NCBI GenBank assembly: GCA_025617375.2
Contig: JAMYGW020000001.1
Location: 2,108,001 to 2,172,000, forward strand
Direction of reading: 5' to 3'
Source of the DNA: Acarospora socialis
Taxonomy: Eukaryota; Ascomycota; Lecanoromycetes; Acarosporales; Acarosporaceae
Length of the DNA stretch: 64,000 nt
A program made the translations under genes and the position numbers. The notes under the pieces were generated by a model that saw only the letters and a program-made list of their open reading frames with translations, was not told the DNA's origin and ran no database searches. Positions 1 through 64,000 of the stretch are shown here, piece by piece. How positions within the stretch are numbered: position 1 is the stretch's first letter; every line of letters begins with the position of its first letter.

Positions 1-1967
1 GAATGTCGGGCTTCCACTCCAAGATCTGATATGTAATTGTCGACATGATATCTCTCCCAGTATGTCCTTCAGCTTGAACGCCCGGGTAGCGAGAGTAGTG
101 TGCTACTAATCTGCCATCGTTACGCAGTTCTTCGGCAATGTGGGTGGTGGCTGGAGAGAGCCAGGAGTGAGTGTAGCCGCGACTGGTGCGTGCATCAGGG
201 ACGGTTCGGCCACTGAGGACTAACAGACAGGATCCGACCGCGTCCCGCCATTTGTTGTAGGCTTCTGATGTGTGCAGTAACGTCTGACTCATCTGAGTAT
301 ATTCGACTTTCAGACTTCGTTGGTTGGTAGACGTCGTTGGGAAAGCTTTAGATAAATACTGCTTGCATGGTTCGAGCTCCATTTCGGGGCACGGGTATTC
401 AATCTAAGAGAGTCAGACCCGGCAGCCTTCAATTTCGTGCGAAGGGAAAAGGCAATGATTAGAGAGAAGTCTTCTTACTTTCAAAGTCTCCTTCAACCTC
501 TCCAATCTTTGCTTGTCTTCGTCTCGATTCTTCACTATTGGAAGATTGTGCATGTTAGCTGGTGCAGACCTTCCAAGCGGAAAGCCGTGGGAGTACATAC
601 GTTCGACTTCTTGCCTAAACTTTTCATACTCGCTCTTGAGGTGCTCAAGGTCTCTAACTAGGACTCCATTCACTCGTTTCAAATCTTTGATTCGATCATT
701 GGACTCTTCCACCGTGTTTTGGATTTTTTGACTCCGTCTATGAAGCTGAAGCATGGCCTCCGCGTTGATTTCAGCAAGCTTTCCGTGAACAGTGGCCACG
801 GTCCGGTCGATCCCCATGGATGGTGGCTTGCCAATTCCCATCCACAGCCTAGCTGTGACAACCGTTGATTAACACAACTAAAATTTTCATGAATCTATAA
901 CACAAAGGAGCCTAGCTACGCTGCGAGAACGAGACAGCGGCCTTAGTGGATTGATGAGTAAACGTCTGGACCTTGAAGAGTGGCCCAGAGATTGTAAGTG
1001 CCGTACTTCATCATGAGAATGGCCAAGAGAATGATAATGTTCGACATGCTGAGGGACATAGAGCGATGGATTCTTACTTGAGAACCGGGTAAAGTAGATT
1101 GACGCGTCTCTCGCGAAATTGATAACCTGCTTATAGACTTCAGTCACCAACATCTTGATCGTTGTCGTAGGATATATCGTAACCCAGTTGTCCAGCTGCG
1201 GAAAGGACTTCCGCAGTTCGAACAGAAGATTTCCAATCTTTGAGTCATTGCCACTCTTGTTGACCACAACCTAGAACTTTCAGTATCCCTGGGTCACTTC
1301 ATGGGCTTGCGGATCCCGTACGATAAACAGTATGGACAGAGTCTCATATGCCACAGTTCCATATATTTGCCCGGCTCCTTTAAGCAATTCGACGATGCCC
1401 GAGTAAGCCTTTAAGAAGTCGGCGAAACTCGTCACGAAGTTCTGGGCCAAGCGCCCATTTTTCTTTCCGCCAGTCAATCGATCGTTTTGATATCCTGTGA
1501 TATCATCCCCCGCATTGGTTAGGGTACCGAGTGCCTGCTTCTTCCAGGATTCATGGTCTTCTTCATGACTCTCGATCTGCTGTTCCAGCTCCGCCTTTGT
1601 GGTCGCGGCACGCTTGCTTTTTAAAAGCCTTCGAAGGTTCTGCCTAGATTGATCGCGTTCTTGGATAGCTTGATTTGCAGGTTGTAATGTTTGACTACCG
1701 ATTTGATTAGTGAGTATGAAGCTCTGCGTGTGATGTTTGTGAATTATCTGTCCTGACTAGAATATTATGACGTTGGTGTTGATGGCTAAGCTGTGTGTAG
1801 CATTTACCGCAACACCATATATACCTGGAGCAAACATCCTTGAACTGTGCAACTTCGCTAATGTTCGCCATTGACAAAATGAGATGTTGGAACCTACTCA
1901 TTGCCGCTGTCAGTGCCCACCTTCGGGAACCATCGAACTGTTCCATCCACTGGGACTTGAGTCGCAT
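1..1967 (-). CDS. DUF7708/STAND-like protein, C-terminus beyond left edge
   Basis: Five exons read on the minus strand: 1967-1825, 1694-1322, 1270-1078, 852-479 and 403 to the window edge, all joined in frame. About 495 residues are visible. A coiled, charged N-terminal part is followed by a DUF7708-like helical segment (FLKAYSGIVELLKGAGQIYG, then the VVVNK and KIGNLL stretch), known from fungal NACHT and ankyrin receptors. A long coiled coil (roughly residues 230-330) follows, then a segment around LLVLSGRT and WLSPATTHIAEEL that resembles the start of the NTPase region of these proteins but has no canonical GxxxxGKS P-loop in what I can see. I infer a STAND-like signalling or incompatibility protein; no function is proven. 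It is divergent from the AAA+ gene that starts 646 bp away. The DUF7708 family call is from memory of its motifs. Confidence 0.7.
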
Positions 1968-2613
1968 CTTGTGTCGCTAGACTGGGTGACGATGAGTCCA
2001 TTGCTCGGCAGTTGAACAGTCAAAAACTGTTCGTCGTAGCATCATGGTTCCCAGACTCTTGCACTTTTATCTACCTAGCAGCAGCCGCCAAATGGGGCTT
2101 TGCTTAGACGGAACAATGAACGAGGCTGCACTCGTTGCTGAACCAGATATCCACGAACCAACCTATCATGTTATTTCCCTGCTATGGGCCCCAACCAAGT
2201 GAACCCCACCATACCATCAAGTCAATGCAACTGTTGGGGTTCAATCCTATTGTGGGCTGTTTGATAGTACTGAGCTCCGAGTCTGGGCCCATCTTCTGCA
2301 AATTCGCGTTTCGGAATGTTCTGATCTGACCAACCCGATCCTGGGCTCGACGCGTACAAAGCTATGAATAGTATCCCCGTTCCTAGCCTTTTTTACGAAG
2401 CCTATCGGAGGCGCGTGTTGCCAACCATGATGGAGGCGGACAAGGCTAAGGAAAGGGAACGTGGCTCAGAATAAGTAGAAGTAAAGCGCAGAGATCCCTT
2501 CTCAACCATGAGTTCTCCAACAGCCTGATTCTGTCTCATTACCTTGCTGGGGAGGCAAGGGACTGTCAAAGTCCTAACTCAGAAGCTTTGAGCCTTGAAC
2601 GAATTTGGCAGCC
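1968..2613. promoter_or_regulatory. Divergent intergenic region between STAND-like and AAA+ genes
   Basis: This 646-bp spacer separates the two start codons and must hold both promoters. I see no convincing TATA box and no other gene. The shared spacer would allow joint control of the two accessory genes, which is inference. Confidence 0.5.
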
Positions 2614-5600
2614 ATGGGAGATCAAGAACCAAAACCGAGTGCGAATGGGTCGGCAACAGTACGCTTCTCCATGCCATCTTAACACTACAATACTAATGCT
2701 AAACTGTCAGTTGTCCATGAACACAGAGGCGAGCCTGCAGCACCGGTACACGTCGCTGCTAGAAACACGTATTGCTCAGCTGGAAGCTATAATCAAGAAT
2801 TCTTCCAAACATCTCCCCGATTTGCCTGTGGACAAGGACATAATATCGACGTTCAACGACACGAAAAACGACAACGATAAGAGCAGCAAGGTAGACCATA
2901 ACAACTTAGCGGAGGTTAATAAACAGATTGAAAGCAATCCCAATTGTGAGGTATGATACCCTTCACATCCCAGCATTGGCAATTTGTAGCTTGCATTGCC
3001 TTCAGAGCATAAATGACAAAATCCTTTCCAGGCCTCCAAGTACCAAAAGAAGGACGAGAATAAGAAAGCGAAGTCGAGATACCGAATCGTTGTTCGACAA
3101 TTCGATAAAGTTACTAGGAATTATCGAGAAGTCGATGATATTGAAGCTGGCCAGACAAAGACCGAGAAAGGAGACGTCGCGTTCACCTTTCGAAGGTTAT
3201 TGGACTCTGGAACTGGATTAATGGATTCGTTCAGTGAAATCGACATCGAAGATAATGGGCTCCGCGAAATGCTCAAGGAACAGATAGGAGGCGACTACCC
3301 GGGTCAGAACTTCGATGGAGACACTGTCAATATGACGGCGCCATTCGCACCACTGGTATGTGCATGACCAGCAAACTCAAATCAACCAAGCTATGTCGAA
3401 GAAAGCATTCTTAGCGATAAATTCAAAGGTTACTTACCATCAGCGTACATCTTGCGGGGCTAACTCCGTCCTCTCTCTCAGGTGCATAACTGGACAAAGT
3501 TAGAGGAGGCAGCCAAGCCAAACCCAGATGAGCCTGCCAAAAAGCAGGCACGCGAGGATCTCGAACGACTCCTGGAATGTGTGACAACCGCACCAGAACT
3601 TGAGCAATATTTTAAGACGCGGGAGTCTAATCTGGGTGCATCCATTACCACCTACCAAACTATGTGGACCTTATTCGCTCCCAAGACGAAAATAGTCGCA
3701 AAGCCTTTCTTGAACACTCTCCAGATCTTCGAAGTTGCTGGTGCGCCACTGTCTTGGGATTCTTCGCCTCCCGCGAAACTCAATGTTTTGGTTTGGTGTT
3801 GGGACTGGAATGGAAAAGAGATGATCAAGGTCTATTACTGTCTCCCAATTAAGAAGTTCCGCGGAACCATAGATATTAACCAACTCCTCTGCTACCCAGT
3901 TGACTACCATAAAGACGGTAGTAACAAAGACAGAGAAGAACTTTTTGCAACAGTGCGAGAGCGAGGAGCCAGATACAGCAAAATCGTTCGCAGCAAACCA
4001 GGCGCGACACAGATGTATGCTTATAACGGCGAGGCCCTTTCTGAGAGTCAACAGATTCTGAGATCCGCTGGAGATGACTCGGTGAGGGTATCGTCCCTGT
4101 CATGATATCCCTTACTGAACATCTTGAATAAGGAGAGCAACACTCAATCGTTAGTAAATGATGACGATCGGATCTCTTCCGGCTCGGCTAGGCATAGTCG
4201 CCGGAAACAAGTCTCGGTGGGTATCTCCAGAACAATGAACATGGCTCAGAGCTGATAAGCTGTTCAGATAAAAGGGAAGTTCATTGTCGATCCCGAGGCT
4301 TTCCTGCAGTACGGTAGGTGTTCACACTTCGACAAGGCGTCCCGTGCATGTAGCTGATGTATGTGTAGGAGCCAGCAGTCATTCACTCGGCGAGTATGAG
4401 CCAGTGTTTATTGGAGATCTAAGCAACCTATCGGATGAGCCGCACCTACAAGAGGAACCCTGTGAACGAGTGTCCAGTGAGGAGGACTTCTTGCTATACC
4501 CACCACGAGTGCTGGGCTATTCAACAAAAGAGAAGATGTGGGGCCAATTTGAAGTTGACCGAACTTCGAACGCACCAGGCAAACAAATCTTCAAATTCAA
4601 GGAGAAGCTCCAACTGGACGACAGGTATAAGTTGATGATCCAAGCCTTGATCGATGAGCATGAAGGCAGAGCTGAGATTAAGGACGTCGTTGAGGATAAG
4701 GGGAAAGGGCTTGTACTTCTGTTACACGGTAAGCTAGATTCGCCTCAGCTTTCACTACCTCAAGTAACAACTTGAGAAGGTCCTCCAGGCGTAGGGAAGA
4801 CGGTTAGTATTCCAGATTTCTCACAAAACAGGGGATTAAAGCTCACGTTCGTTCTTCGTATGTAGCTCACTGCAGAGACAATCGCGGAAGCTACTGGAAA
4901 GCCCCTATTCGTCGTCAGCGTAGCTGAAATCGGACTGAACGCTTCCAAAGCCGAAAAGAACCTGGAGCAAATGTTCTACCTCGCTGGGAAGTGGGAGGCG
5001 GTCTTGCTGGTGTAAGGATGACCGTCTAACATTCATCTTTCTGCTTTATAAGCTCGTTACTGACCAAACCTTAGCGACGAAGCCGATGTGTTCTTGGAGA
5101 TGCGCTCCAGTCAGTCGGATCCAAACAGGAACGCTCTCGTGTCAGGTACGTACCTCAGATCAAGGCAATCCCGTTGAGTAGGTTGTTGACTTTACACAGT
5201 CCTACTGCGCGTCCTCGAATACGTGTGTACACCCACTTTCTTTTACAGAAACCCTTCATCCTTTTCTGCGAGCGAGGCTCCCTATTCCTGGTTCATCACC
5301 ACTAACTTTTCAAAGTATCATGGCATCATGATCCTTACGACAAATCGTGTCACAGCTATAGACATTGCCGTTCAATCAAGGATCCACCTCGCAATCCGCT
5401 ATGACGATTTGACCAAGGAACAGAAACGAAGCGTGTTCAAGCTCTTCCTCAATCAACTCAAACCTGAAAGTATCAAGGATAAGAAAAGTATCCTCGAGTT
5501 CATCGACGAGTGGGGAAGTGAGTACAAACTCAATGGCCGCCAAATTCGCAACGTGATGTCGTCGGCGCTGTCGCTAGCTCGCAGTTCAGCGAAGGAGCAT

Positions 5601-5732
5601 GATGGTGATGGAAGACTTACGGAAAAGCATCTCAAGCGGGTGTTGACCATTACGAAGGATTTCCAGGAGCAGCTTGAGGCCATAACGACGGATCATAGAG
5701 CCACGAACGAGGCCACACGTTCTCGGAAATGA
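2614..5732 (+). CDS. AAA+ ATPase with DUF7025-like middle domain
   Basis: Twelve exons: 2614-2658, 2711-2950, 3032-3355, 3482-4081, 4133-4216, 4268-4313, 4369-4728, 4780-4802, 4866-5011, 5075-5145, 5200-5222 and 5316-5732. They give 792 residues in an unbroken frame. The N-terminus is a short coiled coil (LETRIAQLEAII). Residues about 215-330 (YQTMWTLFAPKT) match the DUF7025-type middle region of fungal AAA proteins. The ATPase core has Walker A GPPGVGKT (567-574), Walker B LLVDEAD (D624, E625) and sensor 1 ILTTNRV (660-666), with a helical lid after it. ATP hydrolysis looks intact. Substrate is unknown; these proteins are common and lineage-expanded in moulds. The start sits in a good context (gccATGg). 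The Walker A codons are split between exons 7 and 8, and exons 8 and 11 are only 23 nt each. Confidence 0.85.
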
Positions 5733-6817
5733 TACACAACACGGTCTATGCGTAGTTCAAATACATATCACGTTACGTAGTGAATCCACTTGTGGTTCTT
5801 ATTCTTCCCGCCGTACTCTTTTCCCAGTAGTTGATACCACAGAATCACTGGCCCATTATTCAAGAGCTCTTGCCTGATTGATCGCTCAAACAGGCCATCG
5901 GTCGATCGAAGACACATGCTATTGAGAAAACCACAGCAATAGAGTATGAGCCGGCTGGAGCAAGGCACACCCATAATGCTCGGGCCTTTCTCATGCGCTG
6001 TGCAGTAGAACAATGCTCAACGACGAGTGTTTAATGGAATTTCCCATCCGTTCAAGGTTTGATAACGTAAAGATGAGGTCGCTAAAGCCTCGCCAGAAAG
6101 ATAAATGTCGACACGAACCATTGGAGAAGACAATCATGTGAGTATCAGACAGGCTTAGATGCGTGGGTGCCCAAGTTCATACGGTGGCTCTCACTCCGAG
6201 CAGGTTCACATCGCTCTGCTGTGCTGTCGAAAGTCCTGGGCACTAGCTTGTTATTAAGGTAATGTAGCAATCAAAGCAGGTTCCAATTAGCGCTTTCGGA
6301 GTTGATGCTGTCGTCTCTTATGTAAAAGCGCAAGGTACATCGCGAGTTGAACAGCCACGAGCGCCATAGACGGCTGATATACTCAGCTACCTAGCAACGG
6401 GCAAGTGGTGAGCTGAACTTTAGGCTTCTTTTGGACTACTTGAGTATAACAAGTTGTCTCGGCATTTTGCAGGACCAGAGTTGGCGGCCACGTTGATAGC
6501 CTTCAGTTTTGAATTGTACCACATCGCAGGTAGAACGCAGCGCTGTGGACCTACAAGGAGTCTTAGATTCAGGTTGAAGGGATGTGAAAGGTAGCGTGCA
6601 GATACGGTGACCCATAGCAGCCAAGAATGCTCCGCCGGGCAAACGGCTTGTAGATAACGAGACGTCAGAGCCTCTAAGGTACACACCAACCACCCTTTCC
6701 CGGCACGAACTCGTGAGGGGGTGGCATTGCCCGCCAGCACAGTCGCACCGCTCACATCAAACATCCGCGACTGCGAACAGTAGCAAAGCTCCAGCATGCG
6801 CCTTCCAATCCCACAAC
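5733..6817. other. Intergenic, nothing assigned
   Basis: Short open frames occur on both strands here but lack codon bias, recognisable domains or consistent splice signals. It lies between the 3' end of the AAA+ gene and the start of the 2EXR gene. Confidence 0.5.
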
Positions 6818-7504
6818 ATGCCCACTGAAGCTCCCCACCGCCCACTGGCACCCTCCACCCTCCGCCCCTTCACCTTCCTGTCCCTGCCCCCGGAGATCCG
6901 CAACGCCATCTACCACCTCCTCCTGACGCACAACCACGCCATCCACGCGCCCTCCTGCCACCAGCTCTCCCCCACCCTCCCCATCCCCCTCGGCATCCAC
7001 CCGGCCCTCCTCTCGACCTGCGCCCAAATCCACACCGAAGCCGCCTCCATCCTCTACGGCGCCAACCGCTTCCAAGCGCACCCGTCCCTGCTGACGGGCA
7101 TGACGTTTGCGCTGGACGCGGCGCGGCCGATCGTCTCCGCCCGCGTCGTCGCGCTCATCAGGCGCTTCCATCTGCGCGTAAGGCTGGATTGCGATCCGAA
7201 TTATGGTGGGGAGGCGCTGGTGAGGGCGTTTAGTGGCATCGACGAGCTGCAGGTCGAGGTCTTTCAGGCGAGTTATGGGAATAGTGATTTTCGCGTGCTG
7301 GAGCTGTTTGCGGGGATTAGGGGCGTGAGGAAGGCGAGTGTGTTTGGGAGTGTGGCGAGGGAGTTTGCGAGCTGGTTGGAGGCGTGTATGGAGGGCGCCG
7401 TTGGCGCGACTCCGACGTGCTGGGGAAGAGAGGGGCTTGAGGGGTTGGGGTTACATGATAAGGTGCTTGGGGGGTACGATGTCTGGGTTCACGGCGGTAG
7501 ATGA
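6818..7504 (+). CDS. 2EXR/F-box-like domain protein
   Basis: A single exon of 228 residues. I chose the ATG at 6818 (cacaacATGCCC) over the in-frame one at 6713 because the conserved part begins just after it. The segment FTFLSLPPEIRNAIYHLLL is the signature of the fungal 2EXR/F-box-like family, followed by LLSTCAQIHTEAASILYGAN, also typical. Members are usually unannotated; some may act as substrate adaptors of SCF ubiquitin ligases, which is inference. Codon usage changes sharply within the gene: almost every codon ends in C up to about 7130, and after about 7200 codons end in G or T with AGG and TTG common. The strongest case of the compositional switch is here. Confidence 0.8.
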   Translation: MPTEAPHRPLAPSTLRPFTFLSLPPEIRNAIYHLLLTHNHAIHAPSCHQLSPTLPIPLGIHPALLSTCAQIHTEAASILYGANRFQAHPSLLTGMTFALDAARPIVSARVVALIRRFHLRVRLDCDPNYGGEALVRAFSGIDELQVEVFQASYGNSDFRVLELFAGIRGVRKASVFGSVAREFASWLEACMEGAVGATPTCWGREGLEGLGLHDKVLGGYDVWVHGGR

Positions 7505-7824
7505 GCCAATTCGGGAGAGCATTGCTTGACTTGTGGACGTTGTACAATGTTTCTTGGTGCCGACTGTGCTTGCTCCTTTGGTCGAAGCATTCCCTCCCTC
7601 CGGCAGCCACACTGCGGGCGACCGCAAGGGTTACAGTACCCCTGAGTCCGATATAGGTTCGTCCAAGGGTTGCCACATCAGTGCTTCATGCCATATATAC
7701 AAGATGATTGGTATAGTGCGCCTCTCATGCTCCGCCGCTATGCTTCGGCTTTGACTTAAACCAAACCGGTCTTTGCTGATAGTCGAAAAAATCGAAAACA
7801 AAACTCGCCAGTCCCGCTGAAGAG
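7505..7824. other. Convergent 3' spacer
   Basis: This 320-bp gap lies between two convergent genes (2EXR and zinc carrier). I see no gene; it presumably holds both polyadenylation sites. Confidence 0.5.
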
Positions 7825-9305
7825 TTACGCTTTGTCTACACTTAACTGCATTGCGACCTCCCATTTCTGCCCACCGGTGCCATAGCCTCCTCCCAGGCGA
7901 TTCCGTATTAGACTCGTGATCCTGTCCCTGAGCCTTGTAAGATTTCCTTCCGTGCCCCTTACTCTGAGCTTGAGATTCGCCATGCACAATCCGTAGTGAA
8001 CTTGCCAGAACCTCGCTTCATCAATCGCAGTGACAGAAGGATCAGATTCTATGTCTCGTAGCACATCCGGAACGCCGTTGCCAGAATATGACATGAGGAG
8101 CATTGAGCCGAGTGTCGTCACCAGGCGGACTCCGAGGATGCACATCGATATGGCGATCGTACTTGATAAAGCCCGATCAAGCCAGATGTACATCTGAATG
8201 GACAGTAACGGAAGCAAAAGCAGAAGCGCGGAGCATGAGAGAGTGAGAAAGTGCGATGGATTGGCCAGTATTGAGGGTAATGACTCCATGTACGCGAATC
8301 GCATTGCCTTACCGATGCGAGCGTGATTCTTCAGTCCAAGGGCAGAGATGAGAGTCGAGACAATGGCGAGAAGAGATGCAACATCGACGCTGCCAGGGGA
8401 TACGCGGTCATGTTCATGCTGGTGATGTGGCTCGTGTCCGATGCCTTCAAGGACATGTTGAGTGGTATGCGAGATCAGGTCGAAGCCCATAAATAATAAG
8501 AGAACCGACATGGCAAACCCCGCCAAGACTTCTGCTCGCTCAAGACCAAATGGATGTCGTATGCTGGATCTCTTCCAGACCTCAAAGTTTCCGAGCACGT
8601 CAACCACGACGCACAGCATCGCTCCGAGCGAGTCGAAGAGAATCAAATGTGATAATGCCGTCAGCGCCAACGATCCTTGGGCACTCCAAAGAGTATAAGC
8701 CGCCACAGCCATGTGAGAAATGCTCCACCAAAACCGGGTTTTCTGCTCTCTGGACATGCTTCTTCGGCATTCTTGGAATGTAGGGATTGGTAGGGAGTTT
8801 GGCAAGGTCAAGGGTGCTCGTGGAGGGGGCTCGAGAAAGATCTGGTGGGAGACGCTGCTGTGTTTGTACTTATGACCGCGTCGTTGTCCAACGCTCTGTA
8901 ATCGTGCTGTTAGCTGTGTGCGCTGTGAAGCCATGTATAAAGACGTACTGATCTTGCGACTGGAGATTTCGCCAGAGTCGTGGTCTGGAAATTGAAAGGA
9001 CCCCTGAGATCTTCTCCTGACCCACTCTTCGGATTACCGGCGCTATCAAGGGACATAGAACTATACACTGAGTTCGTACTCGCTGGACTCAAAGGGTTGG
9101 CCGGAGATGCCGTCACTGAAACCAACGCGCCATATCTCCCAACTGGAAAGTTCTCGACCATGGGCGACAGCGCATTAGGATCGAAGGACGTCTTCATTGG
9201 AGAGGTCATGACTCCCTCCAAGCCTAAGCCCGCGGTTTGATATTCATCTTCCGGAGGTGGTGTTGGTGTTCGGGGCGGCGCAGGTATAGGCAAGGTGGTG
9301 GCCAT
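7825..9305 (-). CDS. zrg17: ZRG17-type cation diffusion facilitator (zinc carrier)
   Basis: Two exons, 9305-8949 and 8895-7825 (53-nt intron), encode 475 residues. A proline/serine-rich cytosolic N-terminus of about 160 residues precedes the membrane domain. Membrane helices include the AYTLWSAQGSLALTALSHLI region, AGFAMSVLLLFMGFDLI, VASLLAIVSTLISALGL, HFLTLSCSALLLLLPLLS and TIAISMCILGVRLVTTLGSM. The phrase HPFGLERAEVLAGF is typical of the CDF family. A His-rich loop (HEPHHQHEHD) may bind zinc. The paired His/Asp metal site usual in helix 5 is absent: the helix reads NPSHFLTL, as expected for the ZRG17 branch, which is known to work as the partner of MSC2 in supplying zinc to the ER. It is divergent from the gene at 9724. 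Confidence 0.82.
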
Positions 9306-9723
9306 GGCAAACAGCGGTGCTAGGAGCTAAAGCATAAGCTAATCGATCTTGTGAAATGATGAGACAGCTCAATATTGATGTTATTATGCAAGCTCATGAT
9401 TGTGTTGTTTGTTCTGATGCTCGATGTGGCTTAGTCTTGATCCTGGGACCGCTTTCATTTCGGCAGAACATTAAAGCGGGTACTCCCGAACCCCTTAACT
9501 TCCTCTCAGTACGTTAGTAACTTAGTAGCCATACGGTACTCCTCGTTCAGAATGGAAGCAAGTCCAAGCTACACATCATGACCCAAACCTTATACTTCCC
9601 GGAGCAGGGGGATTCAGGGAACGCGACTCACCCGAAGACACGTCGTTTGTCGCGGTAGTAGCGACAGAAGCCATCAGCGGCTGAGCGCACAGAGAATTCG
9701 GATGGGTAGCAAAGGAAGGTACT
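9306..9723. promoter_or_regulatory. Divergent promoter region, zinc carrier / two-TM protein
   Basis: A 418-bp spacer between two start codons on opposite strands. An open frame on the minus strand overlaps its right end, but nothing supports it as a gene. No specific element was recognised. Confidence 0.4.
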
Positions 9724-10833
9724 ATGGAAAATGGATCTGTCGTCTCAAACGACGACGGGGAAGGCCACCATAACGAAAATGGTGAGAAGATGATAAGATT
9801 CTTCAGAGAACGGAGCAGCAGCATCAACGGTCCCGGAGGTCACAAGAGGAGCCTTTCTGGTAGCATACTCTCGAAGCTTTCGTTTCTGCGGCTTAATCAA
9901 GGCGACGACGAACCTCTTCCTCCTCAACCACCAAGCGATGGGATGGACGAGAGCCCAGTAGCGCACCGTGAACATAGCGAAGATATGACTCCGCCGGTAC
10001 AACAGCGAAAGAAAACCAGGAAACGGAAAGGGTCCTTGAGGAAGACCGCGCTTCTGGGTACTGGAAGGCTGCGCACTGAAGGGCGCGAGAGACGTGGCTC
10101 AACGCTTGAGCATATTAAGTCACTGCACGATGTACAGCAGGAAAACCTTCCTATGGACCGTGACGCCAGTGCTCAAGACGTGCAGTCAGGACCTCAGAAA
10201 AGCTCTGATGGGTTAAGTTCTCTGGGATCGAAAAGCGTGCATCAGAATGGACATATCTACTCCTCGAAACAAGAAACCCAGGCTGTCGAGCATAAAGGCT
10301 TTGTCTCCACAATGACAAAGCCCACGCCGGGTTATACATCGACAACCGATGACGATGACGTTATCACGTTTCCCCGCGTGTCGAGCTCTGTCCACACTGT
10401 TCCTCCAGTTAAGAAGCTCTCCTCCTCTGGGTCAGATTCCTATTTTCCAGCGCAAAGTGGTCTTGTCCAACGACGACGTTCCAGCCATAAGCCCAAATCT
10501 CCCCTGAGAACATTGGCCAACGAAGCTACTGCGCCACCCGAGGACTGGGACTACGCTGATACCGAATGGTGGGGCTGGGTAGTCTTGGTGGTGACTTGGT
10601 TGGTTTTTGTCATCGGTATGGGAAGCTGTTTCGGGGTGTGGAGCTGGGCTTGGGACGTTGGAGAGACACCTTACGCGCCACCAGAGCTCGAGGACGACCC
10701 GACGCTGCCGATTGTGGGATATTATCCGGCGTTGATCATACTCACCGCAGTCATGGCTTGGGTTTGGGTCGTGGTGGCTTGGGTAGGAATGAAGTACTTT
10801 AAGCATGCCAAGATATCTGGTGAAGATGTATAG
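9724..10833 (+). CDS. Fungal membrane protein with two C-terminal TM helices, function unknown
   Basis: A single exon of 369 residues. The first 270 residues are polar and disordered, rich in Ser, Lys and Arg, with basic/Ser clusters (RSSSINGPGGHKRSLSGS, KKTRKRKGSLRK) that look like kinase targets. The C-terminus has two membrane helices: WGWVVLVVTWLVFVIGMGSC (about 287-306) and ALIILTAVMAWVWVVVAWVG (about 335-355), joined by an acidic, proline-containing loop (YAPPELEDDPTLP). The tail is short and basic. The layout, with an aromatic-rich TM pair and a YYP motif before the second helix, resembles PIG-P-type proteins of the GPI-anchor pathway, but I do not see enough to assign that. An upstream exon could have been missed, since the frame stays open to 9685. 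Confidence 0.7.
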   Translation: MENGSVVSNDDGEGHHNENGEKMIRFFRERSSSINGPGGHKRSLSGSILSKLSFLRLNQGDDEPLPPQPPSDGMDESPVAHREHSEDMTPPVQQRKKTRKRKGSLRKTALLGTGRLRTEGRERRGSTLEHIKSLHDVQQENLPMDRDASAQDVQSGPQKSSDGLSSLGSKSVHQNGHIYSSKQETQAVEHKGFVSTMTKPTPGYTSTTDDDDVITFPRVSSSVHTVPPVKKLSSSGSDSYFPAQSGLVQRRRSSHKPKSPLRTLANEATAPPEDWDYADTEWWGWVVLVVTWLVFVIGMGSCFGVWSWAWDVGETPYAPPELEDDPTLPIVGYYPALIILTAVMAWVWVVVAWVGMKYFKHAKISGEDV

Positions 10834-11740
10834 AATAATCCGTAATAATGCCATCTCGAATCGACTAACATTTGGTCTCCCCGTTCTCGTCTCACATATG
10901 ACTGTGAGGGACTTTCTATTGCACGGAGACTCCCCCAAATTGTCTAGAACAGAAACTCTGGAGAGGTCGCTTTTCTGTGACACCTATGTACGTAGATAAT
11001 TGACCCTTCTCCAGTGGGAGGTTGGTACCTGAATCAACGCGTCAGCCCTGCAGGAGCTAAGCATTTCCACGCGTGGAAACGGAGATCCACCATCAGAACA
11101 AGCTCAGCTGAATGGCGATCCACAGTGATCTCGGCGAATAAATCCTAAAGGCCCTAAGTGGACAGGACACTTAAGCATTCTGCAGACGTTCTTACTAACG
11201 GGCTGGGACAAGATCGCTGCTCCGAACCCAGTCAAGCGGGTGTCAGCACGGCTCGGGGGTCCTTTTACATGCATGAAGAGCCGCCTCTGCTCCCACCTCA
11301 CTACTAATACTGTGCCGTCGCAGTGTTTCCTACGTTTCTTTTCATGTTCCTGAATGACTGTTTTTAAATAGCAGAATGCAGCCTGATGCCTTTCTTCCGT
11401 CTGCATCGGCCAATTATAAGCAAATCAGATCCCTCAATTCTCAGCGTTTGTCAATATCACGTCAGTAATGCCGATCAGGACGCCATTTTACTTTGAAAGC
11501 GCCGATACGTGGAATAGAGGTATCAGACCTTCGCTGATTATTCCCTGATGATGGCTGCTTTGTTCCCCTGTCAGCTTGCAGAGCGTATCGTGTGGTTTCA
11601 TGTTGGTGATCCTACCGTGATACCGTCCGTCGCACTCGCAGTACGATTAGGAACATTTTATGTATAGCGAGCCCGTGGATATCGGCCATTTGGGAGGGTC
11701 TGAACCGCCCTCTCCGAAGCGTTCCTCTTCTTCGATGGTA
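10834..11740. other. Intergenic, no gene seen
   Basis: About 0.9 kb between the two-TM protein gene and the promoter of the ferritin-like gene. Open frames here (for example on the minus strand at 11104-11406) show no coding character. Confidence 0.5.
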
Positions 11741-11742
11741 CT

Positions 11743-11750
11743 ATATAAGC
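11743..11750 (+). promoter_or_regulatory. TATA box of the ferritin-like gene
   Basis: TATATAAG lies 122 bp before the start codon at 11872. It would place transcription start near 11775 and give a 5' leader of about 95 nt. A strong TATA box fits an inducible secreted-protein gene; most other genes here lack one. Confidence 0.5.
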
Positions 11751-11871
11751 TGTTGATTCCGTCAGGCAGTTTACATCTATCCTCAACAATCGTTGACACA
11801 GTACCAGCAGCTTGACCCATTCATTACGGAACCTGAAAGTCTTGTATCTTTCTCTACTTTATATTATAAAC

Positions 11872-13063
11872 ATGCGTCTCCTCAAGACCCTCCCTCTCTT
11901 TCTAGCCGCTGGCCTCAGTGTTGCTTCGCCCGTTTTCAAGCGTGATAACACCACGCTCGCTGTCGACAGTAATACTGCCGTCAATTTTGTATTGAATTTA
12001 GTAAGTCTCCCGTCATCAATATCATTTAGCCTAACAACTAATAAGATAATAGGAATATCTTCAGAATGCCTTCTTCAAAGAAGGGCTTCACAACTTCACA
12101 CAAGCGGACTTTGTCGGAGCCGGACTGCCGGACACCTTTTATGACAATCTCAGATTAATCTATGAGGAAGACCAATCGCAAATTAAGTTTTTGGTCGACT
12201 ACCTCACCACCGCCGGTGTGACTCCGGTCCAGCCGTCAACCTATGCATTTGGCGTACCGGACGTGAAGTTTTTTTTGACCTTATTGAGTACACTTGAGGG
12301 CGTGGGCCTCTCGGCGTAAGTTTTGAGCCCTATCCCCATTTCACTCACCAAGACCACCCTTCTTATCTCCTCTGTAACAACCAGCTACCTCGGCGCCACC
12401 ACCTCCATCTCGGACAAAGCCGGCCTTCTAGCAGTTGAGTCAATCCTTGCAGTGCAAGCGCGCCACAGCAGCTACATCCGCAACGCCCTCGGGCAGGGTG
12501 CATTCCCCAACGCCTTCGAGACCCCCATCGACTTCGACCAAACCAACACCCTGATCTCCGTCTTCATCGTCGACACACCTGCCTCCAACCCAAAGTTCCC
12601 CTTCAAGATAGCCACCTACCTCGAGCTGGAGTGCTCCCAATACTACTACGAGTGCGTCTCCCCTCCCTCCATCCCTCCCCAGACAACACCCCGAGCTCCC
12701 CTTCCCCCCTTTACCACCACCCCACATAACTAACCTCAACCCCACAGAGCCGACCGCTCCTCCGTTACCTTCCAAGGCGCCTTCAGCACCGCCCAGAAGA
12801 CCAACAACCTCACCGCCTCCACCCAGGTTTACGCTGTCTTCCTCTCCGGCCTGCAGAAGACCTTCGTCCCCGCGCGTATCACCAACGGCAACGCAGACTA
12901 CAAGATCGACAAGATCCCTGCCGTCGATGCCGGCCAGGTCTATGCCGTCCTGAGCACGTCACCCACGAGCGTGGATTCGACGAATAGTATCACGGGCCCG
13001 GCGATTCTGCAGGTTTACCCGAAGGGCAAGGCGCCGGCTGGGCCTGTTCCGCCGTGTTTGTAG
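11872..13063 (+). CDS. Secreted ferritin-like domain protein (LsdA/Rds1-like)
   Basis: Four exons: 11872-12000, 12053-12315, 12385-12651 and 12748-13063, giving 324 residues. A signal peptide is clear (MRLLKTLPLFLAAGLSVASP, cleavage near residue 19, with a possible KR site at 23-24). The body is the four-helix ferritin-like fold of Ferritin_2 proteins: EYLQNAFFKEGLHNF, the IYEDQSQIKFLVDYL helix, TLEGVGLSAYLGA, and ESILAVQARHSSYIRN. Fungal members include the late sexual development protein LsdA and stress protein Rds1. The usual ExxH-type ligand of the second helix reads YEDQSQI, so one metal-binding His seems lost, while Glu and RH in the later helices remain. The C-terminal third is beta-rich. 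Metal binding and role are inferred, not shown. Confidence 0.82.
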
Positions 13064-13864
13064 AAGGGGCGCATTTTGTGCGGTGGGATGGCGCTGACTG
13101 GGCTGGTGCGTCTATATGGTTTTAGGATTATTATTGGTATGAGATGGTTGTTGTTAGCGCTTTAGATTGTGTACTCGGACTGTCGTTGAGATGGAAAAGC
13201 TTTAGATTAGATGGAAATATACACCGACACGGAAAATCATAGCAAAGTACTATCTATCTCAACGCTGAACTAGCTTTGTGCATGTCAATGAAGTAAATCA
13301 CGCCAAGGGAATGATCGAAAACTTGAGTGTATCCTGTTCAGCGCTTCCGAACGGGACGTGTTTCGTTGCGGCTACGAGCCAGAGCTTGATTGTCCCGAAC
13401 GGCGTCGTTAGGGCTTAAGAGGTTAAAAATGGGACGATGTAACGTATGCAAGATTTACAGAGGGTTACAGGACACCGATGGGCTAACTGAAGAAGGAGCG
13501 AACAGCAATCTCCTAAAGTTAGGGCGACCTTAATTTTGAAGTCCAGTACCTGATCTGGGTTAGCTCCTCGTTGCCCTGTCATCCCCCGTAAACCGTTGCA
13601 TACGTTATGTCAGTTGCGGGTAGTGTTGAGATCTCTTCTAGTGGTTGATCAAATTCCTTTGTGTCCTCAGGATGTGTGATCTCATCTATCTGCTGTAAAA
13701 TAGTTCTCTAATAAGCAAAGACTTGACATACTGGCCTCTACCGCTCTCCATTTTGCAGCCAACGCTAAGCTCCGTTACAATACGGAAGACGAGTTCCCCA
13801 CAGACAAGGCGCACCGATAATCCGACCACTACCCACCAGACTGAAGAAGCAACCTGGCAGAGAA
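13064..13864. other. Convergent 3' spacer
   Basis: About 0.8 kb between the 3' ends of the ferritin-like gene and the DUG3-like gene. No gene or repeat was recognised. Confidence 0.5.
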
Positions 13865-15190
13865 TCAAGCTCCTCGTGATTCTCCATCCCTTTGCATCAC
13901 CGCAACCTTCCTCGTCAGCTCCGCCAGGCTGTCCTTAACGGGCCCACTGTTCTGAGCATCTCGACAAGGCGTGGCAATCGGTGTGATCCCACCAGAAGTG
14001 CCAGGTGTCAGGACCTGAGCCGCTCCTGGCGCGTTACTCACGAGGCCTTTGGAGACGGCGAAGCCAGACGAGCGAGAATAAGACGGATTCGGGTGGTAGT
14101 ACTCGTCGACAATCGGATGGATCATGACGGTTTGCTTGTGGATTGTCAATGTGCTGTTTGTCGGCACCGTGACCCAGTTATCTGTGTCATGATTCAGTAC
14201 CGGCCAGTGTAGAGAGAAATGTCAAGGCAATTACCTCTTTCGAAGGTTAACGGCTCGCTGGCGACCAAGACGATATCTGCACCTTTATCCCGCCTCTCCA
14301 TCTTGTAATCGCCCTTTGATTCACCCTCTTTCCAGCTCGTGCCAGAAGAGAAGTATAGGCTTGCGGCCTCGTCCGTCTGACTGCTCACGTAGCGCGTGCA
14401 CACCACGCTATGCCCATCCGTAACGGCGAAGTTCAGCAGGCTTCTAGTGTCCAGATCCCCGTCGTGACGGTACTCGCTGGGTATCTCTGCAATGAACTGG
14501 TTGATCCGCCGAATCGTCTTCAGAATCGCCTTCCTCAGAGCCGTATGTCCGAATCCACCCTCCCCCGTGTCCGCATTCGGATCATAGCCCTCCCTCTCCA
14601 TACTGTCCAAGAAGAGCGCGAAAGCCCACTCGCTATCCGTGTTTCCCTGTACACCGAGAAACCACTGGTCTCCGAGTGACTCTGCAAGCCTCCGCTTGAC
14701 GTACTTCCAGCCTCCTATGTTGCCATTGTGCATCCACATCAAGCTCTTGTGGCGGAATGGATGGCAGTTGCTATCTGACAAGCTTCCTTCCGTCGTGGCG
14801 CGTACGTGGGCGAAGATCAAGGACGAGGTGGTTTTCGAAGCTATGCGTTCGAGGTTGATGCAGTTCCATGCTGGGATCGTCGACGTGAAGATGCAGGGTT
14901 CCGGACCTAGATCGGGATGCGTGTAGTAACCGACGCCGAAGCCGTCGCCATTGTGTGGCCGTCGGGTGTCCTATGGAATTATGATAAGCCACGATCCCAT
15001 GTTCGCCAGTTCGGTGAGGAAGTTTACCAGTCTCAGACGAGAATCATAGGACTGGGTGAGGATCGAATGCGTCGGCTCGAGGATCAGCTTGGAGAGGAGG
15101 ATCTCATCCTTGCCTTTGTAGACCTAGATAACAAAATCAGAAAGATCATTGTTTCAAGAAGTATAGCCCGCTTACAAGAAATCTACACAT
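13865..15190 (-). CDS. DUG3: Class II glutamine amidotransferase, DUG3-like
   Basis: Four exons, 15190-15176, 15123-15028, 14970-14235 and 14181-13865, encode 387 residues. The first exon is only 15 nt (MCRFL). It supplies Cys2, the N-terminal nucleophile of Ntn-type class II amidotransferases, and joins in frame to VYKGKDEILLSKLILEPTHS. Other hallmarks are NGDGFGVGYY, LIFAHVRATTEGS, MHNGNIGGW and GNTDSEW. In yeast Dug3 forms a complex with Dug2 for glutathione breakdown in the cytosol. Family length (about 360-400) agrees. The long C-terminal tail after TIHKQTVMIHPIVDEY is polar and variable. It is divergent from MGM1. A gene finder would easily miss the first exon and lose the catalytic residue. 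Confidence 0.88.
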
Positions 15191-15669
15191 ATTTCATGAA
15201 GAGGTTCAAGCACAGGCGTCGTATCTGGTAGTTCGGTGGAAGAAGGTGGTAGGACATGTCTGTTTCTTTGACGACACCTTCAGATTAGGTTTCATCTAAG
15301 GTGTACATGACAATGTTATCGTAAATAGAAATAGCATACAAACATACAGCGCATTATTAGACATTGACGCAGTGTGAAGGTGTGCCTTCCAGGAAACAAG
15401 GCGCATGCAGTTCTCAGCCCTATGACTACGAAGTGTCCTCTCTTGAAATTTTACGGCATACGAAGAACGCCTGTATGGCAATGAAGCTCGAAACACGAAG
15501 TTAGTGCCAATCTTAGCGTGAGCCCGACATCATACCTTAGCCATGTGCCAACTTTAAACTCACTTTTGGACGCACATCTAAACAAATGGCAGTTGCCGTT
15601 TGCCCTTTCATGATGAGGAGTGCAGTGTGCTGTGCCAGCGCCTGAACCAACATTCTATCCAGAGTGAAC
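15191..15669. promoter_or_regulatory. Divergent promoter region DUG3/MGM1
   Basis: A 479-bp spacer between start codons on opposite strands; it must contain both promoters. No specific element was recognised. Confidence 0.4.
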
Positions 15670-18572
15670 ATGAGCAGTCGATTACTATCACCACGGCTGA
15701 CTGCCCCGGCGCGGCGACCTCCTTCCAGCATCTCTCGTCGACTAGTACATCGATCACACCCCGCCGCTGGGGGTTTGCTGCGATCAGATGGCGCCACACG
15801 GTTTGGAAGGCGGAAACCATGGCCACTCGGGTCGTACTCACTGCACAATGTCCCGGCTGTGCGGAGCATATCGTTTGCGCGAGTGCTACCGAACCTGGTG
15901 ATGAAGTTTGCGAGAATACCCGCGATGTTTGGCGGTGCCATGATTGCTGGGCTGGCATATCTCCAGTATCAAGCTACTCGTGAGTGATAGGCTACGTCTT
16001 GCAAGCAGGGCACGTTTGCTGATCCGGGATCATCAGAGGCCGGCAACTACGCAGTTGACGTCTTCAGAAGAGCGAGTGACGCGGCAACGGGAGTCGCGGG
16101 GAGCTTTTTTGGGACCGCGAAGGATGTGGCGGAGCAGACACGGAAAGGCTGGGAGAATACTAAAGATACTGTAGAGCTTCCAGCGTGGCTACAGAAGATA
16201 ATGCGGACGAATGAAGGTCCATCCTCAGAAGGCAGTGGTGGCTCATCGGATGCCGGGGGGTCTCCAAGGCAAAGCGGCTCCGGGGCTGCCGCTGCTGCCG
16301 TGTCGGGAGCTGCGTTCGGCTACCAGCAATCGCCGGAAGATGATGAGAGGTCCGGAGAGCAAGTCGCCAGAGACGATCAAATGATGCTGTTGACGAAAAA
16401 GATGATCGAGATCAGGAGTATTTTACAGACTGTAGGGCAGTCAGAGGCGCTTACTCTGCCATCCATAGTAGTGATTGGATCGCAGTCTTCGGGAAAGAGC
16501 TCGGTGTTGGAAGCGATAGTGGGGCACGAGTTTCTTCCGAAGGGGGCGAATATGGTTACTCGACGACCAATCGAGCTGACGCTAGTCAATACACCGAATG
16601 CGCAGGCTGAATACGGAGAGTTTCCGGCGTTAGGGCTTGGCAAGATCACGGACTTTACTCAAATCCAAAGAACACTCACAGACCTCAACCTCGCCGTACC
16701 TGAAGCCGACTGTATATCGGACGACCCTATCCAACTCAGTATATACTCTCCGAATATCCCCGATCTCTCACTTATAGACTTGCCGGGCTACATTCAGGTA
16801 TCAGGGCTGGATCAACCGACAGAACTGAAGCAGAAGATCTCAGACCTCTGCGACAGATACCTTCAGCCACCGAATGTTATACTGGCCATATCTGCTGCGG
16901 ATGTTGATCTGGCAAACTCTACTGCGTTGCGGGCAAGTCGTAGGGTCGATCCTCGAGGCGAGCGGACGATAGGGGTGATTACCAAGATGGATCTTGTTGA
17001 ACCTCAACGAGGTGCTAGCATTTTGACCGACAGGAAGTACCCCTTACGGCTGGGTTACGTTGGTGTGGTGTGCCGAGTACCCCAGACCTCCAGCCTCTTC
17101 TCACGAGGAAGCAGCAATATCATCAGCGCAGTCGCGAAGAATGAGAACGCCTTCTTCTCTGCACATCCTCATGAGTTTGGCCCTGAGTCACAGTTAGCCG
17201 TGGGTACCGCAACTCTACGAAAGAAGCTGATGCATGTACTGGAGCAAACCATGGCCTCAAGTTTACAGAGCACCAGTGAAGCGATACATCAAGAGTTGGA
17301 AGAAGCTACCTACGAGTTCAAAGTCCAGTACAACGACCGGCCGCTAAGTGCTATGTCCTATTTGGCAGAAAGTCTAGATGCGTTTAAACACTCCTTCAAA
17401 GAGTTTACCGAACAATTTGGTCGACCGCAAGTGCGAGAGCTACTGAAAGAGGAGCTTGACCAGCGTGTATTAGACCTGTTGGCACAGCGGTACTGGAACA
17501 AGCCCATCAACGACCTCACCCCGCCTCCACTTGAGCCTGATCCTCTCAGCGACCTACCACGTGCTGATCCAGAGTCCTTGTTCTGGCACCGAAAACTCGA
17601 CGCCTGTACCTCCTCACTTACCAAACTTGGTATTGGCCGTTTAGCAACCACCGTCGTGGCTAATGCCCTCCAATCACATATCGACCGCCTCATCGCGCAG
17701 TCGACATTTGCCACACATCCTTTCGCTCGCCAAGCGATTACTGATGCAGCTTCCGGTATCCTCAACGAGCGGTTCTACAGCACCAGTGACCAAGTCGAAA
17801 ACTGTATTAAACCGTACAAGTTCGAGATCGAGGTCGAAGACGCGGAATGGTCAAAGGGCCGCGAAAACGTGTCGGGCGTGCTGAAGAATGAGCTCAAGGC
17901 TTGCGAAGCCGCCGTGAAGAACGTGGAAGACGTGGTTGGAGGAAAACGGAAACTGAAGGATGTCATGGGATTTGTGGACCGAGTGCGGAAGGGAGAAGTG
18001 GTACTTGAAGGCGACGGCGCGGGCGGAGCAGGAGGCTTCAGTGCTGCACTTCTCCAGAAAGGTACCTCCTACTGATGTCTGCATTCACTCTCACCATATG
18101 AACTAACATATCACACCCAGGCCGAGAAGCCGTCTTCCTCCGAGACCGCGCCGACATCCTCCGCATGCGCCTCCTCGCCACTAAATCCAAACAATGCGCC
18201 CATCGCAAAAACAAATACCACTGCCCGGAAATCTTCCTCGACGTCGTCGCCGACAAGCTGACCGCCACCGCCGTCCTCTTCCTCAACGTCGAGCTCCTCT
18301 CCGAATTCTACTACAACTTCCCACGCGAGCTCGACGTCCGGCTCGGGCGTCATCTCTCTGAAGCCGACATCGACCGCTTCGCCCGCGAGGATCCGAAGAT
18401 CCGCAGGCATCTGGATCTGATTAGGAGGAAGGAGATGTTGGAGTTAGTGCTAGAGAAGATGGAGAGTTTGAGGGTGTTGGAGGGGAAGGAGAAGAGGGCG
18501 GCGGGGCAGGCGCAGCAGGCGAAGCAGGCGGCCAAGGAGAGGGGGAGGGCCAAGGGGTGGAGCTTGTTTTGA
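15670..18572 (+). CDS. MGM1: Mitochondrial inner-membrane dynamin-like GTPase Mgm1/OPA1
   Basis: Three exons, 15670-15979, 16037-18061 and 18121-18572, encode 928 residues, the usual Mgm1 length. The N-terminus is an Arg/Ser-rich mitochondrial presequence (MSSRLLSPRLTAPARRPPSS) followed by a membrane anchor (about 84-100, MFGGAMIAGLAYLQY). A Gly/Ser/Ala linker (160-200) precedes the GTPase: P-loop GSQSSGKS (251-258), TRRP switch region, DLPG (351-354) and TKMD (419-422). Middle and GED-like helical regions follow, ending in an Ala/Lys-rich tail. Mgm1 drives fusion of the inner membrane and shapes cristae; a rhomboid protease makes its short form in yeast. The last exon shows the C-then-G switch: C-rich to about 18360, G-rich from about 18410. 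Confidence 0.95.
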
Positions 18573-19122
18573 TTGTGGAATTGGGATGTGCTCAGGCTGG
18601 GGGCAATTGTCTTACGAACGCGTTGCGAATCGGCGTCGTTGGTTGGAGTCGGGGTTAGATTTTATGTATACCCAGTTCTTGACAGGCCTCTGGTCGGTGA
18701 GGAAATTGTTAGGTCGTGAAACCAAGCATGTATGTATAAATGGCACTTCACTCTGTTCGTAGTCGACATTGGGTGTACTGCACACGTTGCATTTTCTCAT
18801 GATAATGAGCAGTGAGATCCTTGGTCGCACAGTTGCAAATGTGCTACCATGTTGAAGACTACCTCTAAAAATAGCCATACATAATCCGTACTTCTCCCCA
18901 TCCGAATCCTATATTCACCTCTGCTGTAGAGGCCAAAGTCCGTGATGGAGGCCTGAGTTGTCGATATTTTCAAACTGGAGCTTCGAATGCGTATGGTATA
19001 GCAAGAAACTCGCCGAAGACCCAAGTCCCGTGGAAGGCTCTCCCACACAAAACGCAACCCAACCCGCATGCCATGCTTCTCATCACCGCCTTCCTCACTT
19101 CTCGGCCCCTGACACCCCCAAT
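18573..19122. other. Convergent 3' spacer
   Basis: About 0.55 kb between the 3' ends of MGM1 and GCV3. No gene was recognised. Confidence 0.5.
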
Positions 19123-19874
19123 CTAATCCTCCGTAAACTTCCGATACTCCTCCCCCCCCATCAACGCGTCCACCTCCTTCCCGCCATCCTTAACCCTAAT
19201 TCTCGCAATCCACCCCTCCCCCTCCGGCCCTTTATTTATCGTTCCCGGCTTCTCTTCCAGCACCGAATTGGCCTCGATGATCGTCCCCGCCACCGGCATC
19301 ATGATGTCTGACGCCGACTTGACAGACTCGACGGCCCCGATCGAGTCGCCGGCCGCGACTTCCAGGTCGGGCGTTGGGAGTTCTACGTACACGACGTCGC
19401 CGAGGGATTTCGCGGCGTAGGTAGAGATGCCGATCGTCCCTGTTGGGAGGCGAAAAGAGGGGGAGGGTTAGTGAGAGAGGAGGACGGGGGGATTGGGGGT
19501 GGGGCACGATGGGGGGAGAAGGGTGGAAGGGGAAAGGAGAGGAGAAAAGTACCGGTCGTGCCGTCGTCGGAGAGCTCGATCCATTCGTGATCCTGGGTGT
19601 ATTTCTTCTCTCGCACTATCCACGTGAAGCACTACCGTTAGCACCCTGTACTGCAGACCAACAATCATTCAACCCATCACCCGATAGCGATGAACGTGCG
19701 TCTGAGGAACACCCTACCCGATACCGAGCTTCGAAACGTCCTCACGCTCTCTCTCCCCGCTACAGATGGCACATTGAACGACGGGCCGCGCGCGAGTCGG
19801 GGCAGGGAAGGTGGGGCGGGTGAGGAGAGGACGCTGGAGCGCAATGGGCGCGCGACGCGCGCGATGGCTGCCAT
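19123..19874 (-). CDS. GCV3: Glycine cleavage system H protein, mitochondrial
   Basis: Three exons, 19874-19718, 19615-19553 and 19439-19123, encode 178 residues. Residues 1-50 are an Arg/Ser-rich mitochondrial presequence. The mature protein begins near REKKYTQDHEWIEL, the conserved start of H proteins. The lipoylation site lies in GAVESVKSASD, where the Lys carries lipoate and shuttles the aminomethyl group between the P, T and L proteins. The C-terminus (KVxDGGKEVDALMGGEEY region) is complete. The two introns (102 and 113 nt) are longer than most here. The 3' end is strongly G-rich in the coding sense. It shares a 196-bp divergent spacer with MRP17, another mitochondrial gene. Confidence 0.93.
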
Positions 19875-20070
19875 TGTGTGTGGTGCGGCGTGAATAGAAT
19901 GCTGGTAACGGCGTAACTTTCTTCGTGCCGATATGGCGGAGTTTTCGCGGGGATAAACGACGACCAATCGGAGCACAGCAAGCGGGATTATGTCAGCGAG
20001 ATTTCTCGACTCCCATTTCGACTCTCGAGACTGCGTTCTCGACCAGCGACGGTGCCAAGAGACGCCGGAG
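19875..20070. promoter_or_regulatory. Bidirectional promoter GCV3/MRP17
   Basis: Only 196 bp separate the two start codons, so both genes for mitochondrial matrix proteins must be driven from this segment. No TATA box was seen. Confidence 0.6.
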
Positions 20071-20641
20071 ATGCTGTACGAATTGATTGCCGTCGTAAGT
20101 CTTCTCTTTTCCCGTCTACTCTTCTCTCCTCGTTTAAAATCCTTGACCTCTGACGTGTACCACCCACAGGTCCGGCCTGGCCAACTCAACGAAGTCAAAG
20201 AGTACGCCCTCCGCCGTCCCTCCTCCCATCCCTCCTCCCCTCTCCTCTCTTCCTTCCCCACCCCCCAGATAACCCCCAACTAACCTCCCACCCCCTCAAC
20301 ACAGAATCGCCCGCACAACCGGCTCCCTAATCCTCTCCTCGGGCGGTGTGATCCGGGGCATCACTAACTGGGGCCACTTCCTGCTTCCGAAACCCACCCG
20401 CAAACATCAGATGCGCCAACATTCCGGGCACTACTTCATCATGCGCTTCGACTCCTCCGGCGAGACGCAGCAGATGGTCCGCACGACGCTAGGCTTGGAT
20501 CCGCGGATGATTAAATTTGGGGTGGTGCGGTTGGGGAGGACGTTGGAGGAGATTAAGGGCGTGCAGGGGGGCGTGGAGTGGAGCAGTGATTTGCCGGAGG
20601 GCCCGGCGGGGGAGGTGCGGGCGGGGGGTGCGGCCAGGTGA
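20071..20641 (+). CDS. MRP17: Mitochondrial small-subunit ribosomal protein bS6m
   Basis: Three exons, 20071-20094 (24 nt), 20170-20201 (32 nt) and 20305-20641, encode 130 residues, as in yeast Mrp17 (131). The N-terminus MLYELIAVVRPG is the first strand of the S6 fold. It is followed by GSLILSSGGVIRGITNWG and a basic rRNA-binding stretch LLPKPTRKHQMRQHSGHY, then FIMRFDSS, strand 4 of the fold. Two very short first exons carry the start, so it is easily mis-annotated. The coding strand is C-rich up to about 20490 and G-rich from there into the 3' flank. Confidence 0.92.
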
Positions 20642-21659
20642 GGGTGTGGGTGTGGATGGCGGCTGTGGAGGGGCAGGGGAGGTGTGGTGGTTGTGTGTGG
20701 GTTGTAGGGTTGGGTGGCGTTTGGGTTGCTTGCTTGCGATGGCATGGCGGCATAGATCACGTCTCTTTGGGTTCTTTGCTAAGAACGGTTGTTCGTGTAT
20801 GCAAGCTAACACTTTGCTCTTGAATAAACGTGTTGTCAAAGACTTCAATTCGGTGATCACTATACTGCATCTCCAGCCGGTCTGATCTGCCTTTCGATCC
20901 CAACCTTTCTCTGACGGTGTGCTTTACCTAACTGAGCACCAGACAAAACCTGCGTCAACTTCACCGTCCAAAAAGGAAACCGCTAAACCATCCTGCATTT
21001 CCTTTCTTCTAAGAGCATCTTCCTCCTCACTAGGCGAGCGACATGTACTCCACCTTCCCCATACCTAGCCGTCATCACAGCTCGCTCTAAATATTGGCTT
21101 TCCCACTTCCAGGCAATACAAGCCAGCTGTCTCGATCTGGAACTAATGTCTTGTTCTAGAGATATGATTCGAACCTAGCAACTTCGATGCATAGTCGTGA
21201 TAGCGTATTGATACCGTAAGCTCCATGTACGTGTATGCGATACTCCCGAGAGCATGTATTACGTACCATTTACTGTCTTCCACCAGGTGCTTATAGTCCA
21301 CTCTACTGCGGTGGGGCAGTCTGCAGCAACCCGGCGAGAATATCAGCTCCGACTAATTGTCGTAGTTCTAAAAGGAATTCGACTCCATCGGGTCGCCGGC
21401 TTTGTAGCTCCGAGATTCACCGAAGCGGACGATGTTCGAGACACGTCATGGCTGGATGTCTGCCCGTATGGCAAGGGGCAGGATCGGAGAATATCCGAAA
21501 GATTTTGTTAACGCCACTGATGTGACATGAAAGCCGTCTCTCGTGGCCTCGCACTCGTAAATGGCAATGCAGCGAGAATCCGTCTCAGAACGATTCACAA
21601 GTAACCGGTTCAGAGCACTTGTCAGCTTGAAGGAACGCATGTCCTGTGCTGCTGACGTT
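20642..21659. other. Convergent 3' spacer
   Basis: About 1 kb between MRP17 and the dscA stop. The first 100 bp continue the G-rich block of MRP17. No gene was recognised; a tRNA-like box at 21160-21180 was examined and rejected. Confidence 0.45.
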
Positions 21660-24240
21660 TTAAAGCGGTGGCAAAGTCTCCCTGCAAATTGGGCACTGAA
21701 GTCTGAACCGCATCCAGCCCTCCAAGCAAACGCTGTGAAATATATGTCTGCACGGCGTAACCATATACGATCTTCTGCCGAAAAGATTCCCTCCAAACCC
21801 GCTGGCACCTTCGCCGTCACTGGTCCCAGCAGGAACGATGGGTACGTCGATGTTCTCCCGACAAATGGCACAGTCATAAACTCTCTTTCCCTGCGTCTCG
21901 GATTCGACCGTCTTTTCAGCCGCAGAGGGACCTTCTTCTGTGGCCTGAGTGAAGCCGATGGGCATGGTGCCTCCTCCTTCGAGGTCGTCCTCGCGCAGAA
22001 TGGGATGATAGTCATAGGCCGGAGGAGCCCAGCCTTTGAGGACGAAGAATCGAGGCCCGAGGATCTCCTGACTGAAGAGTATCCACACCTGGATCCAGAC
22101 CCAGCCCATCAGAACGTATACGCCATTCCAGTCCGTCTCGAAGAATAAGACGTTCGACGGCACGGTGTAGAAGTAGATGAAAGGTGCGAGTCTTAGCAAG
22201 CTCTGGCCGAGGACGAATTCCCATCGAAGCGCCTTGCGGCAGTTGCGCATGACGTTACGATATATCTGCGGTGTCCAGAATGATAGGTATACGAAGGCCA
22301 GGAGATTGGCGTATATCGAGCGCAGAGTTGTTGGCCATGATGTGGCGTGGAGTGAGAGGAATATGATAGCCAACAGCAGAACGTAAAATCGAGCGAACAA
22401 GGCTCCAAATTCCCGCCGCGGGTTAACTTGCGTGTTCTGAGTAGCGTTCTGTGTGGTGGTAATGTTTTCGTCTTCGGTAACATCCATGTCTTGATCTGAA
22501 GGTACAATGATCGGGGTTGCTCCGGTATCAGATGGTCTGGGCGCCGTGACTGGTAGCGGCAGTGTATCAGCCCCGGCAGGTGTGATCACCACTGCCGGGA
22601 TGGGAGTAGGTTGCATTGGTTGTGCTGGCGGAGCATTTGCATTGACGTTCTGTGGCTCTCTCGTCCTTCGTTCCGGTGTCTGGACGATCCATATGTCCAT
22701 CAGGAACTTCATCCCAGAGAAGCTGACTCCGAAGAACGCAAAGAAAGCTGTCATGATGAAAGTAAGAAAGGCCGCGTCGACAAGCCAACTAACACCCAGA
22801 AATCCTATAAAGGCGAATCCGTCTCCCATGGACATCATCGCGATCGCGTAGAAGCTGACTCGGCACCTCGTTGACGGCGTCGAAGCCTCTCGAATTTGGC
22901 GCATAAGCAGAAACACCTGCATCACAAGCATAGCAGCGTAAGCCAGAACGTGTCGCTTCGCTAGACGAATGTAAGACTCTAATTTCGGACCTGCCAAGTG
23001 AAGTCCGTCTTTGGCAGTATGTTCTGGAGGTCCTTTCGACTCTAGTACAAAGCCACAATCAGGTGAGAATATCACCGCTGACATTGTCATTTGGGGGGGC
23101 TTTGGCAACGGCGCTCCTTGAGGGAATCGAAGCTCATCCTCGATTAGTCTTAGCGTAGAAGGGCTCTCGCTCAGAAAGTATCGGTTCGAGGCTGTAAAAG
23201 TTGTCGGATGTTGTTGCAGGTAAATAATGTATTCGCAATGCGGCGTTGGGAAGAATGACTCTGATGGGTTGTTGGGTGACGAGGACCAGGGAAATGTTGG
23301 TGAAATGTAAAGGTTAGATTCTTGCTTCCGTATCGCAACACTCAGTGTGTCGTTCAACAACTTCTGTGTAGAAGAGAAGGTATTTTCTGACAACGCAAAG
23401 TGCGGCAGTGCAAACAGGCCAGCAAATCTGTAGAACCGTCAATGATGCCCTCCAACTATCAGATAAGAGAGAGCCGACTAACTTCTCACTCGTAGTGGAC
23501 AACACGATCCCTCCAAAGTCCTGATAGTGCACTCCATGCATCGTAATCTCCCATCCATCTCCACTAGAAGTCTCATCTTTGATCGTCACTTGAGCACTGA
23601 TCTCTCGAACGGCGCCAGTCACAGAGTCTAACTCTTTGCTCCGCTTCTCGTCGAGCCTGAAGTGTATCTTACCACCACTTCCCGTAATATTCCTGTTGTA
23701 CTCCTGCGTGCTGAACAAGAGCTCTGGAACCACCGCGGTGAGGTTGATCCTCGGTGCCTTAATGTCGGCAGCAACTGGAGACCTGACCCATTCTCCTCGG
23801 ACAATGCCAGTCACATTCTGATAGATCGGTAACATATTTCCCCATATCTCTTCAGTCCAGGACCTATTCATAGCCATCGAGTCTTTCCCCTCCTCATCCA
23901 ACGTCTTCCGCACTCTGTCATCCTTATGCCCGTCAAGTCTCCAGAACCCTTCGTCCCGAAGCACCTTCCACAACTGCTCTCGTGCTCGCTCCTGAACCTT
24001 TGGTAGCGCATCCCAGACGTACCCATCCGCCGCTCTGAGCCCAGTCACGTTCAGCCATTTGCCCTCGGCCGTATCTAAATCCCCATATCGCGACTCGTTC
24101 AAGACGGCAAGCGCATGACGCTCCTCTGATATGAGGCGGCCAACTTCGCGCTGCTGTGAGAGCGTAGGTTGCTGAGACTCTGGCGACAAGAAAATAAAGT
24201 ATATGACGAACAGTAAAAGTACTGTACGAGGTGCGTCCAT
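21660..24240 (-). CDS. dscA: DSC ubiquitin ligase complex subunit A (Tul1/Dsc1-type RING E3)
   Basis: Two exons, 24240-23483 and 23427-21660 (55-nt intron), encode 841 residues. A signal-anchor (TVLLLFVIYFIFL) is followed by a long luminal domain with several N-glycosylation sites (NVT, NRS, NIT). Then come multiple membrane helices (LAYAAMLVMQVFLLM, FIGFLGVSWLVDAAFLTFIM, FARFYVLLLAIIFLSLHA, YANLLAFVYLSFW, GVYVLMGWVWIQVWILF) and a C-terminal RING-H2: CAICRENIDVPI, CRHIFHSVCLEGW, CPICRETLPPL. In yeasts and moulds this Golgi/endosome E3 ubiquitinates membrane proteins and, with other Dsc subunits and rhomboid RbdB, activates the sterol factor SREBP under low oxygen. The start is the first ATG; the frame is open three bases further but without a Met. 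Confidence 0.93.
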
Positions 24241-24839
24241 CAACTCTTAGTCTTGTTGCTCCGGAGGTTGTGAAGCTCCGGGCTTGTCAGCCGCTTGGGA
24301 AGGTGGATGTTCGCAGTTGTGCATAAATTTATGCGATTCTATGTATGCATAACTCAATTAACAAACCCTGGAGAGCAATGACACGCTTTGCACGTGAAAA
24401 GATTTAGGTGAAGTAAGGTGCACTGAAGTCTTTCGAAGAGTATACTTTAGTATAAGAAAAAAAGTGTGGCTCACTTGCACAGAAACAGCGGGTTGACGAT
24501 CTAGAGAACAGAGCAGCAAGTCGAAGGAATCCTTTTACCTGGTTGGGCAGGAGTAGATCAGAGTTATGATTATTCGAAGTTGCAGCTGACAGCACTCTGT
24601 GTTTAGGCTGTCTACCGGGTCATGCAAGCTCTACAAGCAAACAGACACAGCATGTCAGACGAAGTCTTGTGCCCGTCTTGAGCGTAGAGCTATACCTATA
24701 CCGCCATTGAGATTGGTGACCATCATAATCACCAAAGCCGCTCCGCTCTTCCGACCAGCACTCACTCGGACGAAACGGACAAGTCCTGGCCCATCCTAGA
24801 ACCGCGATAGACCAGAACCTGTTCCAGCCCTACCGTTAT
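24241..24839. other. Intergenic between DPB11 and dscA
   Basis: About 0.6 kb between tandem minus-strand genes. It should contain the DPB11 3' end and the dscA promoter. No element was recognised. Confidence 0.45.
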
Positions 24840-27779
24840 TCAAAGACCTGCCCTTCTCAAACCTCTCTGCCTAGTCGCCCTCCCCCTACCCCTTCCATTG
24901 CCCGAATCGCTACCACCACGATCGACGTCCTTGACAGTCCCGATGTCGGCTGCCATCCCTCTGGCCTTCGCCGTAGCGATATCCTTAACATCGCCCTTCC
25001 CCGCCATCTTCCTCACCATCCTCTCCCTCCACTCTTCTACCTCGGGATCATGATATCCCAGCTGTGTTCCTCTGGGCGTACTTTCCTCATCCTCTCGCTC
25101 TTCGTCGTGCAGAGACTTTATGCCTACGCTATCGAGTACAACTGAAGTCGTGCCTGTCGCCTCGATGGGAGTGCCGAGACCGTCCGTGTTGAGAGTGTCG
25201 ACGGAGCTGGCTCGGGAGATGCTGATACTGTTGCTGCGGGCGGAGATGTTGGAAGGGGCGCGGCCGAAGAGTGCGCGTCTGCGTCGTGCCGGGGGAGGTG
25301 CTGATGGTGCATGTTGAGGACGGGGGTGGTTTTGGAGGTTGGAGGTTGCGGAATTGTTGAGCTGCCTCGTGTGGGACAACAAGGCAGCTATGGATGTTGC
25401 GAGGCAGTCTTGGTATTTGCCGTCCGTCTCGGGTTCCGGTGGGTTGGATTGTAGGGATGGGGTAGGTTTGAGCTGCGATAAGGTCGATGATGGTTTGGTG
25501 GGAGAGTTGGGGGAGACTTCTTGGAGAGGAGCTACGTCGGTGGGATTGATCTTGTGAGGCTCTTCACTGCCAGATGCTGGTCCAGGGTCTGGGCCTCTCT
25601 CCTCAACCTTAACAGACGCCCGGCTTGTTGTCCGTGGCGGATCAGGCAGTCGGTCCCCTTGCTCCGAGCCACACCTGTTTTTAGACAAAGCCTTGGGGTC
25701 TTCAATGCGTTGTTGCTCTCGAGGCTGGGGCGGCACATGGCCACTGTGCACAGCTCGGGATTCATATCTCTCTGTGTCGCTACCTCTCTCAGTCTCGCTG
25801 ACAATTCGTCCGGCCAAACTTCGTAAGCGGCCAACTTCTGCTGAGGCTGTTGGAGCTTTGATCAGATACGATTGAAATGGCTTCCTGACCCCGTCTTTGA
25901 TACAGTCCCATAACCAGTCTGCAGATACGCTTGGAACACCCCACTCAAGTGCATGCCGTAGCTTTTCGGAGGGACTTGTCGAATTGCAAATTAGGATTGA
26001 TGACTTTCGCGTGAAGTACTCCTGATATGTAGCACCTGCCTTACGTCAGTAGGGATCCATGGCAGTTTCTGACAAGGGACTGACCCAGCTGGGCTACAAT
26101 CTTTCCCACCTGAAGCAGATCTATGCCACTGAATCCGGTAGAGCAGATATTCATTCCGCTGAACTCTGCAGAAACTTAGCTACTGCTATCAACAAGTTAG
26201 GAGCTGCGAGGGAGTTGACATACCCGGAATTGGGAACCGCGACAAAGGTGTGTTGGTCACGTTCTCTTGAGGTTGTATGAAGGACTTTCGGTGTAGACAT
26301 CTTTCCACCCACATGTCGGTCACTGTAATGGGCTGCATATATGGATCTGGAGTTGAGGGTAGGTCGCCCTGCGATGTCGTGTACGGCACAATCAGATATC
26401 CTTCTGGTGGTCCATCATGAGTTCCTCCCTGCGAGAGCTCGGGGAGAGAGGATGTTATCTCTGCATCATGCGATGAAAGATGTTTTCGTAGTATCGAAGT
26501 CTAACATGACAGGTCAGTTTCCGGCGATCCAGCATCGTCTTGGCTTCCACATGGGCCACAGACCTGCCTTTGATCGAACCCATGTATATAAAATCTCTTT
26601 CCTACAAACAGCCCACGTCGAGTGCCAGCAGTATCTGGTACTTTTGACACAGGTTGTACACTTCCAAGAGGTTTAGGGTTATCAGTTTGCTCCGAAGGTG
26701 CAAGCTGAGCAGTGCTGGGATCGCCGGTCAGGGTCTGGCTGGAGCGGTCCACTGATGTCTCTGCTTTCTGCCTGTGCTTATCCCACTCACTCTTCGTTTT
26801 CTCTTGCGGACCGAATCCGCCGCCAACAATATCCGTCCAGATGCCCTCGTTCTGACTACTTAGCTTGGCGCTTGCAACTCTCCTCAGTTTTCTTGATATG
26901 CCTGGTACCGATCCATCATCACGCAGTCTCTTTCCCAAAGAAGTAGTGGAGACTGTTCTCCTTATCCAAGCATTCTTGCCACGCTCCTCAGGTGGCGTAA
27001 GCGGATGATAGAGGCCTTCGTCCAGAATCATTCCACGCTCAAGACTATCTGACAACCACTCCGTTGACACTATCTTAATTCCCCAGGCGCCAGCATATGC
27101 ATATTTCTTGCCTTCCGCAGCTTTGGCAACAAGATGGGTGACGTCCTTTGTAAGATCTCCGCAGTATTCCGCACCATTCCCGTTAATCCAGTCCATGAGT
27201 CGTTGCCGGTAGTCCACTGGAAACGTCAGTAAACCCGGGAGAGTCCTGCAGCGACTCGTTCGTTTGCAACTCACAATCGTCGAACCCAGTCACGCACACC
27301 CTCAAACCAACAAACACCGGTAGCTTATATTGCACCTGCAGCGCCTCCACATCCGTCTCTCCACCTTCAATCCAGGATTTACGGACGGCCTCAATCCACT
27401 CGGGACACAGACACTTGAGATCGGGCCGCAATTTGGCGACATATTTATACTTTGGCGTGTCGGGATCTCCAACTAGCAGATGAGTTACATCGGAAGTGAG
27501 ATCGAGCTTGTGTATGGCGCCCATCTGCGACGCAATGGCTGCCAGCTCGGACTGGCAAAACCAGAGATCATCGTCAGCGTAGGTCTTGGCACTTAAGACC
27601 CTGGGGTTCCTTCAACAGGTTATTGAGATGCCAGACGTACACGCTTCTCTGGGGGGATGGAGGTGCAGCACATAACAACACCCTGCAGAGGCATCTGCGA
27701 CCTGTCTATACAATTGTTAGCAGTTCGGAATGAAACAGCCCGTGTTCAACGTACTGCTTTCGGGCTCGTCTGCCATCAT
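24840..27779 (-). CDS. DPB11: Four-BRCT replication/checkpoint protein, Dpb11/Rad4/TopBP1-like
   Basis: Seven exons: 27779-27755, 27705-27641, 27551-27275, 27216-26564, 26500-26224, 26165-26085 and 26035-24840, giving 857 residues in frame. Four BRCT repeats are visible, each with its signature Trp: CPEWIEAV (repeat 1, about 18-115), STEWLSDSL (repeat 2, about 120-215), TDMWVERCL (repeat 3, about 325-425) and SADWLWDCI (repeat 4, about 433-520). The paired layout 1+2 and 3+4 is that of Dpb11/Cut5, which binds phosphorylated Sld3 to start replication and activates the Mec1/ATR checkpoint kinase. The C-terminal 330 residues are disordered and end in a GRGRGR stretch. The intron between repeat 3 halves uses a weak donor (GTCTGT). 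An upstream MM pair starts the protein; either Met could be used. Confidence 0.9.
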
Positions 27780-28276
27780 GAAGCGACATCCCAGTCCAAT
27801 GCTGCACCAGGTGTGAAATACGCGTTGTCCGGCGTGGCCTGGAACGCCAGACCACGTGCCGGCTTATCGATTACAAACTGCTGACTAATTATTTTAGACC
27901 GCAGTCCGACGCCTGCGAGGAATTATATTGGAGTCTCCCCGATGTTCAATATCTTCATATACGTTCCTTATACTCGTACATCTTATCTTACAGCTCGACA
28001 TTCTATGTAGGGTCACTTGGGTGATTACATTGTGGTGATGCGTGCCCTGCTCTCTGAACCTTGCCATCACTCAGCAATTTTGACTCGATTTAAGACATGT
28101 GTTCAGGTCTCTAGCAAAAAAAACAAATCAAAAAGCGTCAAAGATGGTATCAGTGGGAACATGAATACGAGTCTCATGCTAGTTGACGCATGTAAATTGG
28201 CTAGCAGGTCCTGTCCCTACGTCCTGCTGAGTCAAGACGGCCTCCATCTAGCGTTTAGCCTACTCATATCCAACGA
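27780..28276. other. Intergenic upstream of DPB11
   Basis: About 0.5 kb between the DPB11 start and the decayed gene. Presumably the DPB11 promoter; no other feature was seen. Confidence 0.45.
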
Positions 28277-29700
28277 TTAAGTACAGAAGAGCATTGATGA
28301 ACTGTCAATCCCATCCGTCTGTATCGAAGCATCTTCCATGCTTGCCGCCTCCATCTTCAGGCGCGTCAGTTGATCGTCCTTCTCCTCCACCACGTTGCTG
28401 CCTTGGCCCTTTCTTCTTGCACTTTGCTCTTCGCTCTCATCGAATTTTGACTTCCTCACTCTTCATGCAACGTTAGAAGAAATCGATAGACTATCGATCT
28501 CCTTCATCCGGGTTGAAGCATCTTCCATGCTTGCCGCCTCCATCTTCAGACGTGTCAGTTGATCGTCCTTCTCCTCCACCACGATGCGACATTCGCCCTT
28601 TTCTTTTTGCGCTTTGCTCCTGTGCTCTCTTCGAGCTTGACTTCCTCACTCTCTATGCGACGTTTAGAAGAACTGATGAACTTTCGATCCTATTCGTTTG
28701 TGTCGAAGCATCTTCTATGCTCAGTGCCTCCATCTTCAGGCGCGTCAGTTGCTCATCCTTTTCCAACGCCATCGATGCGACCTTCGCCTTTTCTCTCCTT
28801 CCGCTTTGCTCTCTTGCTCTCTTCGGGTTTGGTTTCCTCGCTCGCCATGCGACGTTTGAATTTCGCTTGTCGTTGTATCTCCTTCTCGACCTTTTCGTTT
28901 GTAAGCTGGCATGCATACTCGCTTGGGAGCCATGTGTCCGGGTCATCCAGACATGGGAGCTTGAAGTATCGGTTCCTGATATTTCTCAGGCATTGCTCAA
29001 ACGGTGCCGTCTCCTTTAGGCTCATTACCAATGGCAGATCTCCGATGTCCGTGTGGATATGTTTGGCAAGGGCCCACCACTGACACCTGGCAATATGAGT
29101 GTTGATGTTGCTATGGAACGTTCGATTTCGGGTCGCGTATTGCTGGATCACCAGTACATGTGGTCGTTATCGATTCCGAGAGTTGCACATGCTTTCTTGA
29201 GTGCCCAGCGTACGTTCCTTTCCAGAGAGTCGGCACCTCCGGGTCCAAGCTACCTGTCGTTGATTTCCTCTTGCTCCACTTTCATGATGTCCGCTATCTC
29301 GGTCCATAGCTTCTCATTGGAAAACTTCGGTCGGGATGATCGCATCTCCTCTTCTTCCTCTTCGTTGTCGCGCTTCGCGTAGACGTTTGTCCGGAAATCT
29401 TGCACCTCCTGGCCGAGATAGTCTCCGTACCGTGCAAGGATTTCGTACTCGCGGACCTTCCGTATTGCTTTTAGGCCTTCCATTCCCTGGGTCGGTATCG
29501 TTCGGTAGAGGAATGCGTGGGAGCAATATATCTTGTCGAAGGTCTGTACCTCTCTCAAGCACCTTTCTCGATTCTCTACACTCTGACTCGGCTCCAGGGC
29601 TGCCTGGTAGGCGCCCTTGTGCATTGACAGAAAACCCTTAGTCCGTGGGGTCAGGTCCCGCCTCAGCTTCACGGTCACATATCGCAGTCCGAATTCAAGC
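28277..29700 (-). pseudogene. Decayed gene of unknown family with repeated 3' end
   Basis: The minus strand carries coding-like pieces in order but in different frames: 29678-29250 (KLRRDLTPRTKGFLSMHKG through KLWTEIADIMKVEQEEIN), a piece around 29245-29150 (WALKKACATLGIDNDHMYW), then 29150-28790 (RNRTFHSNINTHIARCQWWA, LRNIRNRYFKLP) and a charged coiled-coil tail. Composition and amphipathic helices look like a real protein, but an internal stop and frame changes separate the pieces and plausible introns do not remove them. I do not recognise the family. The last part, a Lys/Glu-rich helix with EKDEQLTRLKMEA, is present three times as a tandem repeat. It could also be a fast-evolving gene that I failed to splice. 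Confidence 0.45.
28297..28860. repeat. Tandem repeat, three diverged copies of about 189 bp
   Basis: The phrase gaagcatcttc begins at 28326, 28515 and 28705, giving a period of 189-190 bp. Each unit also holds a cgcgtcagttg-like core, a cctccaccacg-like core and an atgcgacgttt-like end. Read on the minus strand each encodes a helix QLTRLKMEA(A/L)S(M/I)EDAS. The period is near 63 codons, so the duplication was probably coding when it arose. Copies have since diverged by substitutions and small indels. Confidence 0.8.
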
Positions 29701-31253
29701 CTTTCCCTGGTATACTACTTCGGTCTGCTTCTCTGGTTTTGGTGGGGTTTCCAGTAGAGCGTCGCTGTCGCTACTGATCGCGTTTTAAGAAAATTGGAGT
29801 CCCTCATCCCATTCGAGAGTTCTCCAGTTAAGTGCTGATGGCGGACCTTGATATAAATGTAAAAACTGGATGGTCTTGAGAGGGAAGATTTCGGTGTTTT
29901 GTGTTCTTGTTTATTTCCAAGCCGCCTAGCCCAGTTGTTATGGCTAAATTAGGCATAGGAAGAAGGCACGGAGCACCACAATATAAGGGCAAAAACCACC
30001 ATACATAAAACTGACTGTAAAAGCAACCCAAGAGATTACAGCAGCAAATTGTCCATAGCTCCTATAGTAATAACATTCTTTACGCCTGACAAAGATGGAT
30101 TTTCAGTAAAAGTTTAAGACATCCATATGGAGATCTACCCAGGGCCGACAACTAAGTATGTCACGTGCAGGTTATAGTATGCTTACCATGAAATCGAAGC
30201 GCTGTGCCGCATCGAGTCTCCGCCTTCTTGGGGTCGATCTTCAGTGTAGATGTTATTACCAAGATGGCGTTATTTTACAGTGCAGATTGCCTAAGGTATG
30301 CGTACGACGACCCTCCAAGCAAAAAACTCCGCCACAGGTAACGTAATGTGGAGAGCTTACGGCGTACTTCGTAGCCGAAGTCCTGTTGGCATACCTCCGA
30401 ATACTCCATGGTACGAGTACTGGTACCGGTGTACGGCAAAGTCGGGATCTCTTGCAGCAGTCGGCACAATAACATGGCATTTTAGTCTTGGCCTTGGTCT
30501 TGATCTTGGTCTCGTTTCTGGACTTCCAAGTTGGATGCGGATGAGATTACTCATCCTGAGAGGTACCTTAGCTTGGCAGCAAACGCAACTAATTGTAGTA
30601 AGGACAAACTCCACATTAATGCGCCGGTGTACTGTATCTGGATGCTCCTAGCTGGCTTAATGGCATGAGAAAGGAAGCCAAGCCATTTCCGTGCCACGGA
30701 TCGTCAGCATCGGGGGCAGTGTAGCTTGGTAGTAGATCACAAAGTCCATCTTGCTGCCGCGCTGACAGTACCTTCATTCAAATCAATTCTTGGAAAAACA
30801 TTGACTTTGGTATTTCGACGTCTTGACATCACTGCCGCGCAGACTATCAATAATCTACAACAAGGTACCTAATCCGAGTGCTCCGTGCTCAACCCCAGAG
30901 CCGATCCGAGCAGAACGGCATTATATCCGAAATAATATATCTCTCCAATTATTCGTCGATCTACCTTACTTTACCTTTGAGGATACATATACGTGGATGC
31001 CGTTGCGGATACTCTCCTTGAGCTCACCGTTACCGTTTCAGTCCTGGTTCTCTTCCAATCCAACGCACACATCGCAGCATTTGCACCTTTGCTTCACTTT
31101 TCATACCGCAAGTGAGACGACAGACCTAAGCTCCGGGTGCTGACGATCAATCTTGTACTCTCCTCTCCTCTCGTCCTAGACCTAGACCACATAAGCACCA
31201 CCCACCGGGAGCGCAGACGAGGTTCCTCGCTACAGAGATTCTCTAAACACTGC
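29701..31253. other. Intergenic, no gene seen
   Basis: About 1.5 kb of average composition with only short open frames on both strands. The right part is the promoter and leader of the arrestin gene. A frame upstream of 31254 stays open to 31137 but the ATG at 31254 is the best start. Confidence 0.45.
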
Positions 31254-33708
31254 ATGTCGAAAACTCAACAAAACGCAGCGCTGGCGAATACACGGGAGAA
31301 CGCGAAACGATTCCTCCGCCTGGTCACTTCCTCCCACTCGACGCCCTCGTCGTGTCGACCATCAAGTCCGAATCCTGCCCATTCTGCCGACATCTCACTG
31401 GGGGCTGGGGAGGAGGGGATGGCCTTTGGAGACGGGGCGCGGTTTGGACACCATCGAGGCAATTCGGTTGGAGGACCGGTCGGCGGGACGGCACACAGGC
31501 CGTCGATAACGGACAGTGTTCGCACGGGTTCAGGCGTGTCTACGAGAAGCAATGACAGTACCACCAGCCTCTCGGATGCTATAGGGGACGAGAAGCCCAT
31601 CGCCACGGGCAACGGAATCGCAGTCTCAATCGCATTGGCGGAACCTCTCCTCTTCCTACAAGGCTTCGATCAGAGTGAATTGGCAAATCAGACAACGACC
31701 ATGTTAAGGGGCAGTTTACATCTCAAAATCACGAAACCCGCAAAGATAAAAGCCATTACCCTCAAATTCAGGGGAAGGTCGGAAACTGAGTGGCCAGAAG
31801 GTAGTTTTGCCCTTCTGGTGCCTTGGCAGGCAGTTGTGGAACTAGACTAACCACATCATCAGGGATACCCCCAAAGAAGACGGAGTTCAGGGATACGGAG
31901 AGCTTCATGGACCACACATGGCCTTTCTTCAACGCCCAATTTCAAACCGCGGAACATAGTCACGGCGCAGATCACGTTCAACTCACCAAATGTGCAAATT
32001 CGTCGACGAAAGACCTTGGCGTCACGGGAGTTAACTTGACTTCTTTCGACCATTTTCAAAGATCCTCAACTCCAACCAGAGCGAATCTTACCACAAAGGA
32101 AGCGAAACGACTATCATTACAGTTGAATCAATCGCGGAGTTTTGGTAAAGGAGACTCGGCAAATGGTGGATCGACCGTGGCACAGAAGGGTTATAAGACG
32201 TTCAATCCTGGTGACTACATCTATAACTTTGAGCTCGCCCTAGATTCCAGGCTTCCCGAGAGCATCGGCGTCGACCTTGGCAGCGTCAAGTACGAATTGG
32301 AAGCCCTCGTGGAGCGATCTGGGGCCTTTCGGGCGAATCTGATGGGGACGAAAGAAGTCACCCTTATCCGCGCCCCAGGAGAGGGGTCCCTTGAACACGT
32401 TGAGCCCATTGCCATTTCACGGACTTGGGAGGATCAGTTGCATTACGATATTGTGATCTCGGGCAAATCCTTCCCGCTAGGAGCGCAGGTGCCGATAGCT
32501 TTCAAACTCACACCACTAGCCAAAGTACAGTGCCATCGGATCAAAGTGTATCTCACGGAAAACATACAATATTTTACGAACAACAAGCGGGTCCATCGAA
32601 TTGAGCCAACCAAGAAGTTACAGCTGTTTGAGAAAAGAGCAGATGGACCGAGCGTGAGCACATATCCTGGAAGTTCAGTGCGGATCACCGCAGGAGGTGG
32701 AGTCGATTATGACAGCCGGGAAGCGGCTGCCAGGGGAGAGGAGAACGTTGATCGGGACCCGACTAATCTTCTGGGTAATTTGAGCGGAGAGCACAACATT
32801 GGACCCACGGAGATGGAATTCAACGTCCAATTACCGAGCTGTCATCAAATGAAAGAGAAGGAGAAGTGGCATCGAATACACTTTGACACGACTTACTCCA
32901 ACATCCAAGTCAATCATTGGATCAAAGTACACCATCCCTACTCAAATAGTCCGTATTATTCCATTCTAATATCCCTTCACAGATCGTATTGCGCCTCTCC
33001 AAGCCCGACACCACCGACCCCACCAAGCGCCGCCACTTCGAAATCTCCATCGACTCGCCCTTCCACATCCTCTCCTGCCGCGCCACCCAAGCCAACACCG
33101 CCCTTCCCGCTTACTCCTCCCCGGACTCCACCCTCCTGGAAGCCGACCGTCCCGAATGCGGCTGTCCCGGTGCCCTGCGCCGCAAAAATTCCCCCAACAG
33201 CCAATTCATCCCCACCCTCTCCGGCTTGCGCAACGGCATCCCCAACAACGCCTCATCATCGAACCTACCCAACAACACCGAAGACACCCTCCCACGCCCA
33301 GCATCCCGTCCTACCGCCGCCTCCGCCACCGCCACCGCCGCCGCGCGTGTGACCAGACCGCAAGCAGCCCACATCCACGACCCAAACTCCGGCCCCGTAC
33401 GCCCCATCCACATCCTGCGCAACCCCTCCTTCAACCCGCCCGCCTTCGGAGACGAAGAACCGCCCCCGCCGATGCTGACCCCGCCGCCGCAGTACGATAC
33501 CGTGGTCGGCCGTGATCATCGAAGTGCGCTGGCGGATTACTTCTCGAGACTGGCGGACGATATTGGGGATGGTGATGATGATGTGGAAAGGGGGAGTGGG
33601 AGGGTGGATTTGCCGTTGACGCCGGGCGGGAGGGTTAATAGGAGTATGGATGAGAGGAGGACTTGGTTGCCGATTGGGGGTGGGGTTGGGGGCGGGGTGG
33701 TGAGATGA
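31254..33708 (+). CDS. Arrestin-related trafficking adaptor (CreD/ART family)
   Basis: Three exons, 31254-31800, 31863-32926 and 32983-33708, encode 778 residues. A Ser-rich N-terminal tail precedes the arrestin fold, whose N-domain starts near GIAVSIALAEPLLFLQGFD and contains LRGSLHLKITKPAKIKAITL. The C-domain includes YDIVISGKSFPLGAQVPIAF and IKVYLTENIQYF. The C-terminal 240 residues are proline-rich with a PPQY motif (705-708), a PPxY ligand for WW domains. Such adaptors recruit the Rsp5/HulA ubiquitin ligase to plasma-membrane transporters for endocytosis; Aspergillus CreD is a homologue of this type. Which transporters it serves cannot be told. The last exon switches from C-rich (to about 33450) to G-rich (from about 33590). 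Confidence 0.88.
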
Positions 33709-35263
33709 TGGTAGAGAGTGACGTCTCGCTGGTTCTGGCTAGCAATCAGCAGAAGAGGGAGGGAAAGGAAGGTTTGCGCAGATGGTTGATGGTCGAGGAG
33801 CATACAGGCAGGGAATCGTTCACAGGCGTTGTTTTGGGAATGGGGGATATATATCTGGATTGGATCGGATTGGATGCATCAGGTACTCGTCGTCATCTAG
33901 ATTCTTCTCTCTTTTTGTCGAAGATCTCATGGGGTTTTGGAGACTGGTTTGGTGTCCAGCCATCTGTCTGCGTCGGCGGGTTTGGGCGGTTTTGGTGATA
34001 GCAGAGCGGAGCGGGACAAAGCTAGTATAGCGGAAGAGCATAGCGAAGCACAGCAAAGCAAGGAGGCGTGTATATAGAGCAAAGCTTAAACGTACATAGA
34101 CGACGATATCGGATTTCGAATTATAATACGATCCGCCCATACCCTACACTGTCCCTCGTTACCATCCCGTACCCTCTCCATGTCCGTCCTCGTCACCGTC
34201 TCCGACCCCGGCGTCGCTGCCGTCGTGCAAGGCTTGGATGCTTTCCAGTGGCACTTCGCTCCTTGGTGATTTTGGTAGCGCATTGAGAATGTGGGTAAGC
34301 ATAGACTCAGGACTTGGGGGTCGTGGAGGGAAGGGCGGGACGGAGAGAAGGTGTGTTGTTTCGCTCCTGCAAGGTGGATTGGGCAGGCATTGGCTGTGGT
34401 AAGATCGCTGAAGGTGCGGGACGGGAGATGAGAGCACGGGAGGGGAGCGGTGGGTAGCGGAGGGAAGAGAGGGAAAGGGAAAGGGTTGGAGTGTGGGGAG
34501 GGTGGTGGTGGGGTGCCATGTGCAGGAGGTCGAAGGAGAAGGAGGGAGGAAAGAAGGGAGTGAAGGTAGTGTGAGTTAAGGCACTGTGAAAGGCGCGGCA
34601 TGAGGTAGGGAGGGTGTCATCGACCTCTATGGTCTTCCAGCGTCTCGACGATGGAGGATGTACGTCAGACGCGTGGAGCTCCCTGGGGTGAGATAAGTAA
34701 CTTCCCGCAATCAATGTATATCAAAGCAGCACCCTTGCTAAACAGAAAGATGGGGAACAGAGAAAAACGGAAGAGAGCAGAAGGGAAAATGAAGGGGAAA
34801 AAGGGGTGCAACAAAGAGAGGGAAAGACTAAGCAGGGAAGAAAAGGAAGAGACAACGAGACAGAGATAAGAAAACAGTACCAGCCAATATAGGAAGCGAA
34901 GCCAAGTGCATAAAAAACCGACCAACAACCGTACCATACGCAACCTTGTTCCTCGCAAGCTCATCCCTTCCAAACAACCCGAATCCGACAGTGAACGCCG
35001 AGCCTAGACCAAAAACCCATTGCCAAAGCCTTTCAGCCTCCGTGCCATGGCACAATGCTCTTGCCCCTTTCCGCCGGAACACCGCACCCCACGGAACGTG
35101 GCATGTCAACCATAACGCTACCACACTCTTGCTCTTCGAGTTTCGTCCTCACTAGCTAACTTCTTGCCCGATCTTGTCGAGGTCGAATCCGGTTGCTGCC
35201 ACCGCAAGCGCCGCTTTTTAGACCGTTTGGTTGGGGTCGTCGTTCAGGTGTGCAGTTACTTCT
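33709..35263. other. Intergenic with strand-skewed block at 34.1-34.6 kb
   Basis: No gene is assigned. Read on the minus strand, 34600-34320 is C-rich and 34250-34150 relatively G-poor to mixed, and an open frame at 34437-34159 ends in an acidic Gly/Asp-rich tail (GSDAGVGDGDEDGHGEG). This could be a small gene or a 3' end, but I could not find a consistent start or partner exon. Confidence 0.35.
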
Positions 35264-38200
35264 TCAGAGCGTTCGAACCCGGCGCACGCTCAAGTTCGAA
35301 GTGTTACTTCTGTCATTATTATTCTTCGAGTTCTCCGCCGGCTCTGTCTCATGGACGTGTAACATATCGATGATCGCTTGGAATCTCTCGGCCTTGGCCA
35401 ACAGCTTAGATCGCTCTCCTGCATCTCCCACCTCTCGAAGACGCATGTCCAGGTACGCTTTCTCCTCCTTGGCTAATATAATTGCGGTTTCGCCTGCGTC
35501 GGTCTGGATCATTGGATTCGCAGGTTTTTCAAGAAGCATCTTCACAATCTCGGCATTGCCCATGTATACAGCGTTCATCAATGCAGTGTTACCATCCTTA
35601 TCTTGAATATTTGGATCTGCATTGCTTTCAAGAAGCATCCTCACAATCTCAGCATAGTTCATTCCTACAGCTCTCATCAATGCAGTGTCACCATTCTCAT
35701 CTTGAATATTTGGATCTGCACTGCTGTCAAGAAGCATTTTCACAAACTCAGCAGAGCGCATTCGTATAGCTCCCATCAATGCAGTCACACCATCCTCATC
35801 TTGAATATTTGGATCTGCACTGCCGTCAAGAAGCATTTTCACAATCTCAGCATAGCCCATTCGTACAGCTGTCATCAATGCAGTGTCACCATCCTCATCT
35901 TGAATATTTGGATCTGCGCTGCCGTCAAGAAGCATTCTCACAATCTCAGCATAGCCCATTCGTACAGCTGTCATCAATGCAGTGTCACCATCTTCATCTT
36001 GAATGTCTGGATCTGCATTGCTTTCAAGAAGCATCTTCACAATTGTCTCATAATCCCGGCGTGCAGCCAACATCAATGCAGTGTCACCATGTTCAGTTTG
36101 CATATTAGGATCTGCGTGATGTTTAAGCAGTGTCTCCACAATTGCCTTATTACTCAGATAAGCAACCATCATCAAGGCTGTACCACCAATATTCGTTTGA
36201 GCATTCACCTCTGCACCATTCTCTAGCAGGATCTCCACAATAGTTTCATGTCTTTCCCTTGTAGCGAAGACCAGAGGTGTCCAACCGTGAACTGGATCCT
36301 TTGAATTGAGTTCAGCACCCTGTTCAAGGCAAGACTTTACGAGTCCCTCCAGTCCAAGGTATGACGCTACCATTAGATCGGTGCCATGTCCTGGGTATTC
36401 AATATTATGAGACTTCTCAGCGTCCCAGTAGATATGAAACCACGTCCAAAGGCGCTTCGAGTGACTTGCGCAGATCATCAGCGCTGCCTCCAGCATCGCT
36501 GGGTCATCCAAGCTATCCGCTCCACGCAGGTGCAATGACCAGTTGTGCGCTGCATATTCCAGCAACGGATGCCTTTCAACATACTTTTTCATGGTAGCCA
36601 AGCGATTTTCCCATGAGTCGTCATTTCTAGTTCCTAATAAGCTGAATTTGAACTCTTCGCTCTCTTTGCTGTCCTTCTTGCTGTCTTCCTCTTTCTCATG
36701 TAGTACTAAAGGGTTACTTTCAAAAATGTCAAAAGATAGGTAAGAGATACATATCGTTGTAAGGACATGGTTCGACTTTGCTGGCTGTAGTGAGTGCCTC
36801 CAAGAGTCCGGACCAGCAACGATGCTAGCAGGGTCGGAAATAGTGTTCTTCGCCACGAGGAATTCTTTCGCCGTCTGGTGAATGAGATACACGGTAGAGT
36901 CTCTGATAAACACAAAAAGACCGCAGAGATCTCGAACTGTTGTCTGGAATGACCGTTCTGGGTCCAGCTCTAGGTCTTCCATGGAAGTAGCACCTTCTTT
37001 CATCGATAGAGCGATGTTCATTTCTATGAGATTGAGCGGCCTCTTAGCGGCGACGATGATGTGGAGAAGCTTTCTCGCCTGCTCTCTATCAAGGCTTTGG
37101 CTCAGGATTCTCTCGTATGCCTCATCGACCGACTTGGGTATAATTTTGATGAGTTGAAGCAATTTGCTCTTTGCAGTCCCTGCATTCTTCTCAAGCTCCG
37201 GAAAGACAAGCGCCACCCAGAGATAGGTTCGATTTTCGATACTACGGAGTTGTTCTTGCACGGCGATATGTGCATCATCATCTACGCCCTTTCGGAGTCT
37301 TCGGCTGTTCAACCGTTTCACCTTCTCTTTGATGACCAAGTCGATCTCAACACGTATATCTTCAATCTCGGCCTCACTCTCGCCCATTAACTGAACGGAA
37401 GCTACATCTGGGTTCTCTTCCGAGAATGCATCGCCTATCGAAGCATACGGGCGGCTAACGACGATGAACTTTAGTTTCGTTGTAACCCCTGGGTTCTGGT
37501 AATATCTTGCCAGCTTCTTGATGAATGGCAGTCGCGTTGACTCCGCGCATTCGTCAAGTGCATCAACTATGCAGACTATGCTACCTGCGTCCGGATCAGC
37601 TACAGCCGTTATGAATATACTCCACAGCTCATTGAAAAGTTGAGGAAGCTTATTTCCATTGCGTCTGTATTCTGGAAGGGCATGTCTTAGAAGCTTTTTG
37701 TTCTGCGAAAAGAGCTGATGGAGAATGGCGCATAGGGCATGTGTTACACTTCTGCCTTCTTCGCTGTCATCCTTGAAGAAGTAATAACAGATAGTATTGG
37801 CATCCGCGAGTCCCTTCTGATACTCATCTATCAGAAACCGCGACAAAACGGACTTGCCGCAACCCGGATCCGCGGTAACCCAAAGCCAGGTTGACCCTTG
37901 CTCCTCGAGCCATCTCTTATACTTTGGATGACGCAAGAACCATTCGCAGGTCCCTGGTATCCGGTCCGGATTTCTGTTCTTGTTGGACTCATAATCCGTG
38001 GTTCGAAGACATTCATAACATGCGGACTCCTCTGTATTCCTATGCCAATCTTTCAGTACTTCTCTACCGGCTGTCGATTCTGCCAGTTGGAGCTTTCCAT
38101 GCTCTTCCTGTTGTTCGCGAGAGACCCTGAATAGCTCTTTGACTTCTTGATTCTGGCGCTCAAGGTAAGATTCCAAGCGTGATGTACGCACTCGTTGGTC

Positions 38201-39160
38201 CTCAGCATCAATAATCCATGTCAACTTGTCGCAGGCAGCTTCCAGGTCTTTGATGGCCACAATGATAGTTTTCCAGCTATCAGCTTCAACGACATTCCTT
38301 GCCCATTGGTAGGCGGTATTCCGATTGAACTGGCAAGCAGCTCTGGCTTCGTACTCCAGCACGTGCGTGTAGAGCTTCGTTATCGAGCTTTGAAGGTCGT
38401 CCTTAAGTGGAAAATCCACATCAGCAAGATAGACTTGCTCGACCTGAGTATAACGGCGAATGAGGTCCGATATGTATTCAAGGCCGTCAGTTGCGGCCGT
38501 TCGCTGCTCGCTGTCCTTGGTTATCAGCTACTGGGCGGATGATCAGCTGTTGTAACAATTCGGGTGGGATCTCAACACGAACAGGAAGCAGCACACAGAC
38601 ACCTGCCCAGGGCAATCCAGCGTGGATGGGATCCATGCTTGCTGCGCTAGTAATAAAGTCCTTTCCAACTAATACCACCTTGACAATCCGGTCGACTTGT
38701 TGTCTAACCTCAATTGACTTTCCACCTATTTGCAACTTCCATTGCTCTTGTTTCATGGTCTCCAATTTCTTGGCAACGAGGGCTGACATTTGTTTCTCCC
38801 TCTTCGAAGGGTGTCCATTCGCTAGTGTTGACGTCAACGGAATCTCAGGCTCAGACAGTAGGATTTTCTCGAAGACCTCGACAAGTTCCTTCTTGTCGGC
38901 TTGCAGATTCTCGTATGCTTTGTCCCAGAGGCTACCGCGAGACTGGCTGTTGTTTTGCGGAACCTACAAAGCGGTTAGGGAGTCTAGTTCGGACGCAAGA
39001 CCTCTGCTAAACTAACACTCGAAGCGTCACTAGGTCCAGGAGCGAGAGTTGTTACAACGTTTGACGCCAGCGAGGCCAACGACGTTGGGTTCGAAGACGT
39101 GGTAGCTGCTGCCTTGGCCTCCGGCTTCTTGGACCTTCGCAACCATGAAGGACGATGCAT
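35264..39160 (-). CDS. NLR-like receptor: NACHT_N, NACHT, ankyrin repeats
   Basis: Three exons, 39160-39017, 38963-38583 and 38515-35264, encode 1258 residues. A basic disordered N-terminus (1-55) is followed by the NACHT N-terminal domain of fungal NTPases (about 57-260; LWDKAYENLQADKKELVEVF, MDPIHAGLPWAGVCVLLP, EYISDLIRRY). The NACHT domain has Walker A ADPGCGKS (about 390-397) and Walker B VCIVDALDE (about 489-497), so it looks active. Helical winged-helix-like linkers follow, then nine full ankyrin repeats and a partial one (about 885-1200) and a charged tail. Proteins of this build act in fungal allorecognition and possibly in response to other organisms. The ligand-binding repeats are very alike: two neighbours differ at a single residue. 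No introns interrupt the NACHT or repeats. Confidence 0.9.
35530..36330 (-). repeat. Ankyrin-coding array, 99-bp period
   Basis: The 3' part of the NLR-like gene is a 99-bp periodic array (33 codons). The pair at 35820-35918 and 35919-36017 is almost identical in DNA; outer units diverge progressively. The unit consensus is G(D)TALM-A-R-GYAEIV-MLLD-SADPNIQDED. On the plus strand the array produces long shadow frames that are not genes. Confidence 0.9.
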
Positions 39161-40073
39161 TCTGGCTTGATCAAGATGAGGTAATACGTAGAGTATATAG
39201 ACACAGATAGAACTTGGACGCCAGCTATAGCGGCCCGAACATTGCAAAACACATAGTGGTAAGCTTTGTGTTGCGGCGAGGCTCCCCCCTTGCCAGTTAC
39301 AGCTGGGTTCCTCACCAATCGCAAAGCAACACAAAAGCCATTACAACAAGCCATTACAACAACGAAGGCAGCCTTGCAGACCACGACATACAGCCATATA
39401 ATAGAACCGGTTGAACGATTGTGTACATGCTGAACGCAGCGCAGTGAAAAGTCCATGCGAATCAATGATAACCATCTGTGAAAGGTATATATTCCGTCTC
39501 AGGAGAGGATGGACTGGTCTGTTTCTGAGTGATGTTCCACCCGTACTGTCATATGGCTCTACATGTGAGCTGGTTGCCACTTTTCCAAGACAAGGTCTTG
39601 AGGTATGCTAGGACCTTATTCAGAGGGAACCAATCTACCAGTTTGCCAAGTTAGATTTCTCGAGGGTCATATACTGCTGAGGGAGAATCGTTCGTATCGG
39701 TAGTGGGTAGCCAGTGGACTTCAATTCACTATTCCTCTTGTTGAGCCAACGTCAATGCCCTGACCTTACATGCCTCCTTAAAATATGGTCGAGTCCAATC
39801 CCTGTTCTGCTCGATTTATATTTTTGTCTCTGCTGCAAGGCGTTATCTGGTCTCTGCCAGGGGATAGATACATTCATTGTGTAGAGCAGAGATGTATTTT
39901 GTACTTCAGGAGCGGGTTTACTCAGACGAGCAATGTTGACGTCGTCGAGATACAATGATGTGATGGCGAGAAAGGAGGGCGGAAGCGTTTCTCTCCTTTG
40001 GCAACAAGGGACTAGCTAGGTACATTTGAGATTATCTTCAGAATGTCGGAAATAAGGTAGCTAGCGTCAACCA
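39161..40073. other. Intergenic, promoter side of the NLR-like gene
   Basis: About 0.9 kb between the GNAT stop and the NLR-like start. A TATATA on the minus strand near 39195, about 35 bp before the start codon, may be a TATA element. No gene was recognised. Confidence 0.4.
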
Positions 40074-40897
40074 TCAACTGCCAGAGGCCTCCAAGCACTC
40101 CTCAACCTTCCCACCCAAACCCCGCGGTTCCCTCACCATACAATAAAGCCTACAAACGCTCCCCCCATCCACGCACTCCATCTCCTTCACCTTCCGAAAC
40201 CCCAACCGCTCATAAATCTCCGTATTCGGCACCTCCCTCGAGCTCTCCAAATAGCACCTCCTCCCCTCCCTATCCGCCCTCTCCAACACCTCCCCAAACA
40301 ACCTCCTCCCCACCCCCTTCCCCTGCCACTCTGGCCGCACCGTCACGATATTACAGAAATAATACCCCGCCTCGTCCGTCCACAGCTCCTTCTGCGCGAC
40401 CGCCTGGTTCGCTTTCCAGATCCAGTACCGCCGCACGTTGAGTCCGCCGCGGCCGTAGTAGGCGTTCATGCCTAGCTGCTGCAGCCAGAGCAGCCAGGAT
40501 TGGAACAAGGCGTCCCAGGTCTGAGGGGCGGAGGGAGGGGTGGGGGGTAGCCACATGGCGACACCGAGGACTTTGGAGGGCGTGGAGGAGGTCGGGTCTT
40601 TGGCGACGTGGAAGAGCGCGTTGCGGATCCCCCAGCGGCAGCGGATGCCGAGGGAGACGCGGTTGCGCGTTAGGGAGAGCTGTGAGGGAGGTGGGGTCAG
40701 TGGAGTTGAGATTGGTAGGTAGAGGCTGAGTGGGGACGCCAAGGCGGGGGGAGCGGCGGGGGGCAGGAGTTGTTGCGCACCTTTGATCGATCATCGTATA
40801 TCCAGCGATTGTAGGGGTCGTCGGCAAAGGCTTGTTGAATTGTGTCGATTGCGCCGGGGATGTCTTCCTCCGTCAGTGGGGTAATGACAATTGGCAT
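40074..40897 (-). CDS. GNAT-family N-acetyltransferase
   Basis: Two exons, 40897-40781 and 40679-40074 (101-nt intron), encode 240 residues. The start MPIVITPLTEEDIPGAIDTI is the first strand and helix of the fold. Motif A, the acetyl-CoA binding loop, is clear: VTVRPEWQGKGVGRRLFGEV with the QGKGVG signature. Motif B follows as CYLESS and NTEIYERLGFRKV. The pattern CYLESS-NxxxYxxxGF is common in mould GNATs of unknown substrate. The gene is C-rich in its 5' half and G-rich in its 3' half in the coding sense. Confidence 0.85.
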
Positions 40898-41341
40898 CGT
40901 TATCTTCTCGAGAGATGGCTGGTGAATTCATTCAGGGTAGGCTCATGGAGGCCATTAGGAAAGGTTGAGACCCTTCTACTGTGATTAATGTGCAACAGCA
41001 TTGTGCCATGCTCATCCTCTCAGAGTAGCATATGTGAAGTCTTCACTCGTCACAGGATCGCGAACGGGACCCCGCCAACGCCAACCAAGAGGGGTATGTC
41101 CTTGCGGTGAACTGACACCGCCAGACTGATGTGTCTCAAGGAGATCATACTCTGGTGGTCTGCTCGCAATTCTCAATTTGCGGAATACGTTGCTAGGCTG
41201 ATTGAAGATATTAACAGTAGAATTGAAGTTGATATAAACATCTAAACGAGTAGAGTACCAACAGATCCAGACTACCGTACCCAACGCCTTCACAGACCAT
41301 GAGGAATCTTGCCAATACCATATACAGATTGCTCCTCGTGA
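40898..41341. other. Intergenic between FZO1 and the GNAT gene
   Basis: A 444-bp gap between two tandem minus-strand genes. No additional gene was seen. Confidence 0.45.
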
Positions 41342-44300
41342 TCATAACAATTCCCCAGCCTCATACCCTCCGGCTATGCCTGGCGCCGGTCCCTCAAGGT
41401 CAACACCCTCTACGCTCCTACCGACCTCCGCACTTTCCCTTACTAGATTGCCAAAGTACTTCCTAGCCACCTCACTCTCAATCTTGACTTTATCGGTGTC
41501 GCGCTGTTTCTGCGCGAGATGTTCGACAGAGCGCTGCAGGCCGACGCGCAGGTTGTCGGCAGGGATACGCAGGACTTTACGAACCTCGGCAGCGATACGG
41601 GTGGAGTTGGTGTGCGGGTAGTCAAGAGCGTGCAGGCGGTGGGAGAGTTTGTTGCTGAGGCGCTTGGGGAGGGAGTGAGGGATGGAGGTCAAGGCGTAGG
41701 ATGTCGCGAGGATTACTGGAAGGTGTTAGTATATCGTGGCATGGAAGGTCCGGTATCAATAGGATAGGGAAGAAATAGCGAAGAAAGGACGTAAGGCAAC
41801 GTACCTGCAGCGACAATTCCCGGAAGAATTAACCTTCGCATGTTCTTTCCCCCCATTACTCTGGCTGCTCCCATGGCACCATCGATCCAACCGACACCGC
41901 CGATCATACGTCCGCCGAGAACACCGACCACCGTCATGGCCATGCCGGTACCAGCAACCTTTTCCTGTCTCTCCCATAGACTGCCCACGTCGAAGAAATC
42001 CCACACTTCAACCTCCGCATCGACTTGTCTAGCCAGTATGTCCCGCTTCCGGCGGAACATGGCTTCACTTCTGAAGCTCAAGTCGGTATATTCGTCGCCC
42101 AAGTGCGAGATTCCCAGACTCTTGATGGTAGAGACACCCTGAACGGTCTTACTTCGTGCGTCTTCCTCGCAAGCAGTAACTGTAGCGGAGATTTGCTCCA
42201 ACATCGCAGCCTTCACATCTTCCGCAAACTGAAACGCATTCAACAAGCCCGGATACGGCACCCCCAGCTCAGCGTCAGCCACTTGGGCGATAGCTGTGGA
42301 GAGGGTATCACGCGTGTGGTCATAGGTCTCTGAGCATGTGCTTTCAATTGTCTGCTCAATGTCTTCGCTCACTTCTGCACGAGCTTTCTTGGATTTCTCG
42401 AGGACAGGTTCGAGGTCTGCAAGTTCCTTTGTGACTCTGTCGAGCTCCGATTGTGCTACATCTCGGTTCACGGTGGCCAAGACATTCAAGTCTCCGAGAA
42501 CATTGAGAAGATACGTTTTGGCCGGAGCAAGCTTGGAACGCGCGCGTTTCTCTAAGACGAAACGACGTAGTGCTCCTTCAAGATTTTCAAAGTCACGCAA
42601 CTTTTCCTTCTCTTTGCCCTTGCCTTTCCCGCTGGGCGACCCGATTTCACCATGCTTGCCGATGGGTGATTCCTCGTCGTCTGAAGGTGGAGAATCGCCA
42701 GGACCATCGTCCGGAGGATCCGAACTTCCACTGCCGCCTCCTCCTCCGCCTGATGTAATTGCCACAGGGATAGCGTTACTGGAGACGAAATGCACTAGCT
42801 CTACTGACTCTTTGAAGGTCCGGGGACTGAGAGTGGCGACCTGTTCGAGTATCATCCGCTGACATCGTTCCTTATCTCGGATGTTGTCAAAGCCATTGAC
42901 CACAATGAAAATGTATGCTTTCTCGTGGGCCGCGTTCCAGATGAACTCTTTTGCGGAGAGAGTAAAATGGTTCGCTGCAGACACAACGAAGACCACTACA
43001 TCAATCTCTTCCTGCCTTGCAAAGACTGCTGTTGTCTTCAGTGAGTCCGAGTTGAGACCCGGAGCATCGATGATGGATATATCGACAACACCATTATTCA
43101 GCAACGACTCATCAATCGCCCGAATGTCCTTTACGTAGACCTTGCATTGTGTGTATTGGTCGTTGTCTGTGACAATCTTCTCCAGCTCTTGCAACCTATA
43201 CACATCGTAAGTGCTCTCGTCGTTCCGGTTGTACTGTGCATCCTTGTGTACAGCATGTACTTCCTCAACGCCCCCATTTTCTCTCGCGTCGAGAACCTCG
43301 CAGAAAATGCTCGTACACGGTTGTTGGTCCTCCGGTAGCACTTTTCGTCGTAAAAGTGCGTTGCAGAAAGTCGACTTCCCAGCGTTCAAGTCTCCCGTGA
43401 CCAGAACTTTACTTGAAGTATCCTCTATCCTGTCTCGTAACGATAGCAGGTGCCGTATGCTTTGACTGATCTTGCCATCCAAAAGAGAAGCGATCGAGTG
43501 TTTCTCCAATGAATGGACTAATTCGGTCTGCGAGAGCGCTCCCAGCTTAAGGTCTAGTTTCAGTATCGAAAACTCTTGCGCTATCTGCGGTGTTATCAAC
43601 CTCGGTTCTGGTGCCGCCCTCCGTTCTGCCACAACACTAGATTCAGCTGACGAGTCCTCCCCAAGAGATGTAGCCGCTCGTCGGTGGCCTGGTCGTAGCG
43701 GGCCCTCCGTCTGTGGCTGGATATTGCCGGCTGTTGACTGTGCATGATTGAGGCCCGGCCTAGGATCTTGTCTTGATGGTGATGGACCTTGCACTCGCTG
43801 CACAGAAGGGTAGTGCGCAGGCCAAGTGGAGTTCATCTGCTGGAGGTCTTTGAGAGTCTCGACAGTTCGGTTGATCGCGCGGCCGAGAGCGACGCGATTT
43901 TGATTGCTACCAACCATCAGCCTCGGGCAAACATCATAGAGATTTCAGCGTACTAGTAAAGTTGGTGTATGTGGCTTGCCAGAGTGCGCCTCTCATTCTC
44001 CGCTGTCGACAACTACTTGTCAGCCATTGTTTCCTACTACCTCCAACCATCACAATGAGACTCACAAGTAGCATTGCTCTCCCCTGACTTCCCCGGCGTA
44101 TGAGTTGGTGTAGGTCTATCCGTTGTCATCCCGGGATGCCATCCGCGCATACCACCGTCATTGCTTTGACTATCGCCGGCAATGCTTCCCCCATAACCAG
44201 AGTCATTATCCAGCGATGCCATCAGCGCTGCCGCACTAGCTGATGTCGAGCCGGATCCGACTGTCATATAGTGTGGCCGTCCAGATGTTCGATTTATTGG

Positions 44301-44402
44301 GTTCGTGGAAGATCGCGCATTTGAAGGTCGAGCGGAGGAGGGAGAGCCGGAGTGAGAGCCGGAGGAGGAGCGACCCTCTTGGGGGCGGTAGTGTTGACTC
44401 AT
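41342..44402 (-). CDS. FZO1: Mitofusin Fzo1, outer-membrane fusion GTPase
   Basis: Four exons, 44402-44066, 44002-43954 (49 nt), 43906-41805 and 41715-41342, encode 953 residues. The first 112 residues are Ser/Gly-rich and disordered. Exon 2 adds SENERRTLASHIHQLYY, which leads in frame to NQNRVALGRAINRTVETL. The ATG at 43917 is therefore probably internal to an intron boundary and not the start. GTPase motifs are GDLNAGKST (300-308), a DAPG switch (409-412) and NGFD (466-469) at the G4 position. An insert of Gly/Ser/Pro/Asp follows (about 515-560). Coiled coils flank two hydrophobic segments near the C-terminus (AMTVVGVLGGRMIGGV and LILPGIVAAVILATSYALT). Fzo1 tethers and fuses mitochondrial outer membranes. 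It is divergent from VPS2. Confidence 0.93.
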
Positions 44403-44802
44403 TGTCAGTTTGAAGCTGAAGTTATCCCGTAGTCTTCATTCCAATGGTGACCATAGGTTGTCGTGATGTTATCTTGAAATGAGAAACTTCAACTCATGCT
44501 ACCTAGAAGGGTAAATTTCCAGTGGCGTAGAGAAGGGCAAGTTGATTAGCGCGACCCGGTAATTTATAAACATTAAGTTACACCAATACCGGTGCGGCTC
44601 GGGGAGATCGGGGATATTCCGACGTCATTCGGAACAAGTCGCTTATCTTAGGCTTCAAGATCGCATTGTACTGTAGGTGACAAAGCAGAACACGACGGCT
44701 CCCATTCAATCGCGAGCTCTCATAGGAAGCTCCTGACACGGTTGAAGTCGACCTTTCTCACCGCTCGGTCGCCTTGTCTCTAATTGTTGCCTGCTCCTCA
44801 TC
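44403..44802. promoter_or_regulatory. Divergent promoter region FZO1/VPS2
   Basis: A 400-bp spacer between two start codons on opposite strands. No TATA box was identified. Confidence 0.4.
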
Positions 44803-45846
44803 ATGAACGTACGTGATTGTCGATCTCCTCAGAGCAAAATGGGATCTCAAGTGACGATGATAGCTAGATTGTCGAATGGGCTTTTGGGAAGCGCATGACA
44901 CCGCAGTCCGTATTTACCATCAGTTCCATTTGGTCGTTCATATATATGACCCTTTGCACATTGTTGACACAACCTCCAGAGAGCGGTTGCGCAAACACCA
45001 ACGAGCCCTCGAGAAGACCCAACGTGAGCTCGACCGAGAGCGGGTTAAACTGGAGAACCAAGAGAAGAAGTTGATCCAAGACATCAAGAAGAGCGCCAAG
45101 AATGGGCAGATGGGCGCGTGTAAGATCCAAGCCAAAGATCTGGTGAGGACGAGAAGGTAGGGGCCCGGATTTGCGCAGAGCGAATGCCCAAGGAAGACGA
45201 AGCTTCAATAAGGGCATACTTACAAGACGAAGCTATCATACGACCATACAGACTGACATCTCACCATCAGATACATCCAGAAGTTCTACCAGATGCGGAC
45301 CCAGTTGCAGGCCGTATCACTACGAATACAGGTAATCCCATCAATCTCCTCAGCAACCCCCCGAGAGGCTCACGAGAACTCTGCCCAGACCGTACGAAGC
45401 AACGAGCAGATGATGCAATCCATGAAAGGCGCCACATCCCTCCTAGGCAGCATGAACCGGCAAATGAACCTCCCCGCACTCCAACGAATAGCGATGGAGT
45501 TCGAGAAGGAAAACGACATCATGGACCAGCGGCAGGAGATGATGGACGATGCCATCGACGACGTGACGGGTCTCGAGGACGAAGAGGAGGGCGAAGAGGT
45601 CGTCAAGGAGGTCCTGGATGAGATAGGGGTTGATCTGGGCCAAGCGGTCAGTCCCTCTTCCTACATTTGTAACGCGCTATCCACCATAGTACTGATACCC
45701 TGCGTCAATCACAGTTGGGCGAGACGCCCTCGGGTCTGCAGAAAAATGCAGTGCCGGATGGCAGAGTCGCGGAAGCGATCGGTGGAGGTGGAGGGAGTAC
45801 AGATGACGACGATCTACAGGCACGACTGGACAGTTTACGGCGATAA
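44803..45846 (+). CDS. VPS2: ESCRT-III subunit Vps2/Did4 (CHMP2-like)
   Basis: Six exons: 44803-44808 (6 nt), 44868-44905, 44980-45156, 45271-45331, 45389-45646 and 45715-45846, giving 223 residues. The first exon encodes only Met-Asn, and the second joins to give IVEWAFGKRMTPQ and then ERLRKHQRALEKTQRELDRE, the conserved basic helix alpha-1. Helices alpha-2 to alpha-4 contain MKGATSLLGSMNRQMNLP and the acidic GLEDEEEGEEVVKEVL. The C-terminus DLQARLDSLRR is a MIM1 motif that binds the MIT domain of Vps4. Vps2 caps ESCRT-III filaments on endosomes, where they form multivesicular bodies. Donor of intron 2 is a weaker GTCCGT but gives the only reading that matches the family. Confidence 0.93.
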
Positions 45847-46280
45847 GTTGACTCAACTAGGACGGCGGCAGGCGAGTTCAGCATTTGCTACGGCGTTAAA
45901 GACGTCACTCAATCCGGTTCTTGGTGTTAGGTTCTCGGGAGTTTGAAGAGGTCCGCCGACTTGGTCATCCCCACTATGAATCTCTAGAGGCGTACGTAGG
46001 CATCGGGTTGAAGTTATTTCCGCGGATCCCTTGGAACGGGCTAATCTTCGTCCAATAACGATCTTGTTCAACACGGTGTGACCGTTTCGGTACGACTTAT
46101 CGTGCGAGCTCAGCTGTAACTCTTCCTTCAGAGCAATTCCAGCCATAATCTATCGCATGTACTCCCGTAACCTTCTCGAGACGCTGGCAGCCCGACCTCC
46201 CCAACCTTTTACCATTGTCTCGCAACGATCACTCAACCACCACCACCAGAACACCCATTCCCCTCCCATAGCCCCCTTCC

Positions 46281-46832
46281 CTAATCTATCCACACCTGTA
46301 CTGAACTAGGTCCACAACCTACGCAGCCCGCCGCCACAGCAGGCACCATCCCCTCCGTCTCCTTGACCGTCCGTATTCGTACCAACTTCTCCCACCTCTC
46401 GCATGCCGCGAAAGCCAGCCCTCCTATCCCCCACAAACCCCTCTGGCGTACCTCAGCCCCTTCCCTTTCCCCAACAGAGTTCCACCCAAGCAGCTTTGTG
46501 ATCTTCAGCACAGCGTAGACTCTACTATTTCCTCAACAGACACGAACAGAGAAAACGTGATGCCGCCATCGTGCGAGCCTTCTTCGCTTATCCTCTCTTT
46601 GGGCTCTCGGTGCGGAGGCTGGGACTGGGAAAGTGGACTGCTGTCCGAGAACAGTGCGGAAGGTGGGGGGTGGTACGGATGCGTGCTGGATCCACTTGAG
46701 ATAGGAAGGTTTGGGGGGGAAGGGAATAGATGTAGATTGGAAGGATCGAGAGAGTGGGATGCAAGATATAGGTGAGCTCAGCGGAGAGGGAACTGGGAGT
46801 GAGCAGAGTTGGGAACGGGGCCTGAAGGACAT
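46281..46832 (-). CDS. Candidate small gene, unknown protein (two exons)
   Basis: Exons 46832-46548 and 46502-46281, joined across a 45-nt intron (GTTCGT donor, AAG acceptor), give 168 residues in frame. The N-terminal half is Ser/Pro/Arg-rich, perhaps a mitochondrial presequence (MSFRPRSQLCSLPVPSPLSS). A basic patch (REDKRRRLARWRHHVF) precedes a C-terminal part with ITKLLGWNSVG, GLWGIGGLAFAACERW and the end SSVQVWID. No family was recognised. The support is a coherent splice and the same C-rich-then-G-rich order in the coding sense that marks other genes of this window. It is convergent with VPS2. It may be noise, since the intron is very short. Confidence 0.35.
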
Positions 46833-49800
46833 AGTGGAGTTGGGAGGGTCCTGGGGTTCTCGGAAGGGGCTTTGCCATGGGTTCAGGCAACACTTCCGAT
46901 GAGGGGAAGGACGCGGTTCAGGCTTGGGGACAGTAGACAAACGGGAACGGCAAATGATTCCGCTGGAGCCTGCTGTTCTGGATTCATGATTGAGATATCT
47001 GTCCGGCGAGAGTTTGGACCGCATCGGATGATGTCCGATAGCGAGTGGAAAGCTGATGGTCCTCGCAGCACAGCTCCATCAGTCCAGTCACGAGCATGAC
47101 TGCAGCGCACGCGGAAGACTGAGGAGCCAAGCTGCTCTGTTCGTGGAGGATTAGATGAGGGTGAAGCAGAAGGAATAGGTTGTGTGTGGAGAGATCGATT
47201 GGGTAGTTGATCAGCTTCGCGGACTGCTTTGTGCGGAGATAGTTCGGGTGTTGTGGTCAGAAAGCTCTTTTGAATGATCATTCATCAGGACAGGTACAGA
47301 GCACGGGGATGTGAGACAGTTGCCAAGTGGTCCAAGAAAGCGCTTTTGAGAAGATATCTCAGGCTCCACCGATGTAAATACATACGCAACCGAAACAACC
47401 GTAGAATATTCAGGAGCGAAGCTGATAGCATGTTATTTGAGGATAAAAGTAAGTGCAAGGTTATTGCAAGCACGATAGCGGGTGGGAGGTGAAGGAGCTG
47501 ATGGAAATGAAAGGTGGTAACCAGTTCGGCAGCTTGGGGGGAGGGATGAATGCAGCCGCCAGGCCTTGGTGAAGCTGCCAAGTGTGTTCAGTAGGTGTAC
47601 CAGACACAGGAAGTTTGTGATGTGACAGGCTTGTAAAAACTCGGTTCTGACAGTCGAACAGAGATCATGCTTCGGCTATGAGATAATACTGTTCTGGGGG
47701 TTGCCTTAGGGCTAGAGTGTGAACAGGTAACAGCGCGTTCTGGGGGGAAGTGGGTTGAATGGAGACTTGGAAGGCAGCCTTGATAAGGAGCCGGCTCCGT
47801 GAAAGTGAAGAGAGTTCAACCACCAGCGGTATCACTTGCTTGCGTTGCATGTACGATTCACCGAAGCCAGGATCGGGGTGTGGAGATGCAGTCGTAGCAC
47901 GGGAATGGCCGGAGGTCCTTCAGTGGTTCGTAGTTTCGAGTAGAGAGTGCGCCCGCTCCCCGTCCGGGTAGACCAGAGGCCCTTGGTGAGAGATAGGGTA
48001 CATAGGACCTAGACTGGCTTGAGGCCCAACAAAGTATGCCCACGCTGCAATAGTAGTGGGGGCACCAGGGCACGAGTCAGTATATCATATAGGGCCAATA
48101 TAAAATGAAGCACTATCAACGTAGAGAGCTGGAAGTGGACGACAGTGCAAGGCTCAACGGCCAAATGCGGCGAGAAGCATAAGCCAGACTCGTTGCGAAA
48201 CCATGCCCTGGAGCAGAAACAAACCAGCTCGAGTGGGACGAGAGATCAATTCGAAACGCAATCATGTTCTGCCCTGTGCCAGTGATACCTGCACGAACAC
48301 ATGCTAATATAAAAGTCTTGGATGCAATAATCAACCGTAAGCATGGGTCGTCGCAGGGTCCCAGACACCGAAGACGTCCGTGCGTAATATCTAAGAGCTG
48401 GCATATAGCTAAGGTACAAGTACCTACCTTAGGTACCTGTTACAGATTTCTTAGTTAGCCGTTCCAGGCCTAGACGGTAGTCAAACAAGGCCCAATCAAG
48501 GGTCGAGGATCGGAGTGCGGCAGATCCACCGACTACCCTCTGTAGCGGCTTCCCACATCGGACGTGTCCGTCGTTCGTCCTGGACGGTCAGGTTTAGCGA
48601 TTGCTGTTCTTGTGAAGGAGAGATGCAAGCCCAGTCACAGACGGCGCCGACTAACAAGGATTGAAGGGAAGGGAAGGGAAAGGAAAGGAAAGGAAAGGCT
48701 TCTTGTAGAGTAGCAGTCCTTGTTTGACATGCTGTGGAGTAAATCGTGGAAAGTTCCTTTAGTCCGATCCACCTTGCGCGCAGTCATGGTCTAGTAATCA
48801 CGCGCCGATCGAGTGGCAAGTCTCCATGATCGGAGCTATCAGACCGACGGGTGAAGGTATAGGGATGAGTGCTAAGGTAACTGGGAGAGGAATAGAAAGA
48901 GTCCTGTGTGCAATGGGTTCATTAGAATTTCGTTAGTCACGAATGGGGAATGGCTCGTATGCAGGTCGTACAAGGTCATTGCCAACGACAGTCCACTTGG
49001 AGGACCGTTGTGACAAAGCATGGGCTGAGGTACGGGTTTTCGGTCCCTAAAGGAAAGGGTATAGGTTGTGATAGGCAAAGGGCGAGAACAAAAGGGTGTG
49101 AAGGGAACGGCGGAACGAGGTGATTGTGGCGTCTGCGTGGGGCCCGAACCTTATAGAGCTCCCAGGGTCGGGCTGGAGAAACGGTTTGGTACGACAAGAC
49201 GCCTCAACGATACTGGGCAGTTGTTGCGCCTTCTCCTACAAGTACGGATACATCCGAAGCACGGCGACTGTTTTCACTCGAGCCGAGCCTACAAGGGACC
49301 TTGCAGATGACTGAAGCTGTACCGTGGCTAAAAGCTGAACAAGGTTGAGGATCCCTCCGAAAACGCCATCTTTCGTTGCCTATGTCCAGGCCCAGCCTCG
49401 AGATCCCGGCCCGTTCCTTCAATGTGATCACCATGATTTCAGCCGTGACCGTGTATCAGAATTGCCGCAGATTGGCCCCCCATATCTATATTCGCCTCGA
49501 TGTGTACCATAATACTCCATAAACGATTCAGCAACAAAACGCCGCCCTAAGAAAGAGCGCGATCAGACCCGGTCTCATTGTACCCAGTTCTTGACGAGGA
49601 GAGAAAACAAACCCTAACAGAGAGGGCAAGAACCAGAAATGACAATGTAGCGTTCATGTGGCCCGTATTTGCATCGACGTTCTCGGCTGCCGTCCATCGA
49701 CGTCTTGAAAAAGTGCACGCCTGGATCCGAACAGGAGCTCCAGATGTAAAAGTTCTGGTACCAGTCGCACATGGTGTCAGTCGGAGTAGACACCGGAGCA

Positions 49801-51655
49801 CAGGGAGGAAGCTGGTTCTCTGTCATTGTTAGCTTTCAACTAAAGCAATGGCTGAAGGTAAACCCACAGCAGATCTGATGCTGGGCTGGTCGTAAGGCTT
49901 CGAATGGATGTAGAGGAGTTGAACAAAGCTATTCCAGTCCGCGCGTATCTGCCGGTCTCTTATAGAGCACCTGAATATATTGCTCCACCATCGCCTGGCG
50001 TGGCAAAGCCTGGCATTGGTCGAGTCTTCTCCTATCCTGCAAGCTGTTCCGTGCGAGAGATGTGATGATAGAGGCATGAAGGACGGTAATGAAAGCTGTA
50101 CGGGTTACTGACACAACCCCTAGAAGGCTGCCGACGAGCCGCAACCAGGGCAAGTGCCATGGCTCTCACGGTATTGTGATGCGAGCGCTCAGATTCTTGC
50201 AACGATCTCAAGACGAGGATCATCCACGTTCATATCTTACGTTGAAGGGCGCTCATCGATGGAGGGTGTGTAGTGGGGTGAACCAAGTGTGAAGAGGTCC
50301 AAGCACGCCAACGGCTCGCCCTAGCTAGTGAGCCATCTTCTTCCCCCCTGGTCACCGCAGTACCTCATCTAACCAAAAATGTTTTGACAGCTGCGAGTGC
50401 CGAATAATGGGTGTAGTGCCCGGCAAAAGGAAGGAAAATATGGAAGCATAAAAACTGCGCATTGGTGCAGGTATTCGACCCAGAGTGCAGTGATTTCGGC
50501 CGTTTAGGCCCTAAGTTATCTGTCTTTCGATGGCTCTCCCCTTGTTGACCCACACCTTTGTCGACAAGGGCGTCATTGATTATGGAGTTATCTGTCTGCC
50601 TTGCCGTGAGAGCAAAAGACACCAACTTGTGCGCTTGGCCCATAACGAAGCAGAGATGATGAGTGACAACCAATAAGCTATGACAAAGCACCGAGATCAT
50701 TGCGACTTCCCAAGGATCACGCCTGTTCCTCGGATGTCCTGGAACATCGGAACGGGTCGCCCATTGACTTTGTGAGGCGTGGACATAGCTCAAGCAACCC
50801 CGCCGAAAGAGCAGGGAGTTGAAGATTGATTCACTGCCACTCGGACTCTTTCAGACTGTTTGAGGTGTTGATAGCAGGAAGCGTATGAGGAGTCGCTATT
50901 GGTTCTGGTAGAGAGAGGCCAACTTCCAAGAAGGTTAGTTACCTTGCTCGTTGTCGCGTCGAAAGCTTCGAACGGCAGCCCGATCACCGGGCTAACGTTA
51001 ACTTCGACCAACTTCGCACATGGGGCTGGCTGGGTTGGCCCAATGGAGACTGTCCACCATCGGATAACAAGCGTCGGTACCTAGCACGTCGCACGTGAGT
51101 TTTGTGAAGCTTCCTGATGACTCTGGCATTGATCTGAGTACCTCCGTAGTAGTGGCAAGATACACGTACTCGTCCTCGAACTTGATACATGGCGTGGACC
51201 TTCTTGTTGCAGTCTCCTGGCAACACTGACCGGAAGCATTCGCCCGATTGCGCCGGAGTCGTGCAACATATGATTGGAAGGTATAAATAAACACTCACCT
51301 CTTACCTAATGCAGTTTAACTAAGGTTTGTGCCACCTCGCTGTACCTAAGGGACCTTACGTAATCTTAGCGAGCCAAAGCGCCTCCTTTCAAGCAGTGCA
51401 AAATCAACACGACAACTTACTCAATAATACAACACATGACATTTCACATTCCATAGCATCAGCGACAGCAATAGCTGCTTCATTCTTTCACGGTATTTAC
51501 GGCAGAGCCTACGTTCGGTCTGCCGTATACTGATTACCATCATTTCTAATCACGACACTCGCTTTACCATCTTCGCATTCAACTCATTCCATACATCGTC
51601 TTCTGACTTAGCCACTATTCCAACTCTTCAACAGCCCTAGCGAATTGCCGTTTCC
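46833..51655. other. Long gene-poor region
   Basis: About 4.8 kb with no gene I can support. Open frames are at most about 140 residues, lack domain signatures and have no consistent codon bias. No tRNA, rRNA or transposon ends were recognised. The right end is the CHS7 promoter. Confidence 0.4.
48664..48698 (+). repeat. Purine microsatellite (GGGAA/GGAAA)n
   Basis: A pure purine run made of GAAGG and GGAAA units inside the gene-poor region. It is a simple repeat. Confidence 0.8.
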
Positions 51656-52775
51656 ATGGGCTTCGGCGACTTCGAGACGATATGTCGCAAAAGCGCCCTA
51701 CCGCTATGCTCCCTCCTGGGCCCACCGTCGCCGATTTCGCGCACGGCTGGCATCGAGGCCAACTGCTATGCACGTAGCATCGAGCTTGCAAACACCATTA
51801 TTTTCCAAGGCGCCACGGACTTTATGCATATACTTGCGCTGGGCATGACGGCCATCATGATTATACACGTGAGGTCGAAGTTCACGGCTGTGGGTAAGTG
51901 CCGATACAACTGTCTCCCAGCCAATGGATGAGCGCTCACTCGGGATTCTATTTATAGGTCGGAAGGAGATCACGACTTTCTTCTACCTCTATATGATGCT
52001 TACAATCACTTCTCTCGTCCTTGACTCTGGCGTTATACCACCAGGCTCGGGAGCATATCCCTACTTCACCGCGGTCCAGAATGGTTTCACCTCTGCCTTG
52101 TGCACCTGCCTGTTGATTAATGGCTTCGTCGGCTTTCAACTCTATGAAGACGGCACCACACTCTCCGTCTGGCTTCTCCGGCTTACGTCCGTTGGTATGT
52201 TCGTCATCTCCGGCGCCGTGTCGCTGTTGACGTTCAAGGGATGGGCTGGTCTTGGTCCTACCAACACCGTTGGGCTGTTTGTGGTGCTCTACATAGTCAA
52301 CGGCATCTGCCTGGTCGTATACGTGGTGATGCAGATTATTCTCGTTACGAACACGTTGCAAGATCGATGGCCCCTGGGCGACATTGCGTTTGGAATTTTC
52401 TTCTTCGTCATCGGGCAAGTGATCCTGTACGTGTTCAGTGACACGATCTGCCATAACGTGCAGCACTACCTAGACGGACTTTTCTTTGCCACCATATGCA
52501 ACCTGCTTGCGGTGATGATGGTCTACAAGGTATTTGAAGGTCTCAGTCAGTTGATTCATGGTGGAAGCTAACGTTTGACGTAGTATTGGGACTCTATCAC
52601 CCGAGAGGACCTCGAGTTCAGCGTCGGGACGAAACCTAACAACTGGGAGGTGAAAGAATTGCTCCCAGAAGATGACCGCCGGACGACAACCTACAACGAT
52701 GGTGCCAACTCCGAGTATGCGAGCAGCATGTACCGTCAGTCGAGACATTCTGCATACGGTGGTTTCAACTACTGA
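51656..52775 (+). CDS. CHS7: Chitin synthase export chaperone Chs7
   Basis: Three exons, 51656-51893, 51958-52529 and 52584-52775, encode 333 residues. The N-terminus [18 protein letters not shown] and the phrase [20 protein letters not shown] are highly typical of Chs7. Seven membrane helices follow, among them [74 protein letters not shown] and [19 protein letters not shown]. The end of the membrane domain, [28 protein letters not shown], is the family signature, and the cytosolic tail [20 protein letters not shown] is conserved. Chs7 lets chitin synthase III (Chs3) leave the ER, so it is needed for normal wall chitin. The short last intron has a clear TAG acceptor. Confidence 0.95.
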
Positions 52776-53392
52776 TAGCGGCATACTCACTTTGTCTAAA
52801 TTCCGTCCTGTTGGATGTAGAGTAATTGGATAAAAGTTCGAGTCACAAGCTTTGGACATGGCTTTTGGAGTTTCGTGGGCTTCTGGATATGGAGTCGACT
52901 TCTTGGAAAGATGCTTGGATGTGTTGATATTCGGCCGGCTTCGACTATCTCAGTGGCGTATTGGCCGAGTTGACCTGGCTTGTCTTGGATGATGCCAAAG
53001 TTGGAGTTGGTCTCCTGAGAGTACAACATGTGTCAAGAGCTTCGTGTACATAGTAGTCGCAGCGATCCTTGGCTTCGATCCACCGTGCTGAGCATCTTGC
53101 TCGGTGGTCGTCTCATACAGACAATTGAGGTCGAGTCGGTCTAGTATCGAAGTGCTCAGGTTACCAGTTGAGATTCGGTGCAATTGTATCACTTTGAGCA
53201 GTAGATTTAGGACTCTACTCGCAGCTACAAAAAAGCGAGCTTCAGCAGAAATACTTATGTCTACGACTCCGTACTTCGTACTCATAGGGCATCGGGACAA
53301 TGACGGACCGAGTAGCAACTCCGTCATAGCTTCTTCCCACCGAACATGTAATCCGCGACAACAACGACGATCATGCAGAAGCTCGTTCCAGG
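52776..53392. other. Intergenic between CHS7 and the hydrolase gene
   Basis: About 0.6 kb between tandem plus-strand genes. No extra gene was supported. Confidence 0.45.
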
Positions 53393-54870
53393 ATGAGAAA
53401 GACGCTGCTTCTATGTTTTATCCATGGATTCAAAGTCAGTCCCAACGGGCAACCAACCCGCAATGCGAACAAGATTGGGCTAAAACAGAACCATCTAGGG
53501 CGGCGATGACACCTTCGGCGGATTCCCCGAACACCTGCGCGCGCTGGTCAGCCATGCGCTACCCAAACTCACCGTCGCGGCCATCACGTACCCGAAGTTC
53601 GAGACGCGGGGCGATCTGAAGGAATGCGTGGGCAAATTCCGGGAATGGTACGTTTTCCACACCGCCCCATCCCCGACGGGGGCCGCAGCCCGCCCGATCA
53701 CCAACGTCAACTAACAACCATCCTGTACTTGACCGCAGGCTCCAAAACCAAGTCATCGACCTCGAAGTCGCCGCCGGCACCCCGTCCCCCACCATCGACC
53801 CGTCGGTCCGCACCATCCTGATCGGCCACTCGATGGGCGGCATCGTGGCAGCAGACACCATCCTCGCCCTCGCGTCCGAGCAGCCCATCTCCACCCCCGC
53901 GGAGACGCACGCCTTCATGTTCCCGTACGTCCAGGGCCTGCTGGCGTTCGACACGCCCTACCTCGGCATCGCGCCCAGCGTCGTCGCCCACGGCGCCGAG
54001 GGCCACTACAAGACCGTCTCGACGGCGCTCAGCACGCTCGGTGAGGTCGCGGGCGTGTTTGGTTGGGGCGGAGGGGATAGGCAGAAGAGCGAGATCGACG
54101 CTCAGCGGAACGCGCGACAGCCTGCCTCGCAGCAGGCGTCCCCACCCGCGGTAGCGGCGCTTCCTGTGGGCCCCCAAGCCGCCAAGGACTCCAGGGCCGC
54201 CCCCGCTGCAGCTGCTGCGAACATCGGCAAAGACGCCGCCGACGCGGCCGCCATGCCGGCGTGGCAGCGATGGGGCAAATACGCCATGTTCGCCGGCGCG
54301 GCGGGCGCGATGGCAGCGGGCGGTGCAGCCGCGTACGTGAAGCGGGAGACGCTATCCGCCGGCTGGAGCTGGGTCGGGTCGCACCTCGCGTTCGTCGGAT
54401 GCCTGGTGCGAGGCGAAGAACTCCGACAACGCGTCGTCGCCATTGCGAAACTCGAAGCGGAGAGCGGGCTGGGCTTCGCGAACCTGTACACGAACCTGGG
54501 CCTGGCGGCGAAGAGGGAGACGGGGACCGTCACGGTCAGTTCGGGATTACTGGGGAGCGAGAGGACGTTTTGCTCGTTGCCGAATAGCGAGGTGAGGAGG
54601 TATTTTGTGAAGTGCGTGAATGATAGGGCGGAGGATGAGACGGTGGCGCATATGAGTATGTTTTTGCCGAGGGAGAATCCGGGGTATTATGGGATGGTGG
54701 AGAGGGCGAAGGAATTGGTGGTGGGGTGGGCGAGTGGGGATTGGTATGAGGCGAGTGACGGGGATGGTGCTGGAGGAGGGGCGTTGGGCGTGGAGGAGCT
54801 TAGTGGGGTCGAGATCGATGGGCTTAGAGATGAGAAGGTGCTGGATGAGGATACGGTTATGGTAGGGTAG
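53393..54870 (+). CDS. Alpha/beta-hydrolase, DUF676-like serine esterase
   Basis: Three exons, 53393-53434 (42 nt), 53499-53647 and 53739-54870, encode 440 residues. The first exon gives MRKTLLLCFIHGFK and joins to GGDDTFGGFPEHL. The HGFKGGDDTF phrase is the oxyanion region typical of DUF676 lipase-like proteins. The nucleophile elbow is LIGHSMGGIVAAD, with Ser as catalytic residue. FDTPYLGIAP is also conserved. A low-complexity Ala/Pro-rich insert lies in the middle. It is followed by a short hydrophobic Ala/Gly stretch (YAMFAGAAGAMAAGGAAAY) that may be a membrane anchor. Substrate is unknown. The coding sequence is C-rich to about 54330 and G/T-ending from about 54540 on. Confidence 0.83.
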
Positions 54871-56281
54871 GGTTCTGGTTGGGTTCCTGAAACCGGGGCG
54901 TTGGAGGCCGCTGGAGTTTAAGACGAATATACAACCATGTCAGCCACAGGTTCGGAGTCTCAACGGTGGGCGTCTGCCCCATGATGAACTCCTGCACTTG
55001 AAATTGAATGAATTGGCGGAGGTGCAAGGAAGCCCACATATTCCGCTAGCAACCCTACTGGATACTCAGTCCTTCACCATCAACCACCCACGCCCGCTCC
55101 TCAGCTCTCTCAATCTATCCTTCCAACAATCCAATCCATCCATCTTACAACTCACACGCACCCTCACAACCCCATCCCTAACCCTCTCCCCGCCACCCTC
55201 TCTCTCCAAACCGCCATCCCCCTTCCCTGTCCCTTATCATCCAAACATCCGCACCCCACCAAGCCACCCAGTCCCCCGTCCTCCACCAAAGTACCTCCTT
55301 AACCAAATTACGCCCCACCTCTGCTCTTTCACCGTCCTTCCCTTTCTTGCACGCACGCCCGCTCCATCGGTCCATCCTTCAGACTATACTCCGTGGATGG
55401 ATCCCAATCCCAGGATCGCCCTCGTGGAAGCAAAGCGTGGCAGGCAGAGCAGATCCACGAAAGCAGTATCGACGAACGTATCAGACCACAACTGAAGTCA
55501 CGCTTGGCGATGGATTGTAAGTTTCTGGTGCCGCAGGTGCAGTGCTCTTCTTCCAGGCGTTGAGGACCGCTTTTTACAGCAGGCCTTTATCATTCACTTC
55601 CGTTAAGGTGGGATAGGTGAAGTCGGTGTTAGAGAGATAGGGGGTGGGTGGACGAAGGTGTTTGGCCTCTAACGATATGGGAACGGCTCTTTCTGGCTCT
55701 ATGTCGCCATGCCTGGGTTCTTGTAGTTTTGGTGCGGTTAGTCGAAGGATGGAGTGATAGTGAATTCTGACGTAGTCTCAGCAAATACAGTACGAAGCTT
55801 CGTTGTTTGTCTTTGCTGGTCCTTTTCTTCTGCGGTTGACGGACGTAGTGGGTGCGCGTTTGGAGTTCTAGTATCCGGTACAGAACGATACTGGTGAACG
55901 ATGTGATTCGGCTGTTCAGAACGTAGGTTGTGATCATTAGTTCTGGGTACACGGGGGTACGCGCCAGGATGCGAAGCGTAACGTTGTGTCATTGCCCACG
56001 GTGGTGAATTTCTGTCGTAAGTCTCCCTTCCCTCATTCCCAGCGGTCTGGGGGCGGTGCTCTCTAGTGATCGAGGTTGCTAGTCCTCGGCGAAAGCGTGG
56101 TCGTCGAAGACAGAATTAGTGAGATCCGAGAGGCATGAGGTCAATGCTAGACTCAGCGCTGCTCCGAGATCGTTATCGTAGCGAAACGATACGTCGCAGA
56201 ATCACCGAGTAAACGTGAGAGTCAGCTGAACAGGGTTCGGACCGTGAAGGCACCCCCAGGGTTCGTTCACGGACGCCCATC
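54871..56281. other. Intergenic with C-rich stretch
   Basis: About 1.4 kb. A pyrimidine-rich segment (about 55100-55350) gives a plus-strand open frame of 165 residues (54998-55495) that is mostly Pro, Ser and Leu and has no domain; I do not call it. The remainder shows nothing. Confidence 0.4.
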
Positions 56282-57238
56282 TCACCCCAGTATCTCCTGC
56301 TCTTGTCCCACTCCACCACCCCCTTGACTCGCCCTAACCGCCGCTCTCCTCCTCATCCCATGCCTATCCAAGCACCTCCTCATCTCCCTCGCCCACTCCC
56401 ACGGCCTCTCCAACCCACCCGGCAACGAATTAAAATACTCCCACCCCATCACGCCGCCAAACCCCTCGTACCTCCCCACCAACTCCCCCACGACCCCATC
56501 GAAAACCTCCATCCCCACAAACCCGTCCCCATTCCCCGGATTCGTCACCACCCCCACAACCACCTTCCCCACCGGCCACCCCCTCGCCACAACCATCTCA
56601 TACCCCACCGCACTCTCCACGCTCCCCCAGCCACAGTAAAACTGCACATTATACCACGCTATACTCCCGCCCCGCAGCACCTCCAACGCCTCGTAGTCGA
56701 AGCCTGACAAATGCCGCCCGCCACACAGCGCCGACGCGACCGGCGCCAGGGTGACGAGGAACGCGGGGCCGAAATCCGCCTTCAGCCGATCGACGAGGCG
56801 GACGACGCCGGACAGCGACATGTGCTCCTCGACGTCGAGGTCCAGGCCGTCGAAGCCGTGCCGGCGCACCATGTCGCGCAGCGGGGCATAGTGCGCTTCG
56901 AAGGCGGCGGCGTCGTCCTGGTCCAGACGCGTGAAGCTGCCTTGGGCGGCGCCGCCGAGCATGCCGAGGACTTTGATGCCCGAGTCGCGGAGCACGAGCA
57001 GCTCGTCCCAGAGGGTCGTGTTGTGTGCGGCGGTCGGGGGCGAGTCGTTGAGGGTGATGGTGCCGGGCGGGTCGTTGAGGTGGATGGCGGCGAGGATGAG
57101 GTGCGTGATGCCGGTGCGTTCGGTCAGGAGGGGGAGGATGGAGACGTAGGTGCCGTCCGGGAGGTAGTGGGTTTGGTGGTAGCAGATTACGCGCGGGGTG
57201 GAGGGCAGGGGAGGGGTGACTGGGAGGAGAGGAGGCAT
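56282..57238 (-). CDS. Glycoside hydrolase family 18 protein (chitinase/endoglycosidase-like)
   Basis: A single exon of 318 residues. The family signature FDGLDLDVEEHM (DxxDxDxE) contains the catalytic Glu near residue 140. The TIM-barrel strands are visible: RVICYHQTHY (strand 1), GITHLILAAIHL (2), GIKVLGMLGG (3), DGLDLDVE (4), FLVTLAPVA (5), IAWYNVQFYCGWG (6), VVVGVVTNPGNGD (7), GGVMGWEYF (8). The Asn-Val-Gln-Phe-Tyr after strand 6 is typical of the smaller, single-domain branch. There is no obvious signal peptide, so a cytosolic or vacuolar role is possible. The coding sense is C-rich in the first half and G-rich in the second, with the flip near the middle. Confidence 0.88.
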   Translation of the reverse strand: MPPLLPVTPPLPSTPRVICYHQTHYLPDGTYVSILPLLTERTGITHLILAAIHLNDPPGTITLNDSPPTAAHNTTLWDELLVLRDSGIKVLGMLGGAAQGSFTRLDQDDAAAFEAHYAPLRDMVRRHGFDGLDLDVEEHMSLSGVVRLVDRLKADFGPAFLVTLAPVASALCGGRHLSGFDYEALEVLRGGSIAWYNVQFYCGWGSVESAVGYEMVVARGWPVGKVVVGVVTNPGNGDGFVGMEVFDGVVGELVGRYEGFGGVMGWEYFNSLPGGLERPWEWAREMRRCLDRHGMRRRAAVRASQGGGGVGQEQEILG

Positions 57239-59230
57239 GGCGGGTAGGGTTGTAGGGCTGGTTGATTGTTTGTTATGATGGAAGGGTAATGGAGAGACTT
57301 ATGTAAAAGTTATGGAAAAAAAATATATGTAATGATTGTAGTCGCATCGGAGGCCTTCAACAGGTGAGCATGGAAAACGGATGCAACGAGAGGGCAAACC
57401 CTTAGCTCGCGACGCGACTTACAGATTCTGTCGCCAAGCGAGGATTATAGGAGTACTACATATTACACTTCTATGCCTTTGCAACGCAACAAGGTAATAG
57501 CTTCGGTTTGAAAACTCGAGTTTGTGGAAGGAGAGGCCCTGCTTTTGAAGCTTCAGCTAAAACTTGGGATCTAATAATCTAGGGTATGCAGAGAAGTGTT
57601 CTATTGCCTTCCATAACCCCTCTACTGTCCTCTGCGTCCATCCCCTGTCCCTCTCGATCGGAGAACGACCAACACCACCAAAGGTAAGGAACCACTTAAA
57701 CCTAACAAAGAACAGGCATCACGTATACCAGCACTCGTTATTATTAGTCTTTCCCGAGCCCTCTGGCCCTCGCGGCGATACCCGCATAACGTATAACGAG
57801 GAGGGCTCGGAAACCCACAAAATCAACAGACACCTCAATCCTCGACTTCAGGCCATAGCGCACCGCGACTTCTCTAGCGGGTTACACGTAGTGTCGGCTT
57901 TTCTATCGCCAACTTAGTTGGGGTCGTCATTGGAGTAGTTGCAGGCACCGTCCCCGATGGCATATCGCTGGAGATGCCTATCCTCCGAGCAAGCTAGCAT
58001 CCATGGTATTATCGTGGAGGATTCCGACAAACGTGGAAGGAGTCGACGGCCGTTGGTTGTGTTAAGTACTGGCCGTCGATCAACCTGACATGACTGAGCA
58101 GGATGGTTGAGATCGCTATCAAACTTTCGCCTTTGATATTGTAATTGCTAGCTACTGAGATAGTAGAAGTAGTAGTGAGGATAAATGGACTTTCGGGCCT
58201 GGACTAAGGGGAGAAATGTAAGTATAGCCAGCGAATGTTGTAAGAGGCCTTCATGACAGGGTGCTTCTAAAAGAAAAATGATGTTGAGAAAGTAGCTTAA
58301 GTATCATCCGGGAAAAAACAAGGTCTCACACAAGACCACACAATACGCTCAGTCTTGAGCAGCTCATCCCTCTCCTTATCCAGGCAATACGGTAGCATTC
58401 AGATGTAGACCGGAAGGATATAAGCTTGAGAATATCGATGCTCGCTGAAGATATTTGCCCTATGTGAACATAGCCGAATGATGTTGGGCTGTTGTTTTAG
58501 CTTGCTGTTAGCATAGGACTCATAGTATCTGTAAGCCAGAGTCCCTTGAAAGTCATGTCGATAGCATTGAGTTTTGCCTTTATGTTCGACCGGCAGCTAG
58601 TAAGTTTATTGCATGTCTTGTGCAAGTGAAGGACCGGTTTGACAACAGTTGGCCTACCTGGTTGCGGCTAATGGTGTCTAGGTTGATGTGGGATGATGGC
58701 CTTCCCGAAAGGCCGTAGTGTATTCTGTTCCTGGCCAGCCAGTGCTAATGCTCCCCCGGATTTACACTTGACTGGTAATTGCCTGTATCCGTTCACAGAT
58801 CCGGGTCTCGAAGCCCTGTGAGAACAGCTCACAGTGTTTCCCTTCCAGCTGGCGGTAAGAGATGGTGCATAGATAGCTGACTGAGAGTCCCTCCTGGTCT
58901 CACACGACTCATCGAGTCTGTTGACGGGTGTCAAAAGTATCTCCCTGGAGGATCATTTCGTCGTCGTAGGAACTACAGTAGAGAAGCTCAAGCCTTGCTC
59001 TACGCGGCAGTACACGCTCCCAGTAGAGACCAATTCTGACACGTTATGAAGCATGCTAATGTTCCATGGAGCTCTGGAACGTGGCCATCGTAGCTCATAT
59101 TCTCTTCGTCAGATCGAGCATAAGTGCTTGAAACGAAGATTCCCCGTCCAGTCCTCTGGAAATCTGACTGAAATCAGTAAAAGCTAGCGGGAGAGACGAA
59201 TAAACAGGCCGTCGATAGAAGGTCGAACGT
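57239..59230. other. Gene-poor region
   Basis: About 2 kb upstream of the GH18 gene with no supported gene. One plus-strand open frame (57564-57917) and one minus-strand frame (58934-58668) were considered but have no family signal. Confidence 0.4.
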
Positions 59231-59235
59231 TTCGA

Positions 59236-59690
59236 TCATTGCCATACTAATCTGCGAGTCTTGTAACAACGAGTTTGCAAGCGGTGCTGGTTCGACCAAA
59301 ACAACTTGAGATAAACCTTGAGTACCACTGGGCCTGATGTTCGAAGTTGCGCTTTCACAACTTTACCGTCGAACGTCGCAGTAATCCACCGTTGCCTGAT
59401 GATGATATCCGGAGGTAAGGTGTCCATCAACCATCCTTGATGGTGCTCCTCCACAAACACTTCATCACGCTCTGATGATGTTTGACTGAGATGTTCGACA
59501 AACATTGTAGAATACCCTGGCTGCGCTTTCACAAACCACTTGTTGAACGTCTCAGTTATCCACCGTTGCCTGATGATCATATTATATCCATCAACGATCC
59601 TTTATGATGCTTCCCCACAGAAACCTCGTCACGCTCTGATGATGGTAGACCGAGACGTCCGACAGATGTTAACACAATCAGGCATTAACT
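59236..59690 (-). repeat. Degenerate coding tandem repeat, about 165-173 bp
   Basis: The phrase ccaccgttgcctgatgat occurs at 59387 and 59560 (173 bp apart) and acgctctgatgatg at 59467 and 59631 (164 bp apart). On the minus strand two units read IIRQRWIT(E/A)TF-VKAQ and SSERDEV(F/S)V-HH-G-LMD, so the repeat is about 55-58 codons and must once have been translated. A frame change between copies, and loss of the flanking frame, point to decay. No family was recognised. Confidence 0.6.
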
Positions 59691-62600
59691 GGTCCCACGG
59701 GTTGGAGGTGAGCCACCTCTGCGCAGAACCATTATGCTCAAGTCCGGCAGCACGGGACCAGCGGTTTCCGAAGCCTCTGCGCAAGAACATGTGCGGCTTC
59801 CGAGTACTGGAAGTGAAGGACAAGGAAAGACGGTTCGAGTAGAGTAGCGGACAGGAATGCCCAAGAACCATCGCTCTGAAAGCAGATCAGTTGGACGTTT
59901 AGAAAAGCATTGATGTAGCAATGAGGAAATGGTAGCGGTAGTATCACATATCACCGGGGGAGTTCATACGCCAACCATTCCAAAGAGAGTCAGGGCGAGG
60001 ACAGTGCGTCTGGAAGTTGAGCGGAGCAACAAATAAGACAGCTCCAGCTGTTGTGTCCGGAGCCCTCTGCGTATCCGAAATCCATATTGTGGCATTTCCT
60101 GAAAGAAACATTCTATTATGTAGTGGAGTGCTCGCGGAGAGCGTGGGTATCATGCGACTCGTCATGCTCAGTTTCATATCCCGAAGCCTGTCCAATGCAC
60201 AAGGCGACGTCTTAGACTGGAATTACTGCAGACAGTGCCGTGATCCTGGTTGCCGGGTAAAAGGGTAGATCCAGCTGAGCACTCTTGACAAATCCCGCAG
60301 TAACATTATCCAAGAGCCTCTTGATCGGTCTCTCACAAAGGGAGTCAGTGAGTCAAATCAACCTTTCGGCGATGGATCGGTGCTGTGTAGAGTGGCGGAG
60401 CCGTTTTGCAAGGCGTCGTTTGAGCGCCTCGGATCTTGCTATCAAGCGTATCAACAAGAGGTTTGCATATCCCTCATCGGTGCTTGGATGATGTTATTGC
60501 AAGGCAGCATCATGAATTTACACATGATGTAGCCTTGCGGTCAGCGGTGTGGGAAGGAAAAGGCAATGATGGACGTCGTGGAAGGATGACTCGAGCGGGG
60601 TCCCGCGGATGTTTTCCTCAATCAGGGTCATGGTTCAGATATCGTTTGTTACTCTTCGGTATGCCGAGAGGAGCAAAAGAAATGATGGGTTGATGGTGCC
60701 ATAAGGTTGGTATGATATACTCCGATGCTTGGATCGAGGTGGGTAGATGTTCGAGGATAGGGTGACGTGTACAGTAGGGTATGGTTGAGATAATCCGGAG
60801 GAGGTTGTAAGAAGATGGATGGCCTCTGCATGCAGTCCTTCGTAGGGTACAGTACCTTAGTATAGGTGGTGGCTGTGTGACTACAAGCCAAAGGTAAAAA
60901 CAGTAAGCAGCGGCAATTACAAGTCGGAGTTAGTCCGCCTAGCAAGGGCTTGCATACAGTATATTGAAGTTGCCCCGATCTTGACGCCGTGTGACTGCTC
61001 ACACATAGACTCCGAGCAATTATGTACAGATTCTCGGCGGTTGCCTGGTTAAGGACTGCCACGGCATACGTCGTCTGACAACATAAGTGTGGTTGAGTTG
61101 TTGGCATTCGTGTGACTAAGTACAGGTGCGGGTTCCTTCATCGTCGTCTTACCCTGATAGGGAGAGGTCCGCATAATTGCAAGATCCCTTGTGCAGCTGA
61201 GGAAAGCAGGTCGTGTTGATGTTTGCCATTCCATTTCTCTCATTCCACTCCGGCATCCCACGGTGAGACATGGCTTACTCACCCGTACCAAACTCTTTGC
61301 AGATGGAGAGCTTTATTGATGGCCGGTACTAAATTGAACACCCTGGATCGCTAAATGCGGAGTTGTCTAGTCCTTGGTGAGCAATACGACCAGAGTGATT
61401 TTAGGTGCAGAACTGTAGCGGAGTGGAGGAGTGGACAGTTGGAAGAATTGAACCCAGCACTGGACACCTCGTTCATACAATCCGATACATCATTTTTGCC
61501 TTTCCATTGTTCTTTTTCATCCACGGATCGCCGCGAGGACGAAGGAGAGGAGCGCAATTGAGCCATGTGCGTATCATGCTTCTTTTTACTTCTCTTCGGG
61601 GCTTGAAGCTGCTCGTCGGTGATGTCTTGCGACAAGCATGTGGCTCACTTCCGAATCAAGGCAAACACGACCATCAGAAAGAAGACCCTTGAGATGAAGC
61701 ACAAGTAAGCAAGAGATCGTCGCACTGGATCGGAATCTGCCATTGATCGCGTTGTTTGATCGGTTAAGTGCATGGCCTGATTCGTCGTCCAAGAAACTCT
61801 CCGTCCACCATTATGATTATGATTATGTGTATGTGTATTCTGGAGGAGCGTTGCGATTACCGGGCGTCGGCTGAGAAAACACACAAAGTCTAAAAAGGAG
61901 CAATCGTACCGTAATCCGTAAGGTAGGTTATCTTGCACTTGAGCTCGTATACTTCCGTATCCATCAAGCCGTTCCGGCAAAGGCAACGCTGCTGGTAAAC
62001 AAGGCTCCGACGTAAGACGCCCGTAAAAGGAGGAGTAGGCTACCTTGGGTAGAATGTTCTGTACGGACTACGGAGAGTACTGTGTATGATTGCCTTCGGA
62101 TAGCCTAGGTAGGAGATTACCCTCTGATTGGATGGGGGCCTTGGTTTCTCTCACGCCTGTACGAGTACCTGGGTTTGTACTCTACGTTTGTAGGCGCTAC
62201 AGCCTGTGTTCAGAGGGTATATCTATACGGCTATCGGACCGGCCTCTTCCAAGGCCGCAGCATCTTTGCGAAGTGCATGATGTATCGCTGCCCCGGTCTC
62301 TTCATCCCACCCCACCATGAAGTTGTCGTTTTTCCTCCAAGCCAGCCTCGTGTGTGTGTTGGAGTAACTTACGAGTAGCTACTCCCGTTTCCGTCTTAGT
62401 GATCATCACCGAGAGTCTCTGACGACTCGTGGCTCAGATGAGACCCACCAGTAATAGACCAACATACGAACGCCGCATGGATGGTTGTGAAGGAAACCAT
62501 CCAGGATCTCAATCAACCTGTTACCGTCGAACTCTATCAAACACCTGAGACTGTCCGCCCCGGGCAAAAATTGCCCCCTCATCGTTCAAGGCCACAGTGT

Positions 62601-64000
62601 CCCCGACACAAACCAATATACATAGGTAGTTGTATGCATGCCTTTTGCCTTGGTCAGAGCTAAAGGCTCGGAGCACCCAATTACAGCGTTTCGGATAGGA
62701 TTCAGGCTTGGTGAGGTATCTCGTTCATGGATGAGGAGGAGGCTTCGGTCCCGCTATGATCTTGAAGGAGAGTGACACGACCTGTGAAATAGGTGGCGAC
62801 TTGCCGATAGTCCTTGGTCTGATATAGCTTGCACGATGCTTTTGCCACAGTACTACGCCGGTAGGCATTCTATCGGTCTGATGAGCAGAGGGAGCACGAG
62901 TGAGTTCAAGTGTTTGTAAAGTTACCAGTTCTCGAGATCTTAATAAGGCGTGACCAATCCGCGGCCGCCAAGATAGTCCATACTTGCAGTCAGGTGACTT
63001 TAGGTACTCATCACATCTTAGTTATTGACATGATCGTGATCTCCCTTGGCATTACGACGATTATCATTATCAAACTCCCAGAACCAAAAGCAAACGCGGC
63101 TCATCGGCTGTGAGCGGTGTACATACAAGTGAAGGAAAAGCTCTTGACCTTGGCCATCATACTGCAGCCGGACCCTGACCTTGCTAACTATAAGGTACTG
63201 CTCGAAAAGTTGACCATGGCTGAGCTGTATCAGTCCTCTCCAGCTGCTAATTATCATCATATTATCTTATTATTGCAAACCGCTACTGTGCCTCCTCAAC
63301 TTCTGCTCCCCACGATACAAGGGTGTACTACTTTAGTGAGTTTTCGGCTTCCTTTTTGGACTGCCTAACCGGCCTTTGAATGGGCGGCGTGGACGGGCTT
63401 CTGCTTGGTCGCGACGTCGATGCAGTTAAGTGTACCTCCGTCAATCAACCCAAGCCAACCCAAACCGCATTCATCTCCACCTTTGCATTTGGCGCTTTGG
63501 CCCCACTGCAGCTTGACCGCGCCGCGCCGGCCTGCCTGTCTCTCCACCCAACACATCCTCCCTGGTACTTGCAGTGCCGTCCCCCCTCCCTGATCCCATG
63601 ACTGCCTTGACAGCACAATTTTCAGTTAGTACGATTACGATGGGGGAAAAGGAACGACATCAACAGGCCGATGGATGCGACCCAAAAGCAAGACCCGGCT
63701 CCTTCTCGTATGATCAACCTCCTTTGGTGCCAACCTGTCAACCTTCACATGGGCACACTATTGCTTCTGCACTGCGCGCGCGCGAGCGAGCGAGTGAGCG
63801 AAACAGGGTCACCGTCGGATGTGGTTTGATGTCCGGCGAGAGGCGGAACAAGGCTCGAGGCGGTGGGACATGATACACGTATCACGATGCTTACAGAGTA
63901 TCACGTATACTGGACATCACCAAGCTGCGAGCCTTGCGAGACGGTATCAATTCGCTCCCGACGTCTGGTCCATCGCTGCATCCGGCTTGCTTCTTGACGG
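59691..64000. other. Gene-poor region to the right edge
   Basis: About 4.3 kb with only weak open frames. The best is a minus-strand pair at 61986-61645 (ends with a hydrophobic segment SLAYLCFISRVFFLMVVFAL) and 61635-61351, which could form one small gene. The sequence around their junction gives no clear splice site and I do not call it. A short alternating CG then GAGC run lies at about 63774-63800. Confidence 0.4.

Follow-up and report, generated by a model that had tools for sequence, protein, structure and literature searches.

A reversal of GC skew along fungal genes has been in print since 2011. According to the available text of McLean & Tirosh (2011, BMC Genomics 12:638, PMC3315797), most of the fungi studied have C-biased genes with G-biased 3' ends; the bias affects four-fold degenerate sites as well as amino-acid choice, reaches the 3' UTR and is significant in 33 % of C. 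albicans genes. A C-rich strand bias near transcription starts is described for plants and fungi in the available part of Fujimori et al. (2005, PMC555766), and a similar promoter skew for Leptosphaeria maculans in that of a further paper (PMC3411245).

The window, a 64 kb stretch of Acarospora socialis DNA, was the subject of a preliminary description in which a change from C-ending to G-ending codons within single genes was presented as unexplained; the accessible portion of PMC3315797 indicates that the pattern was already published. The switch is very probably this known fungal reversal, strong in a subset of genes here. As in the fungi of McLean & Tirosh, so far as their available text describes them, C prevails within the gene and G at its 3' end, four-fold sites and codon positions 1 and 2 are both affected, and the skew passes the coding limits, with C upstream (-0.11 within 100 bp upstream of ATG, 84 predicted genes) and G downstream (+0.12 in the first 50 bp). 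The significant share of genes (33 of 84, 39 %) compares with the 33 % given there for C. albicans, although the tests differ. The excess of coding-strand C over G upstream of ATG also resembles the bias described in the available part of PMC555766, but that bias belongs to starts, unlike the 3' switch. Details additional to the available text of PMC3315797 are a late C arm in long genes, near-mirror arms, a link to GC3 and a C arm in introns. No length-split or mirror-composition test was found in that text; most subscription journals lie outside the literature covered, and these refinements are not claimed as unpublished.

Gene set and definition of a switch

A gene finder of our own predicted 138 genes in 314 kb of the 31 Mb genome (the window, a 200 kb block termed C2 and a 50 kb block termed C3), of which 84 were retained, all with a start, a stop and 200 codons or more, and 54 were dropped. 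The genes mis-split by the gene finder include MGM1, GCV3 and the arrestin gene, and stops created by splicing were unchecked. The 25 of 84 genes with p<0.01 in a synonymous-codon permutation are referred to as strong genes. In addition, 14 P450 genes were hand-picked from 107 matches, as high scorers with no in-frame stop that reached near the profile end; the choice was made before the sequence was viewed, and other equally eligible matches were omitted. A strict switch was defined on all bases as at least 36 more C, then at least 36 more G, per 200 bases, in both arms. Switches (C-to-G, or G-to-C for the reverse) were scanned for in the window and C2 (264 kb).

Codon-style switch in individual genes

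All ten genes named in the preliminary description change from C-ending to G-ending codons (Fisher p 8e-5 to 4e-22; Table 1), with cuts at flips that had been picked by eye, so that these p-values are optimistic. Nine of the ten flip positions lay within about 100 bp of those in the scans, and the exception was the hydrolase, with its nearest scanned step at 54588 rather than 54400. Eight of the genes were found again by the strict all-base scan. The hydrolase and GH18 genes had no strict two-arm switch on all bases, because each has just one strongly skewed arm. In the main exon of MGM1, a weaker C-to-G step near 17785 was seen in a sliding window, and the whole-exon third-position test gave no switch (p=0.67).

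Certain neighbours had been described as flat. This held, by the third-position test, for the main exons of the FZO1-like gene (p=0.76) and the NLR-like gene (p=0.50) and for the exon at 21660-23438 (p=1.0), taken as the gene previously called dscA, but the 3' part of the predicted FZO1-like gene does switch.

Table 1. Switches in named genes and at other sites of the window. Labels marked a are those of the preliminary description; third-position counts are for the parts 5' and 3' of the flip.
Feature	Position	Strand	C-to-G switch	Third positions, 5' part to 3' part	Synonymous permutation p	Remarks
2EXR/DUF7730 gene	6818..7504	+	near 7160	C76/G25 to C23/G59	0.002	Pfam DUF7730 1.5e-07; 2EXR match 4.6e-04, below cut-off
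Ferritin-like gene (a)	11872..13063	+	near 12966	C41/G8 to C16/G22 (last exon)	0.002	four predicted exons
MGM1 last exon	18102..18572	+	near 18344-18404	C66/G11 to C5/G45		Pfam LIS_MGM1 5.1e-09
GCV3 last exon (a)	19123..19467	-	near 19294-19337	C33/G23 to C2/G30		
MRP17 last exon (a)	20330..20641	+	near 20442-20458	C28/G17 to C6/G35		5' limit approximate
DPB11-like 3' exon	24840..26045	-	near 25103-25133	C112/G60 to C13/G38	0.002	BRCT 9.4e-09
Arrestin-like last exon (a)	32950..33708	+	near 33490	C120/G24 to C8/G35		limits and reading frame read from the open frame; no match in Pfam scan
GNAT acetyltransferase	40074..40897	-	near 40480	C69/G27 to C14/G79	0.002	Acetyltransf_7 1.2e-09
Predicted FZO1-like gene, 3' part	41342..41712	-	41485			right limit approximate; gene-finder model alone
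Switch outside all predicted genes	46370..46770		46570			
Hydrolase-like gene	53393..54870	+	near 54400 (third positions)	C125/G87 to C26/G86	0.002	weak PGAP1 match under cut-off
Gap between convergent hydrolase and GH18 genes	54870..56281		near 55411-55492			preceded by G-to-C at 54973-55032
GH18 gene	56282..57238	-	near 56690 (third positions)	C115/G46 to C14/G93	0.002	Glyco_hydro_18 1.2e-08

Skew reversal aligned to stop codons

When skew was plotted relative to the stop codon, as the preliminary description had proposed, a C-then-G reversal appeared on average over the 84 predicted genes, in which GC skew at four-fold sites went from -0.28 (140-160 codons upstream of the stop) to +0.22 (final 20 codons). 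Codon positions 1 and 2 also shifted, from about -0.05 to +0.24. Synonymous-codon permutation gave p<0.05 in 33 of these genes and p<0.01 in 25, as compared with three genes with a signal in the reverse direction (p>0.95). The other 51 genes had p≥0.05, and a clear switch is present in only about 30-40 % of genes. Among the P450 genes, sampled from ten contigs, nine of 14 switched at p<0.05. These nine were spread over eight of the ten contigs, and the switch is therefore not restricted to one chromosome region. Pfam matches backed the reading frame in five of ten strong C2 exons scanned (10 of the 18 listed strong C2 genes), with the match ending 2 residues from the C-terminus in MYG1, 73 in MetRS and 76 in aconitase.

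Genes of at least 600 codons (n=17) had a four-fold skew within -0.14 to +0.17 across the first 475 codons; the skew was negative (-0.01 to -0.36) over the stretch 100-350 codons upstream of the stop and positive (+0.22 to +0.38) over the final 75 codons. A simple 5'-to-3' gradient misfits these genes, although P450s hold their C bias far upstream (-0.23 beyond 300 codons from the stop). This confinement of the C bias to the 3' part, absent from the P450s, is unlike the genes described in the available text of PMC3315797. The strong genes (median 352 codons) were C-biased from the start on (-0.45), and in seven long strong genes the left arm decayed over about 250 codons. The reversal is anchored at gene 3' ends.

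Composition and extent of the two arms

With fitted switch points, the C arm of the 25 strong genes had a composition of A.132, C.573, G.189 and T.106, and the reverse complement of the G arm one of A.157, C.560, G.182 and T.102 (chi-square p=0.34). C and G were again mirrored between the arms of the P450s (n=14). A was not mirrored by T in either set, with a bootstrap interval that excluded zero for fixed arms. Pyrimidines made up 60-70 % of the C arm, and third-position GC beside the switch was about 0.75-0.85. At two-fold sites, C/(C+T) fell from 0.84 in the C arm to 0.37 in the G arm, and G/(A+G) rose from 0.53 to 0.81. AT skew reversed together with GC skew in strong genes (+0.12 to -0.26, Fisher p=1e-5) and did not reverse in P450s (-0.07, -0.18) or over all 84 genes (-0.02, -0.06); in the available text of PMC3315797 it is flat and mostly positive.

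In strong genes, the 13 introns at 300-900 bp before the stop had 317 C against 130 G, while those in the G arm contained 65 G and 28 C, a count from only three introns and too few to rely on. Outside the strong genes, introns that lay no more than 300 bp from the stop were C-biased (154 G vs 246 C, 14 introns). Skew over the 40 bp that follow the stop was +0.31 in strong genes and +0.05 in the other 59, and the post-stop G skew of strong genes was gone beyond 80 bp. The reversal is present at synonymous sites, and its C arm in introns too, with raised GC3.

Strong switches along the DNA

The window and C2 together contained 33 strict C-to-G and 14 strict G-to-C switches. Chance was rejected as a source, as each of 20 first-order simulations contained no switch of either kind. 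Most C-to-G switches (28 of 33) were located within gene spans, at a median distance of 246 bp from the stop, with 10 of the 28 closer to the start than to the stop. Some were located in gaps with no predicted gene, where a purely gene-bound account fails unless unannotated transcripts hide there.

The statement that the order is never reversed was too strong, since six of the 14 G-to-C switches fell inside predicted gene spans. Two such in-gene switches occur in the window, near 41826 and near 18042; the latter is in MGM1, flanked by the weaker C-to-G at 17785 and the C-to-G at 18344. Nor does a C-then-G order in coding sense on either strand say anything by itself about transcription or strand, because a C-to-G switch is its own reverse complement. 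The tie to genes comes from position instead: strong switches lie mostly close to stop codons, and this, with the late C arm of long genes, bears out the proposed link to gene 3' ends. Strand jumps at replication origins also have a C-then-G polarity on one strand. The arms here are shorter than 1 kb, and 33 strong switches in 264 kb are denser than expected of origins.

Correlates of switch strength

Genes with a higher GC3 over their final 200 codons had a larger contrast between the arms (Spearman 0.46, p=9e-6), and no other good predictor was found among those sought. In the available text of PMC3315797, GC skew falls with GC content, although the measures differ. Gene length did not predict strength (Spearman -0.14), and predicted exon count gave r=-0.23. 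Nearness of the neighbour, which had been suggested for comparison, likewise failed to predict strength (log downstream distance, r=0.00). Genes with convergent neighbours switched in 17 of 42 cases vs six of 30 for tandem neighbours (p=0.08, with mis-split genes among the tandem counts), and the strengths of paired convergent genes gave a Spearman coefficient of 0.39 (p=0.12, 17 pairs).

In strong genes, four-fold-site GC was 0.77 between 60 and 220 codons upstream of the stop vs 0.55 beyond 400, intron GC was 0.535 at 300-900 bp before the stop vs 0.49 beyond 900, and GC after the stop was 0.53 in the first 40 bp and then 0.45-0.52. Third positions show a much larger GC rise than introns or the sequence past the stop, so codon selection may contribute.

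Possible causes of the reversal

The reversal has been described in fungal genes but little explained; it is strong here, and its form limits the possible causes. Anchoring at the 3' end, near-mirror arms, a C arm shared with introns and the link to GC3 indicate a strand-asymmetric bias at the DNA level. We infer that substitution or repair is biased, with one strand affected upstream of a point near the 3' end and the other strand downstream of it. On the coding strand of such genes, substitutions would long have led to C and, in an interval that opens some 250-360 bp ahead of the stop and closes some 80-120 bp past it, to G. Selection on codons or protein would not by itself explain the pattern. 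Four-fold sites and the permutation of codons within amino acids, together with introns and the first 80 bp or so after the stop in strong genes, support the earlier view that selection on residues alone is not the cause. Amino-acid composition alone, the counter-explanation named at the outset, was ruled out by synonymous permutation and retains a negligible probability: the shift of codon positions 1 and 2 agrees with it, but four-fold sites, two-fold sites, introns and permutation all give the switch or its C arm. Selection on the transcript, through codons or through avoidance of C near 3' ends so that Pol II moves faster (the CTP hypothesis, as found in the available text of PMC3315797), is quite unlikely. 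The GC rise is largest at third positions, as it would lead one to expect, but long genes are C-rich late where the CTP hypothesis demands C at the start, and the C arm is common to introns, though these are also transcribed. There is likewise no sign of selection for G clusters, as GGG runs in G arms (206) were not above a codon-shuffled control (199.9 +/- 4.9), and selection for G runs or quadruplexes was rejected. GC skew at human gene ends is tied to R-loops and termination, and the coding strand is rich in G towards the 3' end; unlike there, the G arm here is inside coding sequence, fades soon past the stop and is not enriched in G runs.

As the molecular source of a DNA-level bias, strand-biased mutation or repair in late transcription is the leading candidate, at somewhat less than an even chance, and causes other than those considered here have a very small share. 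A rather improbable source is the meeting of two transcripts, one sense and one antisense that begins at the 3' end, each driving its own strand to C, with the switch as their boundary. A C bias near the starts of transcripts or of translation is found in some fungi, according to the available parts of PMC555766 and PMC3315797, and if an antisense transcript began near the stop, the sense strand would read as G-rich there. The mirror-like arms, the C bias of strong genes from the start and the somewhat more frequent switches beside convergent neighbours would fit such a boundary, but in genes of at least 600 codons the C arm adjoins the switch and not the sense start, and the neighbour effect is not significant, with mis-split genes in the tandem counts. 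A similarly low probability is given to a single strand-asymmetric process centred about 300 bp before the stop, such as biased mismatch repair in recombination intermediates, in which either side gains C on the strand ending at the break. DNA in many fungal genes would then be repeatedly opened, broken or copied at this point, with repair favouring C on opposite strands per side, and the published skew would be the relic of biased repair at a 3'-end hotspot rather than of separate transcription phases; this too is doubtful. Consistent with it are the near mirror-image arms, including the mirrored C and G of P450s, the high third-position GC beside the switch, the fading left arm of long strong genes, the opposite two-fold-site biases of the arms and the presence of a Spo11/TopVIA-like domain; intragenic hotspots are known in Zymoseptoria (PMC5844332). 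Against it, the right arm ends 80-120 bp past the stop, where GC is hardly raised, A lacks a matching T mirror, the pyrimidine content of the C arm requires transversions beyond T-to-C, and GC-biased gene conversion is reported to be absent or very weak in Zymoseptoria.

Consequences for annotation and further observations

In practical terms, the switch distorts codon-usage statistics, can mislead gene finders at 3' ends and yields long spurious open frames on the opposite strand.

No CpA-type RIP was seen in the AT-rich C3 block (50 kb). At the GH18 gene, an ORF scorer picked the open frame antisense to the gene, and the later gene finder did not.

Silent-site composition along genes

The source genome comprises 31.1 Mb in 38 contigs, and the window represents bases 2108001-2172000 of contig C1. 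To reach beyond hand-picked cases, the sample was extended to 200 kb of contig C2, 50 kb of contig C3 (two thirds AT-rich, with 6 predicted genes) and, across ten contigs, 14 P450 loci. The genome is assigned to a fungus on its gene content, its introns and the presence of fungal families, Chs7 among them. A small, purpose-written gene finder predicted 138 genes across 314 kb, of which 84 that were complete and had 200 codons or more were analysed (18 from the window, 61 from C2 and 5 from C3). For the P450 family, frame and strand were set by homology; there were 107 P450 matches genome-wide at E<=0.001, corresponding to fewer genes because matches represent exon pieces.

When the 84 genes were aligned by stop codon, four-fold GC skew was -0.28 in the interval 140-160 codons upstream, crossed zero about 80 codons from the stop and reached +0.22 over the final 20 codons. 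Alignment by start codon showed a C bias that decayed to zero by about 240 codons. Permutation of codons within amino acids gave a null that was exceeded by 33 of 84 genes at p<0.05 and by 25 at p<0.01 (termed strong genes), with three genes in the opposite direction (p>0.95). Nine of the 14 P450s were significant at p<0.05, and their pooled four-fold skew was -0.45 in the interval 160-180 codons upstream of the stop and +0.60 over the final 20 codons. A Pfam scan of ten strong C2 exons supported the reading frame in five (aconitase, methionyl-tRNA synthetase, carboxypeptidase, aminotransferase and MYG1), with no match for the other five.

The available text of McLean & Tirosh (2011; PMC3315797) describes C-biased genes with a G-biased 3' end in most of the fungi analysed there, a bias that lies at four-fold sites and reaches into UTRs, and offers two hypotheses. 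The present genome is a further case of the pattern set out in that text. To it we add, with no claim that these are unpublished, anchoring split by gene length, mirror arms, a joint AT reversal in strong genes, sharing of the bias by introns and a link to GC3.

Shape of the switch and its extent

In genes of at least 600 codons (n=17), skew was near zero over most of the length, became C-biased some 100-350 codons upstream of the stop and G-biased within the final 75. Over the last 200 codons, the final 25 excluded, GC3 in these genes climbed from about 0.55 to values of 0.62-0.67. Unlike these long genes, the P450s retained a C bias of -0.23 beyond 300 codons from the stop. In the 25 strong genes, which had a median length of 352 codons, C bias was present from the start, and the fitted switch lay a median of 321 bp from the stop (quartiles 246 and 363). 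The arms of strong genes mirrored each other, in that the G arm, once reverse-complemented, had a four-fold composition no different from that of the C arm (chi-square p=0.34, with non-independent sites within genes and a fitted switch point). When the arms were fixed and genes were bootstrapped, the difference intervals for C, G and T included zero and that for A excluded it, and the P450s gave the same outcome. AT skew in strong genes also reversed, from +0.12 to -0.26; no such reversal was found in the P450s.

Introns of strong genes contained 141 G vs 198 C farther than 900 bp upstream of the stop (14 introns), 130 G vs 317 C at 300-900 bp (13 introns) and 65 G vs 28 C within 300 bp (three introns only). 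Introns near the stop in the remaining genes were C-biased, contrary to the G arm. Past the stop, G bias continued for about 80 bp in strong genes and about 120 bp in P450s. The strength of the contrast increased with GC3 (Spearman 0.46, p=9e-6). At two-fold sites of the C arm, C was raised over T and G was not raised over A, with the reverse in the G arm. Pyrimidines made up about 65% of the C arm vs 37% of the G arm, so transversions and transitions are both involved. G runs were not enriched relative to codon-shuffled controls, and C runs were below expectation (145 vs 167.5 +/- 5.9).

Number and location of switches

Strong switches, in each arm of which C (or G) outnumbered its partner by at least 36 per 200 bases, numbered 33 C-to-G vs 14 G-to-C in the window and C2; neither kind occurred in any of 20 sequences simulated with matching dinucleotide composition. 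Local GC was higher at C-to-G than at G-to-C switches. A C-rich stretch followed by a G-rich one reads identically on either strand, so agreement with coding sense says nothing about transcription; the preliminary description had noted this order in the coding sense of genes on both strands, an agreement that is automatic given the plus-strand pattern. The informative feature of C-to-G switches is their place. Gene spans held 28 of 33, with a median distance to the stop of 246 bp; 18 were closer to the stop and 10 to the start, three falling in the first 40% of the span. All six of those in predicted genes of more than 1.4 kb lay 49-300 bp from the stop. Under a looser threshold (26 per 200), and with pieces shorter than 300 nt excluded from genes, such that the arrestin last exon counted as gap, the density per 10 kb was 7.7 over the terminal 500 bp of genes and 2.8 over their initial 500 bp, against 4.1 in gaps between convergent genes and 0.6-1.2 in other sequence.

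Seven of eight intergenic G-to-C switches lay between convergent genes, where two G-rich gene ends would face each other. This partly explains the earlier impression that the reverse order never occurs, which is too strong: 6 of the 14 G-to-C switches fell inside predicted gene spans. C-to-G switches without a predicted gene may reflect either unannotated transcripts or a process active outside genes; the three on C2, all in convergent gaps, were among the strongest of the sample.

The third-position change reported for ten named genes was present in every one, and the three neighbours described as flat (the main exons of the FZO1-like and NLR-like genes and the exon taken for dscA) lacked it. 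These change points had been chosen by eye, and p-values for them attest only to a correct first reading. A strict two-arm scan on all bases recovered eight of the ten, missing the hydrolase and GH18, and nine of ten reported positions agreed with scan positions to within about 100 bp. An ORF scorer preferred the frame antisense to GH18 over GH18 itself; the later gene finder did not.

Coordinates of individual features
Contig	Position	Strand	Feature
C1 (window numbering)	46570		Strong C-to-G switch without predicted gene
C2	near 600778		Strong C-to-G switch without predicted gene
C2	near 620287		Strong C-to-G switch without predicted gene
C2	near 630224		Strong C-to-G switch without predicted gene
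C1 (window numbering)	56708-57247	+	Long open frame antisense to GH18, favoured by C-to-G composition
C3	505001-537500		AT-rich block of about 32 kb, GC 0.25-0.34
C9	948720-948830		Spo11/TopVIA-like N-terminal domain TP6A_N, E=1e-12

Possible causes

The data show a compositional bias that is asymmetric between strands, is anchored close to the 3' ends of genes and affects silent sites and some non-coding sequence. We infer a mutational or repair bias behind it. Mutation or repair late in transcription, which agrees with what has been proposed in print, would fit a bias that ends at the 3' UTR. A process spreading to both sides of a point would fit the mirror arms and the rise in GC. Opposing transcripts would partly fit both sets of observations. 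In Zymoseptoria, according to the available text of PMC5844332, recombination hotspots lie within genes but GC-biased conversion is slight or absent. The TP6A_N match on contig C9 makes meiotic break formation plausible in the present fungus.

The AT-rich block on C3 lacked the usual CpA-to-TpA signature of RIP (TA/AT below 1); it may represent a centromere or repeats that decayed long ago.
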